From assembly GCA_000597885.1 (NCBI GenBank), contig CP004371.1, positions 1,054,001 to 1,118,000 on the forward strand: a stretch of 64,000 nucleotides of DNA. The letters run 5' to 3'. Shown here piece by piece: positions 1-64,000 of the stretch (position 1 is the first letter of the stretch; each line of letters opens with the position of its first letter). Both the position numbers and the translations under genes were made by a program. This stretch comes from Flammeovirgaceae bacterium 311 (GTDB taxonomy: Bacteria > Bacteroidota > Bacteroidia > Cytophagales > Cyclobacteriaceae). The notes beneath the pieces are model-generated. The model was not told where the DNA came from and ran no database searches. It saw nothing but the letters and a program-made list of their open reading frames with translations.

Positions 1-282
1 ACTCACAATGCATAGTCCTCTTCCAATTATTGGTGAACCCAAAGAGCTAATCATTATCAGCGGTACCGCTAAATATGTGATATAATTAATCAATAATCTT
101 CTGCCATTCTTTATCAGTATTATTATTCGAATTGTATTTGATATTAAAATTACTAATCCACTGTAAAGTATCACCAAGTAATGAAGTCCGGAAGGTGTGA
201 ATAAAATGTAAAGCGAATAGCAGATCAGATAAATCATGCTTATGTCCATCAGTCCGATAATGAGCTTTACACTTGATTTCAT
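1..282 (-). CDS. Partial cassette gene, multi-pass membrane protein (5' part)
   Basis: This is the N-terminal part of a small hydrophobic protein cut by the window edge. It is the same sequence as the complete gene at 5599-6015, shifted by 5733 bp. The start ATG (complement 280-282) opens MKSSVKLIIGLMDISM and the product has several hydrophobic helices. An IS5-family element sits 14 bp upstream of the start, in the cassette leader. Function is unknown. Confidence 0.7.
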   Translation of the reverse strand, partial: MKSSVKLIIGLMDISMIYLICYSLYILFTPSGLHYLVILYSGLVILISNTIRIIILIKNGRRLLINYITYLAVPLIMISSLGSPIIGRGLCIVS

Positions 283-296
283 AGTACTGATGCTTA

Positions 297-1128
297 GAAG
301 CTATCTCATAAATGGTTTTAGCAGAATTAGCATGCAAGCCAGCAAAATGAATGCTTTATAGTTCTCTACATTGTATTCATATCTGGTCACACATCTTCTA
401 TAATTGAAGAGCCAGGCGAAGAACCTTTCAACCTTCCATCTTCTTTTATAGCGCCTTAATTTCCTGCCATCTTGCGTCTTTTTTTTGGTTCTGTTGCCCC
501 TATGAGGAGCAATCATTTCAATGCCTTGCTGCCGTAAAGCTTCATCTAAAGGATCTGAATCATAGGCTTTATCACCAATAAGCCGCTCTGGCAGTTCTTC
601 AATAAAGCGCTCCTCTATCACATTCTCCACGAGTTTTACTTCGTGGGGAGATGCTGATTGGATTGAGACAGATAGTATAGTACCACCAGCATCTGTGACT
701 GCCATGATCTTGGTCCCCTTTCCCCGTTTAGTCTTGCCAACAGAAGATCCCCCTTTTTGGCCATGCAGAATGAGCCGTCAATAAAGCACTCGCTCAAATC
801 CACACCGCCTCTTTCATGAAGATCTCTTGCCAGGGTCTCTACCACCTTCTGCATCACTCCCTGTTCTCGCCATTGCTGGAATCTCCTGTGACAGGTTTGA
901 TAAGGAGGATACATGGGAGGCAAATGGCTCCACTGTGCTCCTGTCTTCAAAATCCAAAGTATTCCTTCCAGCACATCTCGCTTATCTCGCCAGGGTCTGC
1001 CTTTACCATCTGTCCTCTTTGGACCATCAGGAATCATGTCCTTTATCACTTCCCACTGCTTATCTGTCAACTTCATGAAAAATAAACAACGAGCTATCAA
1101 TTAAGATCCCTATTTATGAGATGGCTTC
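297..1128 (-). mobile_element. IS5-family insertion sequence (IS427-like), copy 1
   Basis: This is an 832-bp element with imperfect terminal inverted repeats (GAAGCTATCTCATAAAT on the left, GAAGCCATCTCATAAAT on the right) flanked by TA on both sides. It carries a two-frame transposase on the minus strand. It lies between the cassette boundary and the start codon of the cassette gene, so the gene itself is intact. An identical copy lies at 6030-6861. Confidence 0.85.
301..1076 (-). CDS. IS5-family transposase, made by -1 frameshift, copy 1
   Basis: This is a DDE transposase in two overlapping frames. The first frame starts at ATG 1076 ([18 protein letters not shown]) and holds the first catalytic Asp in CFIDGSF. 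The second frame continues [18 protein letters not shown] and the C-terminal [12 protein letters not shown] block. The frames join at an A5G5 run (complement 749-758), where a -1 slip gives [17 protein letters not shown]. The stop codon lies in the left inverted repeat. Programmed frameshifting at such runs is usual in the IS427 group. Confidence 0.85.
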
Positions 1129-1154
1129 TAGTTACGAAAGGGCTTTTTGCTAGT

Positions 1155-1281
1155 GTACAACGTCCATTGAATAAAGCAGCCGCCCATTCACAGACGATTG
1201 CTCAAAGTTCGATAAGTTAGCACCCTGTATTGTCAATGGCAACCATGCTGGCGGGGAGGTTGCTTTATTCTGTTGTTGTGG
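1155..1281 (-). repeat. attC site 1
   Basis: Left core GTACAAC, right core GTTGTGG, with the conserved arms GAATAAAGCA and TGCTTTATTC. This is the 3' end of the cassette carrying the gene at 1324-1662. It is repeated identically at 6888-7014. Confidence 0.93.
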
Positions 1282-1323
1282 GTAGTCTTTTATTTTATTG
1301 ATTATGCTGCAGTATCTAATTTT

Positions 1324-1662
1324 TCAATCCACCGTCTGAATGGTGTCCTTTAAATGCCTTATCATCCAATCATCATTCTTCTTGATAGCATACCCATTAT
1401 AGTCAACCTGCCCTCTATTTCCATAGATTGTCATACTGAATGGTAAAGTGTCCTTCTTTAAATCATTCTCGTTATAGCTGTACTTATAGTTCTTATAGCC
1501 ACCAATTTTAGCCATTATCTCCTTATCATTTTTATGATCCTCTACCATTTCATTCAGAAAATCTGGCGTAGTAACATCAATATAGAATCTAACAATCCAT
1601 GAGCCAATGAATGCCACAGCGCAGGTTACTAATATGTAAATAATGATTTTTTTATTCATCAC
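1324..1662 (-). CDS. Cassette gene: small membrane-anchored protein, copy 1
   Basis: The product has 112 residues, with an N-terminal membrane anchor (about residues 4-25) and a soluble extracytoplasmic part. The C-terminal block FSMTIYGNRGQVDYNGYAI followed by DDWMI loosely recalls Coa1-like folds, but I would not assign that family. The cassette runs from the core GTTGTGGGTA, now broken by IS1182 at 1760, to attC 1. An identical copy is at 7057-7395. Confidence 0.8.
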   Translation of the reverse strand: MMNKKIIIYILVTCAVAFIGSWIVRFYIDVTTPDFLNEMVEDHKNDKEIMAKIGGYKNYKYSYNENDLKKDTLPFSMTIYGNRGQVDYNGYAIKKNDDWMIRHLKDTIQTVD

Positions 1663-1746
1663 GCTTTCTACGATTAAATGCCTCTATTCCACTTTAATAA
1701 ATCTGATATCAAGCCAGTTAGAAGTATGTAGAGGTGCTTTTTTGGA

Positions 1747-1759
1747 TTACCCACAACGT
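1747..1759 (-). repeat. attC site 2, R' fragment left of IS1182 copy 1
   Basis: TACCCACAAC is the inverted core of the neighbouring cassette. It is followed by GT and then the IS. The rest of this attC resumes at 3482. The insertion duplicated ACGT (1756-1759 and 3482-3485). Confidence 0.88.
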
Positions 1760-3481
1760 CAGTCTGTGCGAAAAGCACCGCTGTTAAAACTGTTGAATTT
1801 TCTTCAGTTTAACAACAGGTTTAGCTAAATTAAGGGATGCACCATCTGACGGGAAGAGATCGTAATCAGACTTTTTCAACTAGTCTGGAGGCATCCATAT
1901 CAGCTGATAATCCAGTTAGGGTCATTGATGCTTTTGTAGATGCACTGCCCCTTTTGGAGATGGGTTTCAAGGGAGTGGAGCCCAAAGCTACGGGCAGACC
2001 CTCTTTTGATCCTGCTCATCTTTTGAAGCTCTACCTGTATGGCTACTACAACAGGATCAGATCAAGCAGAAAGCTGGAGACAGAATGCAGAAGGAATCTT
2101 GAAGTGCAGTGGCTGCTACAGGGGCTCTGTCCTGCCTATCATACCATCGCTGACTTCAGGAAAGAGCATCCCCAGCAGCTCAAGCAGGTCTTCAAGGCCT
2201 TTGTAGCTTTTCTTAATGATGCTCACCTGCTTAAGGGCAAATATGTAGCCATAGATGGCACAAAGATCAGAGCAGTGAATTCCAGAAAGAACAACTACAA
2301 CCAAAAGAAGATAGAGCGCCAGCTTAGCTACATACAAGAAAAGATAGATGATTACTTGGATCTGTTGGAAGAGGAAGATCAAAAGGAAGCCCATGATGTC
2401 AAAGGCTCCAGGGCTGACATCGAAGTGGCTCTTAAGCACCTGGAGAAGCGAAAGCTCAAGTACGAGCAGATGGAAAAAGAGGTAGCGCAAAGTGATGACG
2501 GACAGGTATCTACTTCAGATAAAGAAAGCAGAGCCCTAATCCAGCACCATAATGTAGTGGAGGTAAGCTACAACAGCCAGGCAGCAGTCGATAGCAAACA
2601 CTGCCTAATCATCCACTACCAGGCCCTCAACAAGAACGATTCTAAAGCACTAGCTCCTACAGCTCTTGCAGCTAAACAAGCACTAGGAAAGAAAAGAATC
2701 ACTGTACTGGCTGACAAAGCCTATCATAGCGGAGAACAGCTAAGTGAGTGCCTGGACAATGGCATCATCACCATAGTGGCGTATAAAGAACCTGCCAGAG
2801 ATCCTGTGCCAACTGCTGCTTATTATCTGGAGCAGTTCCATTATGATGAAAAGAAAGACCATTATATCTGTCCTAAAGGGGAAGTGCTTTCTAGCAATGG
2901 GTCCTGGTATGAGAAGCATAAGGTAAGCTTGGAAAAGAAAAATGCTTCTCCTTATATGGTCAAGCATTACAAGACCAAAGCCTGCCTTTGCTGTGCAGCC
3001 AAGGCGCTATGCACCATAAATAAGGCAGGAAGACTAATAGAACGCTCCGAGCATGCTGGAGTGATCAAAAGCAACAACCAGAGGGTAATGCGCCAAAAAG
3101 AAGTTTATCGTAAAAGACAAGCTATTGTAGAGCATCCTTTTGGTACCATCAAAAGAGCATGGGGCTACAGCTATACGCTGATGAAGGGACTGAAAAAAGT
3201 GGACGGAGAGCTGGGGCTTATCTTTACCTGCTACAACCTTAGGAGAGCTGTGTCCATCCTCTCGGTGCCTAAGCTGCTCAAACTACTGAAAAGCTACACC
3301 AAGTGGCCAGTGGCTGCTTTGTCTTCACTTACAGCGCTTTACCTGATGCTTTTTAGCTAACTTCTACTTTTTGGAGCGGATAATAGGCAACTTATGAAGC
3401 TGCGCTAGGAGTGGCTGAAAATGGGTCTAATAGGAAGCAAAAGCCCCTTTTTTCAAGAGAGAAGAGTTTTTGCACACTCTG
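1760..3481 (+). mobile_element. IS1182-family insertion sequence, copy 1, inside an attC
   Basis: This is a 1722-bp element with related ends (CAGTCTGTGCGAAAAGC on the left, CAGAGTGTGCAAAAACTC as the inverse of the right end) and a 4-bp ACGT target duplication. It splits an attC two bases after its AAC core. Three further copies of identical length and protein (7493, 9805, 21090) sit at the same attC position. Confidence 0.93.
1837..3360 (+). CDS. IS1182-family transposase, copy 1
   Basis: The protein has 507 residues. It has an N-terminal domain typical of IS1182 (RPSFDPAHLLKLYLYGYYN, residues about 54-72), a first catalytic block KYVAIDGTKIRAVNSRKNNY, a charged linker (about 150-225), ADKAYHSGEQLSE, and a C-terminal cysteine cluster (CLCCAAKALC) followed by EHPFGTIKRAWGY with the last catalytic Glu. 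It is complete, and identical in all four copies, so transposition is recent. Confidence 0.95.
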   Translation: MHHLTGRDRNQTFSTSLEASISADNPVRVIDAFVDALPLLEMGFKGVEPKATGRPSFDPAHLLKLYLYGYYNRIRSSRKLETECRRNLEVQWLLQGLCPAYHTIADFRKEHPQQLKQVFKAFVAFLNDAHLLKGKYVAIDGTKIRAVNSRKNNYNQKKIERQLSYIQEKIDDYLDLLEEEDQKEAHDVKGSRADIEVALKHLEKRKLKYEQMEKEVAQSDDGQVSTSDKESRALIQHHNVVEVSYNSQAAVDSKHCLIIHYQALNKNDSKALAPTALAAKQALGKKRITVLADKAYHSGEQLSECLDNGIITIVAYKEPARDPVPTAAYYLEQFHYDEKKDHYICPKGEVLSSNGSWYEKHKVSLEKKNASPYMVKHYKTKACLCCAAKALCTINKAGRLIERSEHAGVIKSNNQRVMRQKEVYRKRQAIVEHPFGTIKRAWGYSYTLMKGLKKVDGELGLIFTCYNLRRAVSILSVPKLLKLLKSYTKWPVAALSSLTALYLMLFS

Positions 3482-3602
3482 ACGTCCGTTGAATAAAGCA
3501 GCCGCCCATTCACTGCACTTGGCTGAGCGGACGCAAAGCCAGCTGCCTGCATTGTCAATGGCTGAAAGATAGCTGGGCGGTTGCTTTATTCTGTTGTTAG
3601 GT
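3482..3602 (-). repeat. attC site 2, main part right of IS1182 copy 1
   Basis: Starts with the duplicated ACGT and ends in core GTTAGGT. The inner arms CCGCCC and GGGCGG are complementary. Separated from its R' core by 1.7 kb, the site should be unable to fold into a complete attC. Confidence 0.9.
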
Positions 3603-4039
3603 TCGGTTTATCTTATTTTTTTATCAGCCTTCAGTTTCGTCCAGGTACCGTCACGCCATTATTGAAGGTCTTCCTGCGCTACGATTTATATTTAGGTCAC
3701 CAGCTTTTCATTAACCGATTCAGTATTCAGATTCTGGTGCACTTGAATCAAAGCGTCCGGTTAACCGTCCGGTTTAGATCGAGCAAGACCTCCATTATCC
3801 GTCAAGTTTTAAATGTCTAACTTATCCGGCCAACATCGGTGTCCAGTTACCGACTCGTTGTGTCAGCCGAGGTCTTCCCTATTTTTATGAGAATCCGAGA
3901 AGGCGATTGACTTCGATGGGCCCGCTTGCTTCACCAACTAATCAAGGTCCAGCTACCGGTATGATTTTGAGCCAGACGCTGAGAGGGTAATCATTAAAAC
4001 TCTATCCCTTCTACACCAAACGATTTTAATCGAACCTAA
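3599..4039. other. Cassette without a convincing gene (ORF-less 1)
   Basis: The cassette boundaries are intact: core GTTAGGTTCG at 3596-3605 and its inverse CGAACCTAAC at 4031-4040. I find no credible minus-strand gene. The sequence holds pieces (AAGGTCTTCCTGCGCTACG near 3665, GTCCAGTTACCG near 3842) that recur in the gene-less cassettes at 13.4 and 15.3 kb. It could be a decayed gene or a non-coding cassette. Confidence 0.6.
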
Positions 4040-4159
4040 CGTCCATTGAATAAAGCAGGCGACCCGGCACCTGCGGTTCATAGAGTACGATAAGTTAACT
4101 ACCTGCAGCTACAATGGCAACGGAGCTGTGAGGGAGCTTGCTTTATTCTGTTGTTACCT
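4034..4159 (-). repeat. attC site 3
   Basis: Left core ACCTAAC, right core GTTACCT. The interior is nearly identical to the next site (4815-4940), with a single substitution between the conserved arms, although the two cassettes carry unrelated genes. Confidence 0.93.
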
Positions 4160-4804
4160 GTCGTTTATTATTTTATTTATTTCACTGCCTACGTCTGAGT
4201 CTTTGTACTTCTGCTTATAGTATTCTTCAGCGTCAGCTTTAGGCATCAATTCCATTTCTTTGTTGCAGCCATTGTAAAAGGAAGCGTCCTGATATATAAC
4301 CTCTGCTAATAAATTAATCTGTTGATTTATACTGTCACTATTAGTTTGAAGCTTGCTAAAGCTCCTCCATGTCGAGGATCGTGTCAAGATAATTCCAAGT
4401 TCTGGCGTCCAAAAATGGGTCACACATCCGTCTATTACTCCTGGATCACTAGCATATTTGAATACCCGATAAAGTCTATCATTGATTTTAAAATCTAGAT
4501 GGGCTACATAAATAAAGCTATCGGAGGTATCCTTAGCATTGGTTATATATATTGGCTGAAAAATACTGTCAGCTCTTAGTATATAGCTTACTGTATCTTT
4601 TGGATTGATGTATTTTAAGGTATAAATACTGTCTGATACCGAGAAAAGATACTTCGTAGTGTCCACTGTTAATAACACCTCACTAACCAGCTCAATCTGA
4701 TAGTTTACATAGGAGTATTTAATAGCCTTTTCTTCAATAAAGCTTTTGTCAGGACTACAAGCTTGAATTATTAAGCAACATATAAATAGATGTCGTAGCC
4801 TCAT
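4154..4804 (-). CDS. Cassette gene: putative lipoprotein
   Basis: The product has 216 residues. It begins with a lipoprotein signal (MRLRHLFICCLIIQACSPDK, Cys at 16) and continues as a soluble, beta-rich protein. The ATG lies 15 bp inside the cassette boundary, behind TTAAAA, and the TAA stop uses bases of the R'' core (GTTA at 4153-4156), so gene and attC are packed with no spacer. I do not recognise the family. Confidence 0.8.
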   Translation of the reverse strand: MRLRHLFICCLIIQACSPDKSFIEEKAIKYSYVNYQIELVSEVLLTVDTTKYLFSVSDSIYTLKYINPKDTVSYILRADSIFQPIYITNAKDTSDSFIYVAHLDFKINDRLYRVFKYASDPGVIDGCVTHFWTPELGIILTRSSTWRSFSKLQTNSDSINQQINLLAEVIYQDASFYNGCNKEMELMPKADAEEYYKQKYKDSDVGSEINKIINDR

Positions 4805-4814
4805 TTTTAATGAC

Positions 4815-4940
4815 AGGTAACGTCCATTGTATAAAGCAGGCGACCCGGCACCTGCGGTTCATAGAGTACGATAAGTTAACTACCTGCAGCTACAATGGCA
4901 ACGGAGCTGTGAGGGAGCTTGCTTTATTCTGTTGTTGTAC
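4815..4940 (-). repeat. attC site 4
   Basis: Left core AGGTAAC, right core GTTGTAC. The left arm reads GTATAAAGCA instead of GAATAAAGCA. The interior matches site 3. Confidence 0.92.
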
Positions 4941-4946
4941 GCTGTA

Positions 4947-5453
4947 TTACTTTATATATTTTTTCACTGCAGCTTCCTTATACCCCATGTTCATGAATGC
5001 AGGTATCATATTCAGCATTTGTTCAAATTGCTCGATAGATGAAGTAGAAGTCCCGCCACCGGTGATAAACTTTGAATTATCTAAGGCTATATTGTCCACC
5101 TTTTTTAATAGTCCTGCAATGGTTGTAAATCCTGGTTAGAAAAGATGAAAGGCAAAAAATCCTTCCTCGTTCTTATTTGTCGAACCGTTAGGAACTTCAT
5201 TGATAAATACTTTACCATTTTTAAAGTCAGCACCCGTTGGTTCATTTTTGCTTTTGATGATTACCGGAGTCACTCCAATTCTAGCGTCATTCTTCTTTTT
5301 ACCTGTTTCAACCACCACAAATCCATAATAATCACCTGCTGTTGTCTTAAAGGTTAGGCAATCGCCTACAGCAAATTCACTTTGACCTTGGGCCATAGAT
5401 GTTAAACTAAAGATTGTAAGAATGAAAATTAGAAGTGGCAGTTTCTTTATCAT
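4947..5453 (-). pseudogene. Cassette gene with an in-frame TAA: secreted protein
   Basis: The ATG at 5453 (MIKKLPLLIFILTIFSLTSM) opens a protein with a signal peptide ending near AQGQ. The frame meets TAA at 5136 after 105 residues (FFAFHLF) but then continues open without shift for a further 60 or so residues (PGFTTIAGLLKKVDN to KKYIK) to a TAA at 4947, right next to the attC. The total is 169 codons. The tail looks like real protein and fits the usual gene-to-attC spacing, so the inner TAA is probably a recent nonsense mutation. A natural 105-residue product remains possible. Confidence 0.65.
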
Positions 5454-5467
5454 GGGATTATTATAGC

Positions 5468-5592
5468 GTACAACGTCCATTGAATAAAGCAGGCGACCTT
5501 CACCGGCCTTTACATAAAGTTCGCAAAACTGGCTGCCTTCATTGTCAATGGCTGAATGGCAGCTGGGAGCTTGCTTTATTCTGTTGTTGTAC
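5468..5592 (-). repeat. attC site 5
   Basis: Left core GTACAAC, right core GTTGTAC. Typical arms and an interior of the GGCGACC/GGGAGC type. Confidence 0.93.
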
Positions 5593-5598
5593 ACTGGC

Positions 5599-6015
5599 TT
5601 ACTTATTTTTCTTTTCCGCCCAACCCTTTGCTTCAAAATCCACACTAAAGTATTTGATGGTACGGTCAATAATGGTAGTGCCTAAGTTATTTGGTCTCCA
5701 AAAGCTGTAAGTGGTAAAGCTTATCATCAGCAAACTCACAATGCATAGTCCTCTTCCAATTATTGGTGAACCCAAAGAGCTAATCATTATCAGCGGTACC
5801 GCTAAATATGTGATATAATTAATCAATAATCTTCTGCCATTCTTTATCAGTATTATTATTCGAATTGTATTTGATATTAAAATTACTAATCCACTGTAAA
5901 GTATCACCAAGTAATGAAGTCCGGAAGGTGTGAATAAAATGTAAAGCGAATAGCAGATCAGATAAATCATGCTTATGTCCATCAGTCCGATAATGAGCTT
6001 TACACTTGATTTCAT
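5599..6015 (-). CDS. Cassette gene: four-helix membrane protein
   Basis: The product has 138 residues with about four hydrophobic segments (roughly residues 6-28, 35-55, 67-85, 88-108) and a charged C-terminus ending KGWAEKKNK. The ATG at 6015 follows the IS5-family element by 14 bp. Removing that element and one TA joins the start to the cassette boundary GTTGTACAC at 6886-6894. Expression may now depend on the insertion sequence. The family is unknown. Confidence 0.78.
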   Translation of the reverse strand: MKSSVKLIIGLMDISMIYLICYSLYILFTPSGLHYLVILYSGLVILISNTIRIIILIKNGRRLLINYITYLAVPLIMISSLGSPIIGRGLCIVSLLMISFTTYSFWRPNNLGTTIIDRTIKYFSVDFEAKGWAEKKNK

Positions 6016-6029
6016 AGTACTGATGCTTA

Positions 6030-6861
6030 GAAGCTATCTCATAAATGGTTTTAGCAGAATTAGCATGCAAGCCAGCAAAATGAATGCTTTATAGTTCTCT
6101 ACATTGTATTCATATCTGGTCACACATCTTCTATAATTGAAGAGCCAGGCGAAGAACCTTTCAACCTTCCATCTTCTTTTATAGCGCCTTAATTTCCTGC
6201 CATCTTGCGTCTTTTTTTTGGTTCTGTTGCCCCTATGAGGAGCAATCATTTCAATGCCTTGCTGCCGTAAAGCTTCATCTAAAGGATCTGAATCATAGGC
6301 TTTATCACCAATAAGCCGCTCTGGCAGTTCTTCAATAAAGCGCTCCTCTATCACATTCTCCACGAGTTTTACTTCGTGGGGAGATGCTGATTGGATTGAG
6401 ACAGATAGTATAGTACCACCAGCATCTGTGACTGCCATGATCTTGGTCCCCTTTCCCCGTTTAGTCTTGCCAACAGAAGATCCCCCTTTTTGGCCATGCA
6501 GAATGAGCCGTCAATAAAGCACTCGCTCAAATCCACACCGCCTCTTTCATGAAGATCTCTTGCCAGGGTCTCTACCACCTTCTGCATCACTCCCTGTTCT
6601 CGCCATTGCTGGAATCTCCTGTGACAGGTTTGATAAGGAGGATACATGGGAGGCAAATGGCTCCACTGTGCTCCTGTCTTCAAAATCCAAAGTATTCCTT
6701 CCAGCACATCTCGCTTATCTCGCCAGGGTCTGCCTTTACCATCTGTCCTCTTTGGACCATCAGGAATCATGTCCTTTATCACTTCCCACTGCTTATCTGT
6801 CAACTTCATGAAAAATAAACAACGAGCTATCAATTAAGATCCCTATTTATGAGATGGCTTC
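6030..6861 (-). mobile_element. IS5-family insertion sequence (IS427-like), copy 2
   Basis: Same 832-bp element as at 297-1128, with the same insertion point and TA flanks. The two copies are products of one insertion followed by duplication of the surrounding segment, because the flanks are identical too. Confidence 0.85.
6034..6809 (-). CDS. IS5-family transposase, made by -1 frameshift, copy 2
   Basis: Identical to the transposase at 301-1076. The first frame starts at ATG 6809, the slip site A5G5 is at complement 6482-6491, and the second frame ends at 6034. Confidence 0.85.
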
Positions 6862-6887
6862 TAGTTACGAAAGGGCTTTTTGCTAGT

Positions 6888-7014
6888 GTACAACGTCCAT
6901 TGAATAAAGCAGCCGCCCATTCACAGACGATTGCTCAAAGTTCGATAAGTTAGCACCCTGTATTGTCAATGGCAACCATGCTGGCGGGGAGGTTGCTTTA
7001 TTCTGTTGTTGTGG
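6888..7014 (-). repeat. attC site 6 (copy of site 1)
   Basis: Left core GTACAAC, right core GTTGTGG. Identical to 1155-1281 as part of the duplicated segment. Confidence 0.93.
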
Positions 7015-7056
7015 GTAGTCTTTTATTTTATTGATTATGCTGCAGTATCTAATTTT

Positions 7057-7395
7057 TCAATCCACCGTCTGAATGGTGTCCTTTAAATGCCTTATCATCC
7101 AATCATCATTCTTCTTGATAGCATACCCATTATAGTCAACCTGCCCTCTATTTCCATAGATTGTCATACTGAATGGTAAAGTGTCCTTCTTTAAATCATT
7201 CTCGTTATAGCTGTACTTATAGTTCTTATAGCCACCAATTTTAGCCATTATCTCCTTATCATTTTTATGATCCTCTACCATTTCATTCAGAAAATCTGGC
7301 GTAGTAACATCAATATAGAATCTAACAATCCATGAGCCAATGAATGCCACAGCGCAGGTTACTAATATGTAAATAATGATTTTTTTATTCATCAC
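7057..7395 (-). CDS. Cassette gene: small membrane-anchored protein, copy 2
   Basis: Identical 112-residue product to the gene at 1324-1662. Its leader side is again cut by an IS1182 copy placed in the attC at 7493. Confidence 0.8.
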   Translation of the reverse strand: MMNKKIIIYILVTCAVAFIGSWIVRFYIDVTTPDFLNEMVEDHKNDKEIMAKIGGYKNYKYSYNENDLKKDTLPFSMTIYGNRGQVDYNGYAIKKNDDWMIRHLKDTIQTVD

Positions 7396-7479
7396 GCTTT
7401 CTACGATTAAATGCCTCTATTCCACTTTAATAAATCTGATATCAAGCCAGTTAGAAGTATGTAGAGGTGCTTTTTTGGA

Positions 7480-7492
7480 TTACCCACAACGT
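7480..7492 (-). repeat. attC site 7, R' fragment left of IS1182 copy 2
   Basis: TACCCACAAC plus GT, then the IS. The other part of the site starts at 9215 and differs from that of copy 1. Confidence 0.88.
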
Positions 7493-9214
7493 CAGTCTGT
7501 GCGAAAAGCACCGCTGTTAAAACTGTTGAATTTTCTTCAGTTTAACAACAGGTTTAGCTAAATTAAGGGATGCACCATCTGACGGGAAGAGATCGTAATC
7601 AGACTTTTTCAACTAGTCTGGAGGCATCCATATCAGCTGATAATCCAGTTAGGGTCATTGATGCTTTTGTAGATGCACTGCCCCTTTTGGAGATGGGTTT
7701 CAAGGGAGTGGAGCCCAAAGCTACGGGCAGACCCTCTTTTGATCCTGCTCATCTTTTGAAGCTCTACCTGTATGGCTACTACAACAGGATCAGATCAAGC
7801 AGAAAGCTGGAGACAGAATGCAGAAGGAATCTTGAAGTGCAGTGGCTGCTACAGGGGCTCTGTCCTGCCTATCATACCATCGCTGACTTCAGGAAAGAGC
7901 ATCCCCAGCAGCTCAAGCAGGTCTTCAAGGCCTTTGTAGCTTTTCTTAATGATGCTCACCTGCTTAAGGGCAAATATGTAGCCATAGATGGCACAAAGAT
8001 CAGAGCAGTGAATTCCAGAAAGAACAACTACAACCAAAAGAAGATAGAGCGCCAGCTTAGCTACATACAAGAAAAGATAGATGATTACTTGGATCTGTTG
8101 GAAGAGGAAGATCAAAAGGAAGCCCATGATGTCAAAGGCTCCAGGGCTGACATCGAAGTGGCTCTTAAGCACCTGGAGAAGCGAAAGCTCAAGTACGAGC
8201 AGATGGAAAAAGAGGTAGCGCAAAGTGATGACGGACAGGTATCTACTTCAGATAAAGAAAGCAGAGCCCTAATCCAGCACCATAATGTAGTGGAGGTAAG
8301 CTACAACAGCCAGGCAGCAGTCGATAGCAAACACTGCCTAATCATCCACTACCAGGCCCTCAACAAGAACGATTCTAAAGCACTAGCTCCTACAGCTCTT
8401 GCAGCTAAACAAGCACTAGGAAAGAAAAGAATCACTGTACTGGCTGACAAAGCCTATCATAGCGGAGAACAGCTAAGTGAGTGCCTGGACAATGGCATCA
8501 TCACCATAGTGGCGTATAAAGAACCTGCCAGAGATCCTGTGCCAACTGCTGCTTATTATCTGGAGCAGTTCCATTATGATGAAAAGAAAGACCATTATAT
8601 CTGTCCTAAAGGGGAAGTGCTTTCTAGCAATGGGTCCTGGTATGAGAAGCATAAGGTAAGCTTGGAAAAGAAAAATGCTTCTCCTTATATGGTCAAGCAT
8701 TACAAGACCAAAGCCTGCCTTTGCTGTGCAGCCAAGGCGCTATGCACCATAAATAAGGCAGGAAGACTAATAGAACGCTCCGAGCATGCTGGAGTGATCA
8801 AAAGCAACAACCAGAGGGTAATGCGCCAAAAAGAAGTTTATCGTAAAAGACAAGCTATTGTAGAGCATCCTTTTGGTACCATCAAAAGAGCATGGGGCTA
8901 CAGCTATACGCTGATGAAGGGACTGAAAAAAGTGGACGGAGAGCTGGGGCTTATCTTTACCTGCTACAACCTTAGGAGAGCTGTGTCCATCCTCTCGGTG
9001 CCTAAGCTGCTCAAACTACTGAAAAGCTACACCAAGTGGCCAGTGGCTGCTTTGTCTTCACTTACAGCGCTTTACCTGATGCTTTTTAGCTAACTTCTAC
9101 TTTTTGGAGCGGATAATAGGCAACTTATGAAGCTGCGCTAGGAGTGGCTGAAAATGGGTCTAATAGGAAGCAAAAGCCCCTTTTTTCAAGAGAGAAGAGT
9201 TTTTGCACACTCTG
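7493..9214 (+). mobile_element. IS1182-family insertion sequence, copy 2, inside an attC
   Basis: 1722 bp with ACGT target duplication (7489-7492 and 9215-9218). The left flank is identical to that of copy 1, but the right flank is a different attC, so the duplication end point lies within the IS. Confidence 0.93.
7570..9093 (+). CDS. IS1182-family transposase, copy 2
   Basis: 507 residues, same sequence as the copy at 1837-3360. Intact. Confidence 0.95.
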   Translation: MHHLTGRDRNQTFSTSLEASISADNPVRVIDAFVDALPLLEMGFKGVEPKATGRPSFDPAHLLKLYLYGYYNRIRSSRKLETECRRNLEVQWLLQGLCPAYHTIADFRKEHPQQLKQVFKAFVAFLNDAHLLKGKYVAIDGTKIRAVNSRKNNYNQKKIERQLSYIQEKIDDYLDLLEEEDQKEAHDVKGSRADIEVALKHLEKRKLKYEQMEKEVAQSDDGQVSTSDKESRALIQHHNVVEVSYNSQAAVDSKHCLIIHYQALNKNDSKALAPTALAAKQALGKKRITVLADKAYHSGEQLSECLDNGIITIVAYKEPARDPVPTAAYYLEQFHYDEKKDHYICPKGEVLSSNGSWYEKHKVSLEKKNASPYMVKHYKTKACLCCAAKALCTINKAGRLIERSEHAGVIKSNNQRVMRQKEVYRKRQAIVEHPFGTIKRAWGYSYTLMKGLKKVDGELGLIFTCYNLRRAVSILSVPKLLKLLKSYTKWPVAALSSLTALYLMLFS

Positions 9215-9332
9215 ACGTCCATTGAATAAAGCAGGGGCTGCTCACCGCTGCGTCTACATGGACGATAAGTTAGATGTTTTTAGATCAATGGCAAAGAGCT
9301 GTTACAGCCCTTGCTTTATTCTGTTGTTGTGG
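9215..9332 (-). repeat. attC site 7, main part right of IS1182 copy 2
   Basis: Inner arms GGGGCTG and CAGCCC pair. Ends in core GTTGTGG. The interior closely resembles the site at 25954-26077. Confidence 0.9.
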
Positions 9333-9345
9333 CGCGTTTATTTTA

Positions 9346-9783
9346 TTATTCTTCAAAGCCCTCAAAGTCTCCAAGCAACTTACCACTATCATCTAATAAT
9401 AATTCGTGCGTCTGGCAGATAATATGATATTCGTCCTGCGAATTACCATGGTCAATAGAGATATAATAGTCCTTATAGCTACCTTGATCAACTCCTTTAT
9501 TTTGGAGAATCTTAGTTAGTATATCACTCGAGGTGCGGATGGCGCTACAATGAAATTCAGGGTATTCAAATTTCTCGTTTATTAATTTTATTTCACCTTG
9601 AATTACATCCTTGAAGGTCAAAGTCCCTTTACTGTAGCGTAAAGGTGATTCTGAAAGATTAATAGGTTTAATGATGTCAAATTTTATCGTCCGTATTGGA
9701 TTATATGCCACAGTTACACTCTCTATGAGCGTGCAAAATAGCCCAAGTTCATCACGGTCAATATAGTCTGGTTCGCTTATCAT
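9346..9783 (-). CDS. Cassette gene: unknown soluble protein
   Basis: I chose ATG at 9783 (MISEPDYIDRDELG, 145 residues). The same frame also offers TTG at 9801, which is the TTG of the cassette boundary itself. The protein is acidic and has no signal or membrane segment. It ends LLGDFEGFEE close to the attC. I do not recognise the family; the fold style recalls small immunity-type proteins but nothing proves it. An IS1182 copy lies just upstream, at 9805. Confidence 0.75.
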   Translation of the reverse strand: MISEPDYIDRDELGLFCTLIESVTVAYNPIRTIKFDIIKPINLSESPLRYSKGTLTFKDVIQGEIKLINEKFEYPEFHCSAIRTSSDILTKILQNKGVDQGSYKDYYISIDHGNSQDEYHIICQTHELLLDDSGKLLGDFEGFEE

Positions 9784-9795
9784 TTTTTCAATGCG

Positions 9796-9804
9796 CCACA
9801 ACGT
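9796..9804 (-). repeat. attC site 8, R' fragment left of IS1182 copy 3
   Basis: GCCACAAC plus GT before the IS. The inverse of the private core GTTGTGGCGC appears at the other end of the cassette (9326). Confidence 0.85.
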
Positions 9805-11526
9805 CAGTCTGTGCGAAAAGCACCGCTGTTAAAACTGTTGAATTTTCTTCAGTTTAACAACAGGTTTAGCTAAATTAAGGGATGCACCATCTGACGGGAA
9901 GAGATCGTAATCAGACTTTTTCAACTAGTCTGGAGGCATCCATATCAGCTGATAATCCAGTTAGGGTCATTGATGCTTTTGTAGATGCACTGCCCCTTTT
10001 GGAGATGGGTTTCAAGGGAGTGGAGCCCAAAGCTACGGGCAGACCCTCTTTTGATCCTGCTCATCTTTTGAAGCTCTACCTGTATGGCTACTACAACAGG
10101 ATCAGATCAAGCAGAAAGCTGGAGACAGAATGCAGAAGGAATCTTGAAGTGCAGTGGCTGCTACAGGGGCTCTGTCCTGCCTATCATACCATCGCTGACT
10201 TCAGGAAAGAGCATCCCCAGCAGCTCAAGCAGGTCTTCAAGGCCTTTGTAGCTTTTCTTAATGATGCTCACCTGCTTAAGGGCAAATATGTAGCCATAGA
10301 TGGCACAAAGATCAGAGCAGTGAATTCCAGAAAGAACAACTACAACCAAAAGAAGATAGAGCGCCAGCTTAGCTACATACAAGAAAAGATAGATGATTAC
10401 TTGGATCTGTTGGAAGAGGAAGATCAAAAGGAAGCCCATGATGTCAAAGGCTCCAGGGCTGACATCGAAGTGGCTCTTAAGCACCTGGAGAAGCGAAAGC
10501 TCAAGTACGAGCAGATGGAAAAAGAGGTAGCGCAAAGTGATGACGGACAGGTATCTACTTCAGATAAAGAAAGCAGAGCCCTAATCCAGCACCATAATGT
10601 AGTGGAGGTAAGCTACAACAGCCAGGCAGCAGTCGATAGCAAACACTGCCTAATCATCCACTACCAGGCCCTCAACAAGAACGATTCTAAAGCACTAGCT
10701 CCTACAGCTCTTGCAGCTAAACAAGCACTAGGAAAGAAAAGAATCACTGTACTGGCTGACAAAGCCTATCATAGCGGAGAACAGCTAAGTGAGTGCCTGG
10801 ACAATGGCATCATCACCATAGTGGCGTATAAAGAACCTGCCAGAGATCCTGTGCCAACTGCTGCTTATTATCTGGAGCAGTTCCATTATGATGAAAAGAA
10901 AGACCATTATATCTGTCCTAAAGGGGAAGTGCTTTCTAGCAATGGGTCCTGGTATGAGAAGCATAAGGTAAGCTTGGAAAAGAAAAATGCTTCTCCTTAT
11001 ATGGTCAAGCATTACAAGACCAAAGCCTGCCTTTGCTGTGCAGCCAAGGCGCTATGCACCATAAATAAGGCAGGAAGACTAATAGAACGCTCCGAGCATG
11101 CTGGAGTGATCAAAAGCAACAACCAGAGGGTAATGCGCCAAAAAGAAGTTTATCGTAAAAGACAAGCTATTGTAGAGCATCCTTTTGGTACCATCAAAAG
11201 AGCATGGGGCTACAGCTATACGCTGATGAAGGGACTGAAAAAAGTGGACGGAGAGCTGGGGCTTATCTTTACCTGCTACAACCTTAGGAGAGCTGTGTCC
11301 ATCCTCTCGGTGCCTAAGCTGCTCAAACTACTGAAAAGCTACACCAAGTGGCCAGTGGCTGCTTTGTCTTCACTTACAGCGCTTTACCTGATGCTTTTTA
11401 GCTAACTTCTACTTTTTGGAGCGGATAATAGGCAACTTATGAAGCTGCGCTAGGAGTGGCTGAAAATGGGTCTAATAGGAAGCAAAAGCCCCTTTTTTCA
11501 AGAGAGAAGAGTTTTTGCACACTCTG
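9805..11526 (+). mobile_element. IS1182-family insertion sequence, copy 3, inside an attC
   Basis: 1722 bp with ACGT duplicated at 9801-9804 and 11527-11530. Both flanks differ from those of copies 1 and 4, so this is an independent insertion at the same attC position. Confidence 0.93.
9882..11405 (+). CDS. IS1182-family transposase, copy 3
   Basis: 507 residues, same sequence as the copy at 1837-3360. Intact. Confidence 0.95.
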   Translation: MHHLTGRDRNQTFSTSLEASISADNPVRVIDAFVDALPLLEMGFKGVEPKATGRPSFDPAHLLKLYLYGYYNRIRSSRKLETECRRNLEVQWLLQGLCPAYHTIADFRKEHPQQLKQVFKAFVAFLNDAHLLKGKYVAIDGTKIRAVNSRKNNYNQKKIERQLSYIQEKIDDYLDLLEEEDQKEAHDVKGSRADIEVALKHLEKRKLKYEQMEKEVAQSDDGQVSTSDKESRALIQHHNVVEVSYNSQAAVDSKHCLIIHYQALNKNDSKALAPTALAAKQALGKKRITVLADKAYHSGEQLSECLDNGIITIVAYKEPARDPVPTAAYYLEQFHYDEKKDHYICPKGEVLSSNGSWYEKHKVSLEKKNASPYMVKHYKTKACLCCAAKALCTINKAGRLIERSEHAGVIKSNNQRVMRQKEVYRKRQAIVEHPFGTIKRAWGYSYTLMKGLKKVDGELGLIFTCYNLRRAVSILSVPKLLKLLKSYTKWPVAALSSLTALYLMLFS

Positions 11527-11646
11527 ACGTCCATTGAATAAAGCAGGCGCCCGTCAACCTGCGGTTCTTAGAGTACGATAAGTTAGCACCTTGCAGGGTC
11601 AATGGCAACGGAGCTGTGGGGCGATTGCTTTATTCTGTTGTTAGCC
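11527..11646 (-). repeat. attC site 8, main part right of IS1182 copy 3
   Basis: Inner arms CGCCC and GGGCG pair. Ends in core GTTAGCC. Confidence 0.9.
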
Positions 11647-11675
11647 ATAGCCTTATTTTTTTTATCTAATACTCT

Positions 11676-11942
11676 TCAAAGAATGGCGGTCAATAAAGCT
11701 ATCAATGCTACCAGTGGTATTAGTATCCCCAGTATTAGTAGCCTTAGTTTCTTTTCTCTTTTCCTTTTTGCGTCACGCCATTCTTCTAATTCTATTGTAA
11801 TTGATGGGTCACGTTCACCGTTACCGTCCACACCTGCTGCAGCATATGGATTATCCTTCATAGAAGTCCTATTATTCAATAGCCTTCTATTGCTTTTAAA
11901 GGAGTCATGTCCTTGTTTCGAAAATCCTACGCCGCCTGTCAT
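11676..11942 (-). CDS. Cassette gene: small tail-anchored protein
   Basis: The product has 88 residues with a polar, basic N-terminal part and a single hydrophobic helix at the C-terminus (LRLLILGILIPLVALIALL), which suggests tail anchoring. A longer plus-strand frame overlaps it, but it runs through the attC and opposes every other cassette gene. The cassette core is GTTAGCCATA. Function is unknown. Confidence 0.65.
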   Translation of the reverse strand: MTGGVGFSKQGHDSFKSNRRLLNNRTSMKDNPYAAAGVDGNGERDPSITIELEEWRDAKRKREKKLRLLILGILIPLVALIALLTAIL

Positions 11943-11981
11943 AGTTGAGAAGTTTATTAATTGTGGCGATATTTTGGTTAT

Positions 11982-12105
11982 GGCTAACGTCCATTGAATA
12001 AAGCAGGGGATGCTTGCCGCCTCTTGCTGATCCGAAGCAAAGTATTGATTTTGTAGGCAGATGGCAAAGAGCTCTGACAGCCCTTGCTTTATTCTGTTGT
12101 TGGGG
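11982..12105 (-). repeat. attC site 9
   Basis: Left core GGCTAAC, right core GTTGGGG. Variant interior (GGGGATG, with CAGCCC on the right). Confidence 0.92.
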
Positions 12106-12144
12106 GCAGGCTATATTTTCCCTCTACTCCAACTTATTTTTCTC

Positions 12145-12648
12145 TTATTCCAAGTCAAGTTTGTAAAGCCAATATCTTTTGCCAAGTCGCCTGTCTATTT
12201 CCTTTAAAACTTCAAAACCCAAGCTTTCATAAATATGTATAGCATTACTCATAAATTCGGAAGTATGCAATGCAACTACTTTCTCGCCGTTGGCTTTCGC
12301 TGCATCAATACAAAGAGTTGTCAATTTTCGTCCTATTCCTTGTCCGCCAAAGTTTGGGTGAACTGTAACAAATCGGATGTAACACCATTCTTTGTCATAG
12401 ATGTCTGTTGGATTTCCGCTGGGAACTAGAAACGTCATTCCAATAATTTCGCCTTGGCCAGTTGTACAAACAAAGCAAATCGATGAGTTCAGCAGTTCTA
12501 TAAAAGTCATGTCATCCATTAAACTTTTATTTAATTTATTCCAGTTCTCAATTGTCAACATCGGCTGAAATTGACCCCATGATACTAAAGCCAACTTTTT
12601 CAAGTTACACAAGTCATCGATTGTTCCTTGTCTATAGGTTATGACCAT
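12145..12648 (-). CDS. Cassette gene: GNAT-family N-acetyltransferase
   Basis: The product has 167 residues and transfers an acetyl group from acetyl-CoA to an unknown amine. The acetyl-CoA pyrophosphate loop is visible as VHPNFGGQGIGRKL (about residues 96-109), preceded by the beta-strand YIRFVTV and followed by ALHTSEFMSNAIHIYESLGF, the usual motif B. Length is typical for the family. It is a single-gene cassette and one of the few in the array with a clear enzymatic prediction. Acetyltransferases are frequent integron cargo. Confidence 0.88.
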   Translation of the reverse strand: MVITYRQGTIDDLCNLKKLALVSWGQFQPMLTIENWNKLNKSLMDDMTFIELLNSSICFVCTTGQGEIIGMTFLVPSGNPTDIYDKEWCYIRFVTVHPNFGGQGIGRKLTTLCIDAAKANGEKVVALHTSEFMSNAIHIYESLGFEVLKEIDRRLGKRYWLYKLDLE

Positions 12649-12683
12649 CTTATTGTGGATCTATAAGGTTTAGCATCGCTTGC

Positions 12684-12808
12684 CCCCAACGTCCATTGAA
12701 TATAGCAGATGCCCTTCACTGCCGTTTGATGAAAGTACGCAAAATTTGCTACCTACATTGTCAATGGCTGAACGCTCTTGGGGCATTTGCTTTATTCTGT
12801 TGTTGTGC
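12684..12808 (-). repeat. attC site 10
   Basis: Left core CCCCAAC, right core GTTGTGC. The left arm has a substitution (GAATATAGCA). The inner arms TGCCC and GGGCA pair. Confidence 0.92.
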
Positions 12809-12826
12809 TTAGTATATTTTTATTTT

Positions 12827-13147
12827 TTATTCAATCTGACCTTTGATCACCATTAAGATCGTCCATAGTACTGGAACAGCGATCAATAATCTAAATCCTA
12901 ATTTTCTAAGATAGATTACCCGCCCAACCTTCATTTTAATTTCCGGGTCGTCCACCTTATCCTGCACTCTTTTAAGTTCTTTTATTTTCAAACCCGATGC
13001 TCTGAAGTAGATGTTGACATCGTCAGGATATATTCCTTTTTCATGTATAATGGATTCTTTTTGCTGACTTATCACCAGGATAATCATTGATAACAGCATT
13101 ATTGTTACAATGAGGTATCCAGCCAACATGATTACAGTCTCCATCAA
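12827..13147 (-). CDS. Cassette gene: two-helix membrane protein
   Basis: The product has 106 residues with one hydrophobic helix at the N-terminus (about 3-27) and one at the C-terminus (about 84-102), separated by a charged 55-residue domain (SGLKIKELKRVQDKVDD). Start is ATG 13147 or the next codon. Function is unknown. Confidence 0.72.
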   Translation of the reverse strand: MMETVIMLAGYLIVTIMLLSMIILVISQQKESIIHEKGIYPDDVNIYFRASGLKIKELKRVQDKVDDPEIKMKVGRVIYLRKLGFRLLIAVPVLWTILMVIKGQIE

Positions 13148-13209
13148 TATGATCTTCAGTTAGATATTTTTAGCAAGGCCTTTCTCTTTCTGGAGTCCCC
13201 TTTTATTAA

Positions 13210-13335
13210 GCACAACGTTCCGTTGAATAAAGCAGGCGACCTTCACCGGCCTCTGCTTAAAGTACGAAAAGCTAACCTTCTGTACAAACAATGGCTTAAT
13301 GAGTCGGGGGAGCTTGTTTTATTCTGTTGTTAGGT
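13210..13335 (-). repeat. attC site 11
   Basis: Left core GCACAAC, right core GTTAGGT. The left spacer has one extra base (AACGTTCCGTTGAATAAAG) and the right arm reads TGTTTTATTC, so this copy is slightly degenerate. Confidence 0.9.
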
Positions 13336-13776
13336 GCTGTATTTTATTTTTATTTCATTCTACACCAACTGCTGCTTCCTGCTTGTTGAACTGAGCTGCA
13401 GCTGGAGGTAAGTGCTTTTATTATTTGAACGTCATCCTGCGACACACCTCATTATTCAAGGTCTTCCTGCGCTACGCTTTATTGTTTCGTTTTGATGATG
13501 CTGGTACGCTAACTGCTTCGCACCCGTTTGCCTACCGGCATTAATTCATCAAGACTTTAACGAGCCGTCAATGCTTTAAGGACCAATTTAACTGCCGCTG
13601 CTAAAGCTTCTCCTTTATTGTCAATCTTACCGGCAAGGGCTTACCTTATTTTGCGTCTCGCTTACATCATTCAGTTTACCGTCCTGCTACCGCTTTAGTA
13701 AGTGTCCTATTTGAGAAGAACTGCCGGTGAAAACCTGCTACTAGAGTTTGACCGAAGCCACGGATATTCTATAGCA
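13336..13776. other. Cassette without a convincing gene (ORF-less 2)
   Basis: Bounded by GTTAGGTGCT at 13329 and its inverse ending at 13783. There is no long frame in either direction. It contains AAGGTCTTCCTGCGCTACG near 13460, shared with the cassette at 3.6 kb, and repeated ACCGTC/ACCGGC motifs. It may be a non-coding or decayed cassette. Confidence 0.6.
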
Positions 13777-13900
13777 CCTAACGTCCATTGAATAAAGCAG
13801 GCGACCTTCACTGGCCTTTGCTGAACGTTCGCAAAGGTAGACAATAGCATTGTCAATGGCTGAAAGAACTGTGGGAGCTTGCATTATTCTGTTGTTAGGC
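13777..13900 (-). repeat. attC site 12
   Basis: Left core ACCTAAC, right core GTTAGGC. The right arm is TGCATTATTC, a mismatch in the outer stem. Confidence 0.92.
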
Positions 13901-13937
13901 ATTGTTTATTTTCAATTATTCAGCCAATTTAATGGAG

Positions 13938-14411
13938 TTATTTAATCTTAACTGTCACACCGTCCACCGTCAATCCAGTTGCAAGACTAAGCTTTACAGC
14001 CTTTCGCATACAATCAAGTATATAGCCAGTCCTATCGGTGAAGTCTTTAAATTCTACATCTATTGACCAAAAGTTTTGAGAGATTTTATCGTAATGATTT
14101 TTGTCAAATGTGTGCTGTTCTTTAGTTACTCCCCATTCCGATTCCTCTAGCAAAGGAATCGGGATTGGAACTGTCACCTCTTTGACTTTTACACTTCTAT
14201 TAGCTCCAAATTTATTTTTTGAAATCAGAAGCTGCCTAGCGTTAGTGTAGGTCGCTCTAAAGTATAGCTCCCAATCAGTCCGATTAATATATGAGTGCAG
14301 TTCCAAGAGATTGTCGACTTCATATTCAATTATCTGACTTATATTCTCGGAGCTAAATCCTACATCTAAGAACTCAATGACATATGATGTATGGGTGATT
14401 CTCGACTTCAT
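13938..14411 (-). CDS. Cassette gene: unknown soluble protein
   Basis: The product has 157 residues with no signal or membrane helix. It begins MKSRITHTSYVIEFLDVG and has an internal DWELYFRATYTNARQLLIS segment and a valine-rich C-terminus. The ATG is 36 bp from the cassette boundary. The alternating strands and size would fit an immunity-type protein, but I do not recognise a family. Confidence 0.75.
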   Translation of the reverse strand: MKSRITHTSYVIEFLDVGFSSENISQIIEYEVDNLLELHSYINRTDWELYFRATYTNARQLLISKNKFGANRSVKVKEVTVPIPIPLLEESEWGVTKEQHTFDKNHYDKISQNFWSIDVEFKDFTDRTGYILDCMRKAVKLSLATGLTVDGVTVKIK

Positions 14412-14440
14412 CTTAATGGCTAAACGGTTTTTTCAATAAT

Positions 14441-14564
14441 GCCTAACGTCCGTTGAATAAAGCAGGCGACCTTCACTGCCGCTAATTGAAAGTACGAAAA
14501 GCTATCGGCCTGCACAATAATGGCTGAACGAGCTGGGGGAGCTTGCATTATTCTGTTGTTGGTG
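14441..14564 (-). repeat. attC site 13
   Basis: Left core GCCTAAC, right core GTTGGTG. The left spacer is GTCCGTT, and the right arm is TGCATTATTC as in site 12. Confidence 0.92.
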
Positions 14565-14578
14565 ACAGACTTTTATAT

Positions 14579-14869
14579 TTAAAGTCCCCGTAGTATTCTT
14601 GCTGAATGGTGAATACGAGATATACCTATATTTTCATCAGGTTCTATTCTATATATGATTCTGTAGTTACCCTCGATGAGTTCTCTTATATTTTCATTGT
14701 CAAATTCCGGCACCTTTCTCCCGATCTGAGGGTGCTCTTCTAGAGCATCTACTCGTTCAACAATCTTGTCCATCAGTCGATCGGCATATTTCGGTGAATC
14801 TTGCGCCACAAAGTCATACACTGCCCGTAGATCATCAAGCGCAATATTCGTCCATTTTATTTTTGCCAT
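14579..14869 (-). CDS. Cassette gene: ParE/RelE-family toxin
   Basis: The product has 96 residues with the family pattern: an N-terminal strand-helix (KIKWTNIALDDLRAVYDFVA), the helix SPKYADRLMDKIVERVDAL, EHPQIGRKVPEF, the strand YRIIYRIEPDENIGISRIHHSARIL. ParE members poison gyrase and RelE members cut mRNA; the sequence favours ParE but not decisively. Its start overlaps the upstream antitoxin gene by 13 bp, so the two are translationally coupled in one cassette. Such pairs are thought to stabilise long cassette arrays. Confidence 0.9.
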   Translation of the reverse strand: MAKIKWTNIALDDLRAVYDFVAQDSPKYADRLMDKIVERVDALEEHPQIGRKVPEFDNENIRELIEGNYRIIYRIEPDENIGISRIHHSARILRGL

Positions 14870-15036
14870 GACTTTATGATATTCTTGGCTTGGTCATGGG
14901 ATACTGTTTTACCCTCGTCTAGCTGGTTCATACCTTTCTGAACCTTATCAATGAATATCAGCCTCTCGATCAGTTCCTCAAGATCAAACTCCTGGGGCAT
15001 CTCCCTTACAGCCTCTAAAACTTTATCTTTGGTCAT
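14857..15036 (-). CDS. Cassette gene: antitoxin partner of the ParE-like toxin
   Basis: This is a 59-residue frame starting at ATG 15036 (MTKDKVLEAVREMPQEFDLE) and ending at TAA 14857 inside the toxin gene. The centre LEELIERLIFIDKVQKG is a helical, acidic segment, followed by GKTVSHDQAKNII, a pattern common in small antitoxins encoded directly before ParE toxins in Bacteroidota. Order (antitoxin first), size and overlap support the assignment. Confidence 0.85.
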   Translation of the reverse strand: MTKDKVLEAVREMPQEFDLEELIERLIFIDKVQKGMNQLDEGKTVSHDQAKNIIKSWQK

Positions 15037-15084
15037 AATTTAATGCTTTCGTATCTATACTAATATAGCCCTTTTTTGGTTTGT

Positions 15085-15210
15085 CACCAACGTCCATTGA
15101 ATAAAGCAGGCGACCATTCACTGACCTTGGCTGTGCCCACGCAAAGCTTGCTGCCTGCACTGTCAATGACTGAAAGATAGCGGGGCGGTTGCTTTATTCT
15201 GTTGTTGGGC
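15085..15210 (-). repeat. attC site 14
   Basis: Left core CACCAAC, right core GTTGGGC. Left interior GGCGACC, right interior GGGCGG. Confidence 0.92.
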
Positions 15211-15636
15211 ATAGGTTATTTTATTTTTCAGCGTCTACCTGCGTCCAGCTTTTTTATTATTATCCGTCCACCTGCGCTATGCTTTTTATATTTTGTTGCT
15301 CGAAGCAGGCGGCCAAATCCGTGCTCCAGCTGGCCTGGATAAATCTAGGGTCGATGAGGGTGGGCTTCTATAAAGCTCTGGCCAAATCCTACCGCCAATC
15401 AGGCCCCTTCAAGACCTTTATTCAGCTATCAATTATTTGAACGTCCAGCTTTTCCGGCTCTACTTTCCGTCCAGTTACGCTTTGCTTGTCCAGCCAAGGT
15501 CTTGCTTTATTTTTCAAAGGTCAACTTACGCTTTGCTGATTCCGTCCAGTTATCGCTTGAATGGAAGTTCGCCGACAGATGCAGCTACCATTGAAGAACA
15601 TACTGCTGTTAGCTGCACCAAATGATATTCACTTAT
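15211..15636. other. Cassette without a convincing gene (ORF-less 3)
   Basis: Bounded by GTTGGGCATA and its inverse. About 70 bp around 15450-15515 (GCTTTTCCGGCTCTACTTTC, then TTGTCCAGCCAAGG) are shared with the cassette at 18.9 kb. Short plus-strand frames overlap it but run against the array and through attC sequence. I see no supported gene. Confidence 0.6.
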
Positions 15637-15761
15637 GCCCAACGTCCATTGAATAAAGCAGATGCCCTTCACCGGCCTCTGCTGAAAGTACGAAATGCTA
15701 ACGGCCTGCACAAGCGATGGCGGAATGCTGTTGGGGCATTTGCTTTATTCTGTTGTTACCT
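15637..15761 (-). repeat. attC site 15
   Basis: Left core GCCCAAC, right core GTTACCT. Inner arms TGCCC and GGGCA pair. Confidence 0.93.
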
Positions 15762-15841
15762 GCTGTTTATTATATTAATAAATAAGGATTGTAAATTGAT
15801 GAAAAACTAATTAAGCATTGATAAAATTCACAATCAAATTG

Positions 15842-16318
15842 TCATTCCTGAAATTGTAGTTTAGTCATGTTAATCATAGTTTCTATGTCGTCCACCAGGT
15901 TAGGGTAGTAGAATGGTTCCTGGCCTTTTTCGATTTTGAAGGATTTTGTCTTACCTAATATCTTAAACTGAAGATAGTATCCACCTTGGTCATAACAGTC
16001 CGGACAACCAAATTCATATCTTTGGTCCATCAACATTATCAGAGGAATATTTAATTTGTAATCATTGTAGCTTGCTGCACCATTTTTTTTTGAAACTTCT
16101 CCATTTCTTATTGTGATTAGGATTGCATCAGAATTTGACCAATATGAGGTAGTGTCTTTATAAATTTGGGTAGCTGTTACTTTATACATAGTCCCGCAAT
16201 TGTTAAAACACTCTCCAGCAAACCATCCATAAATCATCAATTCAGGCTTCGGTCTAATTATTATCAAGCTTAGTATGAGAACCACTAAAGTGAATATCAT
16301 TATTAGAAGGCGCTTCAT
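15842..16318 (-). CDS. Cassette gene: membrane-anchored extracytoplasmic protein
   Basis: The product has 158 residues. An N-terminal anchor (MKRLLIMIFTLVVLILSLII) is followed by a soluble domain with two cysteine pairs (CFNNC near residue 37 and CPDC near 108), which could form disulfides or bind metal. The ATG is 24 bp from the cassette boundary. The family is unknown. Confidence 0.76.
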   Translation of the reverse strand: MKRLLIMIFTLVVLILSLIIIRPKPELMIYGWFAGECFNNCGTMYKVTATQIYKDTTSYWSNSDAILITIRNGEVSKKNGAASYNDYKLNIPLIMLMDQRYEFGCPDCYDQGGYYLQFKILGKTKSFKIEKGQEPFYYPNLVDDIETMINMTKLQFQE

Positions 16319-16335
16319 GTTGTTCTAGAAATAGC

Positions 16336-16460
16336 AGGTAACGTCCATTGAATAGAGCAGGCGACCTTCACCGGCCTTTGCCGATCGTACGCAAAGGTAG
16401 ACAATAGCATTGTCAATGGCTGAATGCGCTGGGGGAGCTTGCTTTATTCTGTTGTTACTT
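16336..16460 (-). repeat. attC site 16
   Basis: Left core AGGTAAC, right core GTTACTT. The left arm reads GAATAGAGCA. The interior is nearly the same as in the sites at 13777 and 25356. Confidence 0.92.
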
Positions 16461-16476
16461 GCTGCTTATTATTTAT

Positions 16477-17037
16477 TTATTGGTAGTACCAGCTGTCCTT
16501 CAATGGTTTTAGCCCCTTTCTATTATCAGAGTTTATGGTGCTGTATAGTACTCCGTGTCTAACATCAAGAAATCCGTCCAGGCCGTAGTATACCCCTTCT
16601 TTGCTCGCAACAATCGAATACGCACCTACTTTTTGTCTTAGTTCTAAAAGCCTTTTTTGATTCTGGCTACTCAATTTATTTTGCTTGTCAATTATTTCTT
16701 CTCTACCAATCCATACTTCTGCGGAATCCCTCGATACCAGGCTATTTATTTCCTCTAGGTCAGTTTGATTAGAGTGAAGATATATCAGGTAAGAACTTTT
16801 AATAATCAGAGGTTCTACAAAGGTCAAGATTAGATATGCACCAATACATATTAAGGTCCAGGCAGATTTATTTACTACCGTCCTTTTGCCAAATAGAATA
16901 GAGAGATAGAATATCCCTGATACTAGCAGTCCGCCTACTAGTATTCCAGTGTAGGTAAAGGGTGCTCTGGCAAAAAATAGAAAACTCAAGAAAATCAGCA
17001 CAATTCCTATTATCAGTCCTGCCTCTCTAATTTTCAT
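16477..17037 (-). CDS. Cassette gene: multi-pass membrane protein
   Basis: The product has 186 residues. I chose ATG 17037 (MKIREAGLIIGIVLIFLSFL); the open frame reaches further up only because it runs through the attC. About four hydrophobic helices lie in the N-terminal half, followed by a soluble region with SRDSAEVWIGREEI and a short beta-rich end. The family is unknown. Confidence 0.76.
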   Translation of the reverse strand: MKIREAGLIIGIVLIFLSFLFFARAPFTYTGILVGGLLVSGIFYLSILFGKRTVVNKSAWTLICIGAYLILTFVEPLIIKSSYLIYLHSNQTDLEEINSLVSRDSAEVWIGREEIIDKQNKLSSQNQKRLLELRQKVGAYSIVASKEGVYYGLDGFLDVRHGVLYSTINSDNRKGLKPLKDSWYYQ

Positions 17038-17055
17038 TGTCGTTGTTTTTGTTGC

Positions 17056-17180
17056 AAGTAACGTCCATTGAATAAAGCAGATGCCCTTCACTGCCTTTTG
17101 CTGAAAGTACGCAAAAATTGCTTCCTGCATTGTCAATGGCTGAAAGCTCTTGGGGCATTTGCTTTATTCTGTTGTTAGCT
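17056..17180 (-). repeat. attC site 17
   Basis: Left core AAGTAAC, right core GTTAGCT. Inner arms TGCCC and GGGCA pair. Confidence 0.93.
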
Positions 17181-17196
17181 TTAGTTTATTATTATT

Positions 17197-17754
17197 TTAT
17201 TTTGGAGCATTAACGTTAAATCTCACCACTTCTTTTTTTGATAGATTTATTATTGCCTGAAAGTAGCAGTCTCCACCGCCCATAATTCTAAAGAGCTTAG
17301 TTTTCCAATCATCAGGTCCTGGCAAGGAACAGTAGGCATTCACATATAACAACTTTTCACCTTCAGAATTTATAACAGGCACATACTGTCGGGTATATTT
17401 AGCCTGATTTTCTATGATGAAATTTTCTAATTGAAAATCCTGGTCAGGATTCTCTGCTACTGTCTGATAATATTCTTCTGTTCGATTTTGATTGTATTTA
17501 TCGATCTGCTTGGATATCAAAACTTCAGTATCAGCGATCTCCTCTTTTGATAATTCTGCTGGTCGGACATCCTTTGGGAACATCCATGATCTGGCAGTGT
17601 CGTACTTTAATACAACATAATCCAGTGAGTCAATGATTGCTGAAGGCTCTTCAATGACTTCTTGTTCTGCCTTCACTATAGGCATATTTGTTTCAGTCCC
17701 AGTGTTGCAGCTAAGGAGTCCAAGTAAAGCTATGATAATGAGCTGGACCTTCAT
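17197..17754 (-). CDS. Cassette gene: putative lipoprotein
   Basis: The product has 185 residues from ATG 17754, with a lipoprotein signal (MKVQLIIIALLGLLSCNTGT, Cys at 16). The mature part is acidic with a helical middle (ELSKEEIADTEVLISKQIDK). The start is 13 bp from the cassette boundary. The family is unknown; it was probably exported to the periplasmic or outer-membrane face. Confidence 0.78.
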   Translation of the reverse strand: MKVQLIIIALLGLLSCNTGTETNMPIVKAEQEVIEEPSAIIDSLDYVVLKYDTARSWMFPKDVRPAELSKEEIADTEVLISKQIDKYNQNRTEEYYQTVAENPDQDFQLENFIIENQAKYTRQYVPVINSEGEKLLYVNAYCSLPGPDDWKTKLFRIMGGGDCYFQAIINLSKKEVVRFNVNAPK

Positions 17755-17762
17755 TTGATTAA

Positions 17763-17888
17763 AGCTAACGTCCATTGAATAAAGCAGACACCCATTCACT
17801 GACCATTGCTGAAAGGACGCAAAATTTGCTTTCTGCATTATCAATGGCTGAATACTGGTGGGGTGATTGCTTTATTCTGTTGTTAGGC
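17763..17888 (-). repeat. attC site 18
   Basis: Left core AGCTAAC, right core GTTAGGC. Inner arms CACCC and GGGTG pair, an arm class seen only here. Confidence 0.92.
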
Positions 17889-17906
17889 ACTGGCTTTTAT
17901 TTTTCT

Positions 17907-18581
17907 TTATTCATTTATTATTACTGACACTCCCATTCCATGAATAGAAAATGGAGGATAATCACTCAAGTCCGAATTGGGAAGGTACTGTCCATAATAT
18001 TCTTTTTCCAGTAAATGAAATTTCTCTATTCCATATCTCCTTGTGCTCTTATTGAATTGATTCAAGAAGGCACCGACTTTTTTCTCTAACCATGAATCCA
18101 ATAGAAACTCATTCAGCTGTTTATAACTGATGCTTTTTTCCCCGAACTCATTTTCATAGCTCCTTGAGAGCTCTGTTGTCATGTCCTTGTAGAAAACTGG
18201 AGACTCAAAATAAAGATAATCGAGCTTATCTAAATTAAAATCATGTTCAATTAGTGGTAAGCTTTCATTTATCTTGTCCAATGCCTTTGAAAATAAAATA
18301 GGATTACGGTGAAATATCCTGAGCTGGACTGAGCTGTCTCTCACATGTTCTGTTATCCCAATTCTAAAGTCTAGAGTGTCTTTATCGGCAATCCAGCAAT
18401 ATGTAAATGACTTTGAGTAGAAGCCAACTTCGAATGACTTTTCTAGTTTATTTTCAATCTTAACTAATGCTGTGTCTATCGGACTTTTTCCACTATCAGA
18501 CGAAATGATGTCTTCCCTTTGACTTGAATTATTGCAAGACAATAATGCCAGAGCTAATATTGATAGAATTATCGTTTTCAT
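17907..18581 (-). CDS. Cassette gene: putative lipoprotein
   Basis: The product has 224 residues with a lipoprotein signal (MKTIILSILALALLSCNNSS, Cys at 16) followed by a polar linker and a mixed alpha/beta domain rich in aromatic residues. Its leader end is the divergent attC at 18594. The family is unknown. Confidence 0.8.
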   Translation of the reverse strand: MKTIILSILALALLSCNNSSQREDIISSDSGKSPIDTALVKIENKLEKSFEVGFYSKSFTYCWIADKDTLDFRIGITEHVRDSSVQLRIFHRNPILFSKALDKINESLPLIEHDFNLDKLDYLYFESPVFYKDMTTELSRSYENEFGEKSISYKQLNEFLLDSWLEKKVGAFLNQFNKSTRRYGIEKFHLLEKEYYGQYLPNSDLSDYPPFSIHGMGVSVIINE

Positions 18582-18593
18582 TTTTTAGCTTGT

Positions 18594-18715
18594 GCCTAAC
18601 GGGCGCGGCACCTAGCAGGCGCCACAGCTGTAGTTGGTTTATGGCAGTTAAGGTAAGTGTTTTGCAGGAAGCTAACAAGAGGCAGCTGGGCGCTTGCTTG
18701 GTGCTTGTGTTAGGC
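18594..18715 (-). repeat. attC site 19, divergent type
   Basis: The core pair CCTAAC and GTTAGGC is conserved, but the arms are GGCACC (left) and GGTGC (right) with AGCAGGCGCC and GGCGCTTGCT inside, not GAATAAAGCA and TGCTTTATTC. The flanking cassettes still show matched private cores. This looks like a cassette end from another attC lineage. Confidence 0.85.
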
Positions 18716-19041
18716 TTTGGATTATTTATTTATCAGCGTCCATCCTGCGCCCAGTGGTCAATATTTTAAAGGTCAACCTGCGCCACGCTCTTATTATTCC
18801 TGCGCAGAAACTGGCTCACAAGCAGCAGCCATTACTGCCTGGCACCCGTCCGAACTGGTTCGTTAACCCAGCAAGCCCTTCTTGGCCCAGCATCAAGTTA
18901 AACGTCCAGCTTTTCCGGCTCTACTTTCCAGTCAACCTGCACCCAGCTTGTCCAGCCAAGGGCTTACTTTATTTTTGATAGAGCAAGGGACTGCTGCTAT
19001 ATGCCACTAACTGCTGTTGGCCACGCCAAACGATGCCTTAA
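18716..19041. other. Cassette without a convincing gene (ORF-less 4)
   Basis: Bounded by GTTAGGCTT (18709) and its inverse (ends 19048), and carrying the divergent attC. It shares GCTTTTCCGGCTCTACTTTC and TTGTCCAGCCAAGG with the cassette at 15.4 kb. No supported gene. Confidence 0.6.
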
Positions 19042-19166
19042 GCCTAACGTCCGTTGAATAAAGCAGGCGACCTTCACCGGCTTTTGCTGTGCCCACGCAA
19101 AGGTAGCCTTTTGCTTTGTCAATGGCTGAATGCTGGCTGGGAGCTTGCTTTATTCTGTTGTTATTT
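19042..19166 (-). repeat. attC site 20
   Basis: Left core GCCTAAC, right core GTTATTT. Typical arms. Confidence 0.93.
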
Positions 19167-19174
19167 GCTGCCTT

Positions 19175-19618
19175 TTATATTTCAAACCATACAATAAGGC
19201 GTATCTGCTTATCGTCCAGTTTTTTTACATTCTTTAATTTCTCAATAAGTTCGATAACAGCCAACCATTCACTTTGATGGCTATTTAATATTGAATCATT
19301 CTTCTTTATTTCATCATAGTAAATTGTGGTTAGGCCAAATACCTCTCCTGATTCAATATACTTTTGAATGCTTTCAATCTCTCGTCTGACAAGGTCCGAT
19401 GGATTCAGTGGAATGCCCCTATCTTTTGCAATAGAACTTATTTGATAATCTCCTCTTATAATTCTTTTCGAATAACCAAATAGCTTTTCTGTCACTTCAT
19501 CAATTTGGAGCATCATAGAGGAAATACTCATCCAACATAGCCAGGAGTGTTCTTCATCTCGTTCCTCTTGTGAAGTGTAGTTGGAAAATTCTATCCAACC
19601 TTCTGTTTCCATTGGCAT
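19175..19618 (-). CDS. Cassette gene: unknown soluble helical protein
   Basis: The product has 147 residues from ATG 19618 (MPMETEGWIEFSNYTSQEER); upstream frame belongs to the attC. Largely helical and charged (REIESIQKYIESGE, VIELIEKLKNVKKLDDKQ), with no signal. The stop codon is within 10 bp of the attC core. The family is unknown. Confidence 0.75.
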   Translation of the reverse strand: MPMETEGWIEFSNYTSQEERDEEHSWLCWMSISSMMLQIDEVTEKLFGYSKRIIRGDYQISSIAKDRGIPLNPSDLVRREIESIQKYIESGEVFGLTTIYYDEIKKNDSILNSHQSEWLAVIELIEKLKNVKKLDDKQIRLIVWFEI

Positions 19619-19639
19619 TGAAGTGTCCTTTTTGGTTGC

Positions 19640-19764
19640 AAATAACGTCCATTGAATAATGCAGGGGCTGCTCACCGCCGTTTGATGATTGTACGCAAAG
19701 GTAGCTTTCTGCATTGTCAATGGCTGAAAGCGCTATGGGCATTTGCTTTATTCTGTTGTTGTGC
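19640..19764 (-). repeat. attC site 21, chimeric interior
   Basis: Left core AAATAAC, right core GTTGTGC. The left interior (GGGGCTGCTCACC) belongs to the class that normally ends in CAGCCC, but the right interior is GGGCAT. The inner stem is therefore mispaired. The left arm is GAATAATGCA. Confidence 0.9.
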
Positions 19765-19805
19765 TGCGTTTATTTTATTCTTTTTCTCAAGGCTTTTGAA
19801 TTAGC

Positions 19806-20279
19806 TTAACCCAAGCTTACAACATTCATCTCGTGGTCAAGTAACAACATTCGAAATGATATCCATTTGCTAAAATGGTCAACAAGGAAATCATATTTAA
19901 CGAAATAGACATCGACTTTTTGATTTTGGCTAACTGCTTCATCAAACTTCTCCTTTGAGAGCTCTATGTACTTTATTTTTTTCTTATTCAAAAGCTTAAT
20001 GAAGCGTCTGTAATCATTTCCATAAGCAGGGAACTGGTAACTATCAGTTTTGAGAGTATCATCTACATAATTATATACTGTAGTGTCCCATGGAAATGCA
20101 TTGAACCCATGTTCTTCAGCAGCTTGCACCTCTTTCACAAACCTCTTATGCAATTCCTTTGGCGTCAAGACTTCAATTATAATTGATGCATCTTCTATTG
20201 AAGTAGGTTGTCCCTGAGCATAAGTGTTTGAAAGACTTAATAGTATGGTTAGAACACAAACATATATATATCTATTCAT
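19806..20279 (-). CDS. Cassette gene: secreted protein
   Basis: The product has 157 residues from ATG 20279, with a cleavable signal (MNRYIYVCVLTILLSLSNTYA then QGQ). An in-frame ATG at 20297 is an alternative start. The mature part has an alpha-helical segment (PKELHKRFVKEVQAAEEHG) and a long C-terminal strand-rich region. The family is unknown. Confidence 0.76.
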   Translation of the reverse strand: MNRYIYVCVLTILLSLSNTYAQGQPTSIEDASIIIEVLTPKELHKRFVKEVQAAEEHGFNAFPWDTTVYNYVDDTLKTDSYQFPAYGNDYRRFIKLLNKKKIKYIELSKEKFDEAVSQNQKVDVYFVKYDFLVDHFSKWISFRMLLLDHEMNVVSLG

Positions 20280-20348
20280 TACTTGGATGATCTTCATTGA
20301 AGCTAAACAATTCAAGTGGCGGTTACTAATGACAGCGATTTTAATGCA

Positions 20349-20475
20349 GCACAACGTCCATTGAATAAAGCAGGCGACCATTCACCAGCCCTTGCTGAGC
20401 GTACGCAAAGATAGCTGCCTGCATTGTCAATGGCTGAATGGCAGCTGGGGAGCTTGCTTTATTCTGTTGTTGGCA
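20349..20475 (-). repeat. attC site 22
   Basis: Left core GCACAAC, right core GTTGGCA. Typical arms. Confidence 0.93.
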
Positions 20476-20490
20476 ACAGCTCATTTTTTA

Positions 20491-21024
20491 TTATTTGAAC
20501 AAGTCCGCCTTACCTACATACTCGCTTTTTACCTTATCTTCTTTGAACGTATAAATGTAAACAGTAGGCTCGAAAATCATAGGAGGTTGATTAGGACTAT
20601 TCTTACTTTGATGCTGTAGGGGATGGATATAACTGAATTTAGTTCTATTGGGACCCGTGCAAATATTCTTGTCATGTGAAGCACCAAAGACAAAAATGTT
20701 ATAGTTCTTGTAAAGCATATAACCTAGCAACTTAACTTTATTAGCCTGTACAATTCTATTCATGCTGAATGTACTTATGGATGCTAGCCTTACCTCACTT
20801 TCATCGTCTGAGCTATTTATAACCATTATGACAGGATTATCTTTTGGCTCATTAACCATGTATTGCTCCTCAGCATTTAAGAACATAATAATCAGCTTTG
20901 TCAATTGAGGGTTGCAGGCTGAAACCTCAACTACACTGTCAGTATCAGTGTCACTACAAGATGTTATTGTGATAGAACAAAAGGTTGCTACTGCAATAAT
21001 AAAGCGTAGTATTGAATGCCTCAT
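20491..21024 (-). CDS. Cassette gene: putative lipoprotein
   Basis: The product has 177 residues with a lipoprotein signal (LRFIIAVATFCSITITSCSD, lipobox TSC) and an acidic linker DTDTDS. The mature part is mixed alpha/beta and ends EYVGKADLFK. IS1182 copy 4 interrupts the attC just upstream of its leader. The family is unknown. Confidence 0.78.
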   Translation of the reverse strand: MRHSILRFIIAVATFCSITITSCSDTDTDSVVEVSACNPQLTKLIIMFLNAEEQYMVNEPKDNPVIMVINSSDDESEVRLASISTFSMNRIVQANKVKLLGYMLYKNYNIFVFGASHDKNICTGPNRTKFSYIHPLQHQSKNSPNQPPMIFEPTVYIYTFKEDKVKSEYVGKADLFK

Positions 21025-21080
21025 TTTACTGATATGATAGATATAAATTCTTAAGCCTCATAACGGTACGATTGTGTTGT

Positions 21081-21089
21081 TGCCAACGT
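21081..21089 (-). repeat. attC site 23, R' fragment left of IS1182 copy 4
   Basis: TGCCAAC plus GT, then the IS. The matching private core GTTGGCA is at 20469. Confidence 0.85.
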
Positions 21090-22811
21090 CAGAGTGTGCA
21101 AAAACTCTTCTCTCTTGAAAAAAGGGGCTTTTGCTTCCTATTAGACCCATTTTCAGCCACTCCTAGCGCAGCTTCATAAGTTGCCTATTATCCGCTCCAA
21201 AAAGTAGAAGTTAGCTAAAAAGCATCAGGTAAAGCGCTGTAAGTGAAGACAAAGCAGCCACTGGCCACTTGGTGTAGCTTTTCAGTAGTTTGAGCAGCTT
21301 AGGCACCGAGAGGATGGACACAGCTCTCCTAAGGTTGTAGCAGGTAAAGATAAGCCCCAGCTCTCCGTCCACTTTTTTCAGTCCCTTCATCAGCGTATAG
21401 CTGTAGCCCCATGCTCTTTTGATGGTACCAAAAGGATGCTCTACAATAGCTTGTCTTTTACGATAAACTTCTTTTTGGCGCATTACCCTCTGGTTGTTGC
21501 TTTTGATCACTCCAGCATGCTCGGAGCGTTCTATTAGTCTTCCTGCCTTATTTATGGTGCATAGCGCCTTGGCTGCACAGCAAAGGCAGGCTTTGGTCTT
21601 GTAATGCTTGACCATATAAGGAGAAGCATTTTTCTTTTCCAAGCTTACCTTATGCTTCTCATACCAGGACCCATTGCTAGAAAGCACTTCCCCTTTAGGA
21701 CAGATATAATGGTCTTTCTTTTCATCATAATGGAACTGCTCCAGATAATAAGCAGCAGTTGGCACAGGATCTCTGGCAGGTTCTTTATACGCCACTATGG
21801 TGATGATGCCATTGTCCAGGCACTCACTTAGCTGTTCTCCGCTATGATAGGCTTTGTCAGCCAGTACAGTGATTCTTTTCTTTCCTAGTGCTTGTTTAGC
21901 TGCAAGAGCTGTAGGAGCTAGTGCTTTAGAATCGTTCTTGTTGAGGGCCTGGTAGTGGATGATTAGGCAGTGTTTGCTATCGACTGCTGCCTGGCTGTTG
22001 TAGCTTACCTCCACTACATTATGGTGCTGGATTAGGGCTCTGCTTTCTTTATCTGAAGTAGATACCTGTCCGTCATCACTTTGCGCTACCTCTTTTTCCA
22101 TCTGCTCGTACTTGAGCTTTCGCTTCTCCAGGTGCTTAAGAGCCACTTCGATGTCAGCCCTGGAGCCTTTGACATCATGGGCTTCCTTTTGATCTTCCTC
22201 TTCCAACAGATCCAAGTAATCATCTATCTTTTCTTGTATGTAGCTAAGCTGGCGCTCTATCTTCTTTTGGTTGTAGTTGTTCTTTCTGGAATTCACTGCT
22301 CTGATCTTTGTGCCATCTATGGCTACATATTTGCCCTTAAGCAGGTGAGCATCATTAAGAAAAGCTACAAAGGCCTTGAAGACCTGCTTGAGCTGCTGGG
22401 GATGCTCTTTCCTGAAGTCAGCGATGGTATGATAGGCAGGACAGAGCCCCTGTAGCAGCCACTGCACTTCAAGATTCCTTCTGCATTCTGTCTCCAGCTT
22501 TCTGCTTGATCTGATCCTGTTGTAGTAGCCATACAGGTAGAGCTTCAAAAGATGAGCAGGATCAAAAGAGGGTCTGCCCGTAGCTTTGGGCTCCACTCCC
22601 TTGAAACCCATCTCCAAAAGGGGCAGTGCATCTACAAAAGCATCAATGACCCTAACTGGATTATCAGCTGATATGGATGCCTCCAGACTAGTTGAAAAAG
22701 TCTGATTACGATCTCTTCCCGTCAGATGGTGCATCCCTTAATTTAGCTAAACCTGTTGTTAAACTGAAGAAAATTCAACAGTTTTAACAGCGGTGCTTTT
22801 CGCACAGACTG
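21090..22811 (-). mobile_element. IS1182-family insertion sequence, copy 4 (inverted), inside an attC
   Basis: 1722 bp, opposite orientation to the other copies but in the same attC position, with ACGT duplicated at 21086-21089 and 22812-22815. ACGT is its own complement, which explains why both orientations occur. Confidence 0.93.
21211..22734 (-). CDS. IS1182-family transposase, copy 4
   Basis: 507 residues, same sequence as the copy at 1837-3360. Intact and on the minus strand. Confidence 0.95.
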   Translation of the reverse strand: MHHLTGRDRNQTFSTSLEASISADNPVRVIDAFVDALPLLEMGFKGVEPKATGRPSFDPAHLLKLYLYGYYNRIRSSRKLETECRRNLEVQWLLQGLCPAYHTIADFRKEHPQQLKQVFKAFVAFLNDAHLLKGKYVAIDGTKIRAVNSRKNNYNQKKIERQLSYIQEKIDDYLDLLEEEDQKEAHDVKGSRADIEVALKHLEKRKLKYEQMEKEVAQSDDGQVSTSDKESRALIQHHNVVEVSYNSQAAVDSKHCLIIHYQALNKNDSKALAPTALAAKQALGKKRITVLADKAYHSGEQLSECLDNGIITIVAYKEPARDPVPTAAYYLEQFHYDEKKDHYICPKGEVLSSNGSWYEKHKVSLEKKNASPYMVKHYKTKACLCCAAKALCTINKAGRLIERSEHAGVIKSNNQRVMRQKEVYRKRQAIVEHPFGTIKRAWGYSYTLMKGLKKVDGELGLIFTCYNLRRAVSILSVPKLLKLLKSYTKWPVAALSSLTALYLMLFS

Positions 22812-22931
22812 ACGTCCATTGAATAAAGCAGATGCCCTGCACTGCCCTTTGCCGAATGTACGCAAAAGTTGCTTTCCGCATTGTCAATGGCTGAATGGGC
22901 TGGGGGCATTTGCTTTATTCTGTTGTTGGCA
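22812..22931 (-). repeat. attC site 23, main part right of IS1182 copy 4
   Basis: Inner arms TGCCC and GGGCA pair. Ends in core GTTGGCA. Confidence 0.9.
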
Positions 22932-22946
22932 GTAGTATATTTTTAT

Positions 22947-23321
22947 TTATGTCCCTGTTACTTGTCCAGTTAATAGTAAAAGGAAAAAACACCCGATACT
23001 GCTTAATGGAGACAATAGAATTAACATTAAGCTTCCGATAAGTCTTCTTTTTGATGGATCTTCCACCTTTTTGCCAAAATATATTAAGGCTGGTCCTAAT
23101 AGCCATAAAGGGCTTGAAAATAATAAAGCATTACCAACTGGAGTAATCTCCGTCCATAAAGCCGATGTTATGAACCCTATTATTAACAACAATATAATCA
23201 GTGTTGAGAGCAACAAAAACAGCTTTCCGTCATGCTTCCCCGTTATTTGTTGCATTGTCAGCCATACAATAAAGAACAGCAAAGAAGGAAGATAAATTAT
23301 TAGGAAGTCCGTTGTTTCCAT
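22947..23321 (-). CDS. Cassette gene: four-helix membrane protein
   Basis: The product has 124 residues from ATG 23321 (METTDFLIIYLPSLLFFIVW), with about four hydrophobic helices and a short basic loop (GKKVEDPSKRR) before the last one. The cassette core is GTTGGCAGTA. The family is unknown. Confidence 0.74.
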   Translation of the reverse strand: METTDFLIIYLPSLLFFIVWLTMQQITGKHDGKLFLLLSTLIILLLIIGFITSALWTEITPVGNALLFSSPLWLLGPALIYFGKKVEDPSKRRLIGSLMLILLSPLSSIGCFFLLLLTGQVTGT

Positions 23322-23335
23322 GATGATTTTATTAC

Positions 23336-23460
23336 TGCCAACGTCCATTGAATAAAGCAGCCGACCATTCACAGGGCTCAACTGAGCGTACGCAAAAATA
23401 GACTTTTGCATTGTCAATGGCTGAATGCTGCGGGGCGGTTGCTTTATTCTGTTGTTAGGT
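23336..23460 (-). repeat. attC site 24
   Basis: Left core TGCCAAC, right core GTTAGGT. Typical arms. Confidence 0.93.
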
Positions 23461-23465
23461 GCTGA

Positions 23466-23939
23466 TTATTTATTTTTTATTTTCCAGTCTTCCCAATAAT
23501 TATTGCAGATACTTTTCAGCTCATCGATCTTGATTTCATTCATTTCTTGATCGAATATTTTTATGGCTTCACAAGCTAGATAGAGATTCCCTCCGCAATA
23601 ATTATATTTTGGGTCAGCTTGATTGAATGATATCTCTACTGAACTATCTTTAACATCTGCATAGAGAATTTCCAGTTCAGCTTCAAATATTTCTCCAAGG
23701 CTATTTTTAAAATGCTTATTATTTTCTGAGGGATCAGTCCAGGGGTCAAACTCTAATCTATATATTTTGTACAGAATAAGATTAAAATACTCGTAATCAG
23801 CATTTAATCTTTCTGCTAAATACAAGCAGTCAATTTTTAAAGTCAAGATATCATTATCTCCTGTCCAACCGACTATGCTTCCGTCGTGAAACAAAGAAAA
23901 TACTTCCGCTATGTCGCCTAATGTTGCCACTGATTTCAT
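23466..23939 (-). CDS. Cassette gene: unknown acidic soluble protein
   Basis: The product has 157 residues. I prefer ATG 23939 (MKSVATLGDIAEVFSLFHDG) over the GTG at 23945 that overlaps the core. The arrangement FHDGSIVGWTGDNDILTLKI recalls small proteins of the immunity type in which an HDG-like turn precedes a strand; this is a weak resemblance. No signal. It ends DWKIKNK 6 bp from the attC. Confidence 0.74.
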   Translation of the reverse strand: MKSVATLGDIAEVFSLFHDGSIVGWTGDNDILTLKIDCLYLAERLNADYEYFNLILYKIYRLEFDPWTDPSENNKHFKNSLGEIFEAELEILYADVKDSSVEISFNQADPKYNYCGGNLYLACEAIKIFDQEMNEIKIDELKSICNNYWEDWKIKNK

Positions 23940-23943
23940 TTGC

Positions 23944-24065
23944 ACCTAACGTCCAATGAATAAAGCAGGGGCTGCTCACCGCCGCCGCTCAATGTACGTC
24001 TGGTTAATTTTTATTGTAAGATAGCGGAGAGCTCTTACAGCCCTTGTTTTATTCTGTTGTTATGG
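23944..24065 (-). repeat. attC site 25
   Basis: Left core ACCTAAC, right core GTTATGG. Inner arms GGGCTG and CAGCCC pair. The left spacer is GTCCAAT. Confidence 0.92.
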
Positions 24066-24071
24066 AACGTT

Positions 24072-24632
24072 TTATTTTATTTTTATATACTGCTTGTAGT
24101 CATTTGCAATCATCGATTCATTTTCTACGAAAGCGGGATCCATAGCTCCTACACTTTCCAAGTCCGGGGTTGACCATCTTATCACCCTGTCCTCCTTCAC
24201 ATAAAAGCGATCTTTTGTTTTAGATTTCTGTGAAGCTTTAAATTCGTCATGCCACTTGGGTCGATGATATACAGTATTTATCTTATCTACGAAGAAGAGA
24301 TTACCATTTTTAAAGTAATATTCAGAAGTTAAATCTTCGCGGTCTCCATAGAATTCAATGGTCATTTTAACTAGCTGTTCGTCTACAAAATATCTAGTCA
24401 TTTTGATCTTGCCTAGTCTGTATATTTTTGCTGCTTCACTTGAGAATGGTTCAGAACTTTCCCCTTGATTGACTTCTATTTCAGATAGCATTACTTTATT
24501 AGACTCCGATATAATGGAATTTACTTCTCGGAACCATTCCCTTATCTGATTTATATCTTTTTCTAAATTCTGCGAGTGTAGTGGTAAGATCACTGAAAAA
24601 ATTAATCCGGCTATTAAAAAAATCCTGCTCAT
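24072..24632 (-). CDS. Cassette gene: secreted protein
   Basis: The product has 186 residues with a signal peptide (MSRIFLIAGLIFSVILPLHS, then QNLEKD). The mature protein starts helical (INQIREWFREVNSIISESNK) and continues with short beta strands around EFYGDREDLTSEYYFKNGN, a pattern of beta-repeat secreted proteins. The family is unknown. Confidence 0.78.
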   Translation of the reverse strand: MSRIFLIAGLIFSVILPLHSQNLEKDINQIREWFREVNSIISESNKVMLSEIEVNQGESSEPFSSEAAKIYRLGKIKMTRYFVDEQLVKMTIEFYGDREDLTSEYYFKNGNLFFVDKINTVYHRPKWHDEFKASQKSKTKDRFYVKEDRVIRWSTPDLESVGAMDPAFVENESMIANDYKQYIKIK

Positions 24633-24651
24633 AGCTTCTTGTTTTAATGTT

Positions 24652-24778
24652 CCATAACGTCCATTGAATAAAGCAGCCGACCATTCACTGGCCTCTGCCT
24701 AAAGTTCGATAAGGTAGCACCCTGCATTGTCAATGGCAACCAAGCAAGCGGGGCGGTTGCTTTATTCTGTTGTTGGGC
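24652..24778 (-). repeat. attC site 26
   Basis: Left core CCATAAC, right core GTTGGGC. Typical arms. Confidence 0.93.
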
Positions 24779-24851
24779 ACTGTTTATTTATATTTTATCT
24801 AATTAGCACAATCAGCTATTGTCATCTCTTAAGAAACAACTTTACTACTTT

Positions 24852-25241
24852 TTATCTCAAGTAATTATTTAGAAAAGGTAACACACCAAGGCCAAGCAGT
24901 ATGATACTAACATACATTAAAAGCTTTCTGCCTTTTAGTCTCCTATCATTATTAGTGTCGGCACCCCACCTTTGGTTCAACTCCTGATAATTTTGAATAA
25001 ACTTATATCTATAATATAATACCGCCCATACAGTCAAAGTACAAGTAAGGGTTATTTCAGGTTCTAGTGAAAAAGCTTTTTTAGTGAATATCATATTTAA
25101 TATGACCAATAAGCACAACAGATTAATACCAATCACTACTGCCATTATAGCAGATGACCAAAATACAGGAACACCTTGTCTTTGCCTTTTAGAATAATAA
25201 TCAAAGCACCTATAGTAGAAGTAGTCTAAAAAGCTTATCAT
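24852..25241 (-). CDS. Cassette gene: three-helix membrane protein
   Basis: The product has 129 residues with hydrophobic helices at about 30-52, 63-79 and 108-122, and a charged loop NQRWGADTNNDRRLKGRK between the last two. It sits further from both cassette ends than most genes here (about 70 bp to the attC, about 115 bp to the boundary). The family is unknown. Confidence 0.72.
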   Translation of the reverse strand: MISFLDYFYYRCFDYYSKRQRQGVPVFWSSAIMAVVIGINLLCLLVILNMIFTKKAFSLEPEITLTCTLTVWAVLYYRYKFIQNYQELNQRWGADTNNDRRLKGRKLLMYVSIILLGLGVLPFLNNYLR

Positions 25242-25355
25242 TTATATATCATATTGTTTTAAGTCAGGCCAATTCTTTATGGTCTAAGTCAATTGCACAG
25301 CAAAATCTCAAAATTTTTCTACTGGCATTGCAGTAAGCTACTCGGTTTTAATAGT

Positions 25356-25480
25356 GCCCAACGTCCATTAAATAAAGCAGGCGACCTTCACCGGCCTTTG
25401 CTGATCGTACGCAAAGGTAGACAATAGCATTGTCAATGGCTGAATGAGCTGGGGGCGCTTGCTTTATTCTGTTGTTGGTA
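25356..25480 (-). repeat. attC site 27
   Basis: Left core GCCCAAC, right core GTTGGTA. The left arm reads AAATAAAGCA. Confidence 0.92.
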
Positions 25481-25488
25481 GCCGTATA

Positions 25489-25929
25489 TTATTTTTTTAT
25501 TTCATAGTGGATGAGACCTAAGTCCCTTAGCTTTTGCTGAAACTCCAGGTTGTCCGTCTTCACTTTTTTACTTTTTATTCCTTTTCCTATTCCATATATA
25601 AAAGGCCCAGGTCTGTTACTCCAACCAATTCCAAATGGTCTAGGATCATATCCTGCACGTCGTCCAATGATTTTTAATATTGGTTCTCTGGTATTAGGCT
25701 TTTCTATTATCAGGTCGACACATGGATATATTTTATCCTCTGCAACATATGTCTTATCAGTGATTTCAAAGACTATGTTTTCCCGTCCCTGAGTAACGGT
25801 CCGGTCGTATGTTTCCCATTCAAATTCTAGTTCATGATCATTGAAATCCTGGCCCGCATACAACTCCGCAAAGAGTATCAGTTCTCCGATTGTCTTATCC
25901 ACGAACTTTATGAATTCATCTAGAGACAT
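25489..25929 (-). CDS. Cassette gene: unknown soluble protein
   Basis: The product has 146 residues with no signal. It has a helical N-terminus (SLDEFIKFVDKTIGELILFA) and a central segment RAGYDPRPFGIGWSNRPG rich in Gly, Pro and aromatic residues. The cassette has a 10-bp perfect end match (GTTGGTAGCC and GGCTACCAAC). The family is unknown. Confidence 0.75.
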   Translation of the reverse strand: MSLDEFIKFVDKTIGELILFAELYAGQDFNDHELEFEWETYDRTVTQGRENIVFEITDKTYVAEDKIYPCVDLIIEKPNTREPILKIIGRRAGYDPRPFGIGWSNRPGPFIYGIGKGIKSKKVKTDNLEFQQKLRDLGLIHYEIKK

Positions 25930-25953
25930 AGCTTAATGCTGCGATTATATGGC

Positions 25954-26077
25954 TACCAACGTCCATTGAATAAAACAGGGGCTGCTCACCGCTGCGTCTA
26001 CATGGACGATAAGTTAGAGGTTTTGTAGTTCAGTGGCAAAGAGCTCTTACAGCCCTTGCTTTATTCTGTTGTTGGTA
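25954..26077 (-). repeat. attC site 28
   Basis: Left core TACCAAC, right core GTTGGTA. The left arm reads GAATAAAACA. Inner arms GGGCTG and CAGCCC pair. Confidence 0.92.
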
Positions 26078-26146
26078 ACAGGTTATTTTTTTCTTTTCGA
26101 GCAAATTCTTCTAGGTAACCAAAAATTGCGGAAACCGCTGGCCTCT

Positions 26147-27001
26147 CTATGTTTTATACCCATTGTTAGCAAATCGTGTTATTTTATTATCAAATCTCTC
26201 TCTTAGATAATCGAGGTCGTTTATATTTCTCAACTCAAATCCATATTTCTTTTTGGTCAATTCATTCACCAGAGTAAGGGAGTAATTGTCGACAAACCCA
26301 TTTTCAATGTAGAATGGCAAAATATTACTTGACCATGAGCGAAATTTGTTTGCATCAACTTCTTTTAATATGTCAATATTGACCTGATCCAGCAATCTTT
26401 CTGCCATATGTCTATAGCAACTTTCTTTTTTATCATCCTGGCTTTCACTGCTAAACCTAAAGATGCTGACAAATGGATTTGGAGGGTTATATTTGGTCTC
26501 ATTGTGCACCAAATGTTTATTTCCATATTTTGCCCCAACCAACCTTATGAAAGCTTGAACAAAGTTGTTAGGCGGATTTACCCCGTCTGTGGTATTTGAT
26601 TTTTGAGTATAATTCAATCCATTCGAATCGAATAAGTCCCACAATTCAAATCCATTTTCCACTTCACCATAGTTTTTCACTTCAATCAAATCCCTCATTA
26701 TCTCCATGAAATCAAAAAATATGGGTGAATGATTTTGTCTCACTTCAGAGGATTCAATATAGTTTACATCAGCACCATTCTGAACAAGAATCTTAGCAAC
26801 ATCAAAATTGTAGAATCTGATCGCTAATTTCAAAGATGAAAAGCCATCAATCCCTTTTGCAATACCAGTAACTATTGAGTTAGATAATTCAGGGAATTCA
26901 TTAAGCATTTCTTTTATTTCCGCAGAGTAATCAAACTCTTCATCCTTAATGAGTTTGAAAAATTCCCTTTCTTTAGCCTTAGTCAATATTTTGGACTTCA
27001 T
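26147..27001 (-). CDS. Cassette gene: ankyrin-repeat-containing protein
   Basis: The product has 284 residues and is the largest cassette product in the window. An ankyrin-like block is visible at about residues 50-80 (GFSSLKLAIRFYNFDVAKIL followed by VQNGADVNYIE). The remainder is helical and not recognised. Ankyrin repeats bind proteins, so a role in protein-protein interaction is a fair guess; cytoplasmic, no signal. Confidence 0.82.
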   Translation of the reverse strand: MKSKILTKAKEREFFKLIKDEEFDYSAEIKEMLNEFPELSNSIVTGIAKGIDGFSSLKLAIRFYNFDVAKILVQNGADVNYIESSEVRQNHSPIFFDFMEIMRDLIEVKNYGEVENGFELWDLFDSNGLNYTQKSNTTDGVNPPNNFVQAFIRLVGAKYGNKHLVHNETKYNPPNPFVSIFRFSSESQDDKKESCYRHMAERLLDQVNIDILKEVDANKFRSWSSNILPFYIENGFVDNYSLTLVNELTKKKYGFELRNINDLDYLRERFDNKITRFANNGYKT

Positions 27002-27130
27002 TGGACTTAATTATTTCTTCACAACAGGAAATTTCATTATTCAATATCCACCATCTATAGAAGCTTTTGATTCCTGGGTTCAGCCCCTAAATAATTATAA
27101 ATCATTGGTAGAGCTAACGATTTCACTTGT

Positions 27131-27255
27131 TACCAACGTCCATTGAATAAAGCAGATGCCCTTCGCTGCCCTTTGCTGAAAGTACGCAAAAATTGCTTTC
27201 TGCACTGTCAATGGCTGAATGCTGTTGGGGCATTTGCTTTATTCTGTTGTTGGGA
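27131..27255 (-). repeat. attC site 29
   Basis: Left core TACCAAC, right core GTTGGGA. Inner arms TGCCC and GGGCA pair. Confidence 0.93.
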
Positions 27256-27264
27256 GTAGTTTTT

Positions 27265-27849
27265 TTATATTTTCATCATCAGCAGGTAGTACAATGGTGT
27301 ATAGCCAACTGCTGCTATTAAGTAATTAATGATTGTCTGTCCTATTGATAATCCTTGTGCAGCCATGAGTCCTTTTATTAGCAGCACAAGAGACCATAAA
27401 GCTAGGAGTCCAATTGCAAGCCTTATAATGACCATTACTATAACTATAAGAGCTGGAACATCCTGAATAAAACTGCTCTCAAAATAAAAAGCAATTGTGA
27501 TGTGAGTCAGGATGAGTAATGCAGTCAGTATGAATGGTCTGTAGGCGTAAGCTAAAGCCTTGTATATATTTTTTATGGAATTATTCGCTTTGAATGCCTT
27601 ACCTATCAGCGCTACCAGCAGTCCCACGATTAGGTTTGATATAACCCCAATAAATAACCCAACAATCACAACAGTCACAATTAGTGAAAATAGATGCTCT
27701 GCATTTAACTGTAGTATGTTGTCCCTTTTTGCTGTGTAAAGAATAAAAATGCCATGAAGCATGAAGTAATAGATTATCTGTCCCCACTTTATGTCTTCAC
27801 GGAGGACTGATTCTATTTTTGATGATTGGTTGTTAATGGATATGGCCAT
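27265..27849 (-). CDS. Cassette gene: Yip1-like multi-pass membrane protein
   Basis: The product has 194 residues from ATG 27849 (MAISINNQSSKIESVLREDI). About five hydrophobic helices follow a polar N-terminus. The stretch GKAFKANNSIKNIYKALAYA before helix three resembles the loop of Yip1-domain proteins, but the match is loose. The stop lies about 10 bp from the attC core. Confidence 0.72.
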   Translation of the reverse strand: MAISINNQSSKIESVLREDIKWGQIIYYFMLHGIFILYTAKRDNILQLNAEHLFSLIVTVVIVGLFIGVISNLIVGLLVALIGKAFKANNSIKNIYKALAYAYRPFILTALLILTHITIAFYFESSFIQDVPALIVIVMVIIRLAIGLLALWSLVLLIKGLMAAQGLSIGQTIINYLIAAVGYTPLYYLLMMKI

Positions 27850-27860
27850 TTTTGAATTAC

Positions 27861-27985
27861 TCCCAACGTCCATTGAATAAAGCAGGCGCCCCGGCACCAG
27901 CGGTTGTTAAAGTACGAAAGATTCTGATTTAGTAGAACAGCTGCTACGAAGCTGTGAGGGCGATTGCTTTATTCTGTTGTTATGG
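27861..27985 (-). repeat. attC site 30
   Basis: Left core TCCCAAC, right core GTTATGG. Inner arms CGCCC and GGGCG pair. Confidence 0.93.
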
Positions 27986-27996
27986 GCAGATTATTT

Positions 27997-28515
27997 TTAT
28001 TTTTTATAGAGTTCGTACAGGGTATTGAAGATGAGTCCCTCTTTATCATGCAGGTCCCATAGGTCAGTAATTGTATATATTATTTCCGTCCTTGCCTTTG
28101 AAGGTCCGAATTGGTAGTCGGTGAGGAAATATACTTTATTTACTGGTGAGCTTTCTAGCGCTATATTTAATATTCTGTCAATGTCCGGTTTAAACTGTTC
28201 ATGAAATTTGAATCTATGTTGCTGGTTAGCTCCCCAAGAATCAGCCGGATTATCTGGGTCAATATGAGGAATGATTATATCGCCTGATTCAAAGTCCCAG
28301 TCAATTAGCTGCCCACCAAAGAATCCACCTTCTTTATCTTCTTTAAAGTCAGCATTGCCTAAATGAACAATGCTGCCGTCCTGTTTTGAGAGAAATTTAT
28401 TAAATAGTCCTCTGTGACTTTCTAATCTATTTTCTTCTATGATAGCTACATCATAGTCTTCCTGTCGTAGGTCTAGCCCAGTTGAGTTTATAGATGCTAT
28501 TTCTATAGTAGGCAT
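27997..28515 (-). CDS. Cassette gene: unknown soluble protein
   Basis: The product has 172 residues from ATG 28515 (MPTIEIASINSTGLDLRQED). Acidic, no signal, with alternating strands and a C-terminal helix (DKEGLIFNTLYELYKK). It is the second cassette from the recombinase, hence probably among the latest captured if insertion is at the recombinase end. The family is unknown. Confidence 0.75.
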   Translation of the reverse strand: MPTIEIASINSTGLDLRQEDYDVAIIEENRLESHRGLFNKFLSKQDGSIVHLGNADFKEDKEGGFFGGQLIDWDFESGDIIIPHIDPDNPADSWGANQQHRFKFHEQFKPDIDRILNIALESSPVNKVYFLTDYQFGPSKARTEIIYTITDLWDLHDKEGLIFNTLYELYKK

Positions 28516-28530
28516 GCCCTTTTTATTTGC

Positions 28531-28655
28531 CCATAACGTCCGTTGAATAAAGCAGATGCCCTTCACCGGCTTTTGATGAATGTACGAAAGGCCCTACTTC
28601 TGCACAACCAATGGCTGAACGCACGGGGGGCATTTGCTTTATTCTGTTGTTGGGG
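28531..28655 (-). repeat. attC site 31 (attC of the recombinase-proximal cassette)
   Basis: Left core CCATAAC, right core GTTGGGG. Inner arms TGCCC and GGGCA pair. Its private core GTTGGGGCC matches the bases that follow the recombinase stop codon at 29113. Confidence 0.94.
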
Positions 28656-28665
28656 CCAGTATATT

Positions 28666-29112
28666 TTATTTAATTTCCAACGTCGTCCTGCCAAACCAAC
28701 CAGGAGAAGTCACTTCCTGGGATATTTTCATTTGATGTCCACCTTGAAAATCCAGGTAAAGGTCAAAGCCCTGCGAAACAGTAAATCCTACAAATGATTT
28801 ATTTAGAACTTTATCAATAGGGTATTTTTCATTAATCGAGTCTATGAATGGATATTCAAATTCATCGGCATCTGATTCATTTTCTAAATTCATTAATGGC
28901 TCCTCGGGCCCTTCTTTTATGAATAGAACACCATCGTCAAAGAATATGCGCATCCAGATATCGAACTTCAAATAGAGGACAAATACCTCTTCAGCAATTT
29001 CTTTATTGTACAAGTACGATTGTATTCTTAGGTCAGTCAGCGTAAGTGAGAGCCTCTCATTCAATAATTCTCTGCCGTAGGTGTCGTACATTTCTAGTTT
29101 TATTGGCCCCAA
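28666..29112 (-). CDS. First cassette gene, directly behind the recombinase
   Basis: The product has 148 residues if the TTG at 29112 is used; that TTG immediately follows the recombinase TAG and is the TT(G) of the cassette boundary. An in-frame ATG at 29091 (MYDTYGRELLNERLSL) would give 141 residues. The protein is soluble and acidic (EPLMNLENESDADEFEY) with a strand-rich C-terminus (FVGFTVSQGFDLYLDF). The family is unknown. Zero spacing to the recombinase gene suggests co-transcription. Confidence 0.75.
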   Translation of the reverse strand: MGPIKLEMYDTYGRELLNERLSLTLTDLRIQSYLYNKEIAEEVFVLYLKFDIWMRIFFDDGVLFIKEGPEEPLMNLENESDADEFEYPFIDSINEKYPIDKVLNKSFVGFTVSQGFDLYLDFQGGHQMKISQEVTSPGWFGRTTLEIK

Positions 29113-29158
29113 CTAGTAGCTAATCGCGGTATCAACTATGTATTTAGTCATTATCGCG
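29105..29158 (-). other. Putative attI-like primary insertion site at the recombinase 3' end
   Basis: On the minus strand the sequence reads ATTAGCTACTAG then TTGGGGCC. The G of the stop codon TAG plus the following TT form the GTT crossover triplet of the first cassette, whose other end is GGCCCCAAC at 28649-28657. Within the coding end there are two direct repeats TWATCGCG on the plus strand (29121-29128 and 29151-29158), spaced 30 bp apart, possible recombinase arm sites. The assignment as attI is an inference. Confidence 0.65.
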
Positions 29159-30660
29159 TTTATGCGCATTTTAGCGTGAGAGGTATATAACGCCATGGGC
29201 TCTTTTAAGAAGTCTGGTTTTTGGTTTGGAAACATAGGATATTTATTGTTTAGATCCAACCTGTCCAGGGGACTCTGTATGTTCTGAACAGCCTGCTGGC
29301 TTACATGGGTATAGATTTCGGTGGTTTTGCTGCTGTTGTGGCCCAGTAAGCTCTGGATGTAACGCAAATCGGTACCTCCTTCCAGTAAATGGGTGGCGAA
29401 ACTGTGCCGTAGTGAATGCAGAGTAAATGGCTTGTCTATTTTTGCTTTGTGCAGGGCTTGCTTAAAGACACTCCTTAAGCTGGAATCGGTATATTGATCG
29501 CCCCACTGCCCCTCAAAAACCCAGTGCTGTGGCTGGTACGCCTCAAGATACGCCCTAAGAAGCTGGCAAAGCACGTTGGACAAAATCGTCATCCTGTCTT
29601 TTTTACCCTTTGCATACCTGATGCGGATCTGCTTTCTTTCCCAGTCAATATCAGTTAATTTTAAATTTATGAGCTCTCCTGCACGCAAACCGCTAGAATA
29701 AAGAAGCGAAAGCATGCACCGGTGTTTCAGATTACCCGAGGCTGATAAAACTGCACGAAGTTCCTCCTGGCTCATTACCTTTGGTAATTGCTTGTCCCGC
29801 TTTACCCGCACTAAATCCACCCCATCCAATTTTTTTCCCTGTACATGCAACATATAGAATTTGATGGCACTTACCGATTGGTTAACGGATGCCGCCTTTA
29901 CATTACCCTGTGCCATCCAGCGACTGTGATATAGGTTGATGGTATGTGACTGCAGGTCTTTAAGGGTTTGCTCCTCCGTGATACCCAGTTGCCTGATAAA
30001 CCTGCCCATTAAACTGTAATAGGTATTCAAGGTGCTGCTGCTATAGCCCTTCCCATACATGGCATCCAAAAATGGATCTGCATCAATGCTACCCCAGTCC
30101 CTGCTGCCACCTGTAATCAGCTGCTTTTGGGTGAGAAAATCAATTGGGTATAACCTCGGATCTAACCTTAAACGGGCATGGGGCTGCAACAGGCGTACCA
30201 CCTCCAGTAATGGTGTTTCCTCCTGCTGTACATACCAGCACTTTCCTCTGGTATAGTAGTGGGCGTACGGCTTCTGCTTCATCAGGTTTGCCAGCAGCTG
30301 TTGATAACGAAAGCGGATCAGCAGAATGTATTTACCTTCCAGCTCCCCCGGAATCAGCTGTACCAATGGTAAACTCGCTCCTTCAGGCATTTCTTTTTTT
30401 ACCCCTTTTACACCGGCCTGCAGGGCATAACGCATTAATGCAGAGGTGTCCAGCTTTGCTTTTCCTCTGATAATCTCCTTTAACTTCAGAAGTGGCTCTT
30501 TCTTATAATGCGTTACCAGGCATTTGTAGGTCTTGCTGAACTTAAGAAGATCCTGCTGCTGGCACAGGTAGCTGAACAGTGCTTTATCCTGCTGAAAACT
30601 TAGCCTGACAAAGGTCTTTCCGCCGTGCAGCAATGGAGATAAGTAGATGACTGGCAACAT
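29113..30660 (-). CDS. Tyrosine recombinase, probable cassette integrase of the array
   Basis: The product has 515 residues. The catalytic domain is complete: Arg326 in SSGLRAGEL, Lys in AKGKKDR (351-355), HSLRHS (His415, Arg418), LLGH (His441) and the nucleophile Tyr450 in TTEIYTHV. A SAM-like core-binding domain lies at about 194-290. The tail IQSPLDRLDL resembles IntI and related Xer-type enzymes, but the IntI-specific insertion between the Lys and His-x-x-Arg blocks is absent. Residues 1-190 hold two similar modules (15-65 and 107-158, each with a KCL/KCW turn). It reads toward the cassettes and its stop codon abuts the first one. Acting on these attC sites is inferred from position. Confidence 0.88.
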   Translation of the reverse strand: MLPVIYLSPLLHGGKTFVRLSFQQDKALFSYLCQQQDLLKFSKTYKCLVTHYKKEPLLKLKEIIRGKAKLDTSALMRYALQAGVKGVKKEMPEGASLPLVQLIPGELEGKYILLIRFRYQQLLANLMKQKPYAHYYTRGKCWYVQQEETPLLEVVRLLQPHARLRLDPRLYPIDFLTQKQLITGGSRDWGSIDADPFLDAMYGKGYSSSTLNTYYSLMGRFIRQLGITEEQTLKDLQSHTINLYHSRWMAQGNVKAASVNQSVSAIKFYMLHVQGKKLDGVDLVRVKRDKQLPKVMSQEELRAVLSASGNLKHRCMLSLLYSSGLRAGELINLKLTDIDWERKQIRIRYAKGKKDRMTILSNVLCQLLRAYLEAYQPQHWVFEGQWGDQYTDSSLRSVFKQALHKAKIDKPFTLHSLRHSFATHLLEGGTDLRYIQSLLGHNSSKTTEIYTHVSQQAVQNIQSPLDRLDLNNKYPMFPNQKPDFLKEPMALYTSHAKMRINAIMTKYIVDTAISY

Positions 30661-30676
30661 GTTGATCTTCTTTTAC

Positions 30677-30684
30677 CAAACATA
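30677..30684 (-). promoter_or_regulatory. Bacteroidota-type -7 box for the recombinase gene
   Basis: The minus strand reads TATGTTTG, matching TAnnTTTG, 16 bp before the ATG at 30660. No clear -33 partner at the preferred distance. Confidence 0.5.
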
Positions 30685-30704
30685 AACAATATGTACAAGT
30701 AAGT

Positions 30705-30760
30705 CGTTTTTATAAACATTTAACTCCGGATAAAAACGTAGTTATACGTTTATAAAAACG
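30705..30760. promoter_or_regulatory. Operator-like inverted repeat between recombinase and zinc-ribbon gene
   Basis: CGTTTTTATAAAC (30705-30717) and GTTTATAAAAACG (30748-30760) are perfect 13-bp inverted copies. A third half-copy ATAAAAACG is at 30730-30738, and AAACGTA/TACGTTT forms a small palindrome between them. It ends 3 bp before the ATG of the rightward gene, so a bound protein could control both divergent genes. Confidence 0.5.
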
Positions 30761-30763
30761 CTT

Positions 30764-31153
30764 ATGGAAAAATTGATCAGCTGCCTGGAGTGCGGAGGGG
30801 CTATGAAAGGCCGAAGGGGCAAAAAATTCTGCAGCGACCAGTGCAGGGCAGCCTATCATAATACCCAGAAAAGCGATGAGGAAAAAAAAGTACTGCAGCT
30901 TAACAGTATCTTAAGAAAAAACCGCAGCATCCTTAAAAAACTAAACCCGGAGGGATACACCAACCTGCGCCCGGAAGTACTTAAACAACTGGGATTCGAT
31001 TTTCGCTTCTACACCCACCAGTATAAAACAGATCAGGATGCCACCTATTACTTTTGCTACGAATGGGGCTACCAGGTGCTGGAGCAACAGGGTAAGGTGC
31101 TGATAGTTCAGTGGCAAAAGTACATGAAGCCTTTTTCACCCCTACCAAAATAA
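30764..31153 (+). CDS. Small zinc-ribbon protein
   Basis: The product has 129 residues. The N-terminus carries a treble-cleft/zinc-ribbon pattern (CLECG at 8-12, then FCSDQCRAAYHN), typical of small Bacteroidota proteins. It is followed by a helical charged segment (EEKKVLQLNSILRKNRSILK) and a C-terminal domain ending near KYMKPFSPLPK. It is divergent from the recombinase with a shared 103-bp control region. It may bind DNA; whether it belongs to the cassette system is open. Confidence 0.78.
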   Translation: MEKLISCLECGGAMKGRRGKKFCSDQCRAAYHNTQKSDEEKKVLQLNSILRKNRSILKKLNPEGYTNLRPEVLKQLGFDFRFYTHQYKTDQDATYYFCYEWGYQVLEQQGKVLIVQWQKYMKPFSPLPK

Positions 31154-31331
31154 AGCTCCAATACAATATCAGCAGCAACTGCAAAAGATATACGGAAAGA
31201 GCCACTGTCAGATCTCTATGCCATTACAAATCCATACCTCGTGCTCCATAAATACATAAATGCCGGGTTAGATATAAGGCTATTTTTTTTGCTGCACAAG
31301 GTGAAAAAAAAAGCATGGCCAAAGTAATGTG

Positions 31332-31368
31332 AGTCTTTTTGCAACGAAGTACAGTGCAAAAAAAGACT
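31332..31368. terminator. Hairpin between zinc-ribbon gene and HTCS gene
   Basis: AGTCTTTTTGCA and TGCAAAAAAAGACT form a 12-bp stem with an 11-base loop. It is symmetrical in T/A runs and could terminate both convergent genes. Confidence 0.6.
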
Positions 31369-31423
31369 ATAGATGACTCGACAGTTTATGTTTTATGTAA
31401 TACTAGTTTATAGGAGAACCCCG

Positions 31424-34400
31424 CTATTTCTTTCTGCTTCCATACAGCGAGGGCAGCACCTTGTACTCCTGCTTGAAATACTTGGTAAAGTACTTGGCAT
31501 TGTTAAAACCTACTTTATAGGCTACCTCCGCCACCGTCAGCTGGCTCCTTTCCAGGAACTGGGCCGCCCGCTCCAGCCTGATCTTTCGGATAAATTCTAC
31601 AGGCGAGCTTCCGGTTAACAGCACCATTTTCTTGTATAGGTACACCCGGCTTACCCCTAGCTCCCGGCTAAGCATTTCTACAGTAAACTCCGGGTTTTCC
31701 AGGTGCTCCTCTACTACCCTGATGGCGTTCTGGATCAGCTTATCATCTACAGAAACAATCTCTGCCTGGCTGGTCTCCACGCTGATCTTCTTCTCATAAG
31801 CCTGCTGCATTTGCTGGCGCTGGCTAATGAGGTTCTTCAGGCGGGTAAGCAGGATCTCGAAATTAAAAGGCTTGGTAATATAGTCGTTGGCGCCCAGGCC
31901 AAGCCCCTTGAGCTTCTGTTCCTCGGCCGAATGGGCGGTTAACAACACAAACGGAATATGAGAGGTGCGACCGTCTTCCTTGATCTTGCGGCAAAGCTCT
32001 ATGCCATTCAGCTCCGGCATCATTAAATCGCTCACAATCAGGTCGGGCATGATCGATAGAGCCTTCTGCCAGCCTTCTTTTCCGTTGGCAGCCTCGGTAA
32101 TGGTAAAGTACAGGCTAAGGTTATCCTTCAGATAAAAGCGGAAATCTGCATTGTCTTCTACCAGCAATACATGTGGCTTGGCGCCCGATGTTTTAAGCAG
32201 GGCCTGCTCCCTGGCCGGGTGGGTCTCCTCAACAGCCTGCAGTAGAAACGTTGCTTCGTTTGCATAATTACTGCCGGCGGCACTGCTGCAAATTTCTTTT
32301 ACAGGCAGGCTCACGGTAAAGCAGCTGCCGCTTCCCTCCTCGCTCTCCACCCCTATGGTGCCGCCATGAATTTTAACAAATTCCCTGGTAATGGCCAAGC
32401 CAATGCCACTGCCCTGGTTAATAAAGCTTCGGGGTACATCATTTCTGAAAAAGCGTTCAAAGATCTTTTCCTGCTTGTCTTTAGGAATGCCAATGCCGCT
32501 GTCCCTTACCTGTATCTGCAGAATTTTAAGCCCCTCCGAGGATGAGTCATTGTCGAAGCAGTTAACGGTAACCTCTATTTCGCCTCCTTCCGGGGTAAAT
32601 TTAAAGGCGTTGGAGAGCAGGTTAAAGAGGATCTTCTCCAGCTTGTCCATATCGAAAGATGCCTGCAGCCCCTGCACGTTGGACCGGTATTGCAGGCTCA
32701 CGTTCTTTTTCTCGGTGAGGTCGGAAAAAGAATGTACAGACTCCTCGATGAATTTAATAATGTTGCCTTCCGACAGCACCAGGTTCACGCCTTCTACCTC
32801 CAGTTTCCTGAAATCGAGCAGCTGGTTTACCAGGTTCAGCAAACGCCTGGCATTGCGCTGGATCATGAAAAACTGCTTTTGCTGCTCGGGCTCCTGATTG
32901 AGCTGAATAAGCCGCTCCAGGGGTGCCAGTATCAGCGAGAGCGGCGTGCGGAACTCATGGCTTACGTTGGTAAAGAAGCGGATCTTCATCAGGTCCAGCT
33001 CGTGCAGCTGCCGGGCCTCCAGCTGGGTCTGTTCCAGCTTAAATTTCATTCTGGCCTTTTGCAGCTCTATGCGCCGGCTGATGTACAGGGCCAGAAAGCC
33101 CAGGGCCAGATAAAACACATAGGCAGCATTGGTTCGCCAGAATGGAGCCAGCACCGCAATGTTCAGCCTAAGATCTTCCTCGTTCCAGCTGCCATCGTTG
33201 TTGGATGCCTGCACCCTAAAGGTGTAGTCGCCCGGGTCGAGGTTGGTGTAGGTAACCCGCCGGTTTAAAACGTCTGCCGGCTGCCAGCCCCTGTCAAAGC
33301 CCTCCAGCATATACCGGAACCTGTTCTTTTCAGGATGCAGAAAATTAAGCGCCGTAAATTCAATGGAGAAAACATTTTCATCGTGCTTCAGGGTAATACC
33401 TTTGGTATCTGAAAGCGATTGCTCCAGCAGTACCCTGCCATTTACCCTGCTGCCAATTTTAACTGCTTCATTAAAAAGCTGGAAATCTGTAAAAAGCAGT
33501 TTTGGTGCTTTATCGCCTGCCCGTACAGCACTGGGGTGAAATAGGTTAAAGCCGTTAGGTCCTCCAAAAAGCAGCTCGTCTCTGCTGGTTTTAAGGGCTG
33601 CATTTTCATTAAAAACATTTCCCTGTAATCCATAGCTTGTGCTGAAGTTCTTGAAGGAGATAAACTGCCCCGACTGTGGGTTGGCATTTCTGTTGATAAG
33701 CGCGTTGGTAATACCGTTGGGGGTGCTTAACCAGAGGTTCTGCAGGTCATCTTCCAGAATGGTGAGCACGGTATTATGGGGCAGCCCGTTGTCTTTAGTA
33801 AAGAGTACAAAATTATTTTTCTCTTCATCATACAGGTTCAGTCCATCCTGTGTGCCTGCCCATACCCTGTTTTCACCATCTACATGGATAAAGAATACAT
33901 TATTGCTCCCCAGCATGGCGGGCGTGGCAGCATCGTTCGTAAAATGGCTTACCTCTCCTGTTTTCGTATCTATCTTTTCAACACCAATGTTACCGCCCAC
34001 CCAGATGTTTCCGTTTGCATCTTCGGCTATGGCCGATATATAGGCAGATTGCATTTCCTTCTTTCCCTCGCCGATTGGATAGGGATGAAAGATTTCCTGG
34101 GCAGGATCGAAAACAGACAACCCTCCTTTCATGGTACCTACCCATAGGTTTCCCCTGGAGTCCTGAAACAGCTCCCATACATTATCGGCAACACAGGGCA
34201 GGCTGGCGGGATCCGTCGGATCATGCTTGTAATGCTTAAAGGTTTTGCCATCGAAACGGTTCAGGCCGCCGGTATAGGTGCCAATCCAGAGGGTGCCGCT
34301 ATCATCCAGCAGCAGGCTCACAATAACATCGCTGCTAATGCTTTGCGGATCTGCCGGGTTGTGCCTGTAGCGGGTGTAGGTGTTGCTGGCACGATCGTAA

Positions 34401-35623
34401 TACAGCAGGCCACCGCCATTGGTCCCTATCCACAGATTACCCAGCCGGTCTTCGGCAAAGCGGTTAATATCATCAAATGGCAGACTTGCTGCAACAGATG
34501 GCTGATGCTTGTAATGCTGAAAACGGATGATGTTCTCGTGGTAATAGTTGATGCCTTTTTTGTAAGTACCTATCCAGATAATACCTTCGGCATCTTTATA
34601 GAGCGCGTTTACACTGTTGTGGGCAAGGCCATGCTCGGCATCCTGGCTGGAAAGCACATAGCTGACCAATTGTTTTTTCTTATCGATGATGTTGATGCCG
34701 CCATGGTCGGTGCCAACCCAGATCTTACCCGGCTGCTCCTCTGCTACACCGCGCACCATATTATTGTTTAGGGGCAGGTCTTTGCCCTCGCGGTGATAAT
34801 GGCTTAGGGCCTTGCGGCCCGGCTCATACAAAAACAGCCCTTTTGTTTCGTATGGCAGGTAAATCCAGAGATCATCTTCACTATCAGTAAATAATTCGTA
34901 GTTGTATAACTGCCCTCCAAAGCGCTCGCTTACCAGCGGTACCTGCTGCACCACTTCCAGGCTGGAACCATCCAGCTTTTCAAAAATACCATTGCGGTGT
35001 ATGAGCCAGTAATCTCCCCTGCTGTTTTGTACAACAGACTGTACATAATTGGAACTGATGGTGCTGGCATCTCCACTGGTATGCTTCAGGAAAACCTGTT
35101 TGCCATCTGCCGGCGAGTAGCGGGAAATCCCCTGCCCCGTCAGGATAAACCAGTAATTGCCGGCTTTGTCCCTGATGATGTTTTCAATATCATGCCCGGC
35201 CAGGCCAAATGACCGGGTAAAGGCAGCCTGTTCCCTGCTAAATTTTTCCTGAACCGGGTCAAAGATGCTGATGCCGTCAGTGGTAACAATCCATAATTTA
35301 CCGGCTGGGTCCTCAAACATCCTGTTAATGGTATTCCCCCTGATGGAGCTGCTGTCGCGGGGATCGTGCTGGTAGATCTTTACTTTGGTACCATCAAAGC
35401 GATTAAGGCCATCGGCAGTGCCAATCCAGAGATATCCCCTGCTGTCGCGCAGAAAGCAGTTTACCTGGTTGTTGGAGAGGCCTTTGCTTACATCCAGCAG
35501 CGAGAATTTAAACTGGTCAGGCACAGCTGCCACTGCCTGGAGAATTACTCCAAAAAAGAAAAACAGGAATAAGGCTAAACGACTGACCCGCATGGCTGGC
35601 AGTATTATCAGATATTGTTGCAA
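31424..35623 (-). CDS. Hybrid two-component system regulator (HTCS)
   Basis: The product has 1399 residues, all two-component functions in one chain. After a signal/anchor (MRVSRLALFLFFFFGV, best start at residue 11) come many two-component propeller repeats (YLWIGTADGLNRFDG, IWVGTDHGGINIID and others, to about residue 740), a Y_Y_Y domain, a membrane helix near 850, a histidine kinase (FFTNVSHEFRTPLSLIL with the phospho-His, then GSGIGLAITREFV), a receiver (DLIVSDLMMPELNG with the phospho-Asp) and an AraC-type DNA-binding end. Such proteins sense periplasmic glycans and switch on carbohydrate-use genes, but no SusC/D pair lies in this window. Confidence 0.95.
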   Translation of the reverse strand: MQQYLIILPAMRVSRLALFLFFFFGVILQAVAAVPDQFKFSLLDVSKGLSNNQVNCFLRDSRGYLWIGTADGLNRFDGTKVKIYQHDPRDSSSIRGNTINRMFEDPAGKLWIVTTDGISIFDPVQEKFSREQAAFTRSFGLAGHDIENIIRDKAGNYWFILTGQGISRYSPADGKQVFLKHTSGDASTISSNYVQSVVQNSRGDYWLIHRNGIFEKLDGSSLEVVQQVPLVSERFGGQLYNYELFTDSEDDLWIYLPYETKGLFLYEPGRKALSHYHREGKDLPLNNNMVRGVAEEQPGKIWVGTDHGGINIIDKKKQLVSYVLSSQDAEHGLAHNSVNALYKDAEGIIWIGTYKKGINYYHENIIRFQHYKHQPSVAASLPFDDINRFAEDRLGNLWIGTNGGGLLYYDRASNTYTRYRHNPADPQSISSDVIVSLLLDDSGTLWIGTYTGGLNRFDGKTFKHYKHDPTDPASLPCVADNVWELFQDSRGNLWVGTMKGGLSVFDPAQEIFHPYPIGEGKKEMQSAYISAIAEDANGNIWVGGNIGVEKIDTKTGEVSHFTNDAATPAMLGSNNVFFIHVDGENRVWAGTQDGLNLYDEEKNNFVLFTKDNGLPHNTVLTILEDDLQNLWLSTPNGITNALINRNANPQSGQFISFKNFSTSYGLQGNVFNENAALKTSRDELLFGGPNGFNLFHPSAVRAGDKAPKLLFTDFQLFNEAVKIGSRVNGRVLLEQSLSDTKGITLKHDENVFSIEFTALNFLHPEKNRFRYMLEGFDRGWQPADVLNRRVTYTNLDPGDYTFRVQASNNDGSWNEEDLRLNIAVLAPFWRTNAAYVFYLALGFLALYISRRIELQKARMKFKLEQTQLEARQLHELDLMKIRFFTNVSHEFRTPLSLILAPLERLIQLNQEPEQQKQFFMIQRNARRLLNLVNQLLDFRKLEVEGVNLVLSEGNIIKFIEESVHSFSDLTEKKNVSLQYRSNVQGLQASFDMDKLEKILFNLLSNAFKFTPEGGEIEVTVNCFDNDSSSEGLKILQIQVRDSGIGIPKDKQEKIFERFFRNDVPRSFINQGSGIGLAITREFVKIHGGTIGVESEEGSGSCFTVSLPVKEICSSAAGSNYANEATFLLQAVEETHPAREQALLKTSGAKPHVLLVEDNADFRFYLKDNLSLYFTITEAANGKEGWQKALSIMPDLIVSDLMMPELNGIELCRKIKEDGRTSHIPFVLLTAHSAEEQKLKGLGLGANDYITKPFNFEILLTRLKNLISQRQQMQQAYEKKISVETSQAEIVSVDDKLIQNAIRVVEEHLENPEFTVEMLSRELGVSRVYLYKKMVLLTGSSPVEFIRKIRLERAAQFLERSQLTVAEVAYKVGFNNAKYFTKYFKQEYKVLPSLYGSRKK

Positions 35624-35796
35624 CTACTAATTTAAGAAAATAAATGATATGGAAGGGCTGATCTTCATCATTTCAATCGAGTGCAAAAATACGCCTGCCG
35701 TTGCCTGCTGCTACAGCATTTTTTATTACCCGCACCATGTGTTGGGTTAGTGGCTGCCGGCATCGTTTTACCTCCTGATCCACAAGCGCTGCCATA

Positions 35797-37590
35797 CTAA
35801 AAACTGTAGATCTGTGGAATCAGGAAAGTGGCAATAAGCCAGAATAAAAGATTAATGGCCGTACCCACCTTCAGAAAGTCCTTAAACTTATACTGCCCGG
35901 CACTGTACACCATAGCATTGGTCTGGTAGCCAATAGGTGTCATGAACGAAGCAGAAGCAGCAAAAGTAACAGCCATCAGAAAAGGCATGGGGCTTAGGCC
36001 CATGCTGTGGGCAATGGCAATGGCAATAGGTGCCAGCAGCGCCGCCGTAGCGTTGTTCGACATGATTTCTGTAAGCAGCGAAGTGGTGAGGTACAAACCG
36101 GATACCACAAAGGCCGGACCCCAGGCACCCAGACTCATAACCAAACCATTTGCGATGTAAAGATCGAGGCCGCTGTTTTGCATGGCAGTACCCAGCGTAA
36201 GGGAGCCTGCCAGCAGAAAAACCACCTTCCAGTTGATGGCTTCATACACCTCTTTCATCGTGATTGTTTTGCTGATGGCCAGCAGCACCACACCTGCCAG
36301 CGTGCCCTGCATAATAGGAACAATGTTTGCCGTTGCCAGGGTTACGATGGTCAGGATTACACTTACTACAAAAACAAATTGCTTGATATCGAAATCAACC
36401 AAGGTTTCTTCCGATAGCAGTACAAAGGGAAAATCCTGATCGTTCTCCATCCGCTTCAGCTCTTTTACATAGTGGCTTTTTACCTCTGCCAGTATTACAT
36501 CACCTGCCTTCAGGGGCATATCGTACAGCTGCTCGTGCAGTACCTCCTCCCGGTGCCTGATGGCCAGCGGTATTGCCCGGAAGCGCCTGCGAAAGTCTAT
36601 GCCCCGAAGGGTTTTACCATCCAGGTCAGAATTTGCCGTGATCACCAGCTCGGTAAGCGTAGAGTTTTTACCCTGCAGGTTATCGTCGCCAATGCGCACA
36701 CCTGCCTCTACCAGGATCTTGGCGCGGTCTTTCAGTGCTTTGATCTTTTCTATGTTGCAGCGAACCTTCAGAATATCATGCTGCTGCAGCATAAAATCGC
36801 CCGGAGGCAGTGTAAAGATGCTGCCATTGCGCCTGATCTCAATGATATCCATATCCAGCTCCTGCACCAGCTCCGAGTTCATGATCTTGTTGCCTACAGA
36901 AGAGGCTTCCGGCAGCAGTTCTATCTCTGTCAGATAATTGCGCACATCGAACTTGGTCTTCAGGTCACGCTCCTGCTGACGGTTAGGCAACAACTTGATG
37001 CCAATAAAAATCATGTAAATTATGCCTGCCGATAAAAGTATAAGCCCCAGGGGCGAAAGATCGAACATGGAAATGGGTGGCAGGCCTTCTTTTTCTGCAA
37101 TACCGCTAACCAGAATGTTGGTAGAGGTACCAATGAGCGTACACATACCTCCAAAAATTGAGGCAAACGACAGGGGAATGAGCATTTTAGAGGGATGAAA
37201 GCCAGAGGCGTAGGCAATCTGTATGATAACGGGAATAAAAACGGCCACTACCGGCGTGTTATTCACAAAGGCAGAAATAACGGCAACCATCAGCATCATC
37301 AGGATAATGCCTGTGCGGAAGCTCCTGCGGAAAATACCTGATAACCTGAAGGCCAGCACCTGCAATGCACCCGTCTTCAGCAGGGCTGCACTTAGTACAA
37401 ACATAAAGGCAACTGTAAGGGTAGCCTTGTTGCTAAAGCCTTCTACCCCCTGCTCGGGAGTAATCACTCCAAAGAAAATCAAGGCAACCACAATCAGCAG
37501 CGCTACCAGATCAATAGAAAATATTTCAGTTGCAAAAAGTACAACTGCTGATAGAATTACAAAAAGGGTAATGAAGGCGTCGGGACTCAT
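35797..37590 (-). CDS. SLC13-type anion permease with TrkA_C domains
   Basis: The product has 597 residues from ATG 37590 ([18 protein letters not shown]); a TTG 18 bp upstream extends the frame. It has two halves of hydrophobic helices flanking a cytoplasmic segment (about 200-385) with two TrkA_C-like domains ([20 protein letters not shown] and [16 protein letters not shown]). SLC13-like motifs include [14 protein letters not shown] and [15 protein letters not shown]. Substrate is not evident (sulfate or other small anions are typical). It lies 61 bp downstream of an Rrf2-type regulator gene and is probably in one operon with it. Confidence 0.9.
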
Positions 37591-37651
37591 AAAAAATTGA
37601 AGTCTCAAATATAGATAATCGATCAGCTTAATAGAGTAATGACTATGGAAT

Positions 37652-38098
37652 TTACTGCTTCAGTCTTCTTTGGCTAAGCTTATCTTCCCGCTTTACAATC
37701 TCTGCCAGCGTAGCCCCTTTCAGCAGGCGCACCGTATTATTCCTAAGTTCATAGAATACTGAGCGAATCCCGCAGGTTTCTTCGTCCCTGCATTCTTCGC
37801 AACGCTCGTAGTAGCGGTGTGTGGTGCAGGGCAGTAACGCAATGGGTCCATCAAACAGGCGCATTACTTCAGCCATACTTACTTCGGTTGGGTGTTTAAG
37901 CAGGTAGTACCCCCCTCCTTTTCCTTTTTTGCTTGCCAGTATACCGGCCTTCTTCAGATCCAGTAAAATAGCCTCCAGAAATTTCTGCGGAATATTTTGT
38001 GCCTGTGCAATTTCGCTGATAAGAATAGGGCCCTGTTCCCACATTTTTGCCAGATGCACTAACGCATTGATAGCATATTTTGTTTTCTTCGATATCAT
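37652..38098 (-). CDS. Rrf2-family transcriptional regulator
   Basis: The product has 148 residues. A winged-helix N-terminus ([49 protein letters not shown]) is followed by the Rrf2 cysteine segment [19 protein letters not shown] with CGIRSVF, which in relatives binds an Fe-S cluster. It precedes the SLC13-type permease gene and may control it in response to redox or sulfur state (inference). Confidence 0.92.
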
Positions 38099-38395
38099 CG
38101 CGGGCTAAGATAGCGCAACTAAATCAATTTTTTACAACAATGCTTTTCAGATAGGGCCTCTTGATAATCAGGAGCAACAGCTGCAGACATCCCTCCAGCC
38201 GCTGTTGCCGGCAGCTAATTATAAAATAAAAAGAACTACCTTTGATGATTCGCTGTTAAAAGCTTGCCAGTACGGCTGGGCTGCTCCTTATAAGCACCCG
38301 TTAATTTCTGGCACTCTGCTGATCAAATCAAACCCTTTTATGATCTGTTCAGGTGCCTAAGCAGCAGTACGGCCTATATTATTTTATTACGTTAC
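38099..38395. other. Intergenic region before the helicase gene
   Basis: 297 bp between two divergent genes. It must hold both promoters. I see no gene, repeat or strong hairpin in it; the last 50 bp before the helicase ATG are AT-rich (TATATTATTTTATTACG). Confidence 0.5.
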
Positions 38396-39721
38396 ATGAC
38401 ATTTGAAAATCTGGGGCTCATTGAGCCTATTCAACAGGCGGTGGAATCTGAAGGATACACCACCCCAACCCCCATACAGCAACAAGCTATTCCTATTGTA
38501 CTTCAGCAAAAAGATCTTTTCGGTTGCGCACAAACTGGCACAGGCAAAACAGCCGCTTTTGCCATCCCTATTTTACAGCTGCTGCATGAACCTATCCGGG
38601 AACGCGGCCAGCGTAAAATCAAAGCCCTGATCCTGACCCCCACCCGTGAACTGGCCATCCAGGTTGCCGACAGCTTTGCTGCTTATGGTAAAAACCTGGA
38701 CCTGAGGCACCTGGTGGTATTTGGTGGTGTGAAGCAAAAAGCCCAGACCGATGCCCTGAAAGCCGGTGTGGATATTTTAGTAGCCACCCCCGGCAGGCTT
38801 CTTGACCTGATGAACCAAAAGTTTATCAGCCTGGAGCATATTAAATACTTTGTACTTGATGAAGCCGACCGTATGCTGGATATGGGCTTTATCCACGACA
38901 TTAAAAAGGTACTGGCCAAGCTGCCTGCTAAAAGACAATCCCTGTTTTTCTCGGCCACCATGCCGCCCGATATTCTGACGCTTGCCAATACCATACTGGT
39001 TAACCCAGCCAAGGTAGAGGTAACTCCTGTTTCTTCTACCGCAGAAAGAATTCAGCAAAGTCTGTATTTCGTAAGCAAAAGCGATAAACCTTCCCTGCTG
39101 GCCTACCTGCTGGAGGAAGAGTCGCTGGAAAGCGTACTGGTATTTACCCGTACTAAACACATGGCCGATCGTGTTGCCAAAAGACTGCACCGCGAGGGCA
39201 TTAAGGCAGAGGCAATTCACGGCAATAAATCACAGAATGCCCGCCAGCGTGCTCTTTCCAACTTTACCAATAAAGAAATAAGGGTACTGGTGGCTACCGA
39301 TATTGCCGCCAGGGGTATCGATGTGGAAGATCTCTCGCATGTGATTAACTTCGACCTGCCCAATGTGCCTGAAACCTACGTACACCGCATTGGCAGAACA
39401 GGCCGTGCCGGTGCCAGCGGCAGTGCCATTTCGTTTTGCGATGCCGAGGAGGTAAAATCCCTGCAGGATATCCATAAACTGATTGGCAAAAAAATACCGG
39501 TGGTAGAGAATCATCCTTTCGAAGCTGATATCCACGTGCCGAACAGGTCATCAAACAACTCTTCAAGGTCTCAAAGCTCTTACAGGTCACAGCCTGCAAC
39601 TGCTTCTTCCTCACATGCAGCCAGAAACAGCAACCAGTCTGCACCCAGGAACAACAGCCAGCCCTCGCCCCGTAACAGCAGCAAACGCTGGTTTGGCAAA
39701 CCCCGCTCCAAAAACAGCTAA
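38396..39721 (+). CDS. rhlE: DEAD-box RNA helicase, RhlE-like
   Basis: The product has 441 residues. All core motifs are present: the Q motif ([11 protein letters not shown]), [42 protein letters not shown] and [10 protein letters not shown]. The tail (about 385-441) is low complexity, rich in Ser, Asn, Arg and Gln, as in RhlE proteins of Bacteroidota that act in ribosome assembly and cold growth. It stands alone and ends in a strong terminator. Confidence 0.92.
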
Positions 39722-39748
39722 GCATCAGCTATAGGAATAAAAAATAGA

Positions 39749-39777
39749 GGCAGCCAAATGGCTGCCTTTTTTTGGCT
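39749..39777 (+). terminator. Rho-independent terminator after the helicase gene
   Basis: GGCAGCC AAAT GGCTGCC stem-loop followed by seven T. Confidence 0.9.
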
Positions 39778-39928
39778 GATTGTAATAGCAACCGGTGCAT
39801 TTCTTCAGAGATTTGAAACCTAGTTGAGGTTTCATACAGCTGCCGTCAATATCACAGCCTCTCCCCAAAACTCTTGGTAAACAGCCTTGTTATGTTAACA
39901 TCACAAAACTGACATACACCATCAATCC

Positions 39929-40378
39929 ATGCAGGGCATTATTTTTTGCGGCATACAGGGTAGCGGCAAATCTACCTTCTACAAACAGCACTTCTTTAAT
40001 ACACACATCCGCATCAGCATGGACTTACTGCGCACCCGCAACCGCGAGCGGCAAATGCTGGACTTGTGCCTGCGTACCAGTGCCCGCTTTGTAGTAGACA
40101 ACACCAACCCCACCCGTGAAGAACGCCATTACTACATTGCTCCTGCCCTGGCTGCCCGATACGAACTGGTTTGTTATTATTTCAGAACTGAACTTGATGT
40201 AGCTCTTTCAAGAAATTCCCTGCGCAGTGGAAAAGAACTGATACCTGAAAAGGGCGTAAAGGCTACCTGGAAAAAAATGCAGATTCCAGCCTTCGATGAA
40301 GGATACGGCCGCATCTTCCACATCAATCCAGCTGATCATACTGGCTTTCAGCAAATTGAAATCTTTAACACACTATAG
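39929..40378 (+). CDS. Small P-loop kinase, PNKP-like
   Basis: The product has 149 residues. Walker A is GIQGSGKSTF (8-17). DNTNPTREER and the LID-like Arg/Lys region (SRNSLRSGKELIPEKGVKAT) fit the polynucleotide-kinase/gluconate-kinase type of AAA-like kinase. The likely role is ATP-dependent phosphorylation of a nucleic-acid or small-molecule 5'-OH; the substrate cannot be read from sequence. Confidence 0.82.
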   Translation: MQGIIFCGIQGSGKSTFYKQHFFNTHIRISMDLLRTRNRERQMLDLCLRTSARFVVDNTNPTREERHYYIAPALAARYELVCYYFRTELDVALSRNSLRSGKELIPEKGVKATWKKMQIPAFDEGYGRIFHINPADHTGFQQIEIFNTL

Positions 40379-40540
40379 CAAAACACAACCCCACCTTAAA
40401 ATTTAGTGTTACTATAATTGCTAAAACTCAAATTATATAAATTCCAAAGATTATATTGCCACATTTTACTGATAGTTCAGGGCCTGAATAGCGGATTTCA
40501 GGCAGCTACATAATCTACCAAACCATTTAAAAAAGAGTAC

Positions 40541-41317
40541 ATGAAAGTTTCAAGGGTAAAAAACATGATCAGCAATCTTGAAAACTGGCAAAGCTATCTG
40601 CTGTATAAATACTCCGGAAAAAAAGCACCGGATTTTACCTTTAAGCTTAAGAACAACAGATCTGTTACTGTACCCAAACGCCTGATCCGTGAGTTTAAAG
40701 AAAGCTTTTTTGCAGAGACCTATACTGCAGGGCTGCCTGCTGAACTCATTAATATAAAAAACCCTGTTGTGATAGATATAGGCGCAAATGTTGGCTTCTT
40801 TACGCTCTATTCCCTTACAAAATTCAAAAACCCCAGGCTGATATCTTTCGAACCCATAGAAAAAAATTACAGGCAGCTGATCAAAAATGTGCCCCCGGAA
40901 GAAAATAAAAATGTAACTCTTTTCAACAAGGCTGTGAGCGATTCCGAGGGCGAGATCCATATGATGCTTGACAGCAGCGCAGATTTCACCACTTCTGCCA
41001 CCATCTTTAACCATACACAGGAAAAGGATCGGGTAAGCGTAAAATCTACTACCCTGCCCAAGGTATTCCAGGAATTTAAGCTACAGAAAGTAGATCTGCT
41101 GAAGCTAGATTGTGAAGGAGCAGAATACTGCATCCTCTATAACACACCCCCTGCTCTTTTTGAAAAAATCAACTGCATTGCCCTTGAAACGCATCCCGGC
41201 TTAGAGCAGCATGAAAATAACGAAGCACTGGCCGCCTACCTGAAAAAAAAGGGATACCTGGTAAGCACTGGCAAAGATTTATTATGGGCGCACAAGCCAC
41301 TGGAGCAGTGGGTCTGA
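40541..41317 (+). CDS. FkbM-family methyltransferase
   Basis: The product has 258 residues. The SAM-binding motif is VIDIGANVGFFTLYS (about 77-91), followed by ISFEPIEKNYRQL and the FkbM signature LLKLDCEGAEYCIL. The family O-methylates sugars and natural products. No biosynthetic cluster surrounds it. A hairpin terminator follows. Confidence 0.88.
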   Translation: MKVSRVKNMISNLENWQSYLLYKYSGKKAPDFTFKLKNNRSVTVPKRLIREFKESFFAETYTAGLPAELINIKNPVVIDIGANVGFFTLYSLTKFKNPRLISFEPIEKNYRQLIKNVPPEENKNVTLFNKAVSDSEGEIHMMLDSSADFTTSATIFNHTQEKDRVSVKSTTLPKVFQEFKLQKVDLLKLDCEGAEYCILYNTPPALFEKINCIALETHPGLEQHENNEALAAYLKKKGYLVSTGKDLLWAHKPLEQWV

Positions 41318-41387
41318 AAAATTGCCCGCCTGCTGCTTTCCTACGGCAGCCACATAAGCTTTAATCAATAATATAACCTTAAGCAAA

Positions 41388-41442
41388 ATCTCTTAGGTTG
41401 CACACTGTACATCAGCAGCCAGCAACCTAAGAGATCTTTTTC
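41388..41442 (+). terminator. Hairpin terminator after the FkbM gene
   Basis: ATCTCTTAGGTTGC and GCAACCTAAGAGAT pair perfectly with a 20-base loop, followed by a T run. Confidence 0.75.
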
Positions 41443-41504
41443 TGTAGGGAGCAAGCCAGGTTGGGGCAGCCTGCTCAATATCCTGCAGCCTGAAACTCTT
41501 TAAT

Positions 41505-42374
41505 TTATTTACCCCGCATCTGCTCGAACATATCCCACATTTGCGGAGTAATGCGCTCCAAGTTGTTAAATTCACCCGCGCCTTTAATCCATTCACCACC
41601 ATCGATGGTCACCACCTCTCCGTTTACATAGGCACTGAAATCCGACATCAGGTATGCCGCAAGGTTGGCCAGCTCCTGGTGCTCTCCAACCCTGCCCAAC
41701 GGCACCCGGCGTGCCGGATCAAATTTATCCTTCAGCTCTCCCGGCAATAGCCGGCTCCAGGCACCCTCCGTAGGAAAAGGGCCGGGGGCAATGGCGTTGC
41801 AGCGTATTTTATATTTGGCCCACTCTACTGCCAGAGAACGGGTAAGCGCCAGCACACCTGCTTTGGCACAGGCACTGGGCACCACATAGCCCGAGCCGGT
41901 CCAGGCATAGGTGGTTACAATATTGAGCATGGTGCCTGCCTGCTTTTGGTCTATCCAAAGTTTGCCCATGGCCAGGCTAAACTGGGTGGTGCCTTTCAGC
42001 ACAATATCCAGCACCGTATTGAAAGCCCTGTGTGATAGCCGCTCGGTAGGGCTGATAAAGTTCCCCGCAGCATTGTTCAGCAGACCATCTATTTTACCCC
42101 ACTGGCTCATGGTATCTGCCAACACTTTTTCTATTTGCTCGTACTCCCGCACATCACAGGCCAGGGGCAACACTTTGCCGCCGGTTTCTTCCTCCAGCTC
42201 CCGGGCAGTTTGTTCCAGCACCTCAAGCTTTCGGCTGGTAATCACAACTTTTGCTCCTAATTCAAGAAAATACTTACTCATAGATCTGCCCAGTCCTGTT
42301 CCGCCACCGGTAACGATAAATACCTTTTCCTGAAGCGCATCGGGCCTAAGCATGCCTTCCGTATGTTTGCTCAT
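41505..42374 (-). CDS. SDR oxidoreductase, 2,4-dienoyl-CoA reductase-like
   Basis: The product has 289 residues. NAD(P) motif is VTGGGTGLGRSM, followed by NNAAGNF and the catalytic region. The usual YxxxK is SxxxK here (PSACAKAGVL), as in dienoyl-CoA reductases, where Tyr is also displaced. IAPGPFPTEGAWSRLLPG and the YVNGEVVTIDGGEW end match that subfamily. Role: removal of conjugated double bonds in beta-oxidation of unsaturated fatty acids. Confidence 0.88.
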   Translation of the reverse strand: MSKHTEGMLRPDALQEKVFIVTGGGTGLGRSMSKYFLELGAKVVITSRKLEVLEQTARELEEETGGKVLPLACDVREYEQIEKVLADTMSQWGKIDGLLNNAAGNFISPTERLSHRAFNTVLDIVLKGTTQFSLAMGKLWIDQKQAGTMLNIVTTYAWTGSGYVVPSACAKAGVLALTRSLAVEWAKYKIRCNAIAPGPFPTEGAWSRLLPGELKDKFDPARRVPLGRVGEHQELANLAAYLMSDFSAYVNGEVVTIDGGEWIKGAGEFNNLERITPQMWDMFEQMRGK

Positions 42375-42486
42375 GTTGATGGTTGTGTTTGGTTGAGTTG
42401 GAAGTTACATTATTTCTGACACCTATGCCTAGCGCCAGGGTAATCTGTTTTTATTTTTCATTAAATTCGCTGGCAAACCTTTAACC

Positions 42487-43437
42487 ATGATCAAAAATTA
42501 TATTCCAATTTACCTGCTTTTGCTTGCCAGTGGTACCAGCTGCGTTTCTGCAAAGAAATACGATATGCTGCTGGCAGATAAAGTAGCACTGGAGGCACGG
42601 CAGTCTGAATGCGAAGAAAAACTTGCCGTTGCCACCAACGCCATACAGCGCCTGGACAAGCAGCGGGCCGAGCTCGACAGTGAGCGCACAAGCCTGCAGC
42701 AAAGCTACAACCAAAGCCAGCAGGAGCTGCAGGCCAGGCAAAAAGCTTACAAAGAGCTGGAAGATTACTATAACAACCTGGTAAACACCAGCGGCCAGCT
42801 GCGTGGCGACCTGAACGAGCAGCAAAAAAGACTAATGAATGCGCGCGAAGAGCTGGAAGCCACCCGTAAGCGCAACGATGAGCTAGCCATTAACCTGCAG
42901 GAACGCGAACGCCGCGTGGTGGAGCTGGAGAAAGTGCTGGCAGAACAGGAGAAAGCTGTAGCCCAGCTTAAGAAAAAAGTAAGCGATGCCCTGCTTAACT
43001 TCAAGGAAAACGACCTGACGGTAGAGGTGCGCAACGGCAAGGTATACGTTTCGCTGGCCGAGCAGCTGCTCTTTAAGTCTGGCAGCACGCAGGTAGACCC
43101 AAAAGGACAGAACGCCCTGCAGCAGCTGGCAGGCGCGCTTAGAGACAGCAAGGACATCAACATCATGGTGGAGGGGCATACCGATAATGTACCCATGAAC
43201 AAAGGCGCTGCAGGAATCGATGATAACTGGGATCTTAGTGTGCTGCGGGCTACCTCTATTGTGAACATCCTGCAAAAAAGTGGCGTTCCTGCCGACAGGA
43301 TCACTGCCGCCGGCCGTGGTGAATACTCACCGGTTACCAGCAATACCACAGCAGAAGGCAAAGCAAAAAATCGCCGCACCGAGATCATATTAACCCCGAA
43401 ACTGGATGAGCTCTTCCAGATCCTGGGAGCGAACTGA
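42487..43437 (+). CDS. OmpA-family lipoprotein with coiled coil
   Basis: The product has 316 residues. A lipoprotein signal ends at LLASGTSC (Cys19). Residues about 30-165 form a long coiled coil (repeated LxxxQ/E heptads), and the C-terminus is an OmpA peptidoglycan-binding domain (LLFKSGSTQVDPKGQNAL, VEGHTDNVPM, AKNRRTEIIL). It probably tethers the outer membrane to the cell wall. A strong terminator follows. Confidence 0.92.
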   Translation: MIKNYIPIYLLLLASGTSCVSAKKYDMLLADKVALEARQSECEEKLAVATNAIQRLDKQRAELDSERTSLQQSYNQSQQELQARQKAYKELEDYYNNLVNTSGQLRGDLNEQQKRLMNAREELEATRKRNDELAINLQERERRVVELEKVLAEQEKAVAQLKKKVSDALLNFKENDLTVEVRNGKVYVSLAEQLLFKSGSTQVDPKGQNALQQLAGALRDSKDINIMVEGHTDNVPMNKGAAGIDDNWDLSVLRATSIVNILQKSGVPADRITAAGRGEYSPVTSNTTAEGKAKNRRTEIILTPKLDELFQILGAN

Positions 43438-43470
43438 AAAAGATCAATACGATTAACAGATCATAAATTA

Positions 43471-43504
43471 AGCAGCCCCTCTAACCAGAGGGGCTGCTTT
43501 TATA
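43471..43504 (+). terminator. Rho-independent terminator after the OmpA-family gene
   Basis: AGCAGCCCCTCT AACC AGAGGGGCTGCT followed by T residues; also reads as a T-tailed hairpin for the convergent gene. Confidence 0.88.
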
Positions 43505-43542
43505 TTAAAGGGTTGCAAAGCACAGAAAATCACCTGGCCATT

Positions 43543-44592
43543 TCAGGCTCGCTCTGTTTTTAATCTTTTGCCCTCCTGCTGGCTTCTGTAAGCCAGCTCA
43601 ATGATTTGCATTACCTGCAGGGCTTCATGGGGCGGCACCGGATTAGGGCCTCCCTCTCTGATGGCTGCTGCCAGACCGGTGAAGAAAACATTATAATTAC
43701 CAGGCACACCTGGATAAGGCTGGCTGCTGGTTGCATCATTATCTCCCGTTATAAGGGTGCCCCAGTCTTCCGGTTTTTCGGCACCCCAGCCTGGTGCAGA
43801 GGGCAACTTACCCTCCACCAGCAACTCTTCCTGGGGGTCGAGTCCCCATTTGGTATAGCTGCCCTTTGTGCCCAGCAGGCTAAAGCGTGGCCAGCGGGCA
43901 CTTACCAGCGTAGAGGCACCCAGGTGTACCGTTAAGTCCGGATAGTACAGGTGCAGATCAAAGGCATCTTCGGTTTGGCCTTCCCTGCGTTCTGTACGGA
44001 TGTGGGCATATACCTCTGCAGGCCAGCCAAAGAGCTGAAGCGCCTGGTCGATCAGGTGAGGACCCAGGTTATAGAAATTCCCTGCCCCCTGCTTAGGTTC
44101 TTCTTTCCAGCTCCATTTTATCTGTGGCCGGAACCGATCAAAGCGTGACACCAGCAGCACAGGCCTGCCAACCTTTTCTTCCTCCAGAAGCTGCCGAAGC
44201 GTAAGAAAATCTGCATCCCACCTGCGGTTATGGAAAACGCTCAACACCCTGTCCTCTTCTTTAGCAAGCTGGCAAAGCGCTTCGGCCTCTGCCACTGTAA
44301 GGGCAAAAGGTTTTTCAATTACTACATGTTTTCCCTGCCGCAGTGCCTGTGTTGCCATTGGTGCATGATGCTCGTTTGGTGCCGAAATAATCACCAGCTC
44401 CGCTTCGCCTTTTTGCAGAGCTTCCTCCAGTGTGCGGTAGTGAGCCAGCTGAGGCAGCTCTTCTCTGGAAGCATTTCCCCTGGGCTGCACAATGCCCTGA
44501 AGCTCAAAAGCCGGGTTGATCTGTAGAAAAGGCAGGTGAAAGGCTTTGGCAGAAAGTCCATACCCTACCACCAGGGTTTTTATAGGGTTCAT
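43543..44592 (-). CDS. Gfo/Idh/MocA-family oxidoreductase
   Basis: The product has 349 residues from ATG 44592 (MNPIKTLVVGYGLSAKAF); the frame also includes an upstream TTG. The Rossmann motif VVGYGLSAKAFHLPFL is followed by VIISAPNEHH and EKPFALTVAEAEAL, the conserved Lys-Pro. The C-terminal sheet domain includes NFYNLGPHLIDQALQLFG. NAD(P)-dependent sugar or inositol dehydrogenase; substrate unknown. Monocistronic. Confidence 0.9.
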   Translation of the reverse strand: MNPIKTLVVGYGLSAKAFHLPFLQINPAFELQGIVQPRGNASREELPQLAHYRTLEEALQKGEAELVIISAPNEHHAPMATQALRQGKHVVIEKPFALTVAEAEALCQLAKEEDRVLSVFHNRRWDADFLTLRQLLEEEKVGRPVLLVSRFDRFRPQIKWSWKEEPKQGAGNFYNLGPHLIDQALQLFGWPAEVYAHIRTERREGQTEDAFDLHLYYPDLTVHLGASTLVSARWPRFSLLGTKGSYTKWGLDPQEELLVEGKLPSAPGWGAEKPEDWGTLITGDNDATSSQPYPGVPGNYNVFFTGLAAAIREGGPNPVPPHEALQVMQIIELAYRSQQEGKRLKTERA

Positions 44593-44795
44593 CAGCAAAC
44601 AGTTAAGTGACCCTTGCGGGTAAATTATAAAAAAATCAATATGGCACGATAATCGCTATATAGCTAATCAAACAAGCAGCTGAAAAGCTAATAAAAGAAC
44701 AGGAGCCAACCTAATTGTATTAGCAACGTTTAAGCTACTGAAATTTGGCAAACATTTTGAATTAAGAAAATTAGAACCAAACCAAGTCAACAATT

Positions 44796-45467
44796 ATGAA
44801 AACTACTCGAATTACCATAGCCCTGATGCTCTGCCTGAGCATGTTCGCATTTTCATGTGCCAGCTGGAGCAACACCGGTAAAGGTGCCGCAGCAGGTACT
44901 GCAGGTGGTGCAGCCGTTGGTGCCGGTATAGGTACGCTTGCCGGTAACACTGCTAAGGGAGCAATTTTAGGTGCTGTAATTGGCGGTGCAGCCGGTACTG
45001 CCATTGGTATTTATATGGACAAGCAGGCCAGAGAACTGGAAGATGAACTGGAGAATGCAACAGTAGAACGTGTAGGCGAAGGTATCCAAGTAACTTTTGA
45101 AGGCGGTATTTTATTTGCTTTCGATAAAGAAGATCTTACTCCTACTGCCAAGCAAAATATCCGTGAACTGGCAGAAACCCTGCGCAAGTACCCTGATACA
45201 AACGTACTGATCGAAGGACATACCGACGACAAAGGAGCTGATGATTACAACCAGAGATTATCTGAGCGTCGTGCACAGGCGGTAGCCCAGTATGTAACTG
45301 CACAGGGCGTAAGCTCCAGCCGTATTACTACAAGAGGCTACGGTGAGACACAACCTCTAGCAAGCAACGACAGCGAAGCCGGACGTGCGCAAAACCGTCG
45401 TGTTGAGGTTGCAATCTTTGCAAACGAGCAGCTGAAAGATAAAGCCCAGAGCGGCGAGTTAAGATAA
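44796..45467 (+). CDS. OmpA-family lipoprotein with glycine zipper
   Basis: The product has 223 residues with a lipoprotein signal (SMFAFSCAS, Cys21), a glycine-zipper segment (GAAAGTAGGAAVGAGIGTLA to GGAAGTAIGIY, about 32-75) and an OmpA domain (ILFAFDKEDLTPTAKQNI, IEGHTDDKG, GRAQNRRVEV). This is the common YiaD-type envelope architecture. A terminator follows the stop by 38 bp. Confidence 0.92.
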   Translation: MKTTRITIALMLCLSMFAFSCASWSNTGKGAAAGTAGGAAVGAGIGTLAGNTAKGAILGAVIGGAAGTAIGIYMDKQARELEDELENATVERVGEGIQVTFEGGILFAFDKEDLTPTAKQNIRELAETLRKYPDTNVLIEGHTDDKGADDYNQRLSERRAQAVAQYVTAQGVSSSRITTRGYGETQPLASNDSEAGRAQNRRVEVAIFANEQLKDKAQSGELR

Positions 45468-45505
45468 TTTAACAGTACAGCCGATTCATTTCGGTTAGAA
45501 CCTGA

Positions 45506-45538
45506 AAGCCTTCCGGATACCCCGGAAGGCTTTTTTTT
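45506..45538 (+). terminator. Rho-independent terminator
   Basis: AAGCCTTCCGG ATAC CCGGAAGGCTT followed by a run of T. Confidence 0.9.
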
Positions 45539-45680
45539 GCAGGCGCTCATCCCTGCCCCTGCCGGTACAGCGGATTTATAACTGACTGCAGCTAATTACA
45601 GCCACCACCACCCCGCCTGCCGCTAACTTTTAACTTTGCGGATGGAAATACGACAGCTGTAATCACTCCCATGCTTAACA

Positions 45681-45708
45681 AAAAAACCTGCTCTTGCGGG
45701 AGCAGGTT
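45681..45708 (-). terminator. Rho-independent terminator for the PNPOx-like gene
   Basis: On the minus strand AACCTGCTC CCGCA AGAGCAGGTT is followed by seven T. It lies 86 bp downstream of the gene ending at 45794. Confidence 0.82.
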
Positions 45709-45793
45709 CTATCTTATAAGTGCTTTTTCAAGAAGAGAAAGAGGCATTCATGAAGTGCATCAAGGCTTAACTGCTAACTCCACGCCTGTTTCC

Positions 45794-46291
45794 TTACATC
45801 ATGATCTTGCCATGCTCTCCACCCTGGTACTGTTTGCCCTTCATGATGGCCTGCGCAATCTTAAAGATCTGCTGCATTTTGTTCGATGAAGCATTCCAGT
45901 ATTCAGCAGCATGCGGAATCACCCTGATTAGTGCCAGGTTGGGATCTTCCAGCCCTCGTGGAAACCACGCCTGCAGCACTGGACTCCATAGTTTCTGAAC
46001 CATTGCCCGGTCGGTAACCACTTCGCCGGTACCGGATACAGATACATACAGCTGGTTGCCAATATCGGCATACGCCAGGTTCACATGATCATACTGCTTT
46101 ACTTCGTCTGCCTTCAGAGAATGCTCGTCGGTGTAGAACCACATGGTGCCGTCCGGATCAATCTGCCTGGTCGACATTGGCCTGCTGGCAATGCTACCAT
46201 CGGCTTCAACTGTACTGAACATACAGATTTCTATATTCTCAATCTTCTTGATCAGGTCCTGAACGGTTTTTGTCTGCAAATAGCTTTCCAT
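45794..46291 (-). CDS. Pyridoxamine 5'-phosphate oxidase-like general stress protein
   Basis: The product has 165 residues from ATG 46291 (MESYLQTKTVQDLIKKIENI); a longer open frame upstream has no coding character. The split-barrel pattern is clear: MFSTVEADGSIASRPMSTRQ, TMWFYTDEHSLKADEVKQ, VNLAYADIGNQLYVSVSGTG, and a C-terminal AEYWNASSNKM. Relatives bind FMN or FAD; the reaction is not established. Confidence 0.88.
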   Translation of the reverse strand: MESYLQTKTVQDLIKKIENIEICMFSTVEADGSIASRPMSTRQIDPDGTMWFYTDEHSLKADEVKQYDHVNLAYADIGNQLYVSVSGTGEVVTDRAMVQKLWSPVLQAWFPRGLEDPNLALIRVIPHAAEYWNASSNKMQQIFKIAQAIMKGKQYQGGEHGKIMM

Positions 46292-46473
46292 AAAAAATAG
46301 GGTTTTAGTTAAAAAGATCCACCTACAGCTTAACACAGCTATAGAAGCAATTGTTTTTAGACCTCTGCAAGCCAGGATGTACGCAGCCGACCTACTCCCC
46401 CCATTTGATGCTAAAGATGCCTTTTTTACACTACGCTGCCCTCCTGTTAGCGAATTGGTAACTAAAAGGCCCA

Positions 46474-46500
46474 AAAAAGCCGGCATGCAGCCGGCTCTGG
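46474..46500 (-). terminator. Rho-independent terminator for the acyl-CoA ligase gene
   Basis: On the minus strand AGCCGGCTG CAT GCCGGCT is followed by a T run. Confidence 0.8.
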
Positions 46501-46525
46501 TGTTCTTAAAGTATAAATAGATCTG

Positions 46526-48214
46526 TTATGATTTCACTTCTTCTGATTTTGTTTCGTCCCGCAGCAACCTTCTGATTATTTTGCCAACGTTGGATTTGGG
46601 CAGCTCATCCCTGAATTCTACGATACGGGGTAGTTTGTAATTTGTAAGATTCTGCTTGCAGAAGGCAATCAGCTCTTCTTCGGTTAAGCTATCATCTTTC
46701 TTTACCACACACACCTTCACTGTTTCGGTTGTTTTGGCATCGGGAACACCAATGGCTGCCACCTCCAGCACTTTAGGGTGCATGGCAATCACATCTTCGA
46801 TTTCGTTCGGGTATACATTAAAGCCCGATACGTTGATCATGTCTTTTTTCCTGTCAACAATCCTGAAAAAGCCATCAGACTCCATTATACCTATGTCGCC
46901 GGTTTTAAACCAGCCATCCATAAACACCTGGCGGCTCTCATCCTCCCTGTTCCAGTAACCCTTCATAACCTGGGGTCCTTTGGCACAAAGTTCTCCCGGC
47001 TCACCGGCAGACAGCTTTTTGCCCTCTTCATCGAAAATGGCTACCTCAGTATTGGGAACCGGCACCCCAATTGTTCCCTGGCGTTCGGTACCATCCAGCG
47101 GGTTTACACACAACACCGGAGATGTTTCGCTAAGGCCATAGCCTTCTACCAGGGCCACACCCGTTACTTCTTTCCAGCGCGAGGCCACGGCCTTCTGCAC
47201 TGCCATGCCTCCGCCAATCGCCACTTTCATCCTGCTGAAATCTACAGTAGCAAAATCCGGCTGGTTCAGCAGGCCATTGTATAAGGTATTAACACCCGTG
47301 ATCATGGTAATGGGCTCCCGCTTCAGGTCTTTGATGAATGCCTTCATATCCCTCGGGTTGGTGATCAGCAGACACCTGGCGCCAATGAAAGTCATAAACA
47401 GGCCATTCACAGCCAGCGCGAAGATGTGGTAGAGCGGAATAGCCGTTACCATATACTCCTGCTTGCCCTTTTCCAGCATAGGCTTAAACCACTCGTTCAC
47501 CTGCATGGTATGAGCCACCATGTTGCGGTGCGTGAGCATGGCCCCTTTGGCAACCCCGGTGGTACCACCCGTATACTGCAGAAAAGCAATATCTTCCGCT
47601 TTGATGGCCGGTGCTTTGAAGTTTAATTTTTTACCTTCTGAAATTACCTCATTGAAGGAAACTGCTTTTGGCAGGTTGTAAGCTGGTACCATCTTTTTCA
47701 CCCGCTTTACTACCAGATTCACAATCCAGCCCTTAATCCCACCTATCATATCGCCAAGGCCGGTGATCATCACGTGCTGAATGCTGGTTTCTGGCAATAC
47801 TTTTTCCAGGTTGTGGGCAAACATATTCATGACCAACACTGCCTTTACGCCGGCATCGTTAAACTGGTGCTTCATTTCCCGGGGTGTATACAAAGGATTG
47901 GTATTTACTACCACAAGCCCCGCCCGCAGCGAACCGTAGAGTGCCACAGAATACTGTAAACAGTTGGGCATTTGTAAGGCAATACGATCGCCAGGCTGCA
48001 GCTTTAAGCTGTTTTGCAAATAAGCAGCAAAGGCCCCGGAAAGCTCATCCACCTCCCTGAATGTTATTTCTTTGCCCATACTGATGTAGGCTGTCTGGTG
48101 ACCATACTGCTTAAAAGCATGCTCCAGCATTGCCGGCAAATGCGGAAACTGATCAGTTTTAATTGTGTGTGATACTTGCTTGGGGTATTGTTCAAACCAG
48201 GGGAAAGCGGCCAT
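46526..48214 (-). CDS. fadD: Long-chain fatty-acid-CoA ligase
   Basis: The product has 562 residues and activates fatty acids as acyl-AMP and then acyl-CoA. ATP motif YTGGTTGVAKGAMLTH, then GYGLSETSPV, GWFKTGDIG and DRKKDMINVSGFNVYPNEIE (FACS motif), with the catalytic Lys in PKSNVGKIIRR near the end. Length is typical of FadD. With the dienoyl-CoA reductase at 41.5 kb it belongs to fatty-acid degradation or uptake. Confidence 0.94.
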   Translation of the reverse strand: MAAFPWFEQYPKQVSHTIKTDQFPHLPAMLEHAFKQYGHQTAYISMGKEITFREVDELSGAFAAYLQNSLKLQPGDRIALQMPNCLQYSVALYGSLRAGLVVVNTNPLYTPREMKHQFNDAGVKAVLVMNMFAHNLEKVLPETSIQHVMITGLGDMIGGIKGWIVNLVVKRVKKMVPAYNLPKAVSFNEVISEGKKLNFKAPAIKAEDIAFLQYTGGTTGVAKGAMLTHRNMVAHTMQVNEWFKPMLEKGKQEYMVTAIPLYHIFALAVNGLFMTFIGARCLLITNPRDMKAFIKDLKREPITMITGVNTLYNGLLNQPDFATVDFSRMKVAIGGGMAVQKAVASRWKEVTGVALVEGYGLSETSPVLCVNPLDGTERQGTIGVPVPNTEVAIFDEEGKKLSAGEPGELCAKGPQVMKGYWNREDESRQVFMDGWFKTGDIGIMESDGFFRIVDRKKDMINVSGFNVYPNEIEDVIAMHPKVLEVAAIGVPDAKTTETVKVCVVKKDDSLTEEELIAFCKQNLTNYKLPRIVEFRDELPKSNVGKIIRRLLRDETKSEEVKS

Positions 48215-48349
48215 AATAAAGTAGAAGAGTTAAGCGGTTATGCTGTAAAAATACGTTTTCAATCGATTTAACCTAATTTAATCAAAAAATCTTTTGTGTC
48301 CATCGGTATCCTCATAAACATGATCTGCACAGAAAAAATAGCTTAAAAA

Positions 48350-48388
48350 CAAAAAAGCCCGCCCCGATATCAGGACAGGCTTTTTAAT
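48350..48388 (-). terminator. Hairpin terminator after the tRNA-like RNA
   Basis: On the minus strand AAAAAGCCTGTCCTGATATC then GGGGCGGGCTTTTTT forms a stem with bulges followed by T residues. It lies directly downstream of the structure at 48406-48529, which suggests that structure is a separate transcript. Confidence 0.65.
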
Positions 48389-48405
48389 GTTAACCATCTT
48401 TCTAG

Positions 48406-48529
48406 CTGTAAGGGAAGGAGTCGAACCTCCACGGAGCGGTTAGTCAAAAGTACCTTGGTACCAGTGTTTTATCCCTTTCCTCCACCCCCGAGACCGGAGG
48501 GCATGTCTGCCAGTTTCATCACCTTACAG
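48406..48529 (-). ncRNA. tRNA-like RNA with unusual anticodon arm
   Basis: Ends CTGTAAGG and CCTTACAG pair perfectly (8 bp). The 3' side has a proper T arm (GGAGG TTCGACT CCTTC) and the 5' side a Leu-like D arm (TGATGAAACTGGCAGACATG). The anticodon arm is odd: CCTCC/GGAGG encloses a 12-base loop (GGTCTCGGGGGT), or CCCTC/GGGGG a 7-base loop without U33. About 50 bases lie between it and the T arm. No CCA is encoded. It could be a decayed or specialised tRNA-derived RNA; I cannot give an amino acid. Confidence 0.55.
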
Positions 48530-48688
48530 TATGGTGTGCGAATCAAGGTTAACTGTGTTATTCGCTGATGTAAAACTATAAAATTTAAGGCAATTTGTAA
48601 AAATTAGTTAAAAATATTTCCTAATTATTACAAAGTTTTTATTTTTACATATCTTCTGTTATAAATGAATTAAAACACTTGCCGAGAT

Positions 48689-49165
48689 ATGTCAAAAAAT
48701 TATGAGATTGATAGCATAGACCTGAAGATTTTGGCTCTGCTCTCTGAAGATGCAAAAATACCTTATACTGAAATAGCAAAAAAAGTATTTGTATCTGGCG
48801 GAACCGTGCATGTGCGCATGCGAAAGCTGGAAGAAATGGGCGTTGTGCAGGGTGCTACTCTTAAAATAGATTATGGTAAGCTGGGGTTCGACATTACTGC
48901 CTTCCTGGGTATATTCCTGCAAAAAAGCTCTTACTACGACGATGTAGCTGCCAAGCTGGAACAGATCCCCGAGGTAGTTAGCCTTAATTATACCACCGGT
49001 CCTTACAGCATGTTTGTGCGCATTTACTGCCGCGATACTAATCATTTGCGGCAGGTACTGCACGATAAGATTCAAACCATTGATGGTGTGGAAAGAACAG
49101 AAAGCATTATTTCACTGGAGGAAAGAGTACAGCGTACCATACAGCTCGACCAGCTGCTGCAATAG
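48689..49165 (+). CDS. Lrp/AsnC-family transcriptional regulator
   Basis: The product has 158 residues. An N-terminal helix-turn-helix (LKILALLSEDAKIPYTEIAK, SGGTVHVRMRKLEEMGVV) is followed by an alpha/beta ligand-binding (RAM) domain (DITAFLGIFLQKSSYYDDVA, VVSLNYTTGPYSMFVRIYC). Typical length. It lies directly before the suf cluster, but nothing shows that it controls it. Confidence 0.93.
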   Translation: MSKNYEIDSIDLKILALLSEDAKIPYTEIAKKVFVSGGTVHVRMRKLEEMGVVQGATLKIDYGKLGFDITAFLGIFLQKSSYYDDVAAKLEQIPEVVSLNYTTGPYSMFVRIYCRDTNHLRQVLHDKIQTIDGVERTESIISLEERVQRTIQLDQLLQ

Positions 49166-49330
49166 GATCAAAGGTTGCTTTGGCTATAAGGTTTTTTTAT
49201 ACTTCCATAAGTAATTAATACCCGCGCTTAAATCAAAAAACCTTAAATTTAAGTAACTGAATATCAATTTATTGATCCATTCCTACTAAATAAAAGGAGT
49301 TAGAGGAACATAAAATTGGGATTTCTGTTA

Positions 49331-49338
49331 TACATTTG
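49331..49338 (+). promoter_or_regulatory. -7 box for the suf cluster
   Basis: TACATTTG matches the Bacteroidota TAnnTTTG consensus, 35 bp before the sufB ATG. Confidence 0.55.
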
Positions 49339-49373
49339 TAACTAATTTAGAATAATTCCAAACAACACCATTT

Positions 49374-50819
49374 ATGGCAAAAGACACAGATATTCTGGAG
49401 TCGATCACCAGCTCGGAATACAAGTGGGGTTGGGAAACCAAGATAGAAAACGAATCAGCCCCCATGGGGTTGAGCGAGGATATTGTCCGCTATATTTCAG
49501 CTAAGAAAGAGGAACCGGAGTGGTTACTTGAGTGGCGCCTGAAGGCTTACCGCCATTGGCTTACCATGAAAGAACCCAAGTGGCCAAATGTTAAATATCC
49601 GGAAATCGATTTTAAGGATGTTATCTTTTTTTCTGCCCCAAAGAAAAAGGCTACTGCGAAAAGCCTGGATGAAATTGATCCTGAACTACTGGATACCTTT
49701 AAGCGGCTTGGCATTTCCCTGGAAGAGCAAAAGCGCCTTACCGGTGTAGCCGTAGATGCTGTAATAGACTCGGTATCGGTAGCGACGACCTTTAAGGCAA
49801 AGCTGGGCGAACTGGGCATTATTTTCATGAGCTTCAGCGAAGCGGTGAAAGAGCACCCGGAGCTGGTACGCAAGTACCTGGGTTCTGTAGTGCCGGCTAA
49901 CGATAATTATTATGCCGCCCTTAACTCAGCAGTGTTTTCAGATGGCTCTTTCTGCTACATTCCTAAAGGCGTTCGCTGCCCCATGGAGCTTAGCACCTAC
50001 TTCCGTATCAATGCTGCCAACACCGGCCAGTTTGAACGTACACTCATTGTGGCCGACGAAGGAAGCTATGTGAGCTACCTGGAAGGCTGTACCGCCCCAC
50101 AGCGAGACGAGAACCAGCTGCATGCCGCGGTTGTAGAAATTTACGCTGCCAAAAGTGCAGAGGTAAAATACTCTACCGTACAGAACTGGTATCCCGGCGA
50201 TAAGCAGGGCAAAGGCGGTATCTATAACTTTGTAACCAAGCGCGGCATCTGCGCCGGCGATTATGCAAAGATCAGCTGGACCCAGGTTGAGACTGGCTCT
50301 GCCGTTACCTGGAAATACCCCAGCTGTATCCTGAAAGGCGACCACTCGGTAGGTGAATTCTACTCCGTAGCGGTAACCAACAATTACCAGCAGGCCGATA
50401 CCGGCACCAAAATGATCCACATCGGCAAGAATACCAAGAGCCGCATTGTAAGCAAGGGTATTTCTGCCGGTAAGAGCCAGAACAGCTACCGCGGTCTGGT
50501 GAAGATCATGAAACGAGCCGAAGGTGCGCGTAACTTCAGCCAGTGTGATTCGCTGCTGATGGGCGATAAGTGCGGTGCACACACTTTTCCATATATAGAA
50601 GTGGAAAACCCAACGGCTAAAGTAGAACACGAGGCTACCACCTCCAAGATTGGCGAAGACCAGATCTTCTACTGCAACCAGCGTGGTATAGAAACCGAAG
50701 ATGCCGTAGCCCTGATCGTGAATGGCTATGCGAAAGAAGTATTGAATCAGCTACCCATGGAGTTTGCCGTGGAGGCACAAAAGCTGTTGGCACTTACGCT
50801 GGAAGGCAGCGTAGGTTAA
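49374..50819 (+). CDS. sufB: Fe-S cluster assembly protein SufB
   Basis: The product has 481 residues and is a scaffold subunit of the SufBC2D complex. Typical blocks: [49 protein letters not shown], KHxxH-like C-terminal region [20 protein letters not shown] and the invariant Cys there. First gene of the suf cluster. A hairpin lies between it and sufC, probably partial attenuation. Confidence 0.97.
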
Positions 50820-50838
50820 ACCATAAAAAGCCTTGCAC

Positions 50839-50878
50839 GGAACCATGCATGCTACCAGTGTGCATGGTTCCTGTTTTT
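50839..50878 (+). terminator. Hairpin between sufB and sufC
   Basis: GGAACCATGCA and TGCATGGTTCC form an 11-bp stem followed by TGTTTTTAT. It may lower readthrough from sufB into sufC or end a monocistronic sufB transcript. Confidence 0.7.
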
Positions 50879-51005
50879 ATATACCAGAGGCTTTTACAGT
50901 AAACAAAATAATGTATTCCTGCTTTTTCTTTTTTCAGTCGATCAGACTGAACTATACCTCAACCAAAGAATAAGCTGTTTTTAAACGCACATTCCTACAA
51001 ATATC

Positions 51006-51756
<751 letters not shown>

Positions 51757-51767
<11 letters not shown>

Positions 51768-51805
51768 AGCTCCGGTAGATGCCAGAGCCTAAAGCTCCGG
51801 TACAA
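51757..51805 (+). repeat. Tandem 25-bp repeat over the sufC stop codon
   Basis: Two copies (51757-51780 and 51781-51805) share AGCCTAAAGCTCCGGTA. The first forms the hairpin CCGGAGC CTAAA GCTCCGG containing the sufC stop codon. A small tandem duplication, possibly affecting mRNA stability. Confidence 0.7.
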
Positions 51806-51846
51806 GCCATCGCTTAATCCTTTTTGTCAACCTGTTTGAATTTGTC

Positions 51847-53145
51847 ATGAACCAGCAACCCGAAACCTTTACACAAAGCATACATAATAAACTCAGTGCT
51901 CCCGAAGGTGCTAACCAGTACCTGAACGAGGTGCGCAGGAGGGGTATCCAGGCCTTTGGCACCCTCGGACTGCCACACCCCAAACATGAGGAATATCGCT
52001 ATACCCCCATTGTAAAAACACTGGAAAAAGAATTTGGCGAAGGGTTTACTGTGGCAAGCCCTGCCCTGTCTGCAGCCGATGCTAAAAGCTTTTTCTTTTC
52101 CGGACTCGAGGCCAACCGCCTGGTGTTCATCAACGGGCATTTCAGCCCGGAAGCCAGCAGTATTCTTAGCCCCGAAAGCGAAATCAAGATCCGCCCCCTT
52201 TCAGAAGTATCGGAAGATGTGATTGGCAAAGTGGCACAGCCAGAAAGAGATGCCTTCGTTGCCCTGAACAGTGCCTACTCACAGGAAGGTGCCTACATAG
52301 AAATTCCGGCTAAAGCAGTGGTAAGCCTGCCGGTGGTGCTGCATTTTATGTCAGACAGCCGCACGGGAAAAACCGCCGCCATGCCACGCAACTTTATCAG
52401 CATAGGCCGCCATGCGCAGGCCAGTGTGGTAGAGGTGTACAATTCTGTTGGCGAAGAAACCAGCTTCCTGAACGTGCTTACAGAAGTAGATGTGGCCGAT
52501 GGTGCCCAGCTGGATTATTTTAAGGTGCAGACCGAAAGCGATTTTGCCCTGCAGGTAAATACCACAGAAGTACAACAGGCACCTAACAGCCGCTTCAGCA
52601 GCACTGTTATTACACTTGGCGGCCGCATTGTACGCAATAACCTAAACGTAGCCCAGAATGGCTCAGGCTGCCATACGGATATGTACGGACTTTACATGCT
52701 GCACGGCAAGCAACACGTAGACAACCATACCCTTATGGACCACCGCCAGCCCAATTGCACCAGCAATGAGCTGTACAAAGGCATTATGGACGATGGCTCT
52801 ACCGGCGTGTTTAACGGCAAGATCTATGTGCAGCAGGCGGCGCAGAAAACCAATGCATTCCAGAGCAATAAAAACATATTGCTGACTCCAAATGCAACTA
52901 TCTTTACAAAACCACAGTTGGAGATTTGGGCCGATGATGTAAAATGCTCGCATGGCGCCACCACCGGGCAGCTCGACGATGAACAGGTATTTTACCTGCG
53001 CTCCCGTGGTATCAGCGAGTCAACAGCCCGCTCACTGCTGCTCTATGCTTTTGCTGCCGACATCATCGAGCATATAAACATTGAGCCGCTTTGCCAGCAC
53101 TTTTTAAGCCTGGTGAACAACAAGCTCGAAACCAGATTCTCATGA
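51847..53145 (+). CDS. sufD: Fe-S cluster assembly protein SufD
   Basis: The product has 432 residues and is the second scaffold subunit. Beta-helix core with SRFSSTVITLGGRIVRNNLN, MYGLYMLHGKQHVDNHTLMD and the C-terminal KCSHGATTGQLDDEQVFYLR that holds the conserved His. Its stop overlaps the sufS start (ATGA at 53142-53145), giving coupled translation. Confidence 0.96.
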   Translation: MNQQPETFTQSIHNKLSAPEGANQYLNEVRRRGIQAFGTLGLPHPKHEEYRYTPIVKTLEKEFGEGFTVASPALSAADAKSFFFSGLEANRLVFINGHFSPEASSILSPESEIKIRPLSEVSEDVIGKVAQPERDAFVALNSAYSQEGAYIEIPAKAVVSLPVVLHFMSDSRTGKTAAMPRNFISIGRHAQASVVEVYNSVGEETSFLNVLTEVDVADGAQLDYFKVQTESDFALQVNTTEVQQAPNSRFSSTVITLGGRIVRNNLNVAQNGSGCHTDMYGLYMLHGKQHVDNHTLMDHRQPNCTSNELYKGIMDDGSTGVFNGKIYVQQAAQKTNAFQSNKNILLTPNATIFTKPQLEIWADDVKCSHGATTGQLDDEQVFYLRSRGISESTARSLLLYAFAADIIEHINIEPLCQHFLSLVNNKLETRFS

Positions 53146-54386
53146 AAACAGAAGCCGCTACCATCACTATTTTTGATATAGAACAAATCAGGGCGCAGTT
53201 TCCGGTGCTGCATCAGCAGGTGAACAAACACCAGCTGGTGTACCTGGATAATGCTGCCACTACCCAAAAACCACAGGTAGTACTGGATGCGCTCAATGAT
53301 TATTATACAGGCTTTAACAGCAACATTCACCGTGGTGTACACACCCTGGCCGAACGGGCAACCACTGCTTTCGAAGCTACCCGCAAAGCTGCCCAGCGGT
53401 TTGTAAATGCCGCGGAGCCTGAGGAGATCATCTTCACCAAAGGCTGTACGGACGGCATTAACCTGGTGGCCAGCAGCTTTGGCCGCAGCCATATCAAAGC
53501 CGGCGATGAGATCATCATCACCACCATGGAGCACCACAGCAACATTGTGCCCTGGCAAATGCTTTGCCAGGAAAGAGGTGCCAGCTTGCAGGTAGTACCT
53601 GTAACAGATGCCGGTGAAATGATCATGGAGGAGTTTGAAAAGCTGCTAAGTGAAAAAACCAGACTTGTATCTGTTGTACATGCCTCCAATGCACTGGGTA
53701 CCATTAACCCGGTGAAAGAAATTATTGAGAAAGCCCATGCAGTGGGTGCTGTAGTACTGCTGGATGGTGCCCAGGCTGCCTCCCACCTGGAGGTAGATGT
53801 GCAGGCCCTCGATGCAGACTTTTATGTAATGTCGGGCCATAAGGTATACGGACCTACAGGTACCGGTATCCTCTATGGCAAACGCCGGCTGCTGGAAGCT
53901 ATGCCTCCTTACCAGGGCGGTGGTGAAATGATCAAGGAAGTGACTTTCGAGGAAACTACCTATAACGATATTCCTTTTAAGTTTGAGGCAGGCACGCCCA
54001 ACATCAGCGATATTGTAGCCTTTCGTTACGCACTGGAGTGGGTGGAAAAGGTAGGTAAAGCAAACATTGCAGCCCACGAGCAGGCTTTGCTGCAAAGAGC
54101 CAATGAGCTGCTGCAGGAAGTGCCTGGTCTTAGACTGGTAGGTACAGCCCGTGAAAAAGTAAGCGTGGCTTCTTTTATCCTGGAAGGAGTACATCCCTTT
54201 GATGTTGGCATGATGCTGGATGCCCGTGGCATTGCCATACGCACCGGCCACCACTGTACCCAGCCCTTGATGAAACGATTAAACATAGAAGGAACCGCTC
54301 GTGCCTCTTTTGCTGTTTATAATTCGCTGGAAGAGGTAAACCTGCTGGCCGAAGGCCTGCAGTATATTGCAAAACGGATGCGCTAA
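53142..54386 (+). CDS. sufS: Cysteine desulfurase SufS
   Basis: The product has 414 residues. I chose ATG 53142 (MKTEAATITIFDIEQIRAQF), which overlaps the sufD stop, over the longer frame. A PLP enzyme that takes sulfur from cysteine: the PLP Lys is in MSGHKVYGPTG, and the persulfide Cys is in IRTGHHCTQPLM. Class II cysteine desulfurase length. Confidence 0.96.
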   Translation: MKTEAATITIFDIEQIRAQFPVLHQQVNKHQLVYLDNAATTQKPQVVLDALNDYYTGFNSNIHRGVHTLAERATTAFEATRKAAQRFVNAAEPEEIIFTKGCTDGINLVASSFGRSHIKAGDEIIITTMEHHSNIVPWQMLCQERGASLQVVPVTDAGEMIMEEFEKLLSEKTRLVSVVHASNALGTINPVKEIIEKAHAVGAVVLLDGAQAASHLEVDVQALDADFYVMSGHKVYGPTGTGILYGKRRLLEAMPPYQGGGEMIKEVTFEETTYNDIPFKFEAGTPNISDIVAFRYALEWVEKVGKANIAAHEQALLQRANELLQEVPGLRLVGTAREKVSVASFILEGVHPFDVGMMLDARGIAIRTGHHCTQPLMKRLNIEGTARASFAVYNSLEEVNLLAEGLQYIAKRMR

Positions 54387-54412
54387 AAGCACGCATGTAA
54401 TGCGTATAAAGC

Positions 54413-54853
54413 ATGGAAAAACCACCTATTAATACTGTACAGAACGAGATTATTGAGGAATTCGGGTTATTCGAAGACGACCGTAACGGTAAGCTGGAAT
54501 ACCTGATCGACCTGGGTGAGAAACTTCCCCCGCTGGAGGAAAACCATAAAATGGAAGATAACCTCATCAAAGGCTGTCAGAGCAAAGTATGGCTGGTATC
54601 CGAGCGTGAGGATGATCGCCTGAAGTACAAAGCCGACAGCAATACCGCCATTACAAAAGGCCTGATTGCCCTCCTGATCAGGGTGCTTTCGGAACAAAAG
54701 ATTGGTGATATTGCCAGGGCCGACCTGTACTTTATCAGAGACATTGGCATGAACACTTTTATAGGAAGCCAGCGCTCCAATGGCTTTGCCAATATGATCA
54801 ATCAAATGAAACTGGAAGCCGCAATGGCTTACCGGGAAATGGAAAAAGAGTAA
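54413..54853 (+). CDS. sufE: Sulfur acceptor SufE
   Basis: The product has 146 residues and takes the persulfide from SufS. The active Cys is in LIKGCQSKVWL (about residue 58), with the SufE helix ITKGLIALLIRVLSEQK. Placed 26 bp after sufS. Confidence 0.95.
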   Translation: MEKPPINTVQNEIIEEFGLFEDDRNGKLEYLIDLGEKLPPLEENHKMEDNLIKGCQSKVWLVSEREDDRLKYKADSNTAITKGLIALLIRVLSEQKIGDIARADLYFIRDIGMNTFIGSQRSNGFANMINQMKLEAAMAYREMEKE

Positions 54854-54861
54854 AGATTACT

Positions 54862-55212
54862 ATGAGCGAGGAAACAAATAAAGCAGCAGAAGAAGTACAG
54901 CAACCCGAGGAAAACCTTCGGGATAAGGTACTGAATGCCATTAAATCGGTTTATGACCCGGAAATACCGGTCGACGTTTACGAGCTGGGCCTGATCTACG
55001 AGATCAATCTCTACCCTGTAAATAACGTTTATATCCTGATGACCCTCACCTCTCCTGCCTGCCCCAGTGCCGAGCAGATACCGGTAGAGGTAGAAGAGAA
55101 GGTTAAGGCAATTGAAGGTGTGAACGAAGTAACTGTTGAGCTTACCTTCGATCCTCCCTACAGCCAGGATATGATGTCGGAAGCTGCAAAGCTGGAGCTT
55201 GGGTTTTTATAA
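54862..55212 (+). CDS. sufT: SufT-like DUF59 Fe-S maturation protein
   Basis: The product has 116 residues with a DUF59/MIP18 domain: VYDPEIPVDVYELGLIYEI, LTSPACPSAEQIP with the conserved Cys, and ELTFDPPYSQDMMSE. The family aids Fe-S delivery to target proteins. It starts 8 bp after sufE. Confidence 0.94.
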   Translation: MSEETNKAAEEVQQPEENLRDKVLNAIKSVYDPEIPVDVYELGLIYEINLYPVNNVYILMTLTSPACPSAEQIPVEVEEKVKAIEGVNEVTVELTFDPPYSQDMMSEAAKLELGFL

Positions 55213-55355
55213 TCAGATTTATAGCTTAAATAATTGGTGTTTAAACTTCAATTACTGACTTTTGCATTTGTATCATTAATGCAGGAGGCTACTCCTCATT
55301 ATCACATTAAATAATTAGTCGCAGCGGCGAACCGTCGCATTAGCACATTAATCAT

Positions 55356-55772
55356 ATGTACCCAGAACATTTAGTTGCCCCTATGCGTACCGACCTGACT
55401 GGTGTTGGGTTTGAAGAACTGCGCAACCCTGAAGAAGTAGAAAACCTGCTTGAAAAAGAAGAAGGTACCACTTTGCTGGTCATTAACTCTGTATGTGGCT
55501 GCGCCGCCGGTGCTGCCCGTCCGGGTGTGAAGAAAGCCGTAGCCCTAAGCGCTAAAAAGCCCGACAACCTGGCTACCGTTTTTGCCGGCGTAGACAAAGA
55601 GGCCACTGCAAGAGCACGTGAATATACACTGCCTTACCCTCCTTCTTCGCCTGCTATTGCCCTGTTCAAAGATGGCGAGCTGGTGCATTTTATTGAGCGC
55701 CACCACATAGAAGGCCGCAATGCAGAAATGATTGCACAGCACCTGGTACAGGTATTCGAAGAATATTGCTAG
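55356..55772 (+). CDS. BrxA/BrxB-family bacilliredoxin
   Basis: The product has 138 residues. The CGC active site is in VINSVCGCAAGAARPG (about residues 46-61), with FAGVDKEATARAREY and PSSPAIALFKDGELVHFIER. In relatives it removes bacillithiol from proteins. A 143-bp gap to sufT and its own terminator suggest that it forms the end of the suf operon or a separate unit. Confidence 0.93.
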   Translation: MYPEHLVAPMRTDLTGVGFEELRNPEEVENLLEKEEGTTLLVINSVCGCAAGAARPGVKKAVALSAKKPDNLATVFAGVDKEATARAREYTLPYPPSSPAIALFKDGELVHFIERHHIEGRNAEMIAQHLVQVFEEYC

Positions 55773-55793
55773 TACCAAACTACTGGCTTAAGA

Positions 55794-55827
55794 AAAAAGG
55801 GTAAGCCAGCAGCTTACCCTTTTTTTA
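55794..55827 (+). terminator. Rho-independent terminator after the bacilliredoxin gene
   Basis: GGGTAAGC CAGCA GCTTACCC flanked by A and T runs, usable in both directions. Confidence 0.88.
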
Positions 55828-55877
55828 TATATTCAAAAATGAAGAGGCAGATTCTAAGGAAGGTATCTTTTTATAGA

Positions 55878-56216
55878 TCAACCTTCGTTCAGGAAGTAGT
55901 AATAGTGTCTGTTCACACTCATAAAGCGGGTGCTCTTGCGCAGCAGGTTTAAAAGCTGTTTGTTTTCCCTGAGGTCTTTGCTTGTAAAAGCACCACTTAC
56001 CACAGGCTCATCCTGCTGGTCGTATATGTGGATGTACACTTTTTCCTGAAACACAAAATGTTCATCGATGGTAAAGTCTACCTCATCTATGGCAGACGGA
56101 TCGCCACCAGATAGGCTTTTGAGTGTATCGGAATAATTAGGTTCACCGCTTGCCGAGGATATGTTTGGAACCAGGCACATCAGTGAAAAAGCGAGGGTTA
56201 AGATTTGAGCTTTCAT
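55878..56216 (-). CDS. Hypothetical secreted protein
   Basis: The product has 112 residues with a signal peptide (MKAQILTLAFSLMCLVPNIS SASGEP). The mature part has an acidic stretch (DPSAIDEVDFTIDEHFVFQE) and a beta strand pair around VYIHIYDQQDEPVVSG. No family recognised. It is convergent to the bacilliredoxin gene. Confidence 0.75.
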   Translation of the reverse strand: MKAQILTLAFSLMCLVPNISSASGEPNYSDTLKSLSGGDPSAIDEVDFTIDEHFVFQEKVYIHIYDQQDEPVVSGAFTSKDLRENKQLLNLLRKSTRFMSVNRHYYYFLNEG

Positions 56217-56523
56217 AATAATGAAGGTTTAGGGTTTTCTTTGTTTGTTTTATTGTTCTGGTGTTGTAATCTTCTTGCTGTCTTTGTTATATAGATGCGC
56301 AAAGCACCCAAAAAATTACAGCCAACAGCCAAAATTTTTTAAAGTTGTGATAAGTGGTAACAGGGGAATATGATCGGTTTGAACAGGCATTTAATTTACT
56401 TAGCCCCGGAAAGCGATTAATTTATGGCAGTACTGAACTAAAATTTGGTTTATTTTGCTGTTGATACTGATATTAATTGGCTAATATTGTTTAGCTTTAT
56501 TAACTATACATTAAACACATATC
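56217..56523. other. Intergenic region, no gene seen
   Basis: 307 bp, AT-rich, between two divergent genes, so it carries both leaders and promoters. I find no repeat or convincing RNA structure. Confidence 0.5.
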
Positions 56524-56931
56524 ATGAAAGCGGCCATTATCCGCAAGGAACATTTCAATGCAGCGCATCGACTGTTTAACAGGGACTGGACAGATGAGAA
56601 AAACAGCCAGGTGTTTGGCAAGTGCAACAACCCGAATTACCACGGCCATAACTATGAGCTGCTGGTAAAACTGGTGGGCGAAGTAAATCCGGCAACCGGA
56701 TATGTGTACGACATGAAAAAATTAAGCGACCTGATACAGGAGCACGTGATTAACAAGTTTGACCACCGCAATCTTAATTTGGATGTGCAGGAGTTCAGGG
56801 AGCTGAATCCTACTGCCGAAAATATTGCTGTGGTCATCTGGAAAATATTGCGCGATCAGATTGAGTCGCATTATGAGTTAAAGGTAACGCTCTATGAAAC
56901 CGAAAGAAACATTGTTGAATACCCAGCCTGA
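56524..56931 (+). CDS. QueD/PTPS-like 6-carboxy- or pyruvoyl-tetrahydropterin synthase
   Basis: The product has 135 residues. Zinc His residues in FNAAHRL and NYHGHNYEL, a Cys at FGKCNNPNYH, FDHRNLNLD, and the C-terminal ETERNIVEY with the pterin-binding Glu. The folE gene overlaps it by 38 bp, so the product acts directly on the GTP cyclohydrolase product, in queuosine or tetrahydropterin synthesis. Confidence 0.93.
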   Translation: MKAAIIRKEHFNAAHRLFNRDWTDEKNSQVFGKCNNPNYHGHNYELLVKLVGEVNPATGYVYDMKKLSDLIQEHVINKFDHRNLNLDVQEFRELNPTAENIAVVIWKILRDQIESHYELKVTLYETERNIVEYPA

Positions 56932-57583
56932 AAAAGGCATGCACATACACGAAATGGGCGATGATCATGTAGCTTCTTCGGCAGATACTCCTATGCGGGA
57001 GGATGCTTTTGCCCTGGACGATGAACTTAAAACCGAGCTGATCGCAAAGCATTTCCGGGAGATCATGCACATCATGGGTCTCGACCTGAATGATGACAGC
57101 CTTGCCGGCACCCCTGAGCGGGTGGCAAAAATGTATGTAAAAGAGATTTTCAGCGGCTTAAATCCCGCCAATAAACCAGAGGTGCGTCTCTTTGATAATA
57201 AGTACCAGTACAACCAGATGCTGGTAGAAAAAGACATTACCTTTTACAGCAGCTGCGAGCATCACTTTGTGCCTATTATTGGCAAGGCGCATGTAGCGTA
57301 TATTTCCAGTGGCAAGGTGATTGGTTTATCTAAAATAAACCGTATTGTACAGTTTTACGCAAAACGCCCGCAGGTGCAGGAAAGGCTTACCGTGCAGATT
57401 GCACAGGAACTTTCCGAAGCACTACAAACAGAAGATGTAGCGATAGTGATGGATGCGGCACATCTGTGTGTGAGCATGCGCGGCATTCAGGATGAAACCA
57501 GCCGTACCATTACCAGCCAGTTCCTTGGTAAGTTTAAAGAGGAGGCTGTTAAAGCAGAATTCCTTAATTATATCGGGAAATAA
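56894..57583 (+). CDS. folE: GTP cyclohydrolase I
   Basis: The product has 229 residues and converts GTP to dihydroneopterin triphosphate. Zinc ligands in YSSCEHHFVPI (Cys, His) and HLCVSMRGIQ (Cys), with LSKINRIVQFYAKRPQVQE. I keep ATG 56894, which overlaps the upstream gene; the next ATG (MHIHEMGD, 56939) is an alternative that would start just after the upstream stop. Confidence 0.95.
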   Translation: MKPKETLLNTQPEKGMHIHEMGDDHVASSADTPMREDAFALDDELKTELIAKHFREIMHIMGLDLNDDSLAGTPERVAKMYVKEIFSGLNPANKPEVRLFDNKYQYNQMLVEKDITFYSSCEHHFVPIIGKAHVAYISSGKVIGLSKINRIVQFYAKRPQVQERLTVQIAQELSEALQTEDVAIVMDAAHLCVSMRGIQDETSRTITSQFLGKFKEEAVKAEFLNYIGK

Positions 57584-57609
57584 ACCCATCCAAAATAACA
57601 AGATAAGCG

Positions 57610-57637
57610 AAGACCGGTGATGAGCCGGTCTTTTTAT
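57610..57637 (+). terminator. Rho-independent terminator after folE
   Basis: AAGACCGG TGATGA GCCGGTCTT with a T run. Confidence 0.88.
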
Positions 57638-57760
57638 TTTGTTAAACTATCTGAGGGTAAAGGAGTTATACTATACAAGAATGTAGATTAAAAATATCCA
57701 ATCATTAATCTTATATACATTCTGACACCGGATGCTACTCTTTTTTGTTTTACATTGCAC

Positions 57761-57768
57761 TATATTTG
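57761..57768 (+). promoter_or_regulatory. -7 box for the flavin reductase-like gene
   Basis: TATATTTG matches TAnnTTTG, 28 bp before the ATG at 57797. Confidence 0.5.
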
Positions 57769-57796
57769 CTAAACAATAAGCCGTAAATGTTTTTTT

Positions 57797-58456
57797 ATGG
57801 AACATATTATCGCCGCTGATTTGCCTAATCTTGAACAACGCTATCGCGCTAATCTGATTAATAGTTTAGCTGGTTTTAAAAGTGTGAGTCTTATTGGGAC
57901 CATCAATCGCTCGGGTATTACCAATCTAGCCGTTTTCAGCCAGATTTTTCATCTGGGAGCTGACCCAGCCCTGATCGGGGTACTGGTAAGGCCTAATTCC
58001 TCGCCCCGGCATACCCTTGCCAATATGGAAGAAACCGGCTATTTTACGATCAATCACATCCGTCAGGATTTTCTTTTGCAGGCACACCACACCAGTGCCC
58101 GCTGGGACCATTCCGAATTTCATGCCTGCAGGCTTACCCCCTGGTATAGCAAAACCTTAAAAGCCCCTTACGTTGCCGAAGCAAATGTTAGAATAGGCCT
58201 TGAGGTAGCAGAAACACAAATGCTATCCATTAACAATACCATACTGGTCATTGGCGCCATCGAAGAAATATGGATACCGGAAAACTGCCTGGAGCCCGAT
58301 GGTTTCGTTGACCTGGAAGAAGCCGGCTCCCTTACCTCCTCCGGGTTAGATTCCTACCACAGCACTAAAAAAGTAGCACGCCTTTCTTACGCAAAGCCCA
58401 CAAAGAATCCCAAAGTACTCAAACCAGAAGTGCGGACTGAAGTTCTACCTTCATGA
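57797..58456 (+). CDS. Flavin reductase-like, FMN-binding split-barrel protein
   Basis: The product has 219 residues. The N-terminal part KSVSLIGTINRSGITNLAVF with FSQIFHLGADPALIGVLVRP and TGYFTINHI is the pattern of flavoredoxin/flavin reductase domains. The stop codon overlaps the next ATG by four bases (ATGA at 58453), so it is coupled to the exonuclease gene. The substrate is unknown. Confidence 0.85.
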   Translation: MEHIIAADLPNLEQRYRANLINSLAGFKSVSLIGTINRSGITNLAVFSQIFHLGADPALIGVLVRPNSSPRHTLANMEETGYFTINHIRQDFLLQAHHTSARWDHSEFHACRLTPWYSKTLKAPYVAEANVRIGLEVAETQMLSINNTILVIGAIEEIWIPENCLEPDGFVDLEEAGSLTSSGLDSYHSTKKVARLSYAKPTKNPKVLKPEVRTEVLPS

Positions 58457-59493
58457 GCCTTAAAAATCTGCTGGAGATAAACGATTGTGGTATTTACTGT
58501 TCACAGGCCGATGTATACATTGATCCCTGGAAGCCGGTACCAAAAGCACTGATCACACATGCACATGGCGATCATGCACGCTCGGGAAATAAGTTTTACC
58601 TGGCACACCAGCAGTCAGAACAGGTGCTAAGGCTGCGCCTCGGGCAGGATATCAAGCTGCAAACAGTTACCTACGGAGAGAAAGTAACAATCAACGGAGT
58701 TGGGATCAGTTTTCATCCGGCAGGGCATATCACAGGTTCTGCACAGATCAGGCTGGAACATGAGGGACAGGTATGGGTAGCCTCAGGTGATTATAAAACC
58801 GAGAAGGATAAGACCTGCACCCCTTTTGAGCCGGTAACCTGCCATACTTTTATTACCGAAAGCACCTTTGGCCTCCCCATTTATAACTGGCGGCCGCAAC
58901 AGGAAATCTTTCAGGAAATCAGTGAGTGGTGGCGAATCAACCGCGAAGAGGGTTTCACCTCCCTGCTCTGCGGTTACTCACTGGGCAAAGCCCAGCGGCT
59001 GCTGGCCAATGTAGATGAGCACATTGGTCCCATCCTGTTACATGGTGCAGTCTATAATGTATGCGAAGCCCTGAAACAAGATGGCCTGCAGCTGCCTCCC
59101 TACGAACGCCTTAGCCAGGATACGCCCAAAAGCCAGATCAGCGGCAGCCTTGTTATCGCCCCGCCCTCTGCACTTAACACGCCCTGGATGAACAAGCTCA
59201 AACCTGTAAGAACCGCTATTGCCTCTGGCTGGATGAACCTGCGGGGTGCCAAACGCCGGCGTGCCGTAGACAGGGGCTTCGTACTCTCCGACCATGCCGA
59301 CTGGGAAGGTCTTAATACAGCCATCAAACAGACCGGCGCAGAACGCGTACTGGTTACACACGGTTATACCGCAGCCTTCAGCCGCTGGTTACAAACGCAG
59401 GGGTACGAGGCACAGGAGGTACACACACTCTATACCGGTGAGCTTGGCGAAATCAACGAAAGCGAAGAAATCAGGAGCGAAAGCGAAAGCTGA
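58453..59493 (+). CDS. Ligase-associated metallo-beta-lactamase DNA exonuclease
   Basis: The product has 346 residues. Metal motifs THAHGDHARSG, HPAGHITGSAQ, VASGDYKTEKD and LSDHADW mark the beta-CASP-type metallohydrolase found with bacterial ATP-dependent ligases and thought to process DNA ends. Its usual partner ligase gene is at 62.3 kb, on the other side of the pyrophosphatase gene. Confidence 0.92.
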   Translation: MSLKNLLEINDCGIYCSQADVYIDPWKPVPKALITHAHGDHARSGNKFYLAHQQSEQVLRLRLGQDIKLQTVTYGEKVTINGVGISFHPAGHITGSAQIRLEHEGQVWVASGDYKTEKDKTCTPFEPVTCHTFITESTFGLPIYNWRPQQEIFQEISEWWRINREEGFTSLLCGYSLGKAQRLLANVDEHIGPILLHGAVYNVCEALKQDGLQLPPYERLSQDTPKSQISGSLVIAPPSALNTPWMNKLKPVRTAIASGWMNLRGAKRRRAVDRGFVLSDHADWEGLNTAIKQTGAERVLVTHGYTAAFSRWLQTQGYEAQEVHTLYTGELGEINESEEIRSESES

Positions 59494-59928
59494 ATTTATT
59501 ACAGCGCCTGTACTCTTTTTTTTCAGAATGATGCGTTAAACGTCTACTTCAGATAAAAGGTAAGTACACCAAGATAATTCACTGATATAAAGATACTTGC
59601 AATATATCACCTAACGCAAAGCTTAATTCACGGACAGCGCTCCTTTCTGCAGTTAAAATTATTCCGGTTCAATTCTTAATCTTTCCGCGATCATTCTACT
59701 ATAGATTCACTTATTCACTTAAATTGTGATGCCTTTGGTACATGAAAGGGCATACAGAACAAAAGCCTCCGATTTTTGGGTTTTTGGTATGGCTGATTTT
59801 GAGCTGGAATCCCTTTTCATAACCTGCTTCTTTTTCGGCAGAAGGTCTATGAAAAACCATAATATATTTCCAGAAATCACAAAGGCTTTTATCTTTGCGG
59901 GGCTAAATTTTAACCAAATCTTTACTAT
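59494..59928. other. Leader region of the pyrophosphatase gene
   Basis: 435 bp without a supported gene. A 68-codon frame at 59726 has no coding look and overlaps the next start. TATCTTTG at 59889-59896 fits the TAnnTTTG -7 box, 36 bp before the ATG at 59929, so the promoter of the following gene is probably here. Confidence 0.55.
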
Positions 59929-62184
59929 ATGAGCAACATCGTCTATATAGTTCCCTTTCTAGGGATTATCGGACTGATCGTCATGGCTGTGAAATCAAGC
60001 TGGGTGAGCAAGCAGGACGCAGGTGATGCGAACATGCAGGAGCTGGCCGGCTATATTGCCCGTGGCGCTATGGCATTTTTAAGAGCAGAATGGAAAGTAC
60101 TCTCCTACTTTGCCGTGATTGCGGCAATTCTGCTGGCCTGGTCTGGTACCCTGGTAGAAAACTCCAGCCCTGTAATTGCCATTTCTTTTGTAATTGGCGC
60201 CGTTCTTTCTGCTTTTGCCGGCTACCTGGGCATGAACATTGCCACCAAAGCCAATGTGCGTACCACACAGGCCGCACGTACAAGCCTGGCACACGCCCTT
60301 AAGGTAAGCTTTACCGGTGGCAGCGTCATGGGCCTTGGTGTTGCCGGTCTGGCAGTGCTGGGTATGGGCGGCCTCTTTATTGTTTTCTACTATATGTTTG
60401 TAGGTGCTACAGGCGATGTTAACGGCCTGGAAATGGAGAAAGCACTTGAAGTACTGGCTGGTTTCTCACTGGGTGCCGAAAGTATTGCCCTCTTTGCCCG
60501 TGTAGGCGGTGGTATCTATACCAAAGCAGCCGACGTAGGCGCCGACCTGGTAGGTAAGGTAGAAGCTGGCATTCCTGAAGACGACGTGCGTAACCCTGCC
60601 ACCATTGCCGATAACGTAGGCGATAACGTAGGTGACGTAGCCGGTATGGGCGCCGACCTTTTCGGTTCTTATGTGGCCACCATTCTGGCTACCATGGTAC
60701 TGGGCCGTGAAATTGTTTCAGACGATAATTTCGGTGGCATTGCCCCTATCCTGCTCCCTATGCTGATTGCGGGTATGGGTCTGGTCTTTTCCATCATCGG
60801 TACCTTCTTTGTGCGTATCAGCAACGATAACGGCAATGTGCAAAATGCCCTTAACCTGGGTAACTGGTCATCTATCGTCCTTACCGGTATAGCTTCCTAT
60901 TTCCTGGTTACCTGGCTACTGCCCGACCGGATGGTGATCAGAACTTTTGAATTTACCGATACGGATGTATTCTGGGCCATTGTGGTAGGTCTGATCGTAG
61001 GTGCCTTAATGAGTATCATCACCGAGTATTACACTGCCATTGGCAAGCGTCCGGTGAACTCTATCGTTCAGCAGTCGAGCACCGGCCACGCCACCAACAT
61101 TATTGGCGGTTTATCGGTAGGCATGGAATCTACCGTGCTGCCCATTATCGTGCTTGCAGCTGGTATTGTAATCTCATATTCGTTTGCAGGTTTATACGGA
61201 GTGGCCATTGCCGCCGCCGGTATGATGGCGACTACTGCCATGCAGCTGGCCATTGATGCCTTTGGCCCTATTGCCGACAATGCCGGTGGTATTGCAGAAA
61301 TGAGCGGTTTGCCCGAAGAAGTACGCGGCCGCACCGACGTGCTCGATGCCGTTGGTAACACCACGGCTGCAACAGGTAAAGGTTTTGCCATTGCCTCTGC
61401 GGCTCTCACAGCCCTTGCGCTATTTGCTGCCTTTGTAGGAATTGCAGGCATCGACTCCATCGATATCTACAAAGCACCTGTACTGGGAGCCCTGTTTATT
61501 GGCGCCATGATACCCTTCATTTTCTCATCCTTATGTATTGCCGCCGTTGGTCGTGCAGCCATGGACATGGTAAATGAGGTGCGCCGTCAGTTTCGTGAAA
61601 TTCCCGGTATCATGGAGTACAAGGCCAAGCCGGAATACGAAAAATGCGTAGAGATCTCTACAAAAGCCTCTATCCGCGAAATGATCCTGCCTGGCGCCAT
61701 TGCCTTGATCGTACCCATTATTGTTGGTTTTGGCTTTAAGGGAGTTTTCCCTGATACCAGCTCTGCCGAAATTCTGGGTGGTTTGCTGGCCGGTGTTACC
61801 GTAAGCGGCGTACTGATGGGTATTTTCCAGAACAATGCCGGTGGCGCCTGGGATAATGCTAAAAAATCATTTGAAAAAGGTGTGATGATCAACGGCGTAA
61901 TGGAATACAAAGGTTCTGCCCCGCATAAAGCCTCTGTAACCGGCGATACCGTTGGTGACCCGTTCAAAGATACTTCAGGTCCTTCCATGAACATCCTGAT
62001 CAAGCTGATGTCGATTGTGGCACTGATCATTGCACCCCACATTTCAGTAGTAGATCATGAGCTCCGCTATGAGCAGGATCAGCAGGATGCCCACAGGATA
62101 GAAGCGCCAGCCCCATTGGAAATTGAAACTGTAAAAGCAGAAGTGATAGAAGCTGTGGAGTCTATTGAGCCAATACAGCTCTAA
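59929..62184 (+). CDS. hppA: Membrane-bound ion-pumping pyrophosphatase, K+-dependent type
   Basis: The product has 751 residues with about 16 membrane helices. It hydrolyses pyrophosphate to pump H+ and/or Na+ outward. Substrate motifs [18 protein letters not shown], then [20 protein letters not shown], and the C-terminal [17 protein letters not shown] region with [27 protein letters not shown] carries Ala where the K+-independent class has Lys, so it is predicted to require K+. The pumped ion cannot be settled from this alone. The polar tail of about 40 residues ([20 protein letters not shown]) is an extra. Confidence 0.95.
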
Positions 62185-62202
62185 GCAAAAACACACTTTA
62201 CC

Positions 62203-62233
62203 AAAAAGGCTTCCTCTCCGGAAGCCTTTTTTA
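62203..62233 (+). terminator. Rho-independent terminator after the pyrophosphatase gene
   Basis: AAAGGCTTCC TCTCC GGAAGCCTTT followed by T. Confidence 0.9.
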
Positions 62234-62314
62234 TTTCCGCTAATTTGCCAAAGCAGGCACACATGCAGCAGCTTCTGAAACAATGCGCTTTGGCCCGGGT
62301 TTCATCATAAAAAC

Positions 62315-63916
62315 TTGAGACAGTTCGCCCATCTTTTTGCACAGCTCGATCAAACGAACAAAACCAACGCCAAGCTTGCCATCCTGAAGGAATACCTGGC
62401 ACAGGCGCCTCCAAAAGATATTTTGTGGGCACTGGCGCTGTTTACAGGTAAACGCCCCAGAAGACCTGTAAACAGCAACCTGCTACGCTACTGGGCAGCA
62501 GAGGCGGCAAGCCTGCCACTCTGGCTGTTTGAAGAAAGCTACCATGTGGTGGGAGACCTTTCCGAAACCATTGCACTCCTGTTGCCGCCCCCAGAGCAAC
62601 AGCATGCAGAGTCCCTGGCCTACTGGATGGACTTTCTGAAAAAGCTGCACCCACTGGAAGAAGCTGATAAAAAAGCTGCCATTCTCGAAGCCTGGAATGG
62701 GATGGAAAGGGGCGAACAATTTGTTTTTAACAAGCTGATGTCTGGTTCTTTTCGGATTGGCATCAGCCAAAACCTGATGGTACGGGCAATAGCAGAGGTC
62801 CGTGAGATGGATCCTGCCGTGGCTGCTCACCGCCTGATGGGCAACTGGGAACCAGATACTGTTGATTTTGAAGATCTCTTCGGCGAAGAAGATGCCACAG
62901 ACCGCTTAAGCAGACCCTACCCTTTTTACCTGGCCCACGCCCTGGAGGCAGCGCCCGATAGCTTGGGTGAACCCCGGGAGTGGCAGGCCGAATGGAAATG
63001 GGATGGCATCCGTTCGCAGCTGATCAACCGGCAGGGAGAGCTCTTTATCTGGTCGCGTGGCGAAGAGCTGGTCACGGATAAATACCCCGAGTTGGCAGCC
63101 CTGCAGCAGTACCTGCCTTACGACTGTGTAGTAGACGGAGAGATATTACCGGTAAAAGACGGTGCCGTTATGCCATTTGCAGCTCTGCAAACCCGCATTG
63201 GCCGTAAAACGGTGAGCCGTAAACAATTAATCGATACCCCTGTAAAAATCTATGCCTACGACCTGCTCGAGCTGGAGGGAGAAGACATCCGGCAATGGCC
63301 GCTGGAGAAACGCCGGCAGGCCCTGGAGCAGCTGGTAAAGCAAACCAGACAGCCAACGCTGCTGGAGCTTTCGGCTGTGATTGATTTTGAGGATTGGGAG
63401 CAATTAGTCCAGGCCCGTAATGACAGTCGCTCCCTGATGGCCGAAGGGCTTATGCTGAAAAGAAAAGATTCTGCTTTTGGAGTTGGCCGCAAGCGGGGCG
63501 ACTGGTGGAAATGGAAAATAGAACCGCTTACCATTGACGGGGTGCTGGTTTACGCTCAGAAAGGCAGCGGCCGCAGGGCCGATCTGTATACTGATTATAC
63601 CTTCGCCGTTTGGGATGAAGATGAAAAGCAGCTGGTACCCTTTGCAAAAGCCTATTCGGGTTTAAGCGATGCTGAAATCCGACGGGTAGATAATTTTGTA
63701 AAAAGAAATACAAAGGAGCGTTTCGGGCCCGTACGCACTGTGAATCCGGAGCTGGTTTTTGAAATAGCTTTCGAAGGCATTCAGCAAAGCAATCGCCATA
63801 AATCAGGTGTAGCCATTCGCTTCCCCAGAATATTACGCTGGCGGCACGATAAAAAACCTGCAGATGCCAATACACTGAAAGATTTGCAGGAAATGTTAAC
63901 AGTTTACGGCAGCTGA
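62315..63916 (+). CDS. ATP-dependent DNA ligase
   Basis: The product has 533 residues from TTG 62315 (MRQFAHLFAQLDQTNKTNAK); no ATG fits. The adenylated Lys is in AEWKWDGIRSQ (about residue 227), followed by FIWSRGEELVTDKYPELA, DGEILPV, EGLMLKRKDS and the C-terminal KWKIEPLTIDGVLVYAQ, then an OB fold. N-terminal helical DNA-binding domain at 1-190. It belongs to the ligase type that accompanies the metallo-beta-lactamase exonuclease and a DEXH helicase in DNA damage repair. Confidence 0.94.
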   Translation: MRQFAHLFAQLDQTNKTNAKLAILKEYLAQAPPKDILWALALFTGKRPRRPVNSNLLRYWAAEAASLPLWLFEESYHVVGDLSETIALLLPPPEQQHAESLAYWMDFLKKLHPLEEADKKAAILEAWNGMERGEQFVFNKLMSGSFRIGISQNLMVRAIAEVREMDPAVAAHRLMGNWEPDTVDFEDLFGEEDATDRLSRPYPFYLAHALEAAPDSLGEPREWQAEWKWDGIRSQLINRQGELFIWSRGEELVTDKYPELAALQQYLPYDCVVDGEILPVKDGAVMPFAALQTRIGRKTVSRKQLIDTPVKIYAYDLLELEGEDIRQWPLEKRRQALEQLVKQTRQPTLLELSAVIDFEDWEQLVQARNDSRSLMAEGLMLKRKDSAFGVGRKRGDWWKWKIEPLTIDGVLVYAQKGSGRRADLYTDYTFAVWDEDEKQLVPFAKAYSGLSDAEIRRVDNFVKRNTKERFGPVRTVNPELVFEIAFEGIQQSNRHKSGVAIRFPRILRWRHDKKPADANTLKDLQEMLTVYGS

Positions 63917-63933
63917 TACCACTAAGGAAAACC

Positions 63934-64000
63934 TTGAAAGCCAAAATTCACAGCAATAGCACACCTGATCTGTCTGCAGCACAAACCTGGTTCAGGAGCC
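63934..64000 (+). CDS. Probable start of ligase-associated DEXH helicase (partial)
   Basis: From TTG 63934, behind AAGGAAA, an open frame (KAKIHSNSTPDLSAAQTWF) runs to the window edge. AAQTWFRS resembles the WF-containing beginning of ligase-associated helicases. Position directly after the ligase gene is the main support. Confidence 0.45.
   Translation, partial: MKAKIHSNSTPDLSAAQTWFRS

Follow-up and report, generated by a model that had tools for sequence, protein, structure and literature searches.

According to the accessible text of Ghaly 2022 (PMC9668308), the defining feature of the integron integrase IntI is an insertion, the IntI-specific domain, that is needed for recombination; the same text describes archaeal integrons with attI downstream of the integrase gene and Spirochaetota integrons with a typical IntI in the reverse orientation. 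The available part of Smyshlyaev 2021 (PMC8138268), which distinguishes an 'integron-like' recombinase subgroup, calls the insertion essential for integron function, and no insertion-less enzyme with an array is among those described there. IntegronFinder, according to the description available, requires this domain, and the portion of the IntegronFinder 2.0 paper at hand names one complete integron for Bacteroidetes proper (Salinibacter ruber), after earlier In0 elements. In the part of Escudero 2016 available, the origin of the I2 domain and of attC is formulated as a 'chicken-egg paradox', namely how the two could have been selected before each other. A literature search of partly available sources, excluding preprints and most subscription papers, found no description of a cassette integrase that lacks the insertion.

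The DNA analysed here (the window, 64,000 nucleotides from Flammeovirgaceae bacterium 311) contains what is very probably, judging from sequence, a chromosomal cassette array of the integron type with the tyrosine recombinase encoded next to it as its integrase; this enzyme belongs to a large family without the IntI insertion. The features read from the DNA that point this way are the sites, their stem, the private ends, the G|TT boundary, the co-distribution of sites and enzyme, a like arrangement behind distant homologues whose attC sequences differ, and a cassette common to two genomes, where it lies behind different recombinases. The IntI-specific insertion is also called I2 or the 'additional domain'; on the best reading, the enzyme represents a widespread class of integron integrases that lack it.

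The adjacent recombinase and its presumed attI

The candidate cassette integrase, P0001 (515 amino acids, minus strand, 29113..30660), contains a core-binding (SAM-like) domain (residues 197-278, Pfam PF13495; 29827..30072, minus strand) and a catalytic domain (residues 295-455, Pfam PF00589; 29296..29778, minus strand) in which the catalytic residues R326, K351/K354, H415, R418, H441 and Y450 are present. The distance from the lysine to the HxxR motif is 64 amino acids, compared to 106-108 in IntI; the insertion of about 42 residues is absent, as the preliminary description had stated, and P0001 is not an IntI with its specific additional domain. The scores with curated profiles all fall below the respective cut-offs: 200.5 bits for IntI (TIGR02249, cut-off 265), 177.0 and 177.4 bits for XerC and XerD (TIGR02224 and TIGR02225, cut-offs 335 and 330), and 203.8 bits for the XerA-type NF040815 (cut-off 220), the best NCBIfam score; the relative L109 just exceeds the latter cut-off (220.8 bits).

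The N-terminal addition of about 190 residues reported earlier is indeed present. AF2 models and fold comparison tentatively suggest that it consists of two modules resembling HARP/XPB DNA-recognition domains, namely HARP/DRD-like module 1 (residues 1-81; 30418..30660, minus strand) and module 2 (residues 96-168; 30157..30375, minus strand). The matches in the fold comparison include archaeal XPB, with Z 6.0 at an rmsd of 2.0 over 56, and the SMARCAL1 HARP domain 4o66, with Z 3.7 at an rmsd of 2.0 over 49; Foldseek alone gave no match for the N-terminal model under E 0.001. The Pfam HARP profile (PF07443, cut-off 25) has no match in P0001 itself, matches the relative L132 with 28.7 bits and three other relatives below the cut-off; DUF5710 matches 5 of 22 members compared to 4 of 22 for HARP, but more weakly (best E 0.0034). 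The cassette-bearing members L050 (285 amino acids) and L219 (290 amino acids) leave no room for such a module and, therefore, it is not generally required.

The array begins exactly at the stop codon of P0001, the G of TAG being the crossover G, in agreement with the earlier observation that the gene lies flush with the first cassette. The presumed attI comprises the last 60 nt of the gene (29113..29172, minus strand), with the crossover G|TT between 29113 and 29112: identity to the homologous sequence from G001 is 90% in the final 60 nt and 33% in the next 60, so that conservation ends at G|TT, which would place the integrase gene next to its attI. An AG|TT junction is found 3' of the gene in eight of nine recombinase loci, this one included. 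Under the proposed mechanism, the recombinase would join attI to the attC of a circular cassette at G|TT; new cassettes would then enter behind the 3' end of its own gene, in the same direction as the gene.

The cassette array and its sites

The 31 attC-type sites previously counted in the window were all recovered on the minus strand, between 1159 and 28651, by R1, a covariance model trained on 26 window attC sites and used instead of a fuzzy-regular-expression arm scan, since that scan overlooked sites. Numbered from the recombinase, sites 1 to 10 are at 28535..28651 (cassette 1 spans 28537-29112), 27865..27981, 27135..27251, 25958..26073, 25360..25476, 24656..24774, 23948..24061, 23340..23456, 22811..22927 and 20353..20471; sites 11 to 20 at 19644..19760, 19046..19162, 18598..18711, 17767..17884, 17060..17176, 16340..16456, 15641..15757, 15089..15206, 14445..14560 and 13780..13896; and sites 21 to 31 at 13214..13331, 12688..12804, 11986..12101, 11526..11642, 9214..9328, 6892..7010, 5472..5588, 4819..4936, 4038..4155, 3481..3598 and 1159..1277, the leftmost in the window. 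Thirty of the sites are strong and one, site 13, is degenerate (35 bits); sites 9, 24, 25 and 30 have an IS1182 element in the 3' box. Four weak plus-strand R1 matches (25.7-30.3 bits) coincide with minus-strand sites and represent their mirror. Leftward of the window, the adjoining 20 kb (L001) hold 14 further R1 sites and the next 20 kb (L002) none; therefore, the whole array consists of 45 sites (genome positions 1042780-1083112, 40.3 kb) and extends 11.2 kb past the window.

The sites combine conserved AAC/GTT ends with a foldable stem, as in integrons. Likewise, the first and last bases of the cassettes are complementary: the private ends, which had been described as matching and inverted, agree at 7 of 7 bases in 22 of the 31 window cassettes and at 6 or more in 27. 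The remaining four (nos. 10, 25, 26 and 31) have an IS1182-family element at the start and, as read by eye, the displaced start arm beyond the element matches at 7 of 7 bases in cassettes 25, 26 and 31. The cassette strand bears the longest ATG open reading frame in 25 of 31 cassettes, with at least 60 amino acids in 23 (cassette 10 being scored by its minus-strand IS transposase), and a longer opposite-strand frame (>=60 amino acids) is present in only three, all of them plus-strand IS transposases. Therefore the claim of a single orientation holds, but the number of coding cassettes, given earlier as 27, is 23 by the present count.

Within the stem, 92.3% of the cells are paired, compared to 33-44% when the alignment is slid, and 27 double-change cells represent compensatory changes, against a shuffled mean of 6.1. 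The attC substrate might be a folded single strand, and the HARP/DRD-like modules could perhaps help to recognize folded attC in place of the IntI insertion. Alternatively, the enzyme might serve these cassettes and yet recombine double-stranded attC, in an Xer/dif-like manner, the hairpin only keeping the arms inverted. P0001 lacks the insertion like Xer and is closest to the XerA-type profile among those of NCBIfam, XerCD is characterized in the accessible text of Escudero 2016 as having no structural adaptations for single-strand substrates, and at a conserved place the stem of the window's sites carries a 1x1 A.C mismatch instead of an unambiguous extrahelical base, all of which is compatible with this possibility. 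Nevertheless, double-strand recombination appears unlikely: the strict strand polarity of the sites, the asymmetric unpaired segment (4 versus 7 nt in the imposed structure) and the variable yet covarying inner stem are all as in single-strand attC, and the extra modules resembling DNA-recognition domains also argue against it.

Phylogeny and distribution of the enzyme family

The preliminary description proposed that an Xer-type enzyme had independently become, or replaced, the cassette integrase in this lineage. In a 114-row tree, the insertion-less enzymes and canonical IntI fall together, separated by a 100/100 branch from all 10 Xer rows, and canonical IntI nests among the insertion-less rows. 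P0001 thus appears nearer to IntI than to XerC/D, in a tree with few Xer rows, with rows gathered by similarity to P0001 and with a bootstrap that had not settled; therefore, an independent takeover by Xer is not established. A separate Bacteroidota clade is compatible with the data by an AU test (p 0.299). The tree was reduced from 129 rows by dropping 15 that were fragmentary or ran into a contig end (L021, L111, L114, L115, L118, L131, L133, L134, L138, L140, L142, L145, L153, L158 and L179); the 129 never included L128 and ten L151-L173 loci (no catalytic pattern) or L011 (no frame).

That P0001 groups on the same side of the tree as IntI and has a C-terminal SPLxRL motif in common with IntI4 (2A3V) is compatible with descent from a true IntI by secondary loss of the insertion. 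However, of the 27 IntI-labelled rows, 26 fall into a single clade (100/100) with no Bacteroidota insertion-less row inside (L177, assigned to the IntI group from a distance measure, is placed elsewhere by the tree), and the insertion is absent from 76 of 76 family rows, which makes such a loss quite improbable.

R1 sites were detected in four of 59 genomes, this one included, and these are the same four that encode P0001 homologues (E <= 1e-190; Fisher 2.2e-6). In G001 and G002, R1 sites lie directly 3' of homologues with 90, 69, 50, 45 and 40% identity; beside the three homologues in G029, where 44 to 623 bp of flank are available, R1 finds nothing. On 19 named loci, R1 gives only two weak matches, and therefore the case for attC in other genera rests on an exact-arm test, which demands a cassette with 7 matching private bases and a hairpin directly 3' of the gene. 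Such a cassette was found in other genera at 7 of 22, 4 of 24 and then 8 of 18 fresh loci, compared to 1 of 364 decoy genes; the single positive decoy belongs to a canonical-integron locus. Random-position decoys yielded 0 of 4000 twice; each tried a single GTT and is therefore a weaker control than the gene decoys. The test fails at 35 of 46 loci of the first two sets, at 10 of 18 of the fresh set (6 of 18 have no cassette even at one mismatch) and at all 28 loci with enough flank among L150-L185; the background at one mismatch is 4 of 80 loci with a cassette on the 5' side, none of them exact. Since it needs seven private bases, the test may miss shorter-armed IntI cassettes and hence was not used against IntI. 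In addition, attC-like hairpins number 47 on the sense strand in 387 kb of 3' flank and 3 on the other strand, compared to 2 + 2 on the 5' side (564 kb) and 4 in 555 kb of shuffled sequence.

Homologues thus adjoin attC-type sites in G001, G002 and other genera, and the earlier suggestion that a recombinase other than standard IntI serves the array is most likely correct. The restriction to this lineage was too narrow: the arrangement is seen in other genera, families and other classes of the phylum, with single candidates outside it in a Spirochaetota MAG and in Paenibacillus (one mismatch). The one-mismatch candidates at L128 (Chitinophaga), L124 and L150 look weak and were set aside. L019 and L026, inspected by eye, apparently have no cassette behind the recombinase and another gene instead, presumably one for a single-strand-binding protein. 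The wider locus of L026 (L098) contains five attC-like hairpins. In a census that scored six candidates per genome, the family profile matches, at a provisional threshold of E <= 1e-65, in 97 of 296 genomes of the phylum, not all of which have arrays. Canonical IntI exceeds its cut-off in 84 of 296 genomes; no P0001 relative was found in viral contigs.

That the array is a relic, with ordinary duplication and homologous recombination now its sole sources of change, might be suggested by a four-cassette block duplicated exactly, with copies 5.7 kb apart, and by the IS elements in four window sites. Single cassettes, however, recur at separate places in the array (cassette 22 is the same as 45, and 18 the same as 42), cassette 22/45 also occurs, at 96% identity, in G001, where it comes first after a recombinase 45% identical to P0001, and P0001 is under purifying selection (dN/dS 0.068 against its G001 homologue); a relic is, accordingly, very improbable. 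Least credible of all is a CALIN in which P0001 is a bystander and the cassettes owe their movement to a canonical IntI, either acting in trans or no longer present: the genome has other site clusters without an adjoining P0001 homologue and canonical IntI does occur in the phylum, but no canonical IntI was found at E <= 1e-40 in this genome (G000), G001, G002 or G029, and the junction between recombinase and cassette is seen again in many genera.

Comparison with described integrons

The preferred reading, an integron-type array served by an insertion-less integrase, allows a broader and distinctly tentative proposal: cassette recombination might predate the IntI insertion, the insertion-less integrases, many with HARP/DRD-like modules for folded DNA, being a broad second class across Bacteroidota and some other phyla within which canonical IntI arose. 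Arrays of this class would then have been overlooked by programs that accept an integron only with the IntI domain. If true, an ancestral insertion-less class would answer the paradox of Escudero 2016, and arrays served by such enzymes would offer a bench-testable way round it. The census of integrons would also shift, from the one complete Bacteroidetes integron named in the available text to the 97 genomes with a family-profile match, with the reservation on arrays given above.

The locus resembles a sedentary chromosomal integron in its stemmed attC-type sites, private complementary ends, G|TT crossover, open reading frames mostly in one direction and presumed insertion point adjoining the integrase gene. 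It differs from such an integron in that P0001 lacks the IntI insertion and carries N-terminal modules, and in that its gene and the cassettes point the same way, the presumed attI lying at the 3' end of the gene. In layout, the locus resembles the archaeal integrons, with attI downstream of the integrase gene, and those of Spirochaetota, with a typical IntI in reverse orientation; the archaeal IntI is described, in the accessible text of Ghaly 2022 (PMC9668308), with the IntI-specific domain, unlike P0001. Compared to XerA-type enzymes (NF040815), which P0001 resembles in the absence of the insertion and in its best profile score, it is distinguished by the N-terminal modules and by the cassette array behind the gene. 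With canonical IntI, the similarity extends to the core, which aligns to 2A3V (IntI4) with Z 19.6 and rmsd 3.1 over 254 residues, and to the SPLxRL tail, whereas the roughly 42 fewer residues between Lys and HxxR, the sub-cut-off score and the separate position in the tree set P0001 apart from TIGR02249, IntI1 and IntI4.

The cassette array and its recombinase

The sequence features of the locus are best compatible with an integron-type system served by P0001, a non-IntI integrase that belongs to a broad family and whose predicted function is cassette recombination. This 515-aa tyrosine recombinase is encoded at 29113-30660 on the minus strand, flush with the first cassette as described previously, so that the G of its TAG stop codon is the crossover G of cassette 1. 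Tyrosine-recombinase domain matches span residues 197-455, with the catalytic set R326, K351 or K354 (alternative Lys candidates), H415, R418, H441 and Y450. The Lys motif and HxxR are 64 residues apart, compared to 106-108 in 17 canonical IntI rows, which upholds the reported absence of the IntI-specific insertion. This spacing is 64-69 in all 76 family rows (33 from this genome and its relatives, 43 named) and 69-73 in 8 of 10 Xer rows (the other two are unmeasurable); 26 other rows include 15 with 63-73, nine with 106-108, one with 87 (L180) and one with none. P0001 scores below the cut-off both for TIGR02249, the IntI profile (200.5, cut-off 265), and for the XerA-type NF040815 (203.8, cut-off 220). 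Comparison with the homologue in G001, another genome, yields a dN/dS of 0.068; identity between the two genomes is 90% in the last 60 nt to the stop codon, the presumed attI, and 33% in the next 60 nt. Eight of nine recombinase genes in the genus and nearest relative, including P0001, have ...AG|TT and a cassette arm 0 to ~120 nt past the stop, in most cases with an inverted repeat preceding the junction; for the ninth (L041), the contig ends 44 nt downstream.

In the window (positions 1054001-1118000 of a 6.67-Mb single-contig genome), a covariance model trained on 26 of its attC sites, R1, recovers the 31 attC-type sites of the preliminary description, all on the minus strand; four weak plus-strand matches are mirror images of these. 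Another 14 sites lie left of the window, for a total of 45 over 40.3 kb, and R1 finds no sites in the 20 kb past this left part. With variations, the layout is private arm, AACAACAGAATAAAGCA ... TGCTTTATTCAAYGGACGTT, private arm of the next cassette. Paired cells make up 92.3% of the attC stem (33-44% with the partner slid) and two-sided changes affect 27 cells versus 6.1 in shuffles; judging from these patterns, the stem is maintained through compensatory change. Three of the four sites folded as single-stranded DNA surpass their shuffles, with z between -2.0 and -3.5; the fourth does not (z -0.2). The matching cassette ends noted earlier are found in 27 of the 31 window cassettes (at least 6 of 7 bases, all 7 in 22); the remaining four start with an IS1182-family element. 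Cassettes 26-29 recur in identical order as cassettes 31-34, a duplication with a spacing of 5,733 bp that occupies window positions 1 to ~9214 and 1.7 kb leftward. A Pfam scan of 20 cassette ORFs (5602-29091) reveals mostly unknown cargo: the clear matches are limited to four families (Yip1, ParE toxin, Imm9 immunity protein, GNAT acetyltransferase), and two others are weak.

The IS1182-family copies are located at 1760-3481, 7493-9214 and 9805-11526 on the plus strand, at 21090-22811 on the minus strand (the far end inferred from the length of the other copies), and at -7216 to -5495, in the 20 kb left of the window. The transposase comprises 507 aa (354 bits for the copy scanned). All five copies, in both orientations, are inserted at ACGT of the 3' box (GGACGTT), flanked by an apparent 4-bp duplication (ACGT), and attC sites are the apparent target of the element. 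Genome-wide, there are at least 123 R1 matches (150 of 2,997 candidates scored), with other clusters at 1183-1258 kb, 2097-2116 kb, 5660-5679 kb and 6260-6279 kb. Among the nine Pfam integrase matches in the genome, one (a 190-aa frame at 1231521) falls within the first of these clusters and none inside the other three.

Cassettes behind homologous recombinases

In a survey of 59 genomes with stricter filters and 62 candidates scored per genome, R1 sites are present in four, including this one, the same four that encode a P0001 homologue with E <= 1e-190 (Fisher p 2.2e-6). Canonical IntI exceeds the cut-off in one of the 59, which is not among these four. In G001 and G002, R1 sites are directly 3' of homologues that share 90, 69, 50, 45 and 40% identity with P0001; the three homologues in G029, the fourth of these genomes, show no R1 site in the 44 to 623 bp of available flank. 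A 96% identical copy of cassette 22 (= no. 45) occupies the first position behind a G001 recombinase that is itself 45% identical to P0001.

For other genera, an exact-arm test was applied: G|TT between -60 and +320 nt relative to the stop of the recombinase gene, with the 7 bases after TT found again as their reverse complement before a downstream AAC, then a hairpin and GTT. Among loci with a 3' flank of at least 1,500 bp (L108 and L132 pass with a shorter flank and are left out), the test is passed by 7 of 22 loci of other genera, 4 of 24 named loci (L106-L149) and 8 of 18 fresh loci, compared to 1 of 364 decoy genes, the sole pass being inside L180, whose integrase sits in the IntI clade. 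By this test, some homologues in other genera adjoin attC-type sites. None of 28 loci from L150-L185 passes. The fresh set consists of 20 loci picked non-randomly among high-scoring matches of a phylum-wide profile search, 18 with enough flank; L205 and L210 seem to share one cassette, so its passes are not all independent. The sets may overlap, in that some genomes are possibly conspecific with named ones, and a single genome (G003) contributes three loci to the first set. Four more fresh loci pass with one mismatch, and such calls are less safe than exact ones: on the 5' side, 4 of 80 loci show a one-mismatch unit and none an exact one. The exact test is failed by 35 of 46 first-set loci and 10 of 18 fresh ones (6 of 18 fail even with one mismatch), and some family members may have a different role.

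An arm-free search detects 47 attC-like hairpins on the sense strand of 387 kb of 3' flank and 3 on the opposite strand; 564 kb of 5' flank yield 2 on each strand, and 555 kb of shuffled sequence yield 4. One or more such hairpins occur in 24 of 75 loci. In the fresh set, 178 kb of 3' flank contain 13 on the sense strand and 3 on the other, and 94 kb of 5' flank contain none on either. Chains of eight and five cassettes, whose first arms each carry one mismatch, are present in Flavobacterium enshiense DK69 (L129) and Bacteroidetes bacterium GWF2_41_31 (L149). Outside Bacteroidota there are single candidates in a Spirochaetota MAG (L132) and, with one mismatch, in Paenibacillus (L130); misbinning is possible for MAG contigs in general.

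In a Peregrinibacteria MAG (L155), a cassette-like unit that has one mismatch and a stem of 10 bp, a kind of unit that has background, lies 5' of a recombinase lacking the insertion, on the divergent side, i.e., in the canonical orientation. Separately, G040, from the same order, contains eight scattered P0001 matches, each a 326-aa frame and six within 0.2 bits of one another, a distribution reminiscent of a mobile element.

N-terminal modules

AlphaFold models (mean pLDDT 83 for whole P0001, 86 for the N-terminal 190 residues) predict two similar beta-beta-alpha-beta-beta-alpha modules at the N-terminus. For the N-terminal model, VIA-align ranks eIF1/aIF1 and archaeal XPB jointly first at a Z of about 6, which may reflect no more than a common arrangement; the closest alignment is to the XPB N-terminal domain (rmsd 2.0 over 56), and the SMARCAL1 HARP domain aligns with Z 3.7 (rmsd 2.0 over 49). 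The likeness to HARP is further supported by the Pfam HARP model, which matches the single module of L132 with a score of 28.7 (cut-off 25) and three other members weakly; P0001 is unmatched. DUF5710 matches 5 of 22 members, more weakly than HARP. The XPB N-terminal domain is a damage-recognition domain and HARP binds forked DNA; the modules of P0001 would recognise folded attC. Cassette-bearing members of 285-290 aa (L050, L219) have no room for such a module.

Origin of the recombinase and comparison with integrons

In a tree of 114 rows with IntI, XerC/D and Bacteroidota recombinases, the P0001 family is on the IntI side: a 100/100 branch parts IntI and the rows lacking the insertion from one Bacilli row (L178) and every one of the ten Xer rows, of which two are E. 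coli proteins and eight were assigned by weaker match to P0001. The IntI-labelled rows form one clade (26 of 27, 100/100; L177 is elsewhere), surrounded by rows lacking the insertion. XerA-type enzymes, not separately sampled, may belong among the rows of the tree. The AU test does not reject a separate clade of 58 Bacteroidota rows lacking the insertion (p 0.299). Given this value and the topology, an ancestral state without the insertion and an independent origin are both retained. Of the readings considered, which include the earlier proposal of independent takeover by an Xer-type enzyme, recruitment of an ordinary XerC/D is the one that these sequences favour least.

Canonical IntI is above the cut-off in 84 of 296 genomes of the phylum; among the above-cut-off IntI places listed, only one genome (G095) falls in the class of the window, and some genomes outside this class have both kinds of integrase. 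The two kinds may divide the phylum.

A literature search at the abstract level, with preprints outside its scope, found no description of cassette integrases lacking the insertion. Passages of Smyshlyaev 2021 (PMC8138268) describe the insertion in the integron-like subgroup as incompletely conserved, yet essential for function, and Escudero 2016 (PMC4792948) lays out the chicken-egg paradox posed by attC together with I2, the IntI insertion. The IntI-specific domain is presented as defining, and as required by IntegronFinder, in part of Ghaly 2022 (PMC9668308). Because this domain was sought in P0001 and is absent, the system is placed as a variant of integrons rather than as a strict member.

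Follow-up and report, generated by a model that had tools for sequence, protein, structure and literature searches.

Introduction

Chromosomal integrons in which the integrase gene is inverted, also called 'reverse' integrons, are known from Treponema denticola and its relatives, according to the available text of PMC3607928 and PMC4909258. An overlap between a reading frame and an integron attachment site is likewise on record: in class 1 integrons the translated ORF-11 overlaps the crossover of attI1, with its stop codon at the junction (PMC8876359). The integron integrases themselves (IntI) are defined by an additional domain that is called necessary for activity in the accessible portions of PMC2426708, which cites Messier and Roy, and of PMC9668308, and an 'Integron-like' subgroup of tyrosine recombinases is described in the accessible part of PMC8138268. 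The locus considered here lies in a 64,000-nt stretch, hereafter the window, of the complete 6.67 Mb chromosome of Flammeovirgaceae bacterium 311. A first-pass annotation had proposed that gene cassettes enter the window within the stop codon of a tyrosine recombinase gene.

The junction and the cassette array

Read directly, the minus strand at 29105-29119 is ...CCGCGATTAGCTACTAG^TTGGGGCCAATAAAACTAGAAATG..., with the crossover G of attI at 29113, the cut between 29113 and 29112, and the first base of cassette 1 at 29112, directly after TAG. The junction sequence, the end of the ORF and private-core complementarity all bear out that the recombinase stop codon ends in the crossover G, and the inverse core first reported at 28649-28657 is the 9-nt core of the 10-nt R'' element at 28658-28649 (Table 1). 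Counted from the crossover G, at least 8 contiguous bases of a cassette's own R'' are complementary to its start in 23 of the 29 window cassettes, as compared to 8 of 812 mismatched pairs, far more than chance would give, and the statement that the crossover G lies in the stop codon is therefore correct. Because TAG lies wholly on the attI side, any cassette that begins with TT leaves the codon intact, as the first-pass annotation had also held, and the integrase protein is unchanged by cassette insertion. The prior chance that the TAG of attI falls in the reading frame is about 1 in 3, given that no earlier stop is left.

Table 1. Features of the recombinase-cassette junction, with positions in the window
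Feature	Position	Strand	Basis or remark
Gene cassette 1, 576 bp	28537..29112	-	ORF list, private-core matching
R'' private core TGGCCCCAAC of cassette 1	28649..28658	-	complementary to cassette start GTTGGGGCCA over 10 nt
attC of cassette 1, hairpin site of ~120 nt	28535..28660	-	covariance model, hairpin folding
Array of 29 chained cassettes in the window, insertion sequences interrupting some of them	1161..29112	-	attC model and private cores
Stop codon TAG of tyrosine recombinase	29113..29115	-	ORF list, sequence, comparison
Putative attI, ~51 nt over the last 17 codons	29113..29163	-	near-identical in Cesiribacter sp. SM1, flanks diverged
Tyrosine recombinase, integron integrase-like, 515 aa	29113..30660	-	Pfam, model, alignment
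TATGTTTG, perfect Bacteroidetes -7 box TAnnTTTG	30677..30684	-	just upstream of integrase ATG; candidate integrase promoter
TATGTTTC, 5 of 6 defined bases of TAnnTTTG	29229..29236	-	20 nt after the Leu codon of SPLDRL

The ORF of cassette 1, which begins at TTG 29112 or ATG 29091 and ends at 28666, is without a match in Pfam. The array to which it belongs extends outside the window at least as far as genome position 1042770, and the attC model has at least 125 matches in the genome, with the RYYYAAC / GTTRRRY cores that an integron platform should carry; three of the four attC sites that were folded form hairpins with z about -3. An Rfam scan for an attC or attI family gave no relevant match. 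The covariance model built from the attC sites of the window recognizes the Cesiribacter type only and does not match those of Flavobacterium and Pontibacter, and distant relatives were mapped by private-core matching in its place. Judged from the sequence, an attI with a G^TT crossover thus appears to lie between the integrase and the first cassette, and the proposed attI-like entry point where the co-oriented recombinase gene ends is supported by the junction, the start of the array and the sister species described below.

Four of the six cassettes that fail the complementarity comparison begin with GTCAG, and in these the exact point of the attC crossover is occupied by an insertion sequence. 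Such elements start at the crossover at window positions 22812, 11527, 9215 and 3482 of the minus strand, the junctions reading GGACG followed by TCAGTCTGTGC or TCAGAGTGTGC, which breaks G^TT; at the copy at 22812 the cassette picks up again with TTGGCAAC on the far side. The 507-aa proteins of the two complete copies (9882-11405 and 21211-22734) are identical and transposase-like in appearance, and the elements look as if they target attC sites. Elsewhere in the array, two identical cassette ends (window 1149-1303 and 6882-7036) are a sign that a stretch was duplicated within it. More attC clusters of the same type lie off the main array at 1.18-1.26, 2.10, 5.66 and 6.26 Mb of this genome, with no homologous integrase found beside them; many site scores of the 5.66 Mb cluster recur in the main array, a hint that a block was duplicated.

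The recombinase

The protein consists of an N-terminal region (residues 1-190), a core-binding domain (~195-280), a catalytic domain (~295-455) and a C-terminal extension (469-515). Its ORF is intact, the catalytic motifs are conserved in the alignment, and it matches the Pfam Phage_integrase family at 4.4e-42, its gene adjoining the array as an integron platform would have it. Residues 1-190 are without a Pfam match; in the structural model this region (window 30091-30660, minus strand) is predicted to be a tandem duplication of a beta-beta-alpha-beta-beta-alpha unit, at residues 4-63 and 99-158. Because its predicted pLDDT is below 50 and it differs between the window species and Cesiribacter sp. 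SM1, the C-terminal extension probably has no structural role.

The integron integrase model TIGR02249 gives a score of 200.5 bits, under its cut-off of 265, and is matched at positions 7-181 and 239-315 only, positions 182-238 having almost no counterpart in the window recombinase. Similarly, residues ~182-243 of IntI4 (2a3v) are nearly unmatched, with ~43 residues missing from the window protein. In an alignment of 23 family relatives, 10 canonical IntI and 11 Xer proteins, the IntI additional domain (~40 residues, around patch III) is present in the 10 IntI rows only and absent from all 23 family rows. The protein does not group with Xer either: the XerC and XerD models TIGR02224 and TIGR02225 give 177 bits against cut-offs of 335 and 330, and the best single-family match is NF040815 XerA_Arch, the score being under the XerA, XerC and XerD cut-offs. 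The genome carries XerD and XerC-like genes of its own besides this recombinase. In the tree a 100/100 branch separates the family and IntI from Xer; IntI forms its own 100/100 clade, on a long branch that attaches near the family, and the root inside this group is unsure. The system would function like an inverted-integrase integron, yet its recombinase does not qualify as an IntI.

The sister species

The nearest relative among the genomes compared, one per species, is Cesiribacter sp. SM1, whose homologous integrase, a protein with 90% identity, likewise ends TAG^TT. Nucleotide identity between the two is 56% over codons 485-496 and 90% over codons 497-516, and falls to 27%, that of unrelated sequence, after the stop (TAGTTGGGGC); the 51 nt ahead of the crossover are nearly identical. 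The first-pass annotation had expected a sequence that is constant up to TAG and variable beyond it, and this is what the comparison with SM1 reveals. Codons 497-516 contain one synonymous and three non-synonymous codon changes, as compared to 29 and 3 in codons 401-468, and such a ratio at 90% nucleotide identity argues that conservation acts on the DNA of a ~51-nt element within the coding sequence. Conservation of this kind is what is predicted of an attI that overlaps a gene. On the other side of the integrase, the 400 nt upstream of its start are 82% identical in SM1, and a small zinc-finger-like protein with a weak DUF2116 match is encoded divergently from it (window 30764-31153, plus strand).

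Distant relatives and the origin of the overlap

Homologous loci were collected by a rule that does not presuppose the motif at the crossover, namely a GTT no more than 180 nt from the integrase stop that has its 9-nt reverse complement 150-2500 nt downstream. Thirty-one loci satisfy it, or 30 clean ones once locus L036 of SM1 is discounted, where the 9-nt match is internal to attC and the true R'', TATGCCCAAC, is one base off its cassette start. In all mapped relatives the integrase points toward attI and the cassettes, as it does in the window and in inverted-integrase integrons, and the crossover follows the stop by 0, 0, 25, 27, 35, 35 and then 67-163 nt. The distance is zero in two genomes only, those of the window species and SM1. 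It is 25 nt on contig 121 of genome G002, 26-27 nt in Nafulsella turpanensis, 35 nt on contig 46 of G002 and contig 44 of SM1, 88-104 nt in Flavobacterium and many others, and ~135-163 nt in Pontibacter, Rufibacter and one other. Chains of consecutive cassettes occur in loci of Flavobacterium, Cecembia, Rufibacter and Pedobacter, where attC measures ~127 nt or 62 nt. With an [A/T]AG^TT candidate and at least 1200 nt downstream, 22 of 36 loci score, as against 2.3% for control 9-mers.

Placement in the stop codon is not supported, then, as a property of the system, since homologous integrases end 25-163 nt upstream of the crossover, an outcome that the first-pass annotation had itself named as refuting its proposal. 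What does recur is the trinucleotide: [A/T]AG stands ahead of ^TT in 28 of the 31 loci (14 TAG, 14 AAG) regardless of reading frame, which argues that the TAG of the window is the common attI trinucleotide, in frame by chance. The overlap is, on this comparison of sequences, apparently a local accident of one lineage. The window junction is very probably the attI of a sedentary chromosomal integron whose integrase faces the cassettes and whose integrase ORF has been extended through attI as far as attI's own TAG. In such a system the recombinase would recombine attI at G^TT with the folded attC of a cassette circle, thereby placing each new cassette between the integrase and the array. In most relatives the integrase ends right after SPxDxL, in others within ~20 residues of it, and a stop 25-163 nt before the crossover would leave room for a palindromic attI and a cassette promoter (Pc). 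The ORF of Cesiribacter and Nafulsella reaches across the stretch that often holds a -7 box in relatives, and in the lineage of the window and SM1 the earlier integrase stop would then have been lost, the ORF crossing attI until halted by its TAG.

That selection placed the stop at the crossover, as an anchor that keeps the frame closed and the integrase tied to the cassettes, is unlikely. The overlap is kept in two species whose integrases are ~85-90% identical although the last codon before TAG differs, and once an ORF runs through attI a stop ahead of the crossover is the sole way to a constant protein. All other mapped relatives, however, stop well short of the crossover with [T/A]AG^TT out of frame or untranslated, and since the motif occurs in any frame, selection for anchoring is unnecessary as an explanation. 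Moreover, non-synonymous changes exceed synonymous ones in the extension, and the peptide itself therefore looks unconstrained. It is more doubtful still that the C-terminal extension (~469-515) is an artefact, the functional integrase being shorter and the stop at attI without a role. The shorter ends of the relatives, the low model confidence and the fast divergence of the segment would fit this reading, but neither species has an earlier in-frame stop, so a ribosome must reach the TAG. Least probable, and by our estimate very improbable, is a relic boundary at which cassette 1 has long been fixed and insertion by the recombinase has ceased: the comparison of one genome per species is compatible with it, but SM1 has an unrelated first cassette behind the same 51-nt attI, the recombinase retains an intact ORF and its catalytic motifs, and the genome holds duplicate cassette blocks and further attC clusters.

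For the extended-ORF origin preferred here, the palindromes of the relatives give a further point of comparison. In many of them a palindrome is centred 19-21 nt before the crossover, as compared to 17 nt in attI1; in the window, and this counts against the preferred reading, it is weak and displaced, its centre at about -30. Palindromes between integrase and attI were considered as terminators and set aside; those that are strong in some relatives are read as putative recombinase binding sites because their position matches that of the attI1 palindrome.

Promoters and transcription

The -7 consensus of Bacteroidetes sigma-A is TAnnTTTG (PMC9723704). Within 60 nt past SPxDxL, perfect copies occur on the cassette strand in 27 of 85 loci and on the opposite strand in 2 (shuffles: mean 2.7, maximum 7). 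At the homologous place the window has only the imperfect match listed last in Table 1, a weak candidate for the remnant of the Pc of its relatives, and this match is absent from SM1. No terminator-like site was found on the minus strand from ~30.5 to 28.5 kb, and co-transcription of the recombinase and the first cassettes is plausible. Integrase translation would end 21 nt ahead of the cassette 1 ATG and could in this way aid expression of the first cassette, by analogy with ORF-11 in attI1. Inside attC, TAnnTTTG occurs on the cassette strand in 7 of 29 sites and never on the other, as compared to 12 and 12 in the whole array; a promoter inside attC is not claimed, because these attC sites are copies related to one another and the spacing to -33 is short.

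Distribution in Bacteroidia

Canonical IntI scores above its cut-off in one of 295 sampled Bacteroidia genomes. The family recombinase, counted as a match at E of at most 1e-45 with the core-binding and catalytic domains of the window protein, is present in 147 of the 295, an upper limit for integrons of this kind since some homologues may be transposon recombinases. Homologues on Acinetobacter plasmids are annotated TnpF or recombinase, and some members of the clade may not be integron integrases. Many family recombinases sit just upstream of a co-oriented attI and cassettes, often with a -7 motif between. One member on a Chryseobacterium plasmid is named 'site-specific tyrosine recombinase/integron integrase' by NCBI. 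On plasmid NZ_CP041688.1 of Chryseobacterium sp. SNU WT5, a close relative of the Flavobacterium-type integrase (5770-6813) is followed by co-oriented small genes, and its presence on a plasmid suggests that the domain-less kind of integron may be mobile. A search of the open-access literature found no description of domain-less or Bacteroidetes integrons. Integrons whose integrase lacks the additional domain are apparently both widespread and undescribed.

Taken together, these observations can be joined in a broader account, which has about an even chance of being right: a large and deep-branching group of integrons across the class Bacteroidia would use an integrase without the domain regarded as essential for integron recombination, aimed at an attI behind its 3' end, canonical IntI would have arisen from or beside them by gain of the domain, and in one lineage the integrase ORF would have grown through Pc and attI until its stop met the crossover.

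Significance and comparison with known systems

The stop-codon overlap is a clean example of a coding sequence and a recombination site that use the same bases, and it makes clear why free change on the cassette side leaves the integrase untouched. Of greater importance are the common and apparently overlooked integron-like platforms in Bacteroidia that the comparison reveals. If these platforms are active, integron recombination can proceed without the IntI additional domain, many integrons escape searches that insist on it, and living domain-less examples open the origin of integrons to test.

The locus resembles the Treponema integrons, as far as the available text describes them, in an attI by the integrase 3' end, a long cassette array and a GTT core; an integrase gene read in the direction of its cassettes, with attI behind it, is consequently not new (PMC3607928, PMC4909258). 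In the same text those integrons are described with intI integrases, and an overlap of crossover and integrase stop is not reported; the window recombinase, unlike theirs, is without the IntI additional domain and carries an additional ~190 residues at its N-terminus. In class 1 integrons, the control, intI1 points away from the cassettes, with attI1 past its 5' end, unlike in the window. The attI1 site ends ...CCCTAAAACAAAG^TTAGGC past a small palindrome, and Flavobacterium sites, ...TATATACAAG^TTAG, are alike. The stop of ORF-11 is supplied by the inserted cassette (TTAG), whereas that of the window belongs to attI and to the integrase itself. Like archaeal and bacterial XerA, XerC and XerD, the recombinase has a two-domain tyrosine recombinase core without the IntI insertion; unlike them, it shares a C-terminal SPxDxL and the 100/100 branch with IntI, and its gene is flanked by attI and attC. 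For the domain-less members of the 'Integron-like' subgroup, the accessible part of PMC8138268 gives no Bacteroidetes integron platform, attI or cassette arrays. As far as the open-access literature shows, two features are therefore new: an integrase whose own stop codon belongs to attI, and a class of integrases that lack the additional domain.
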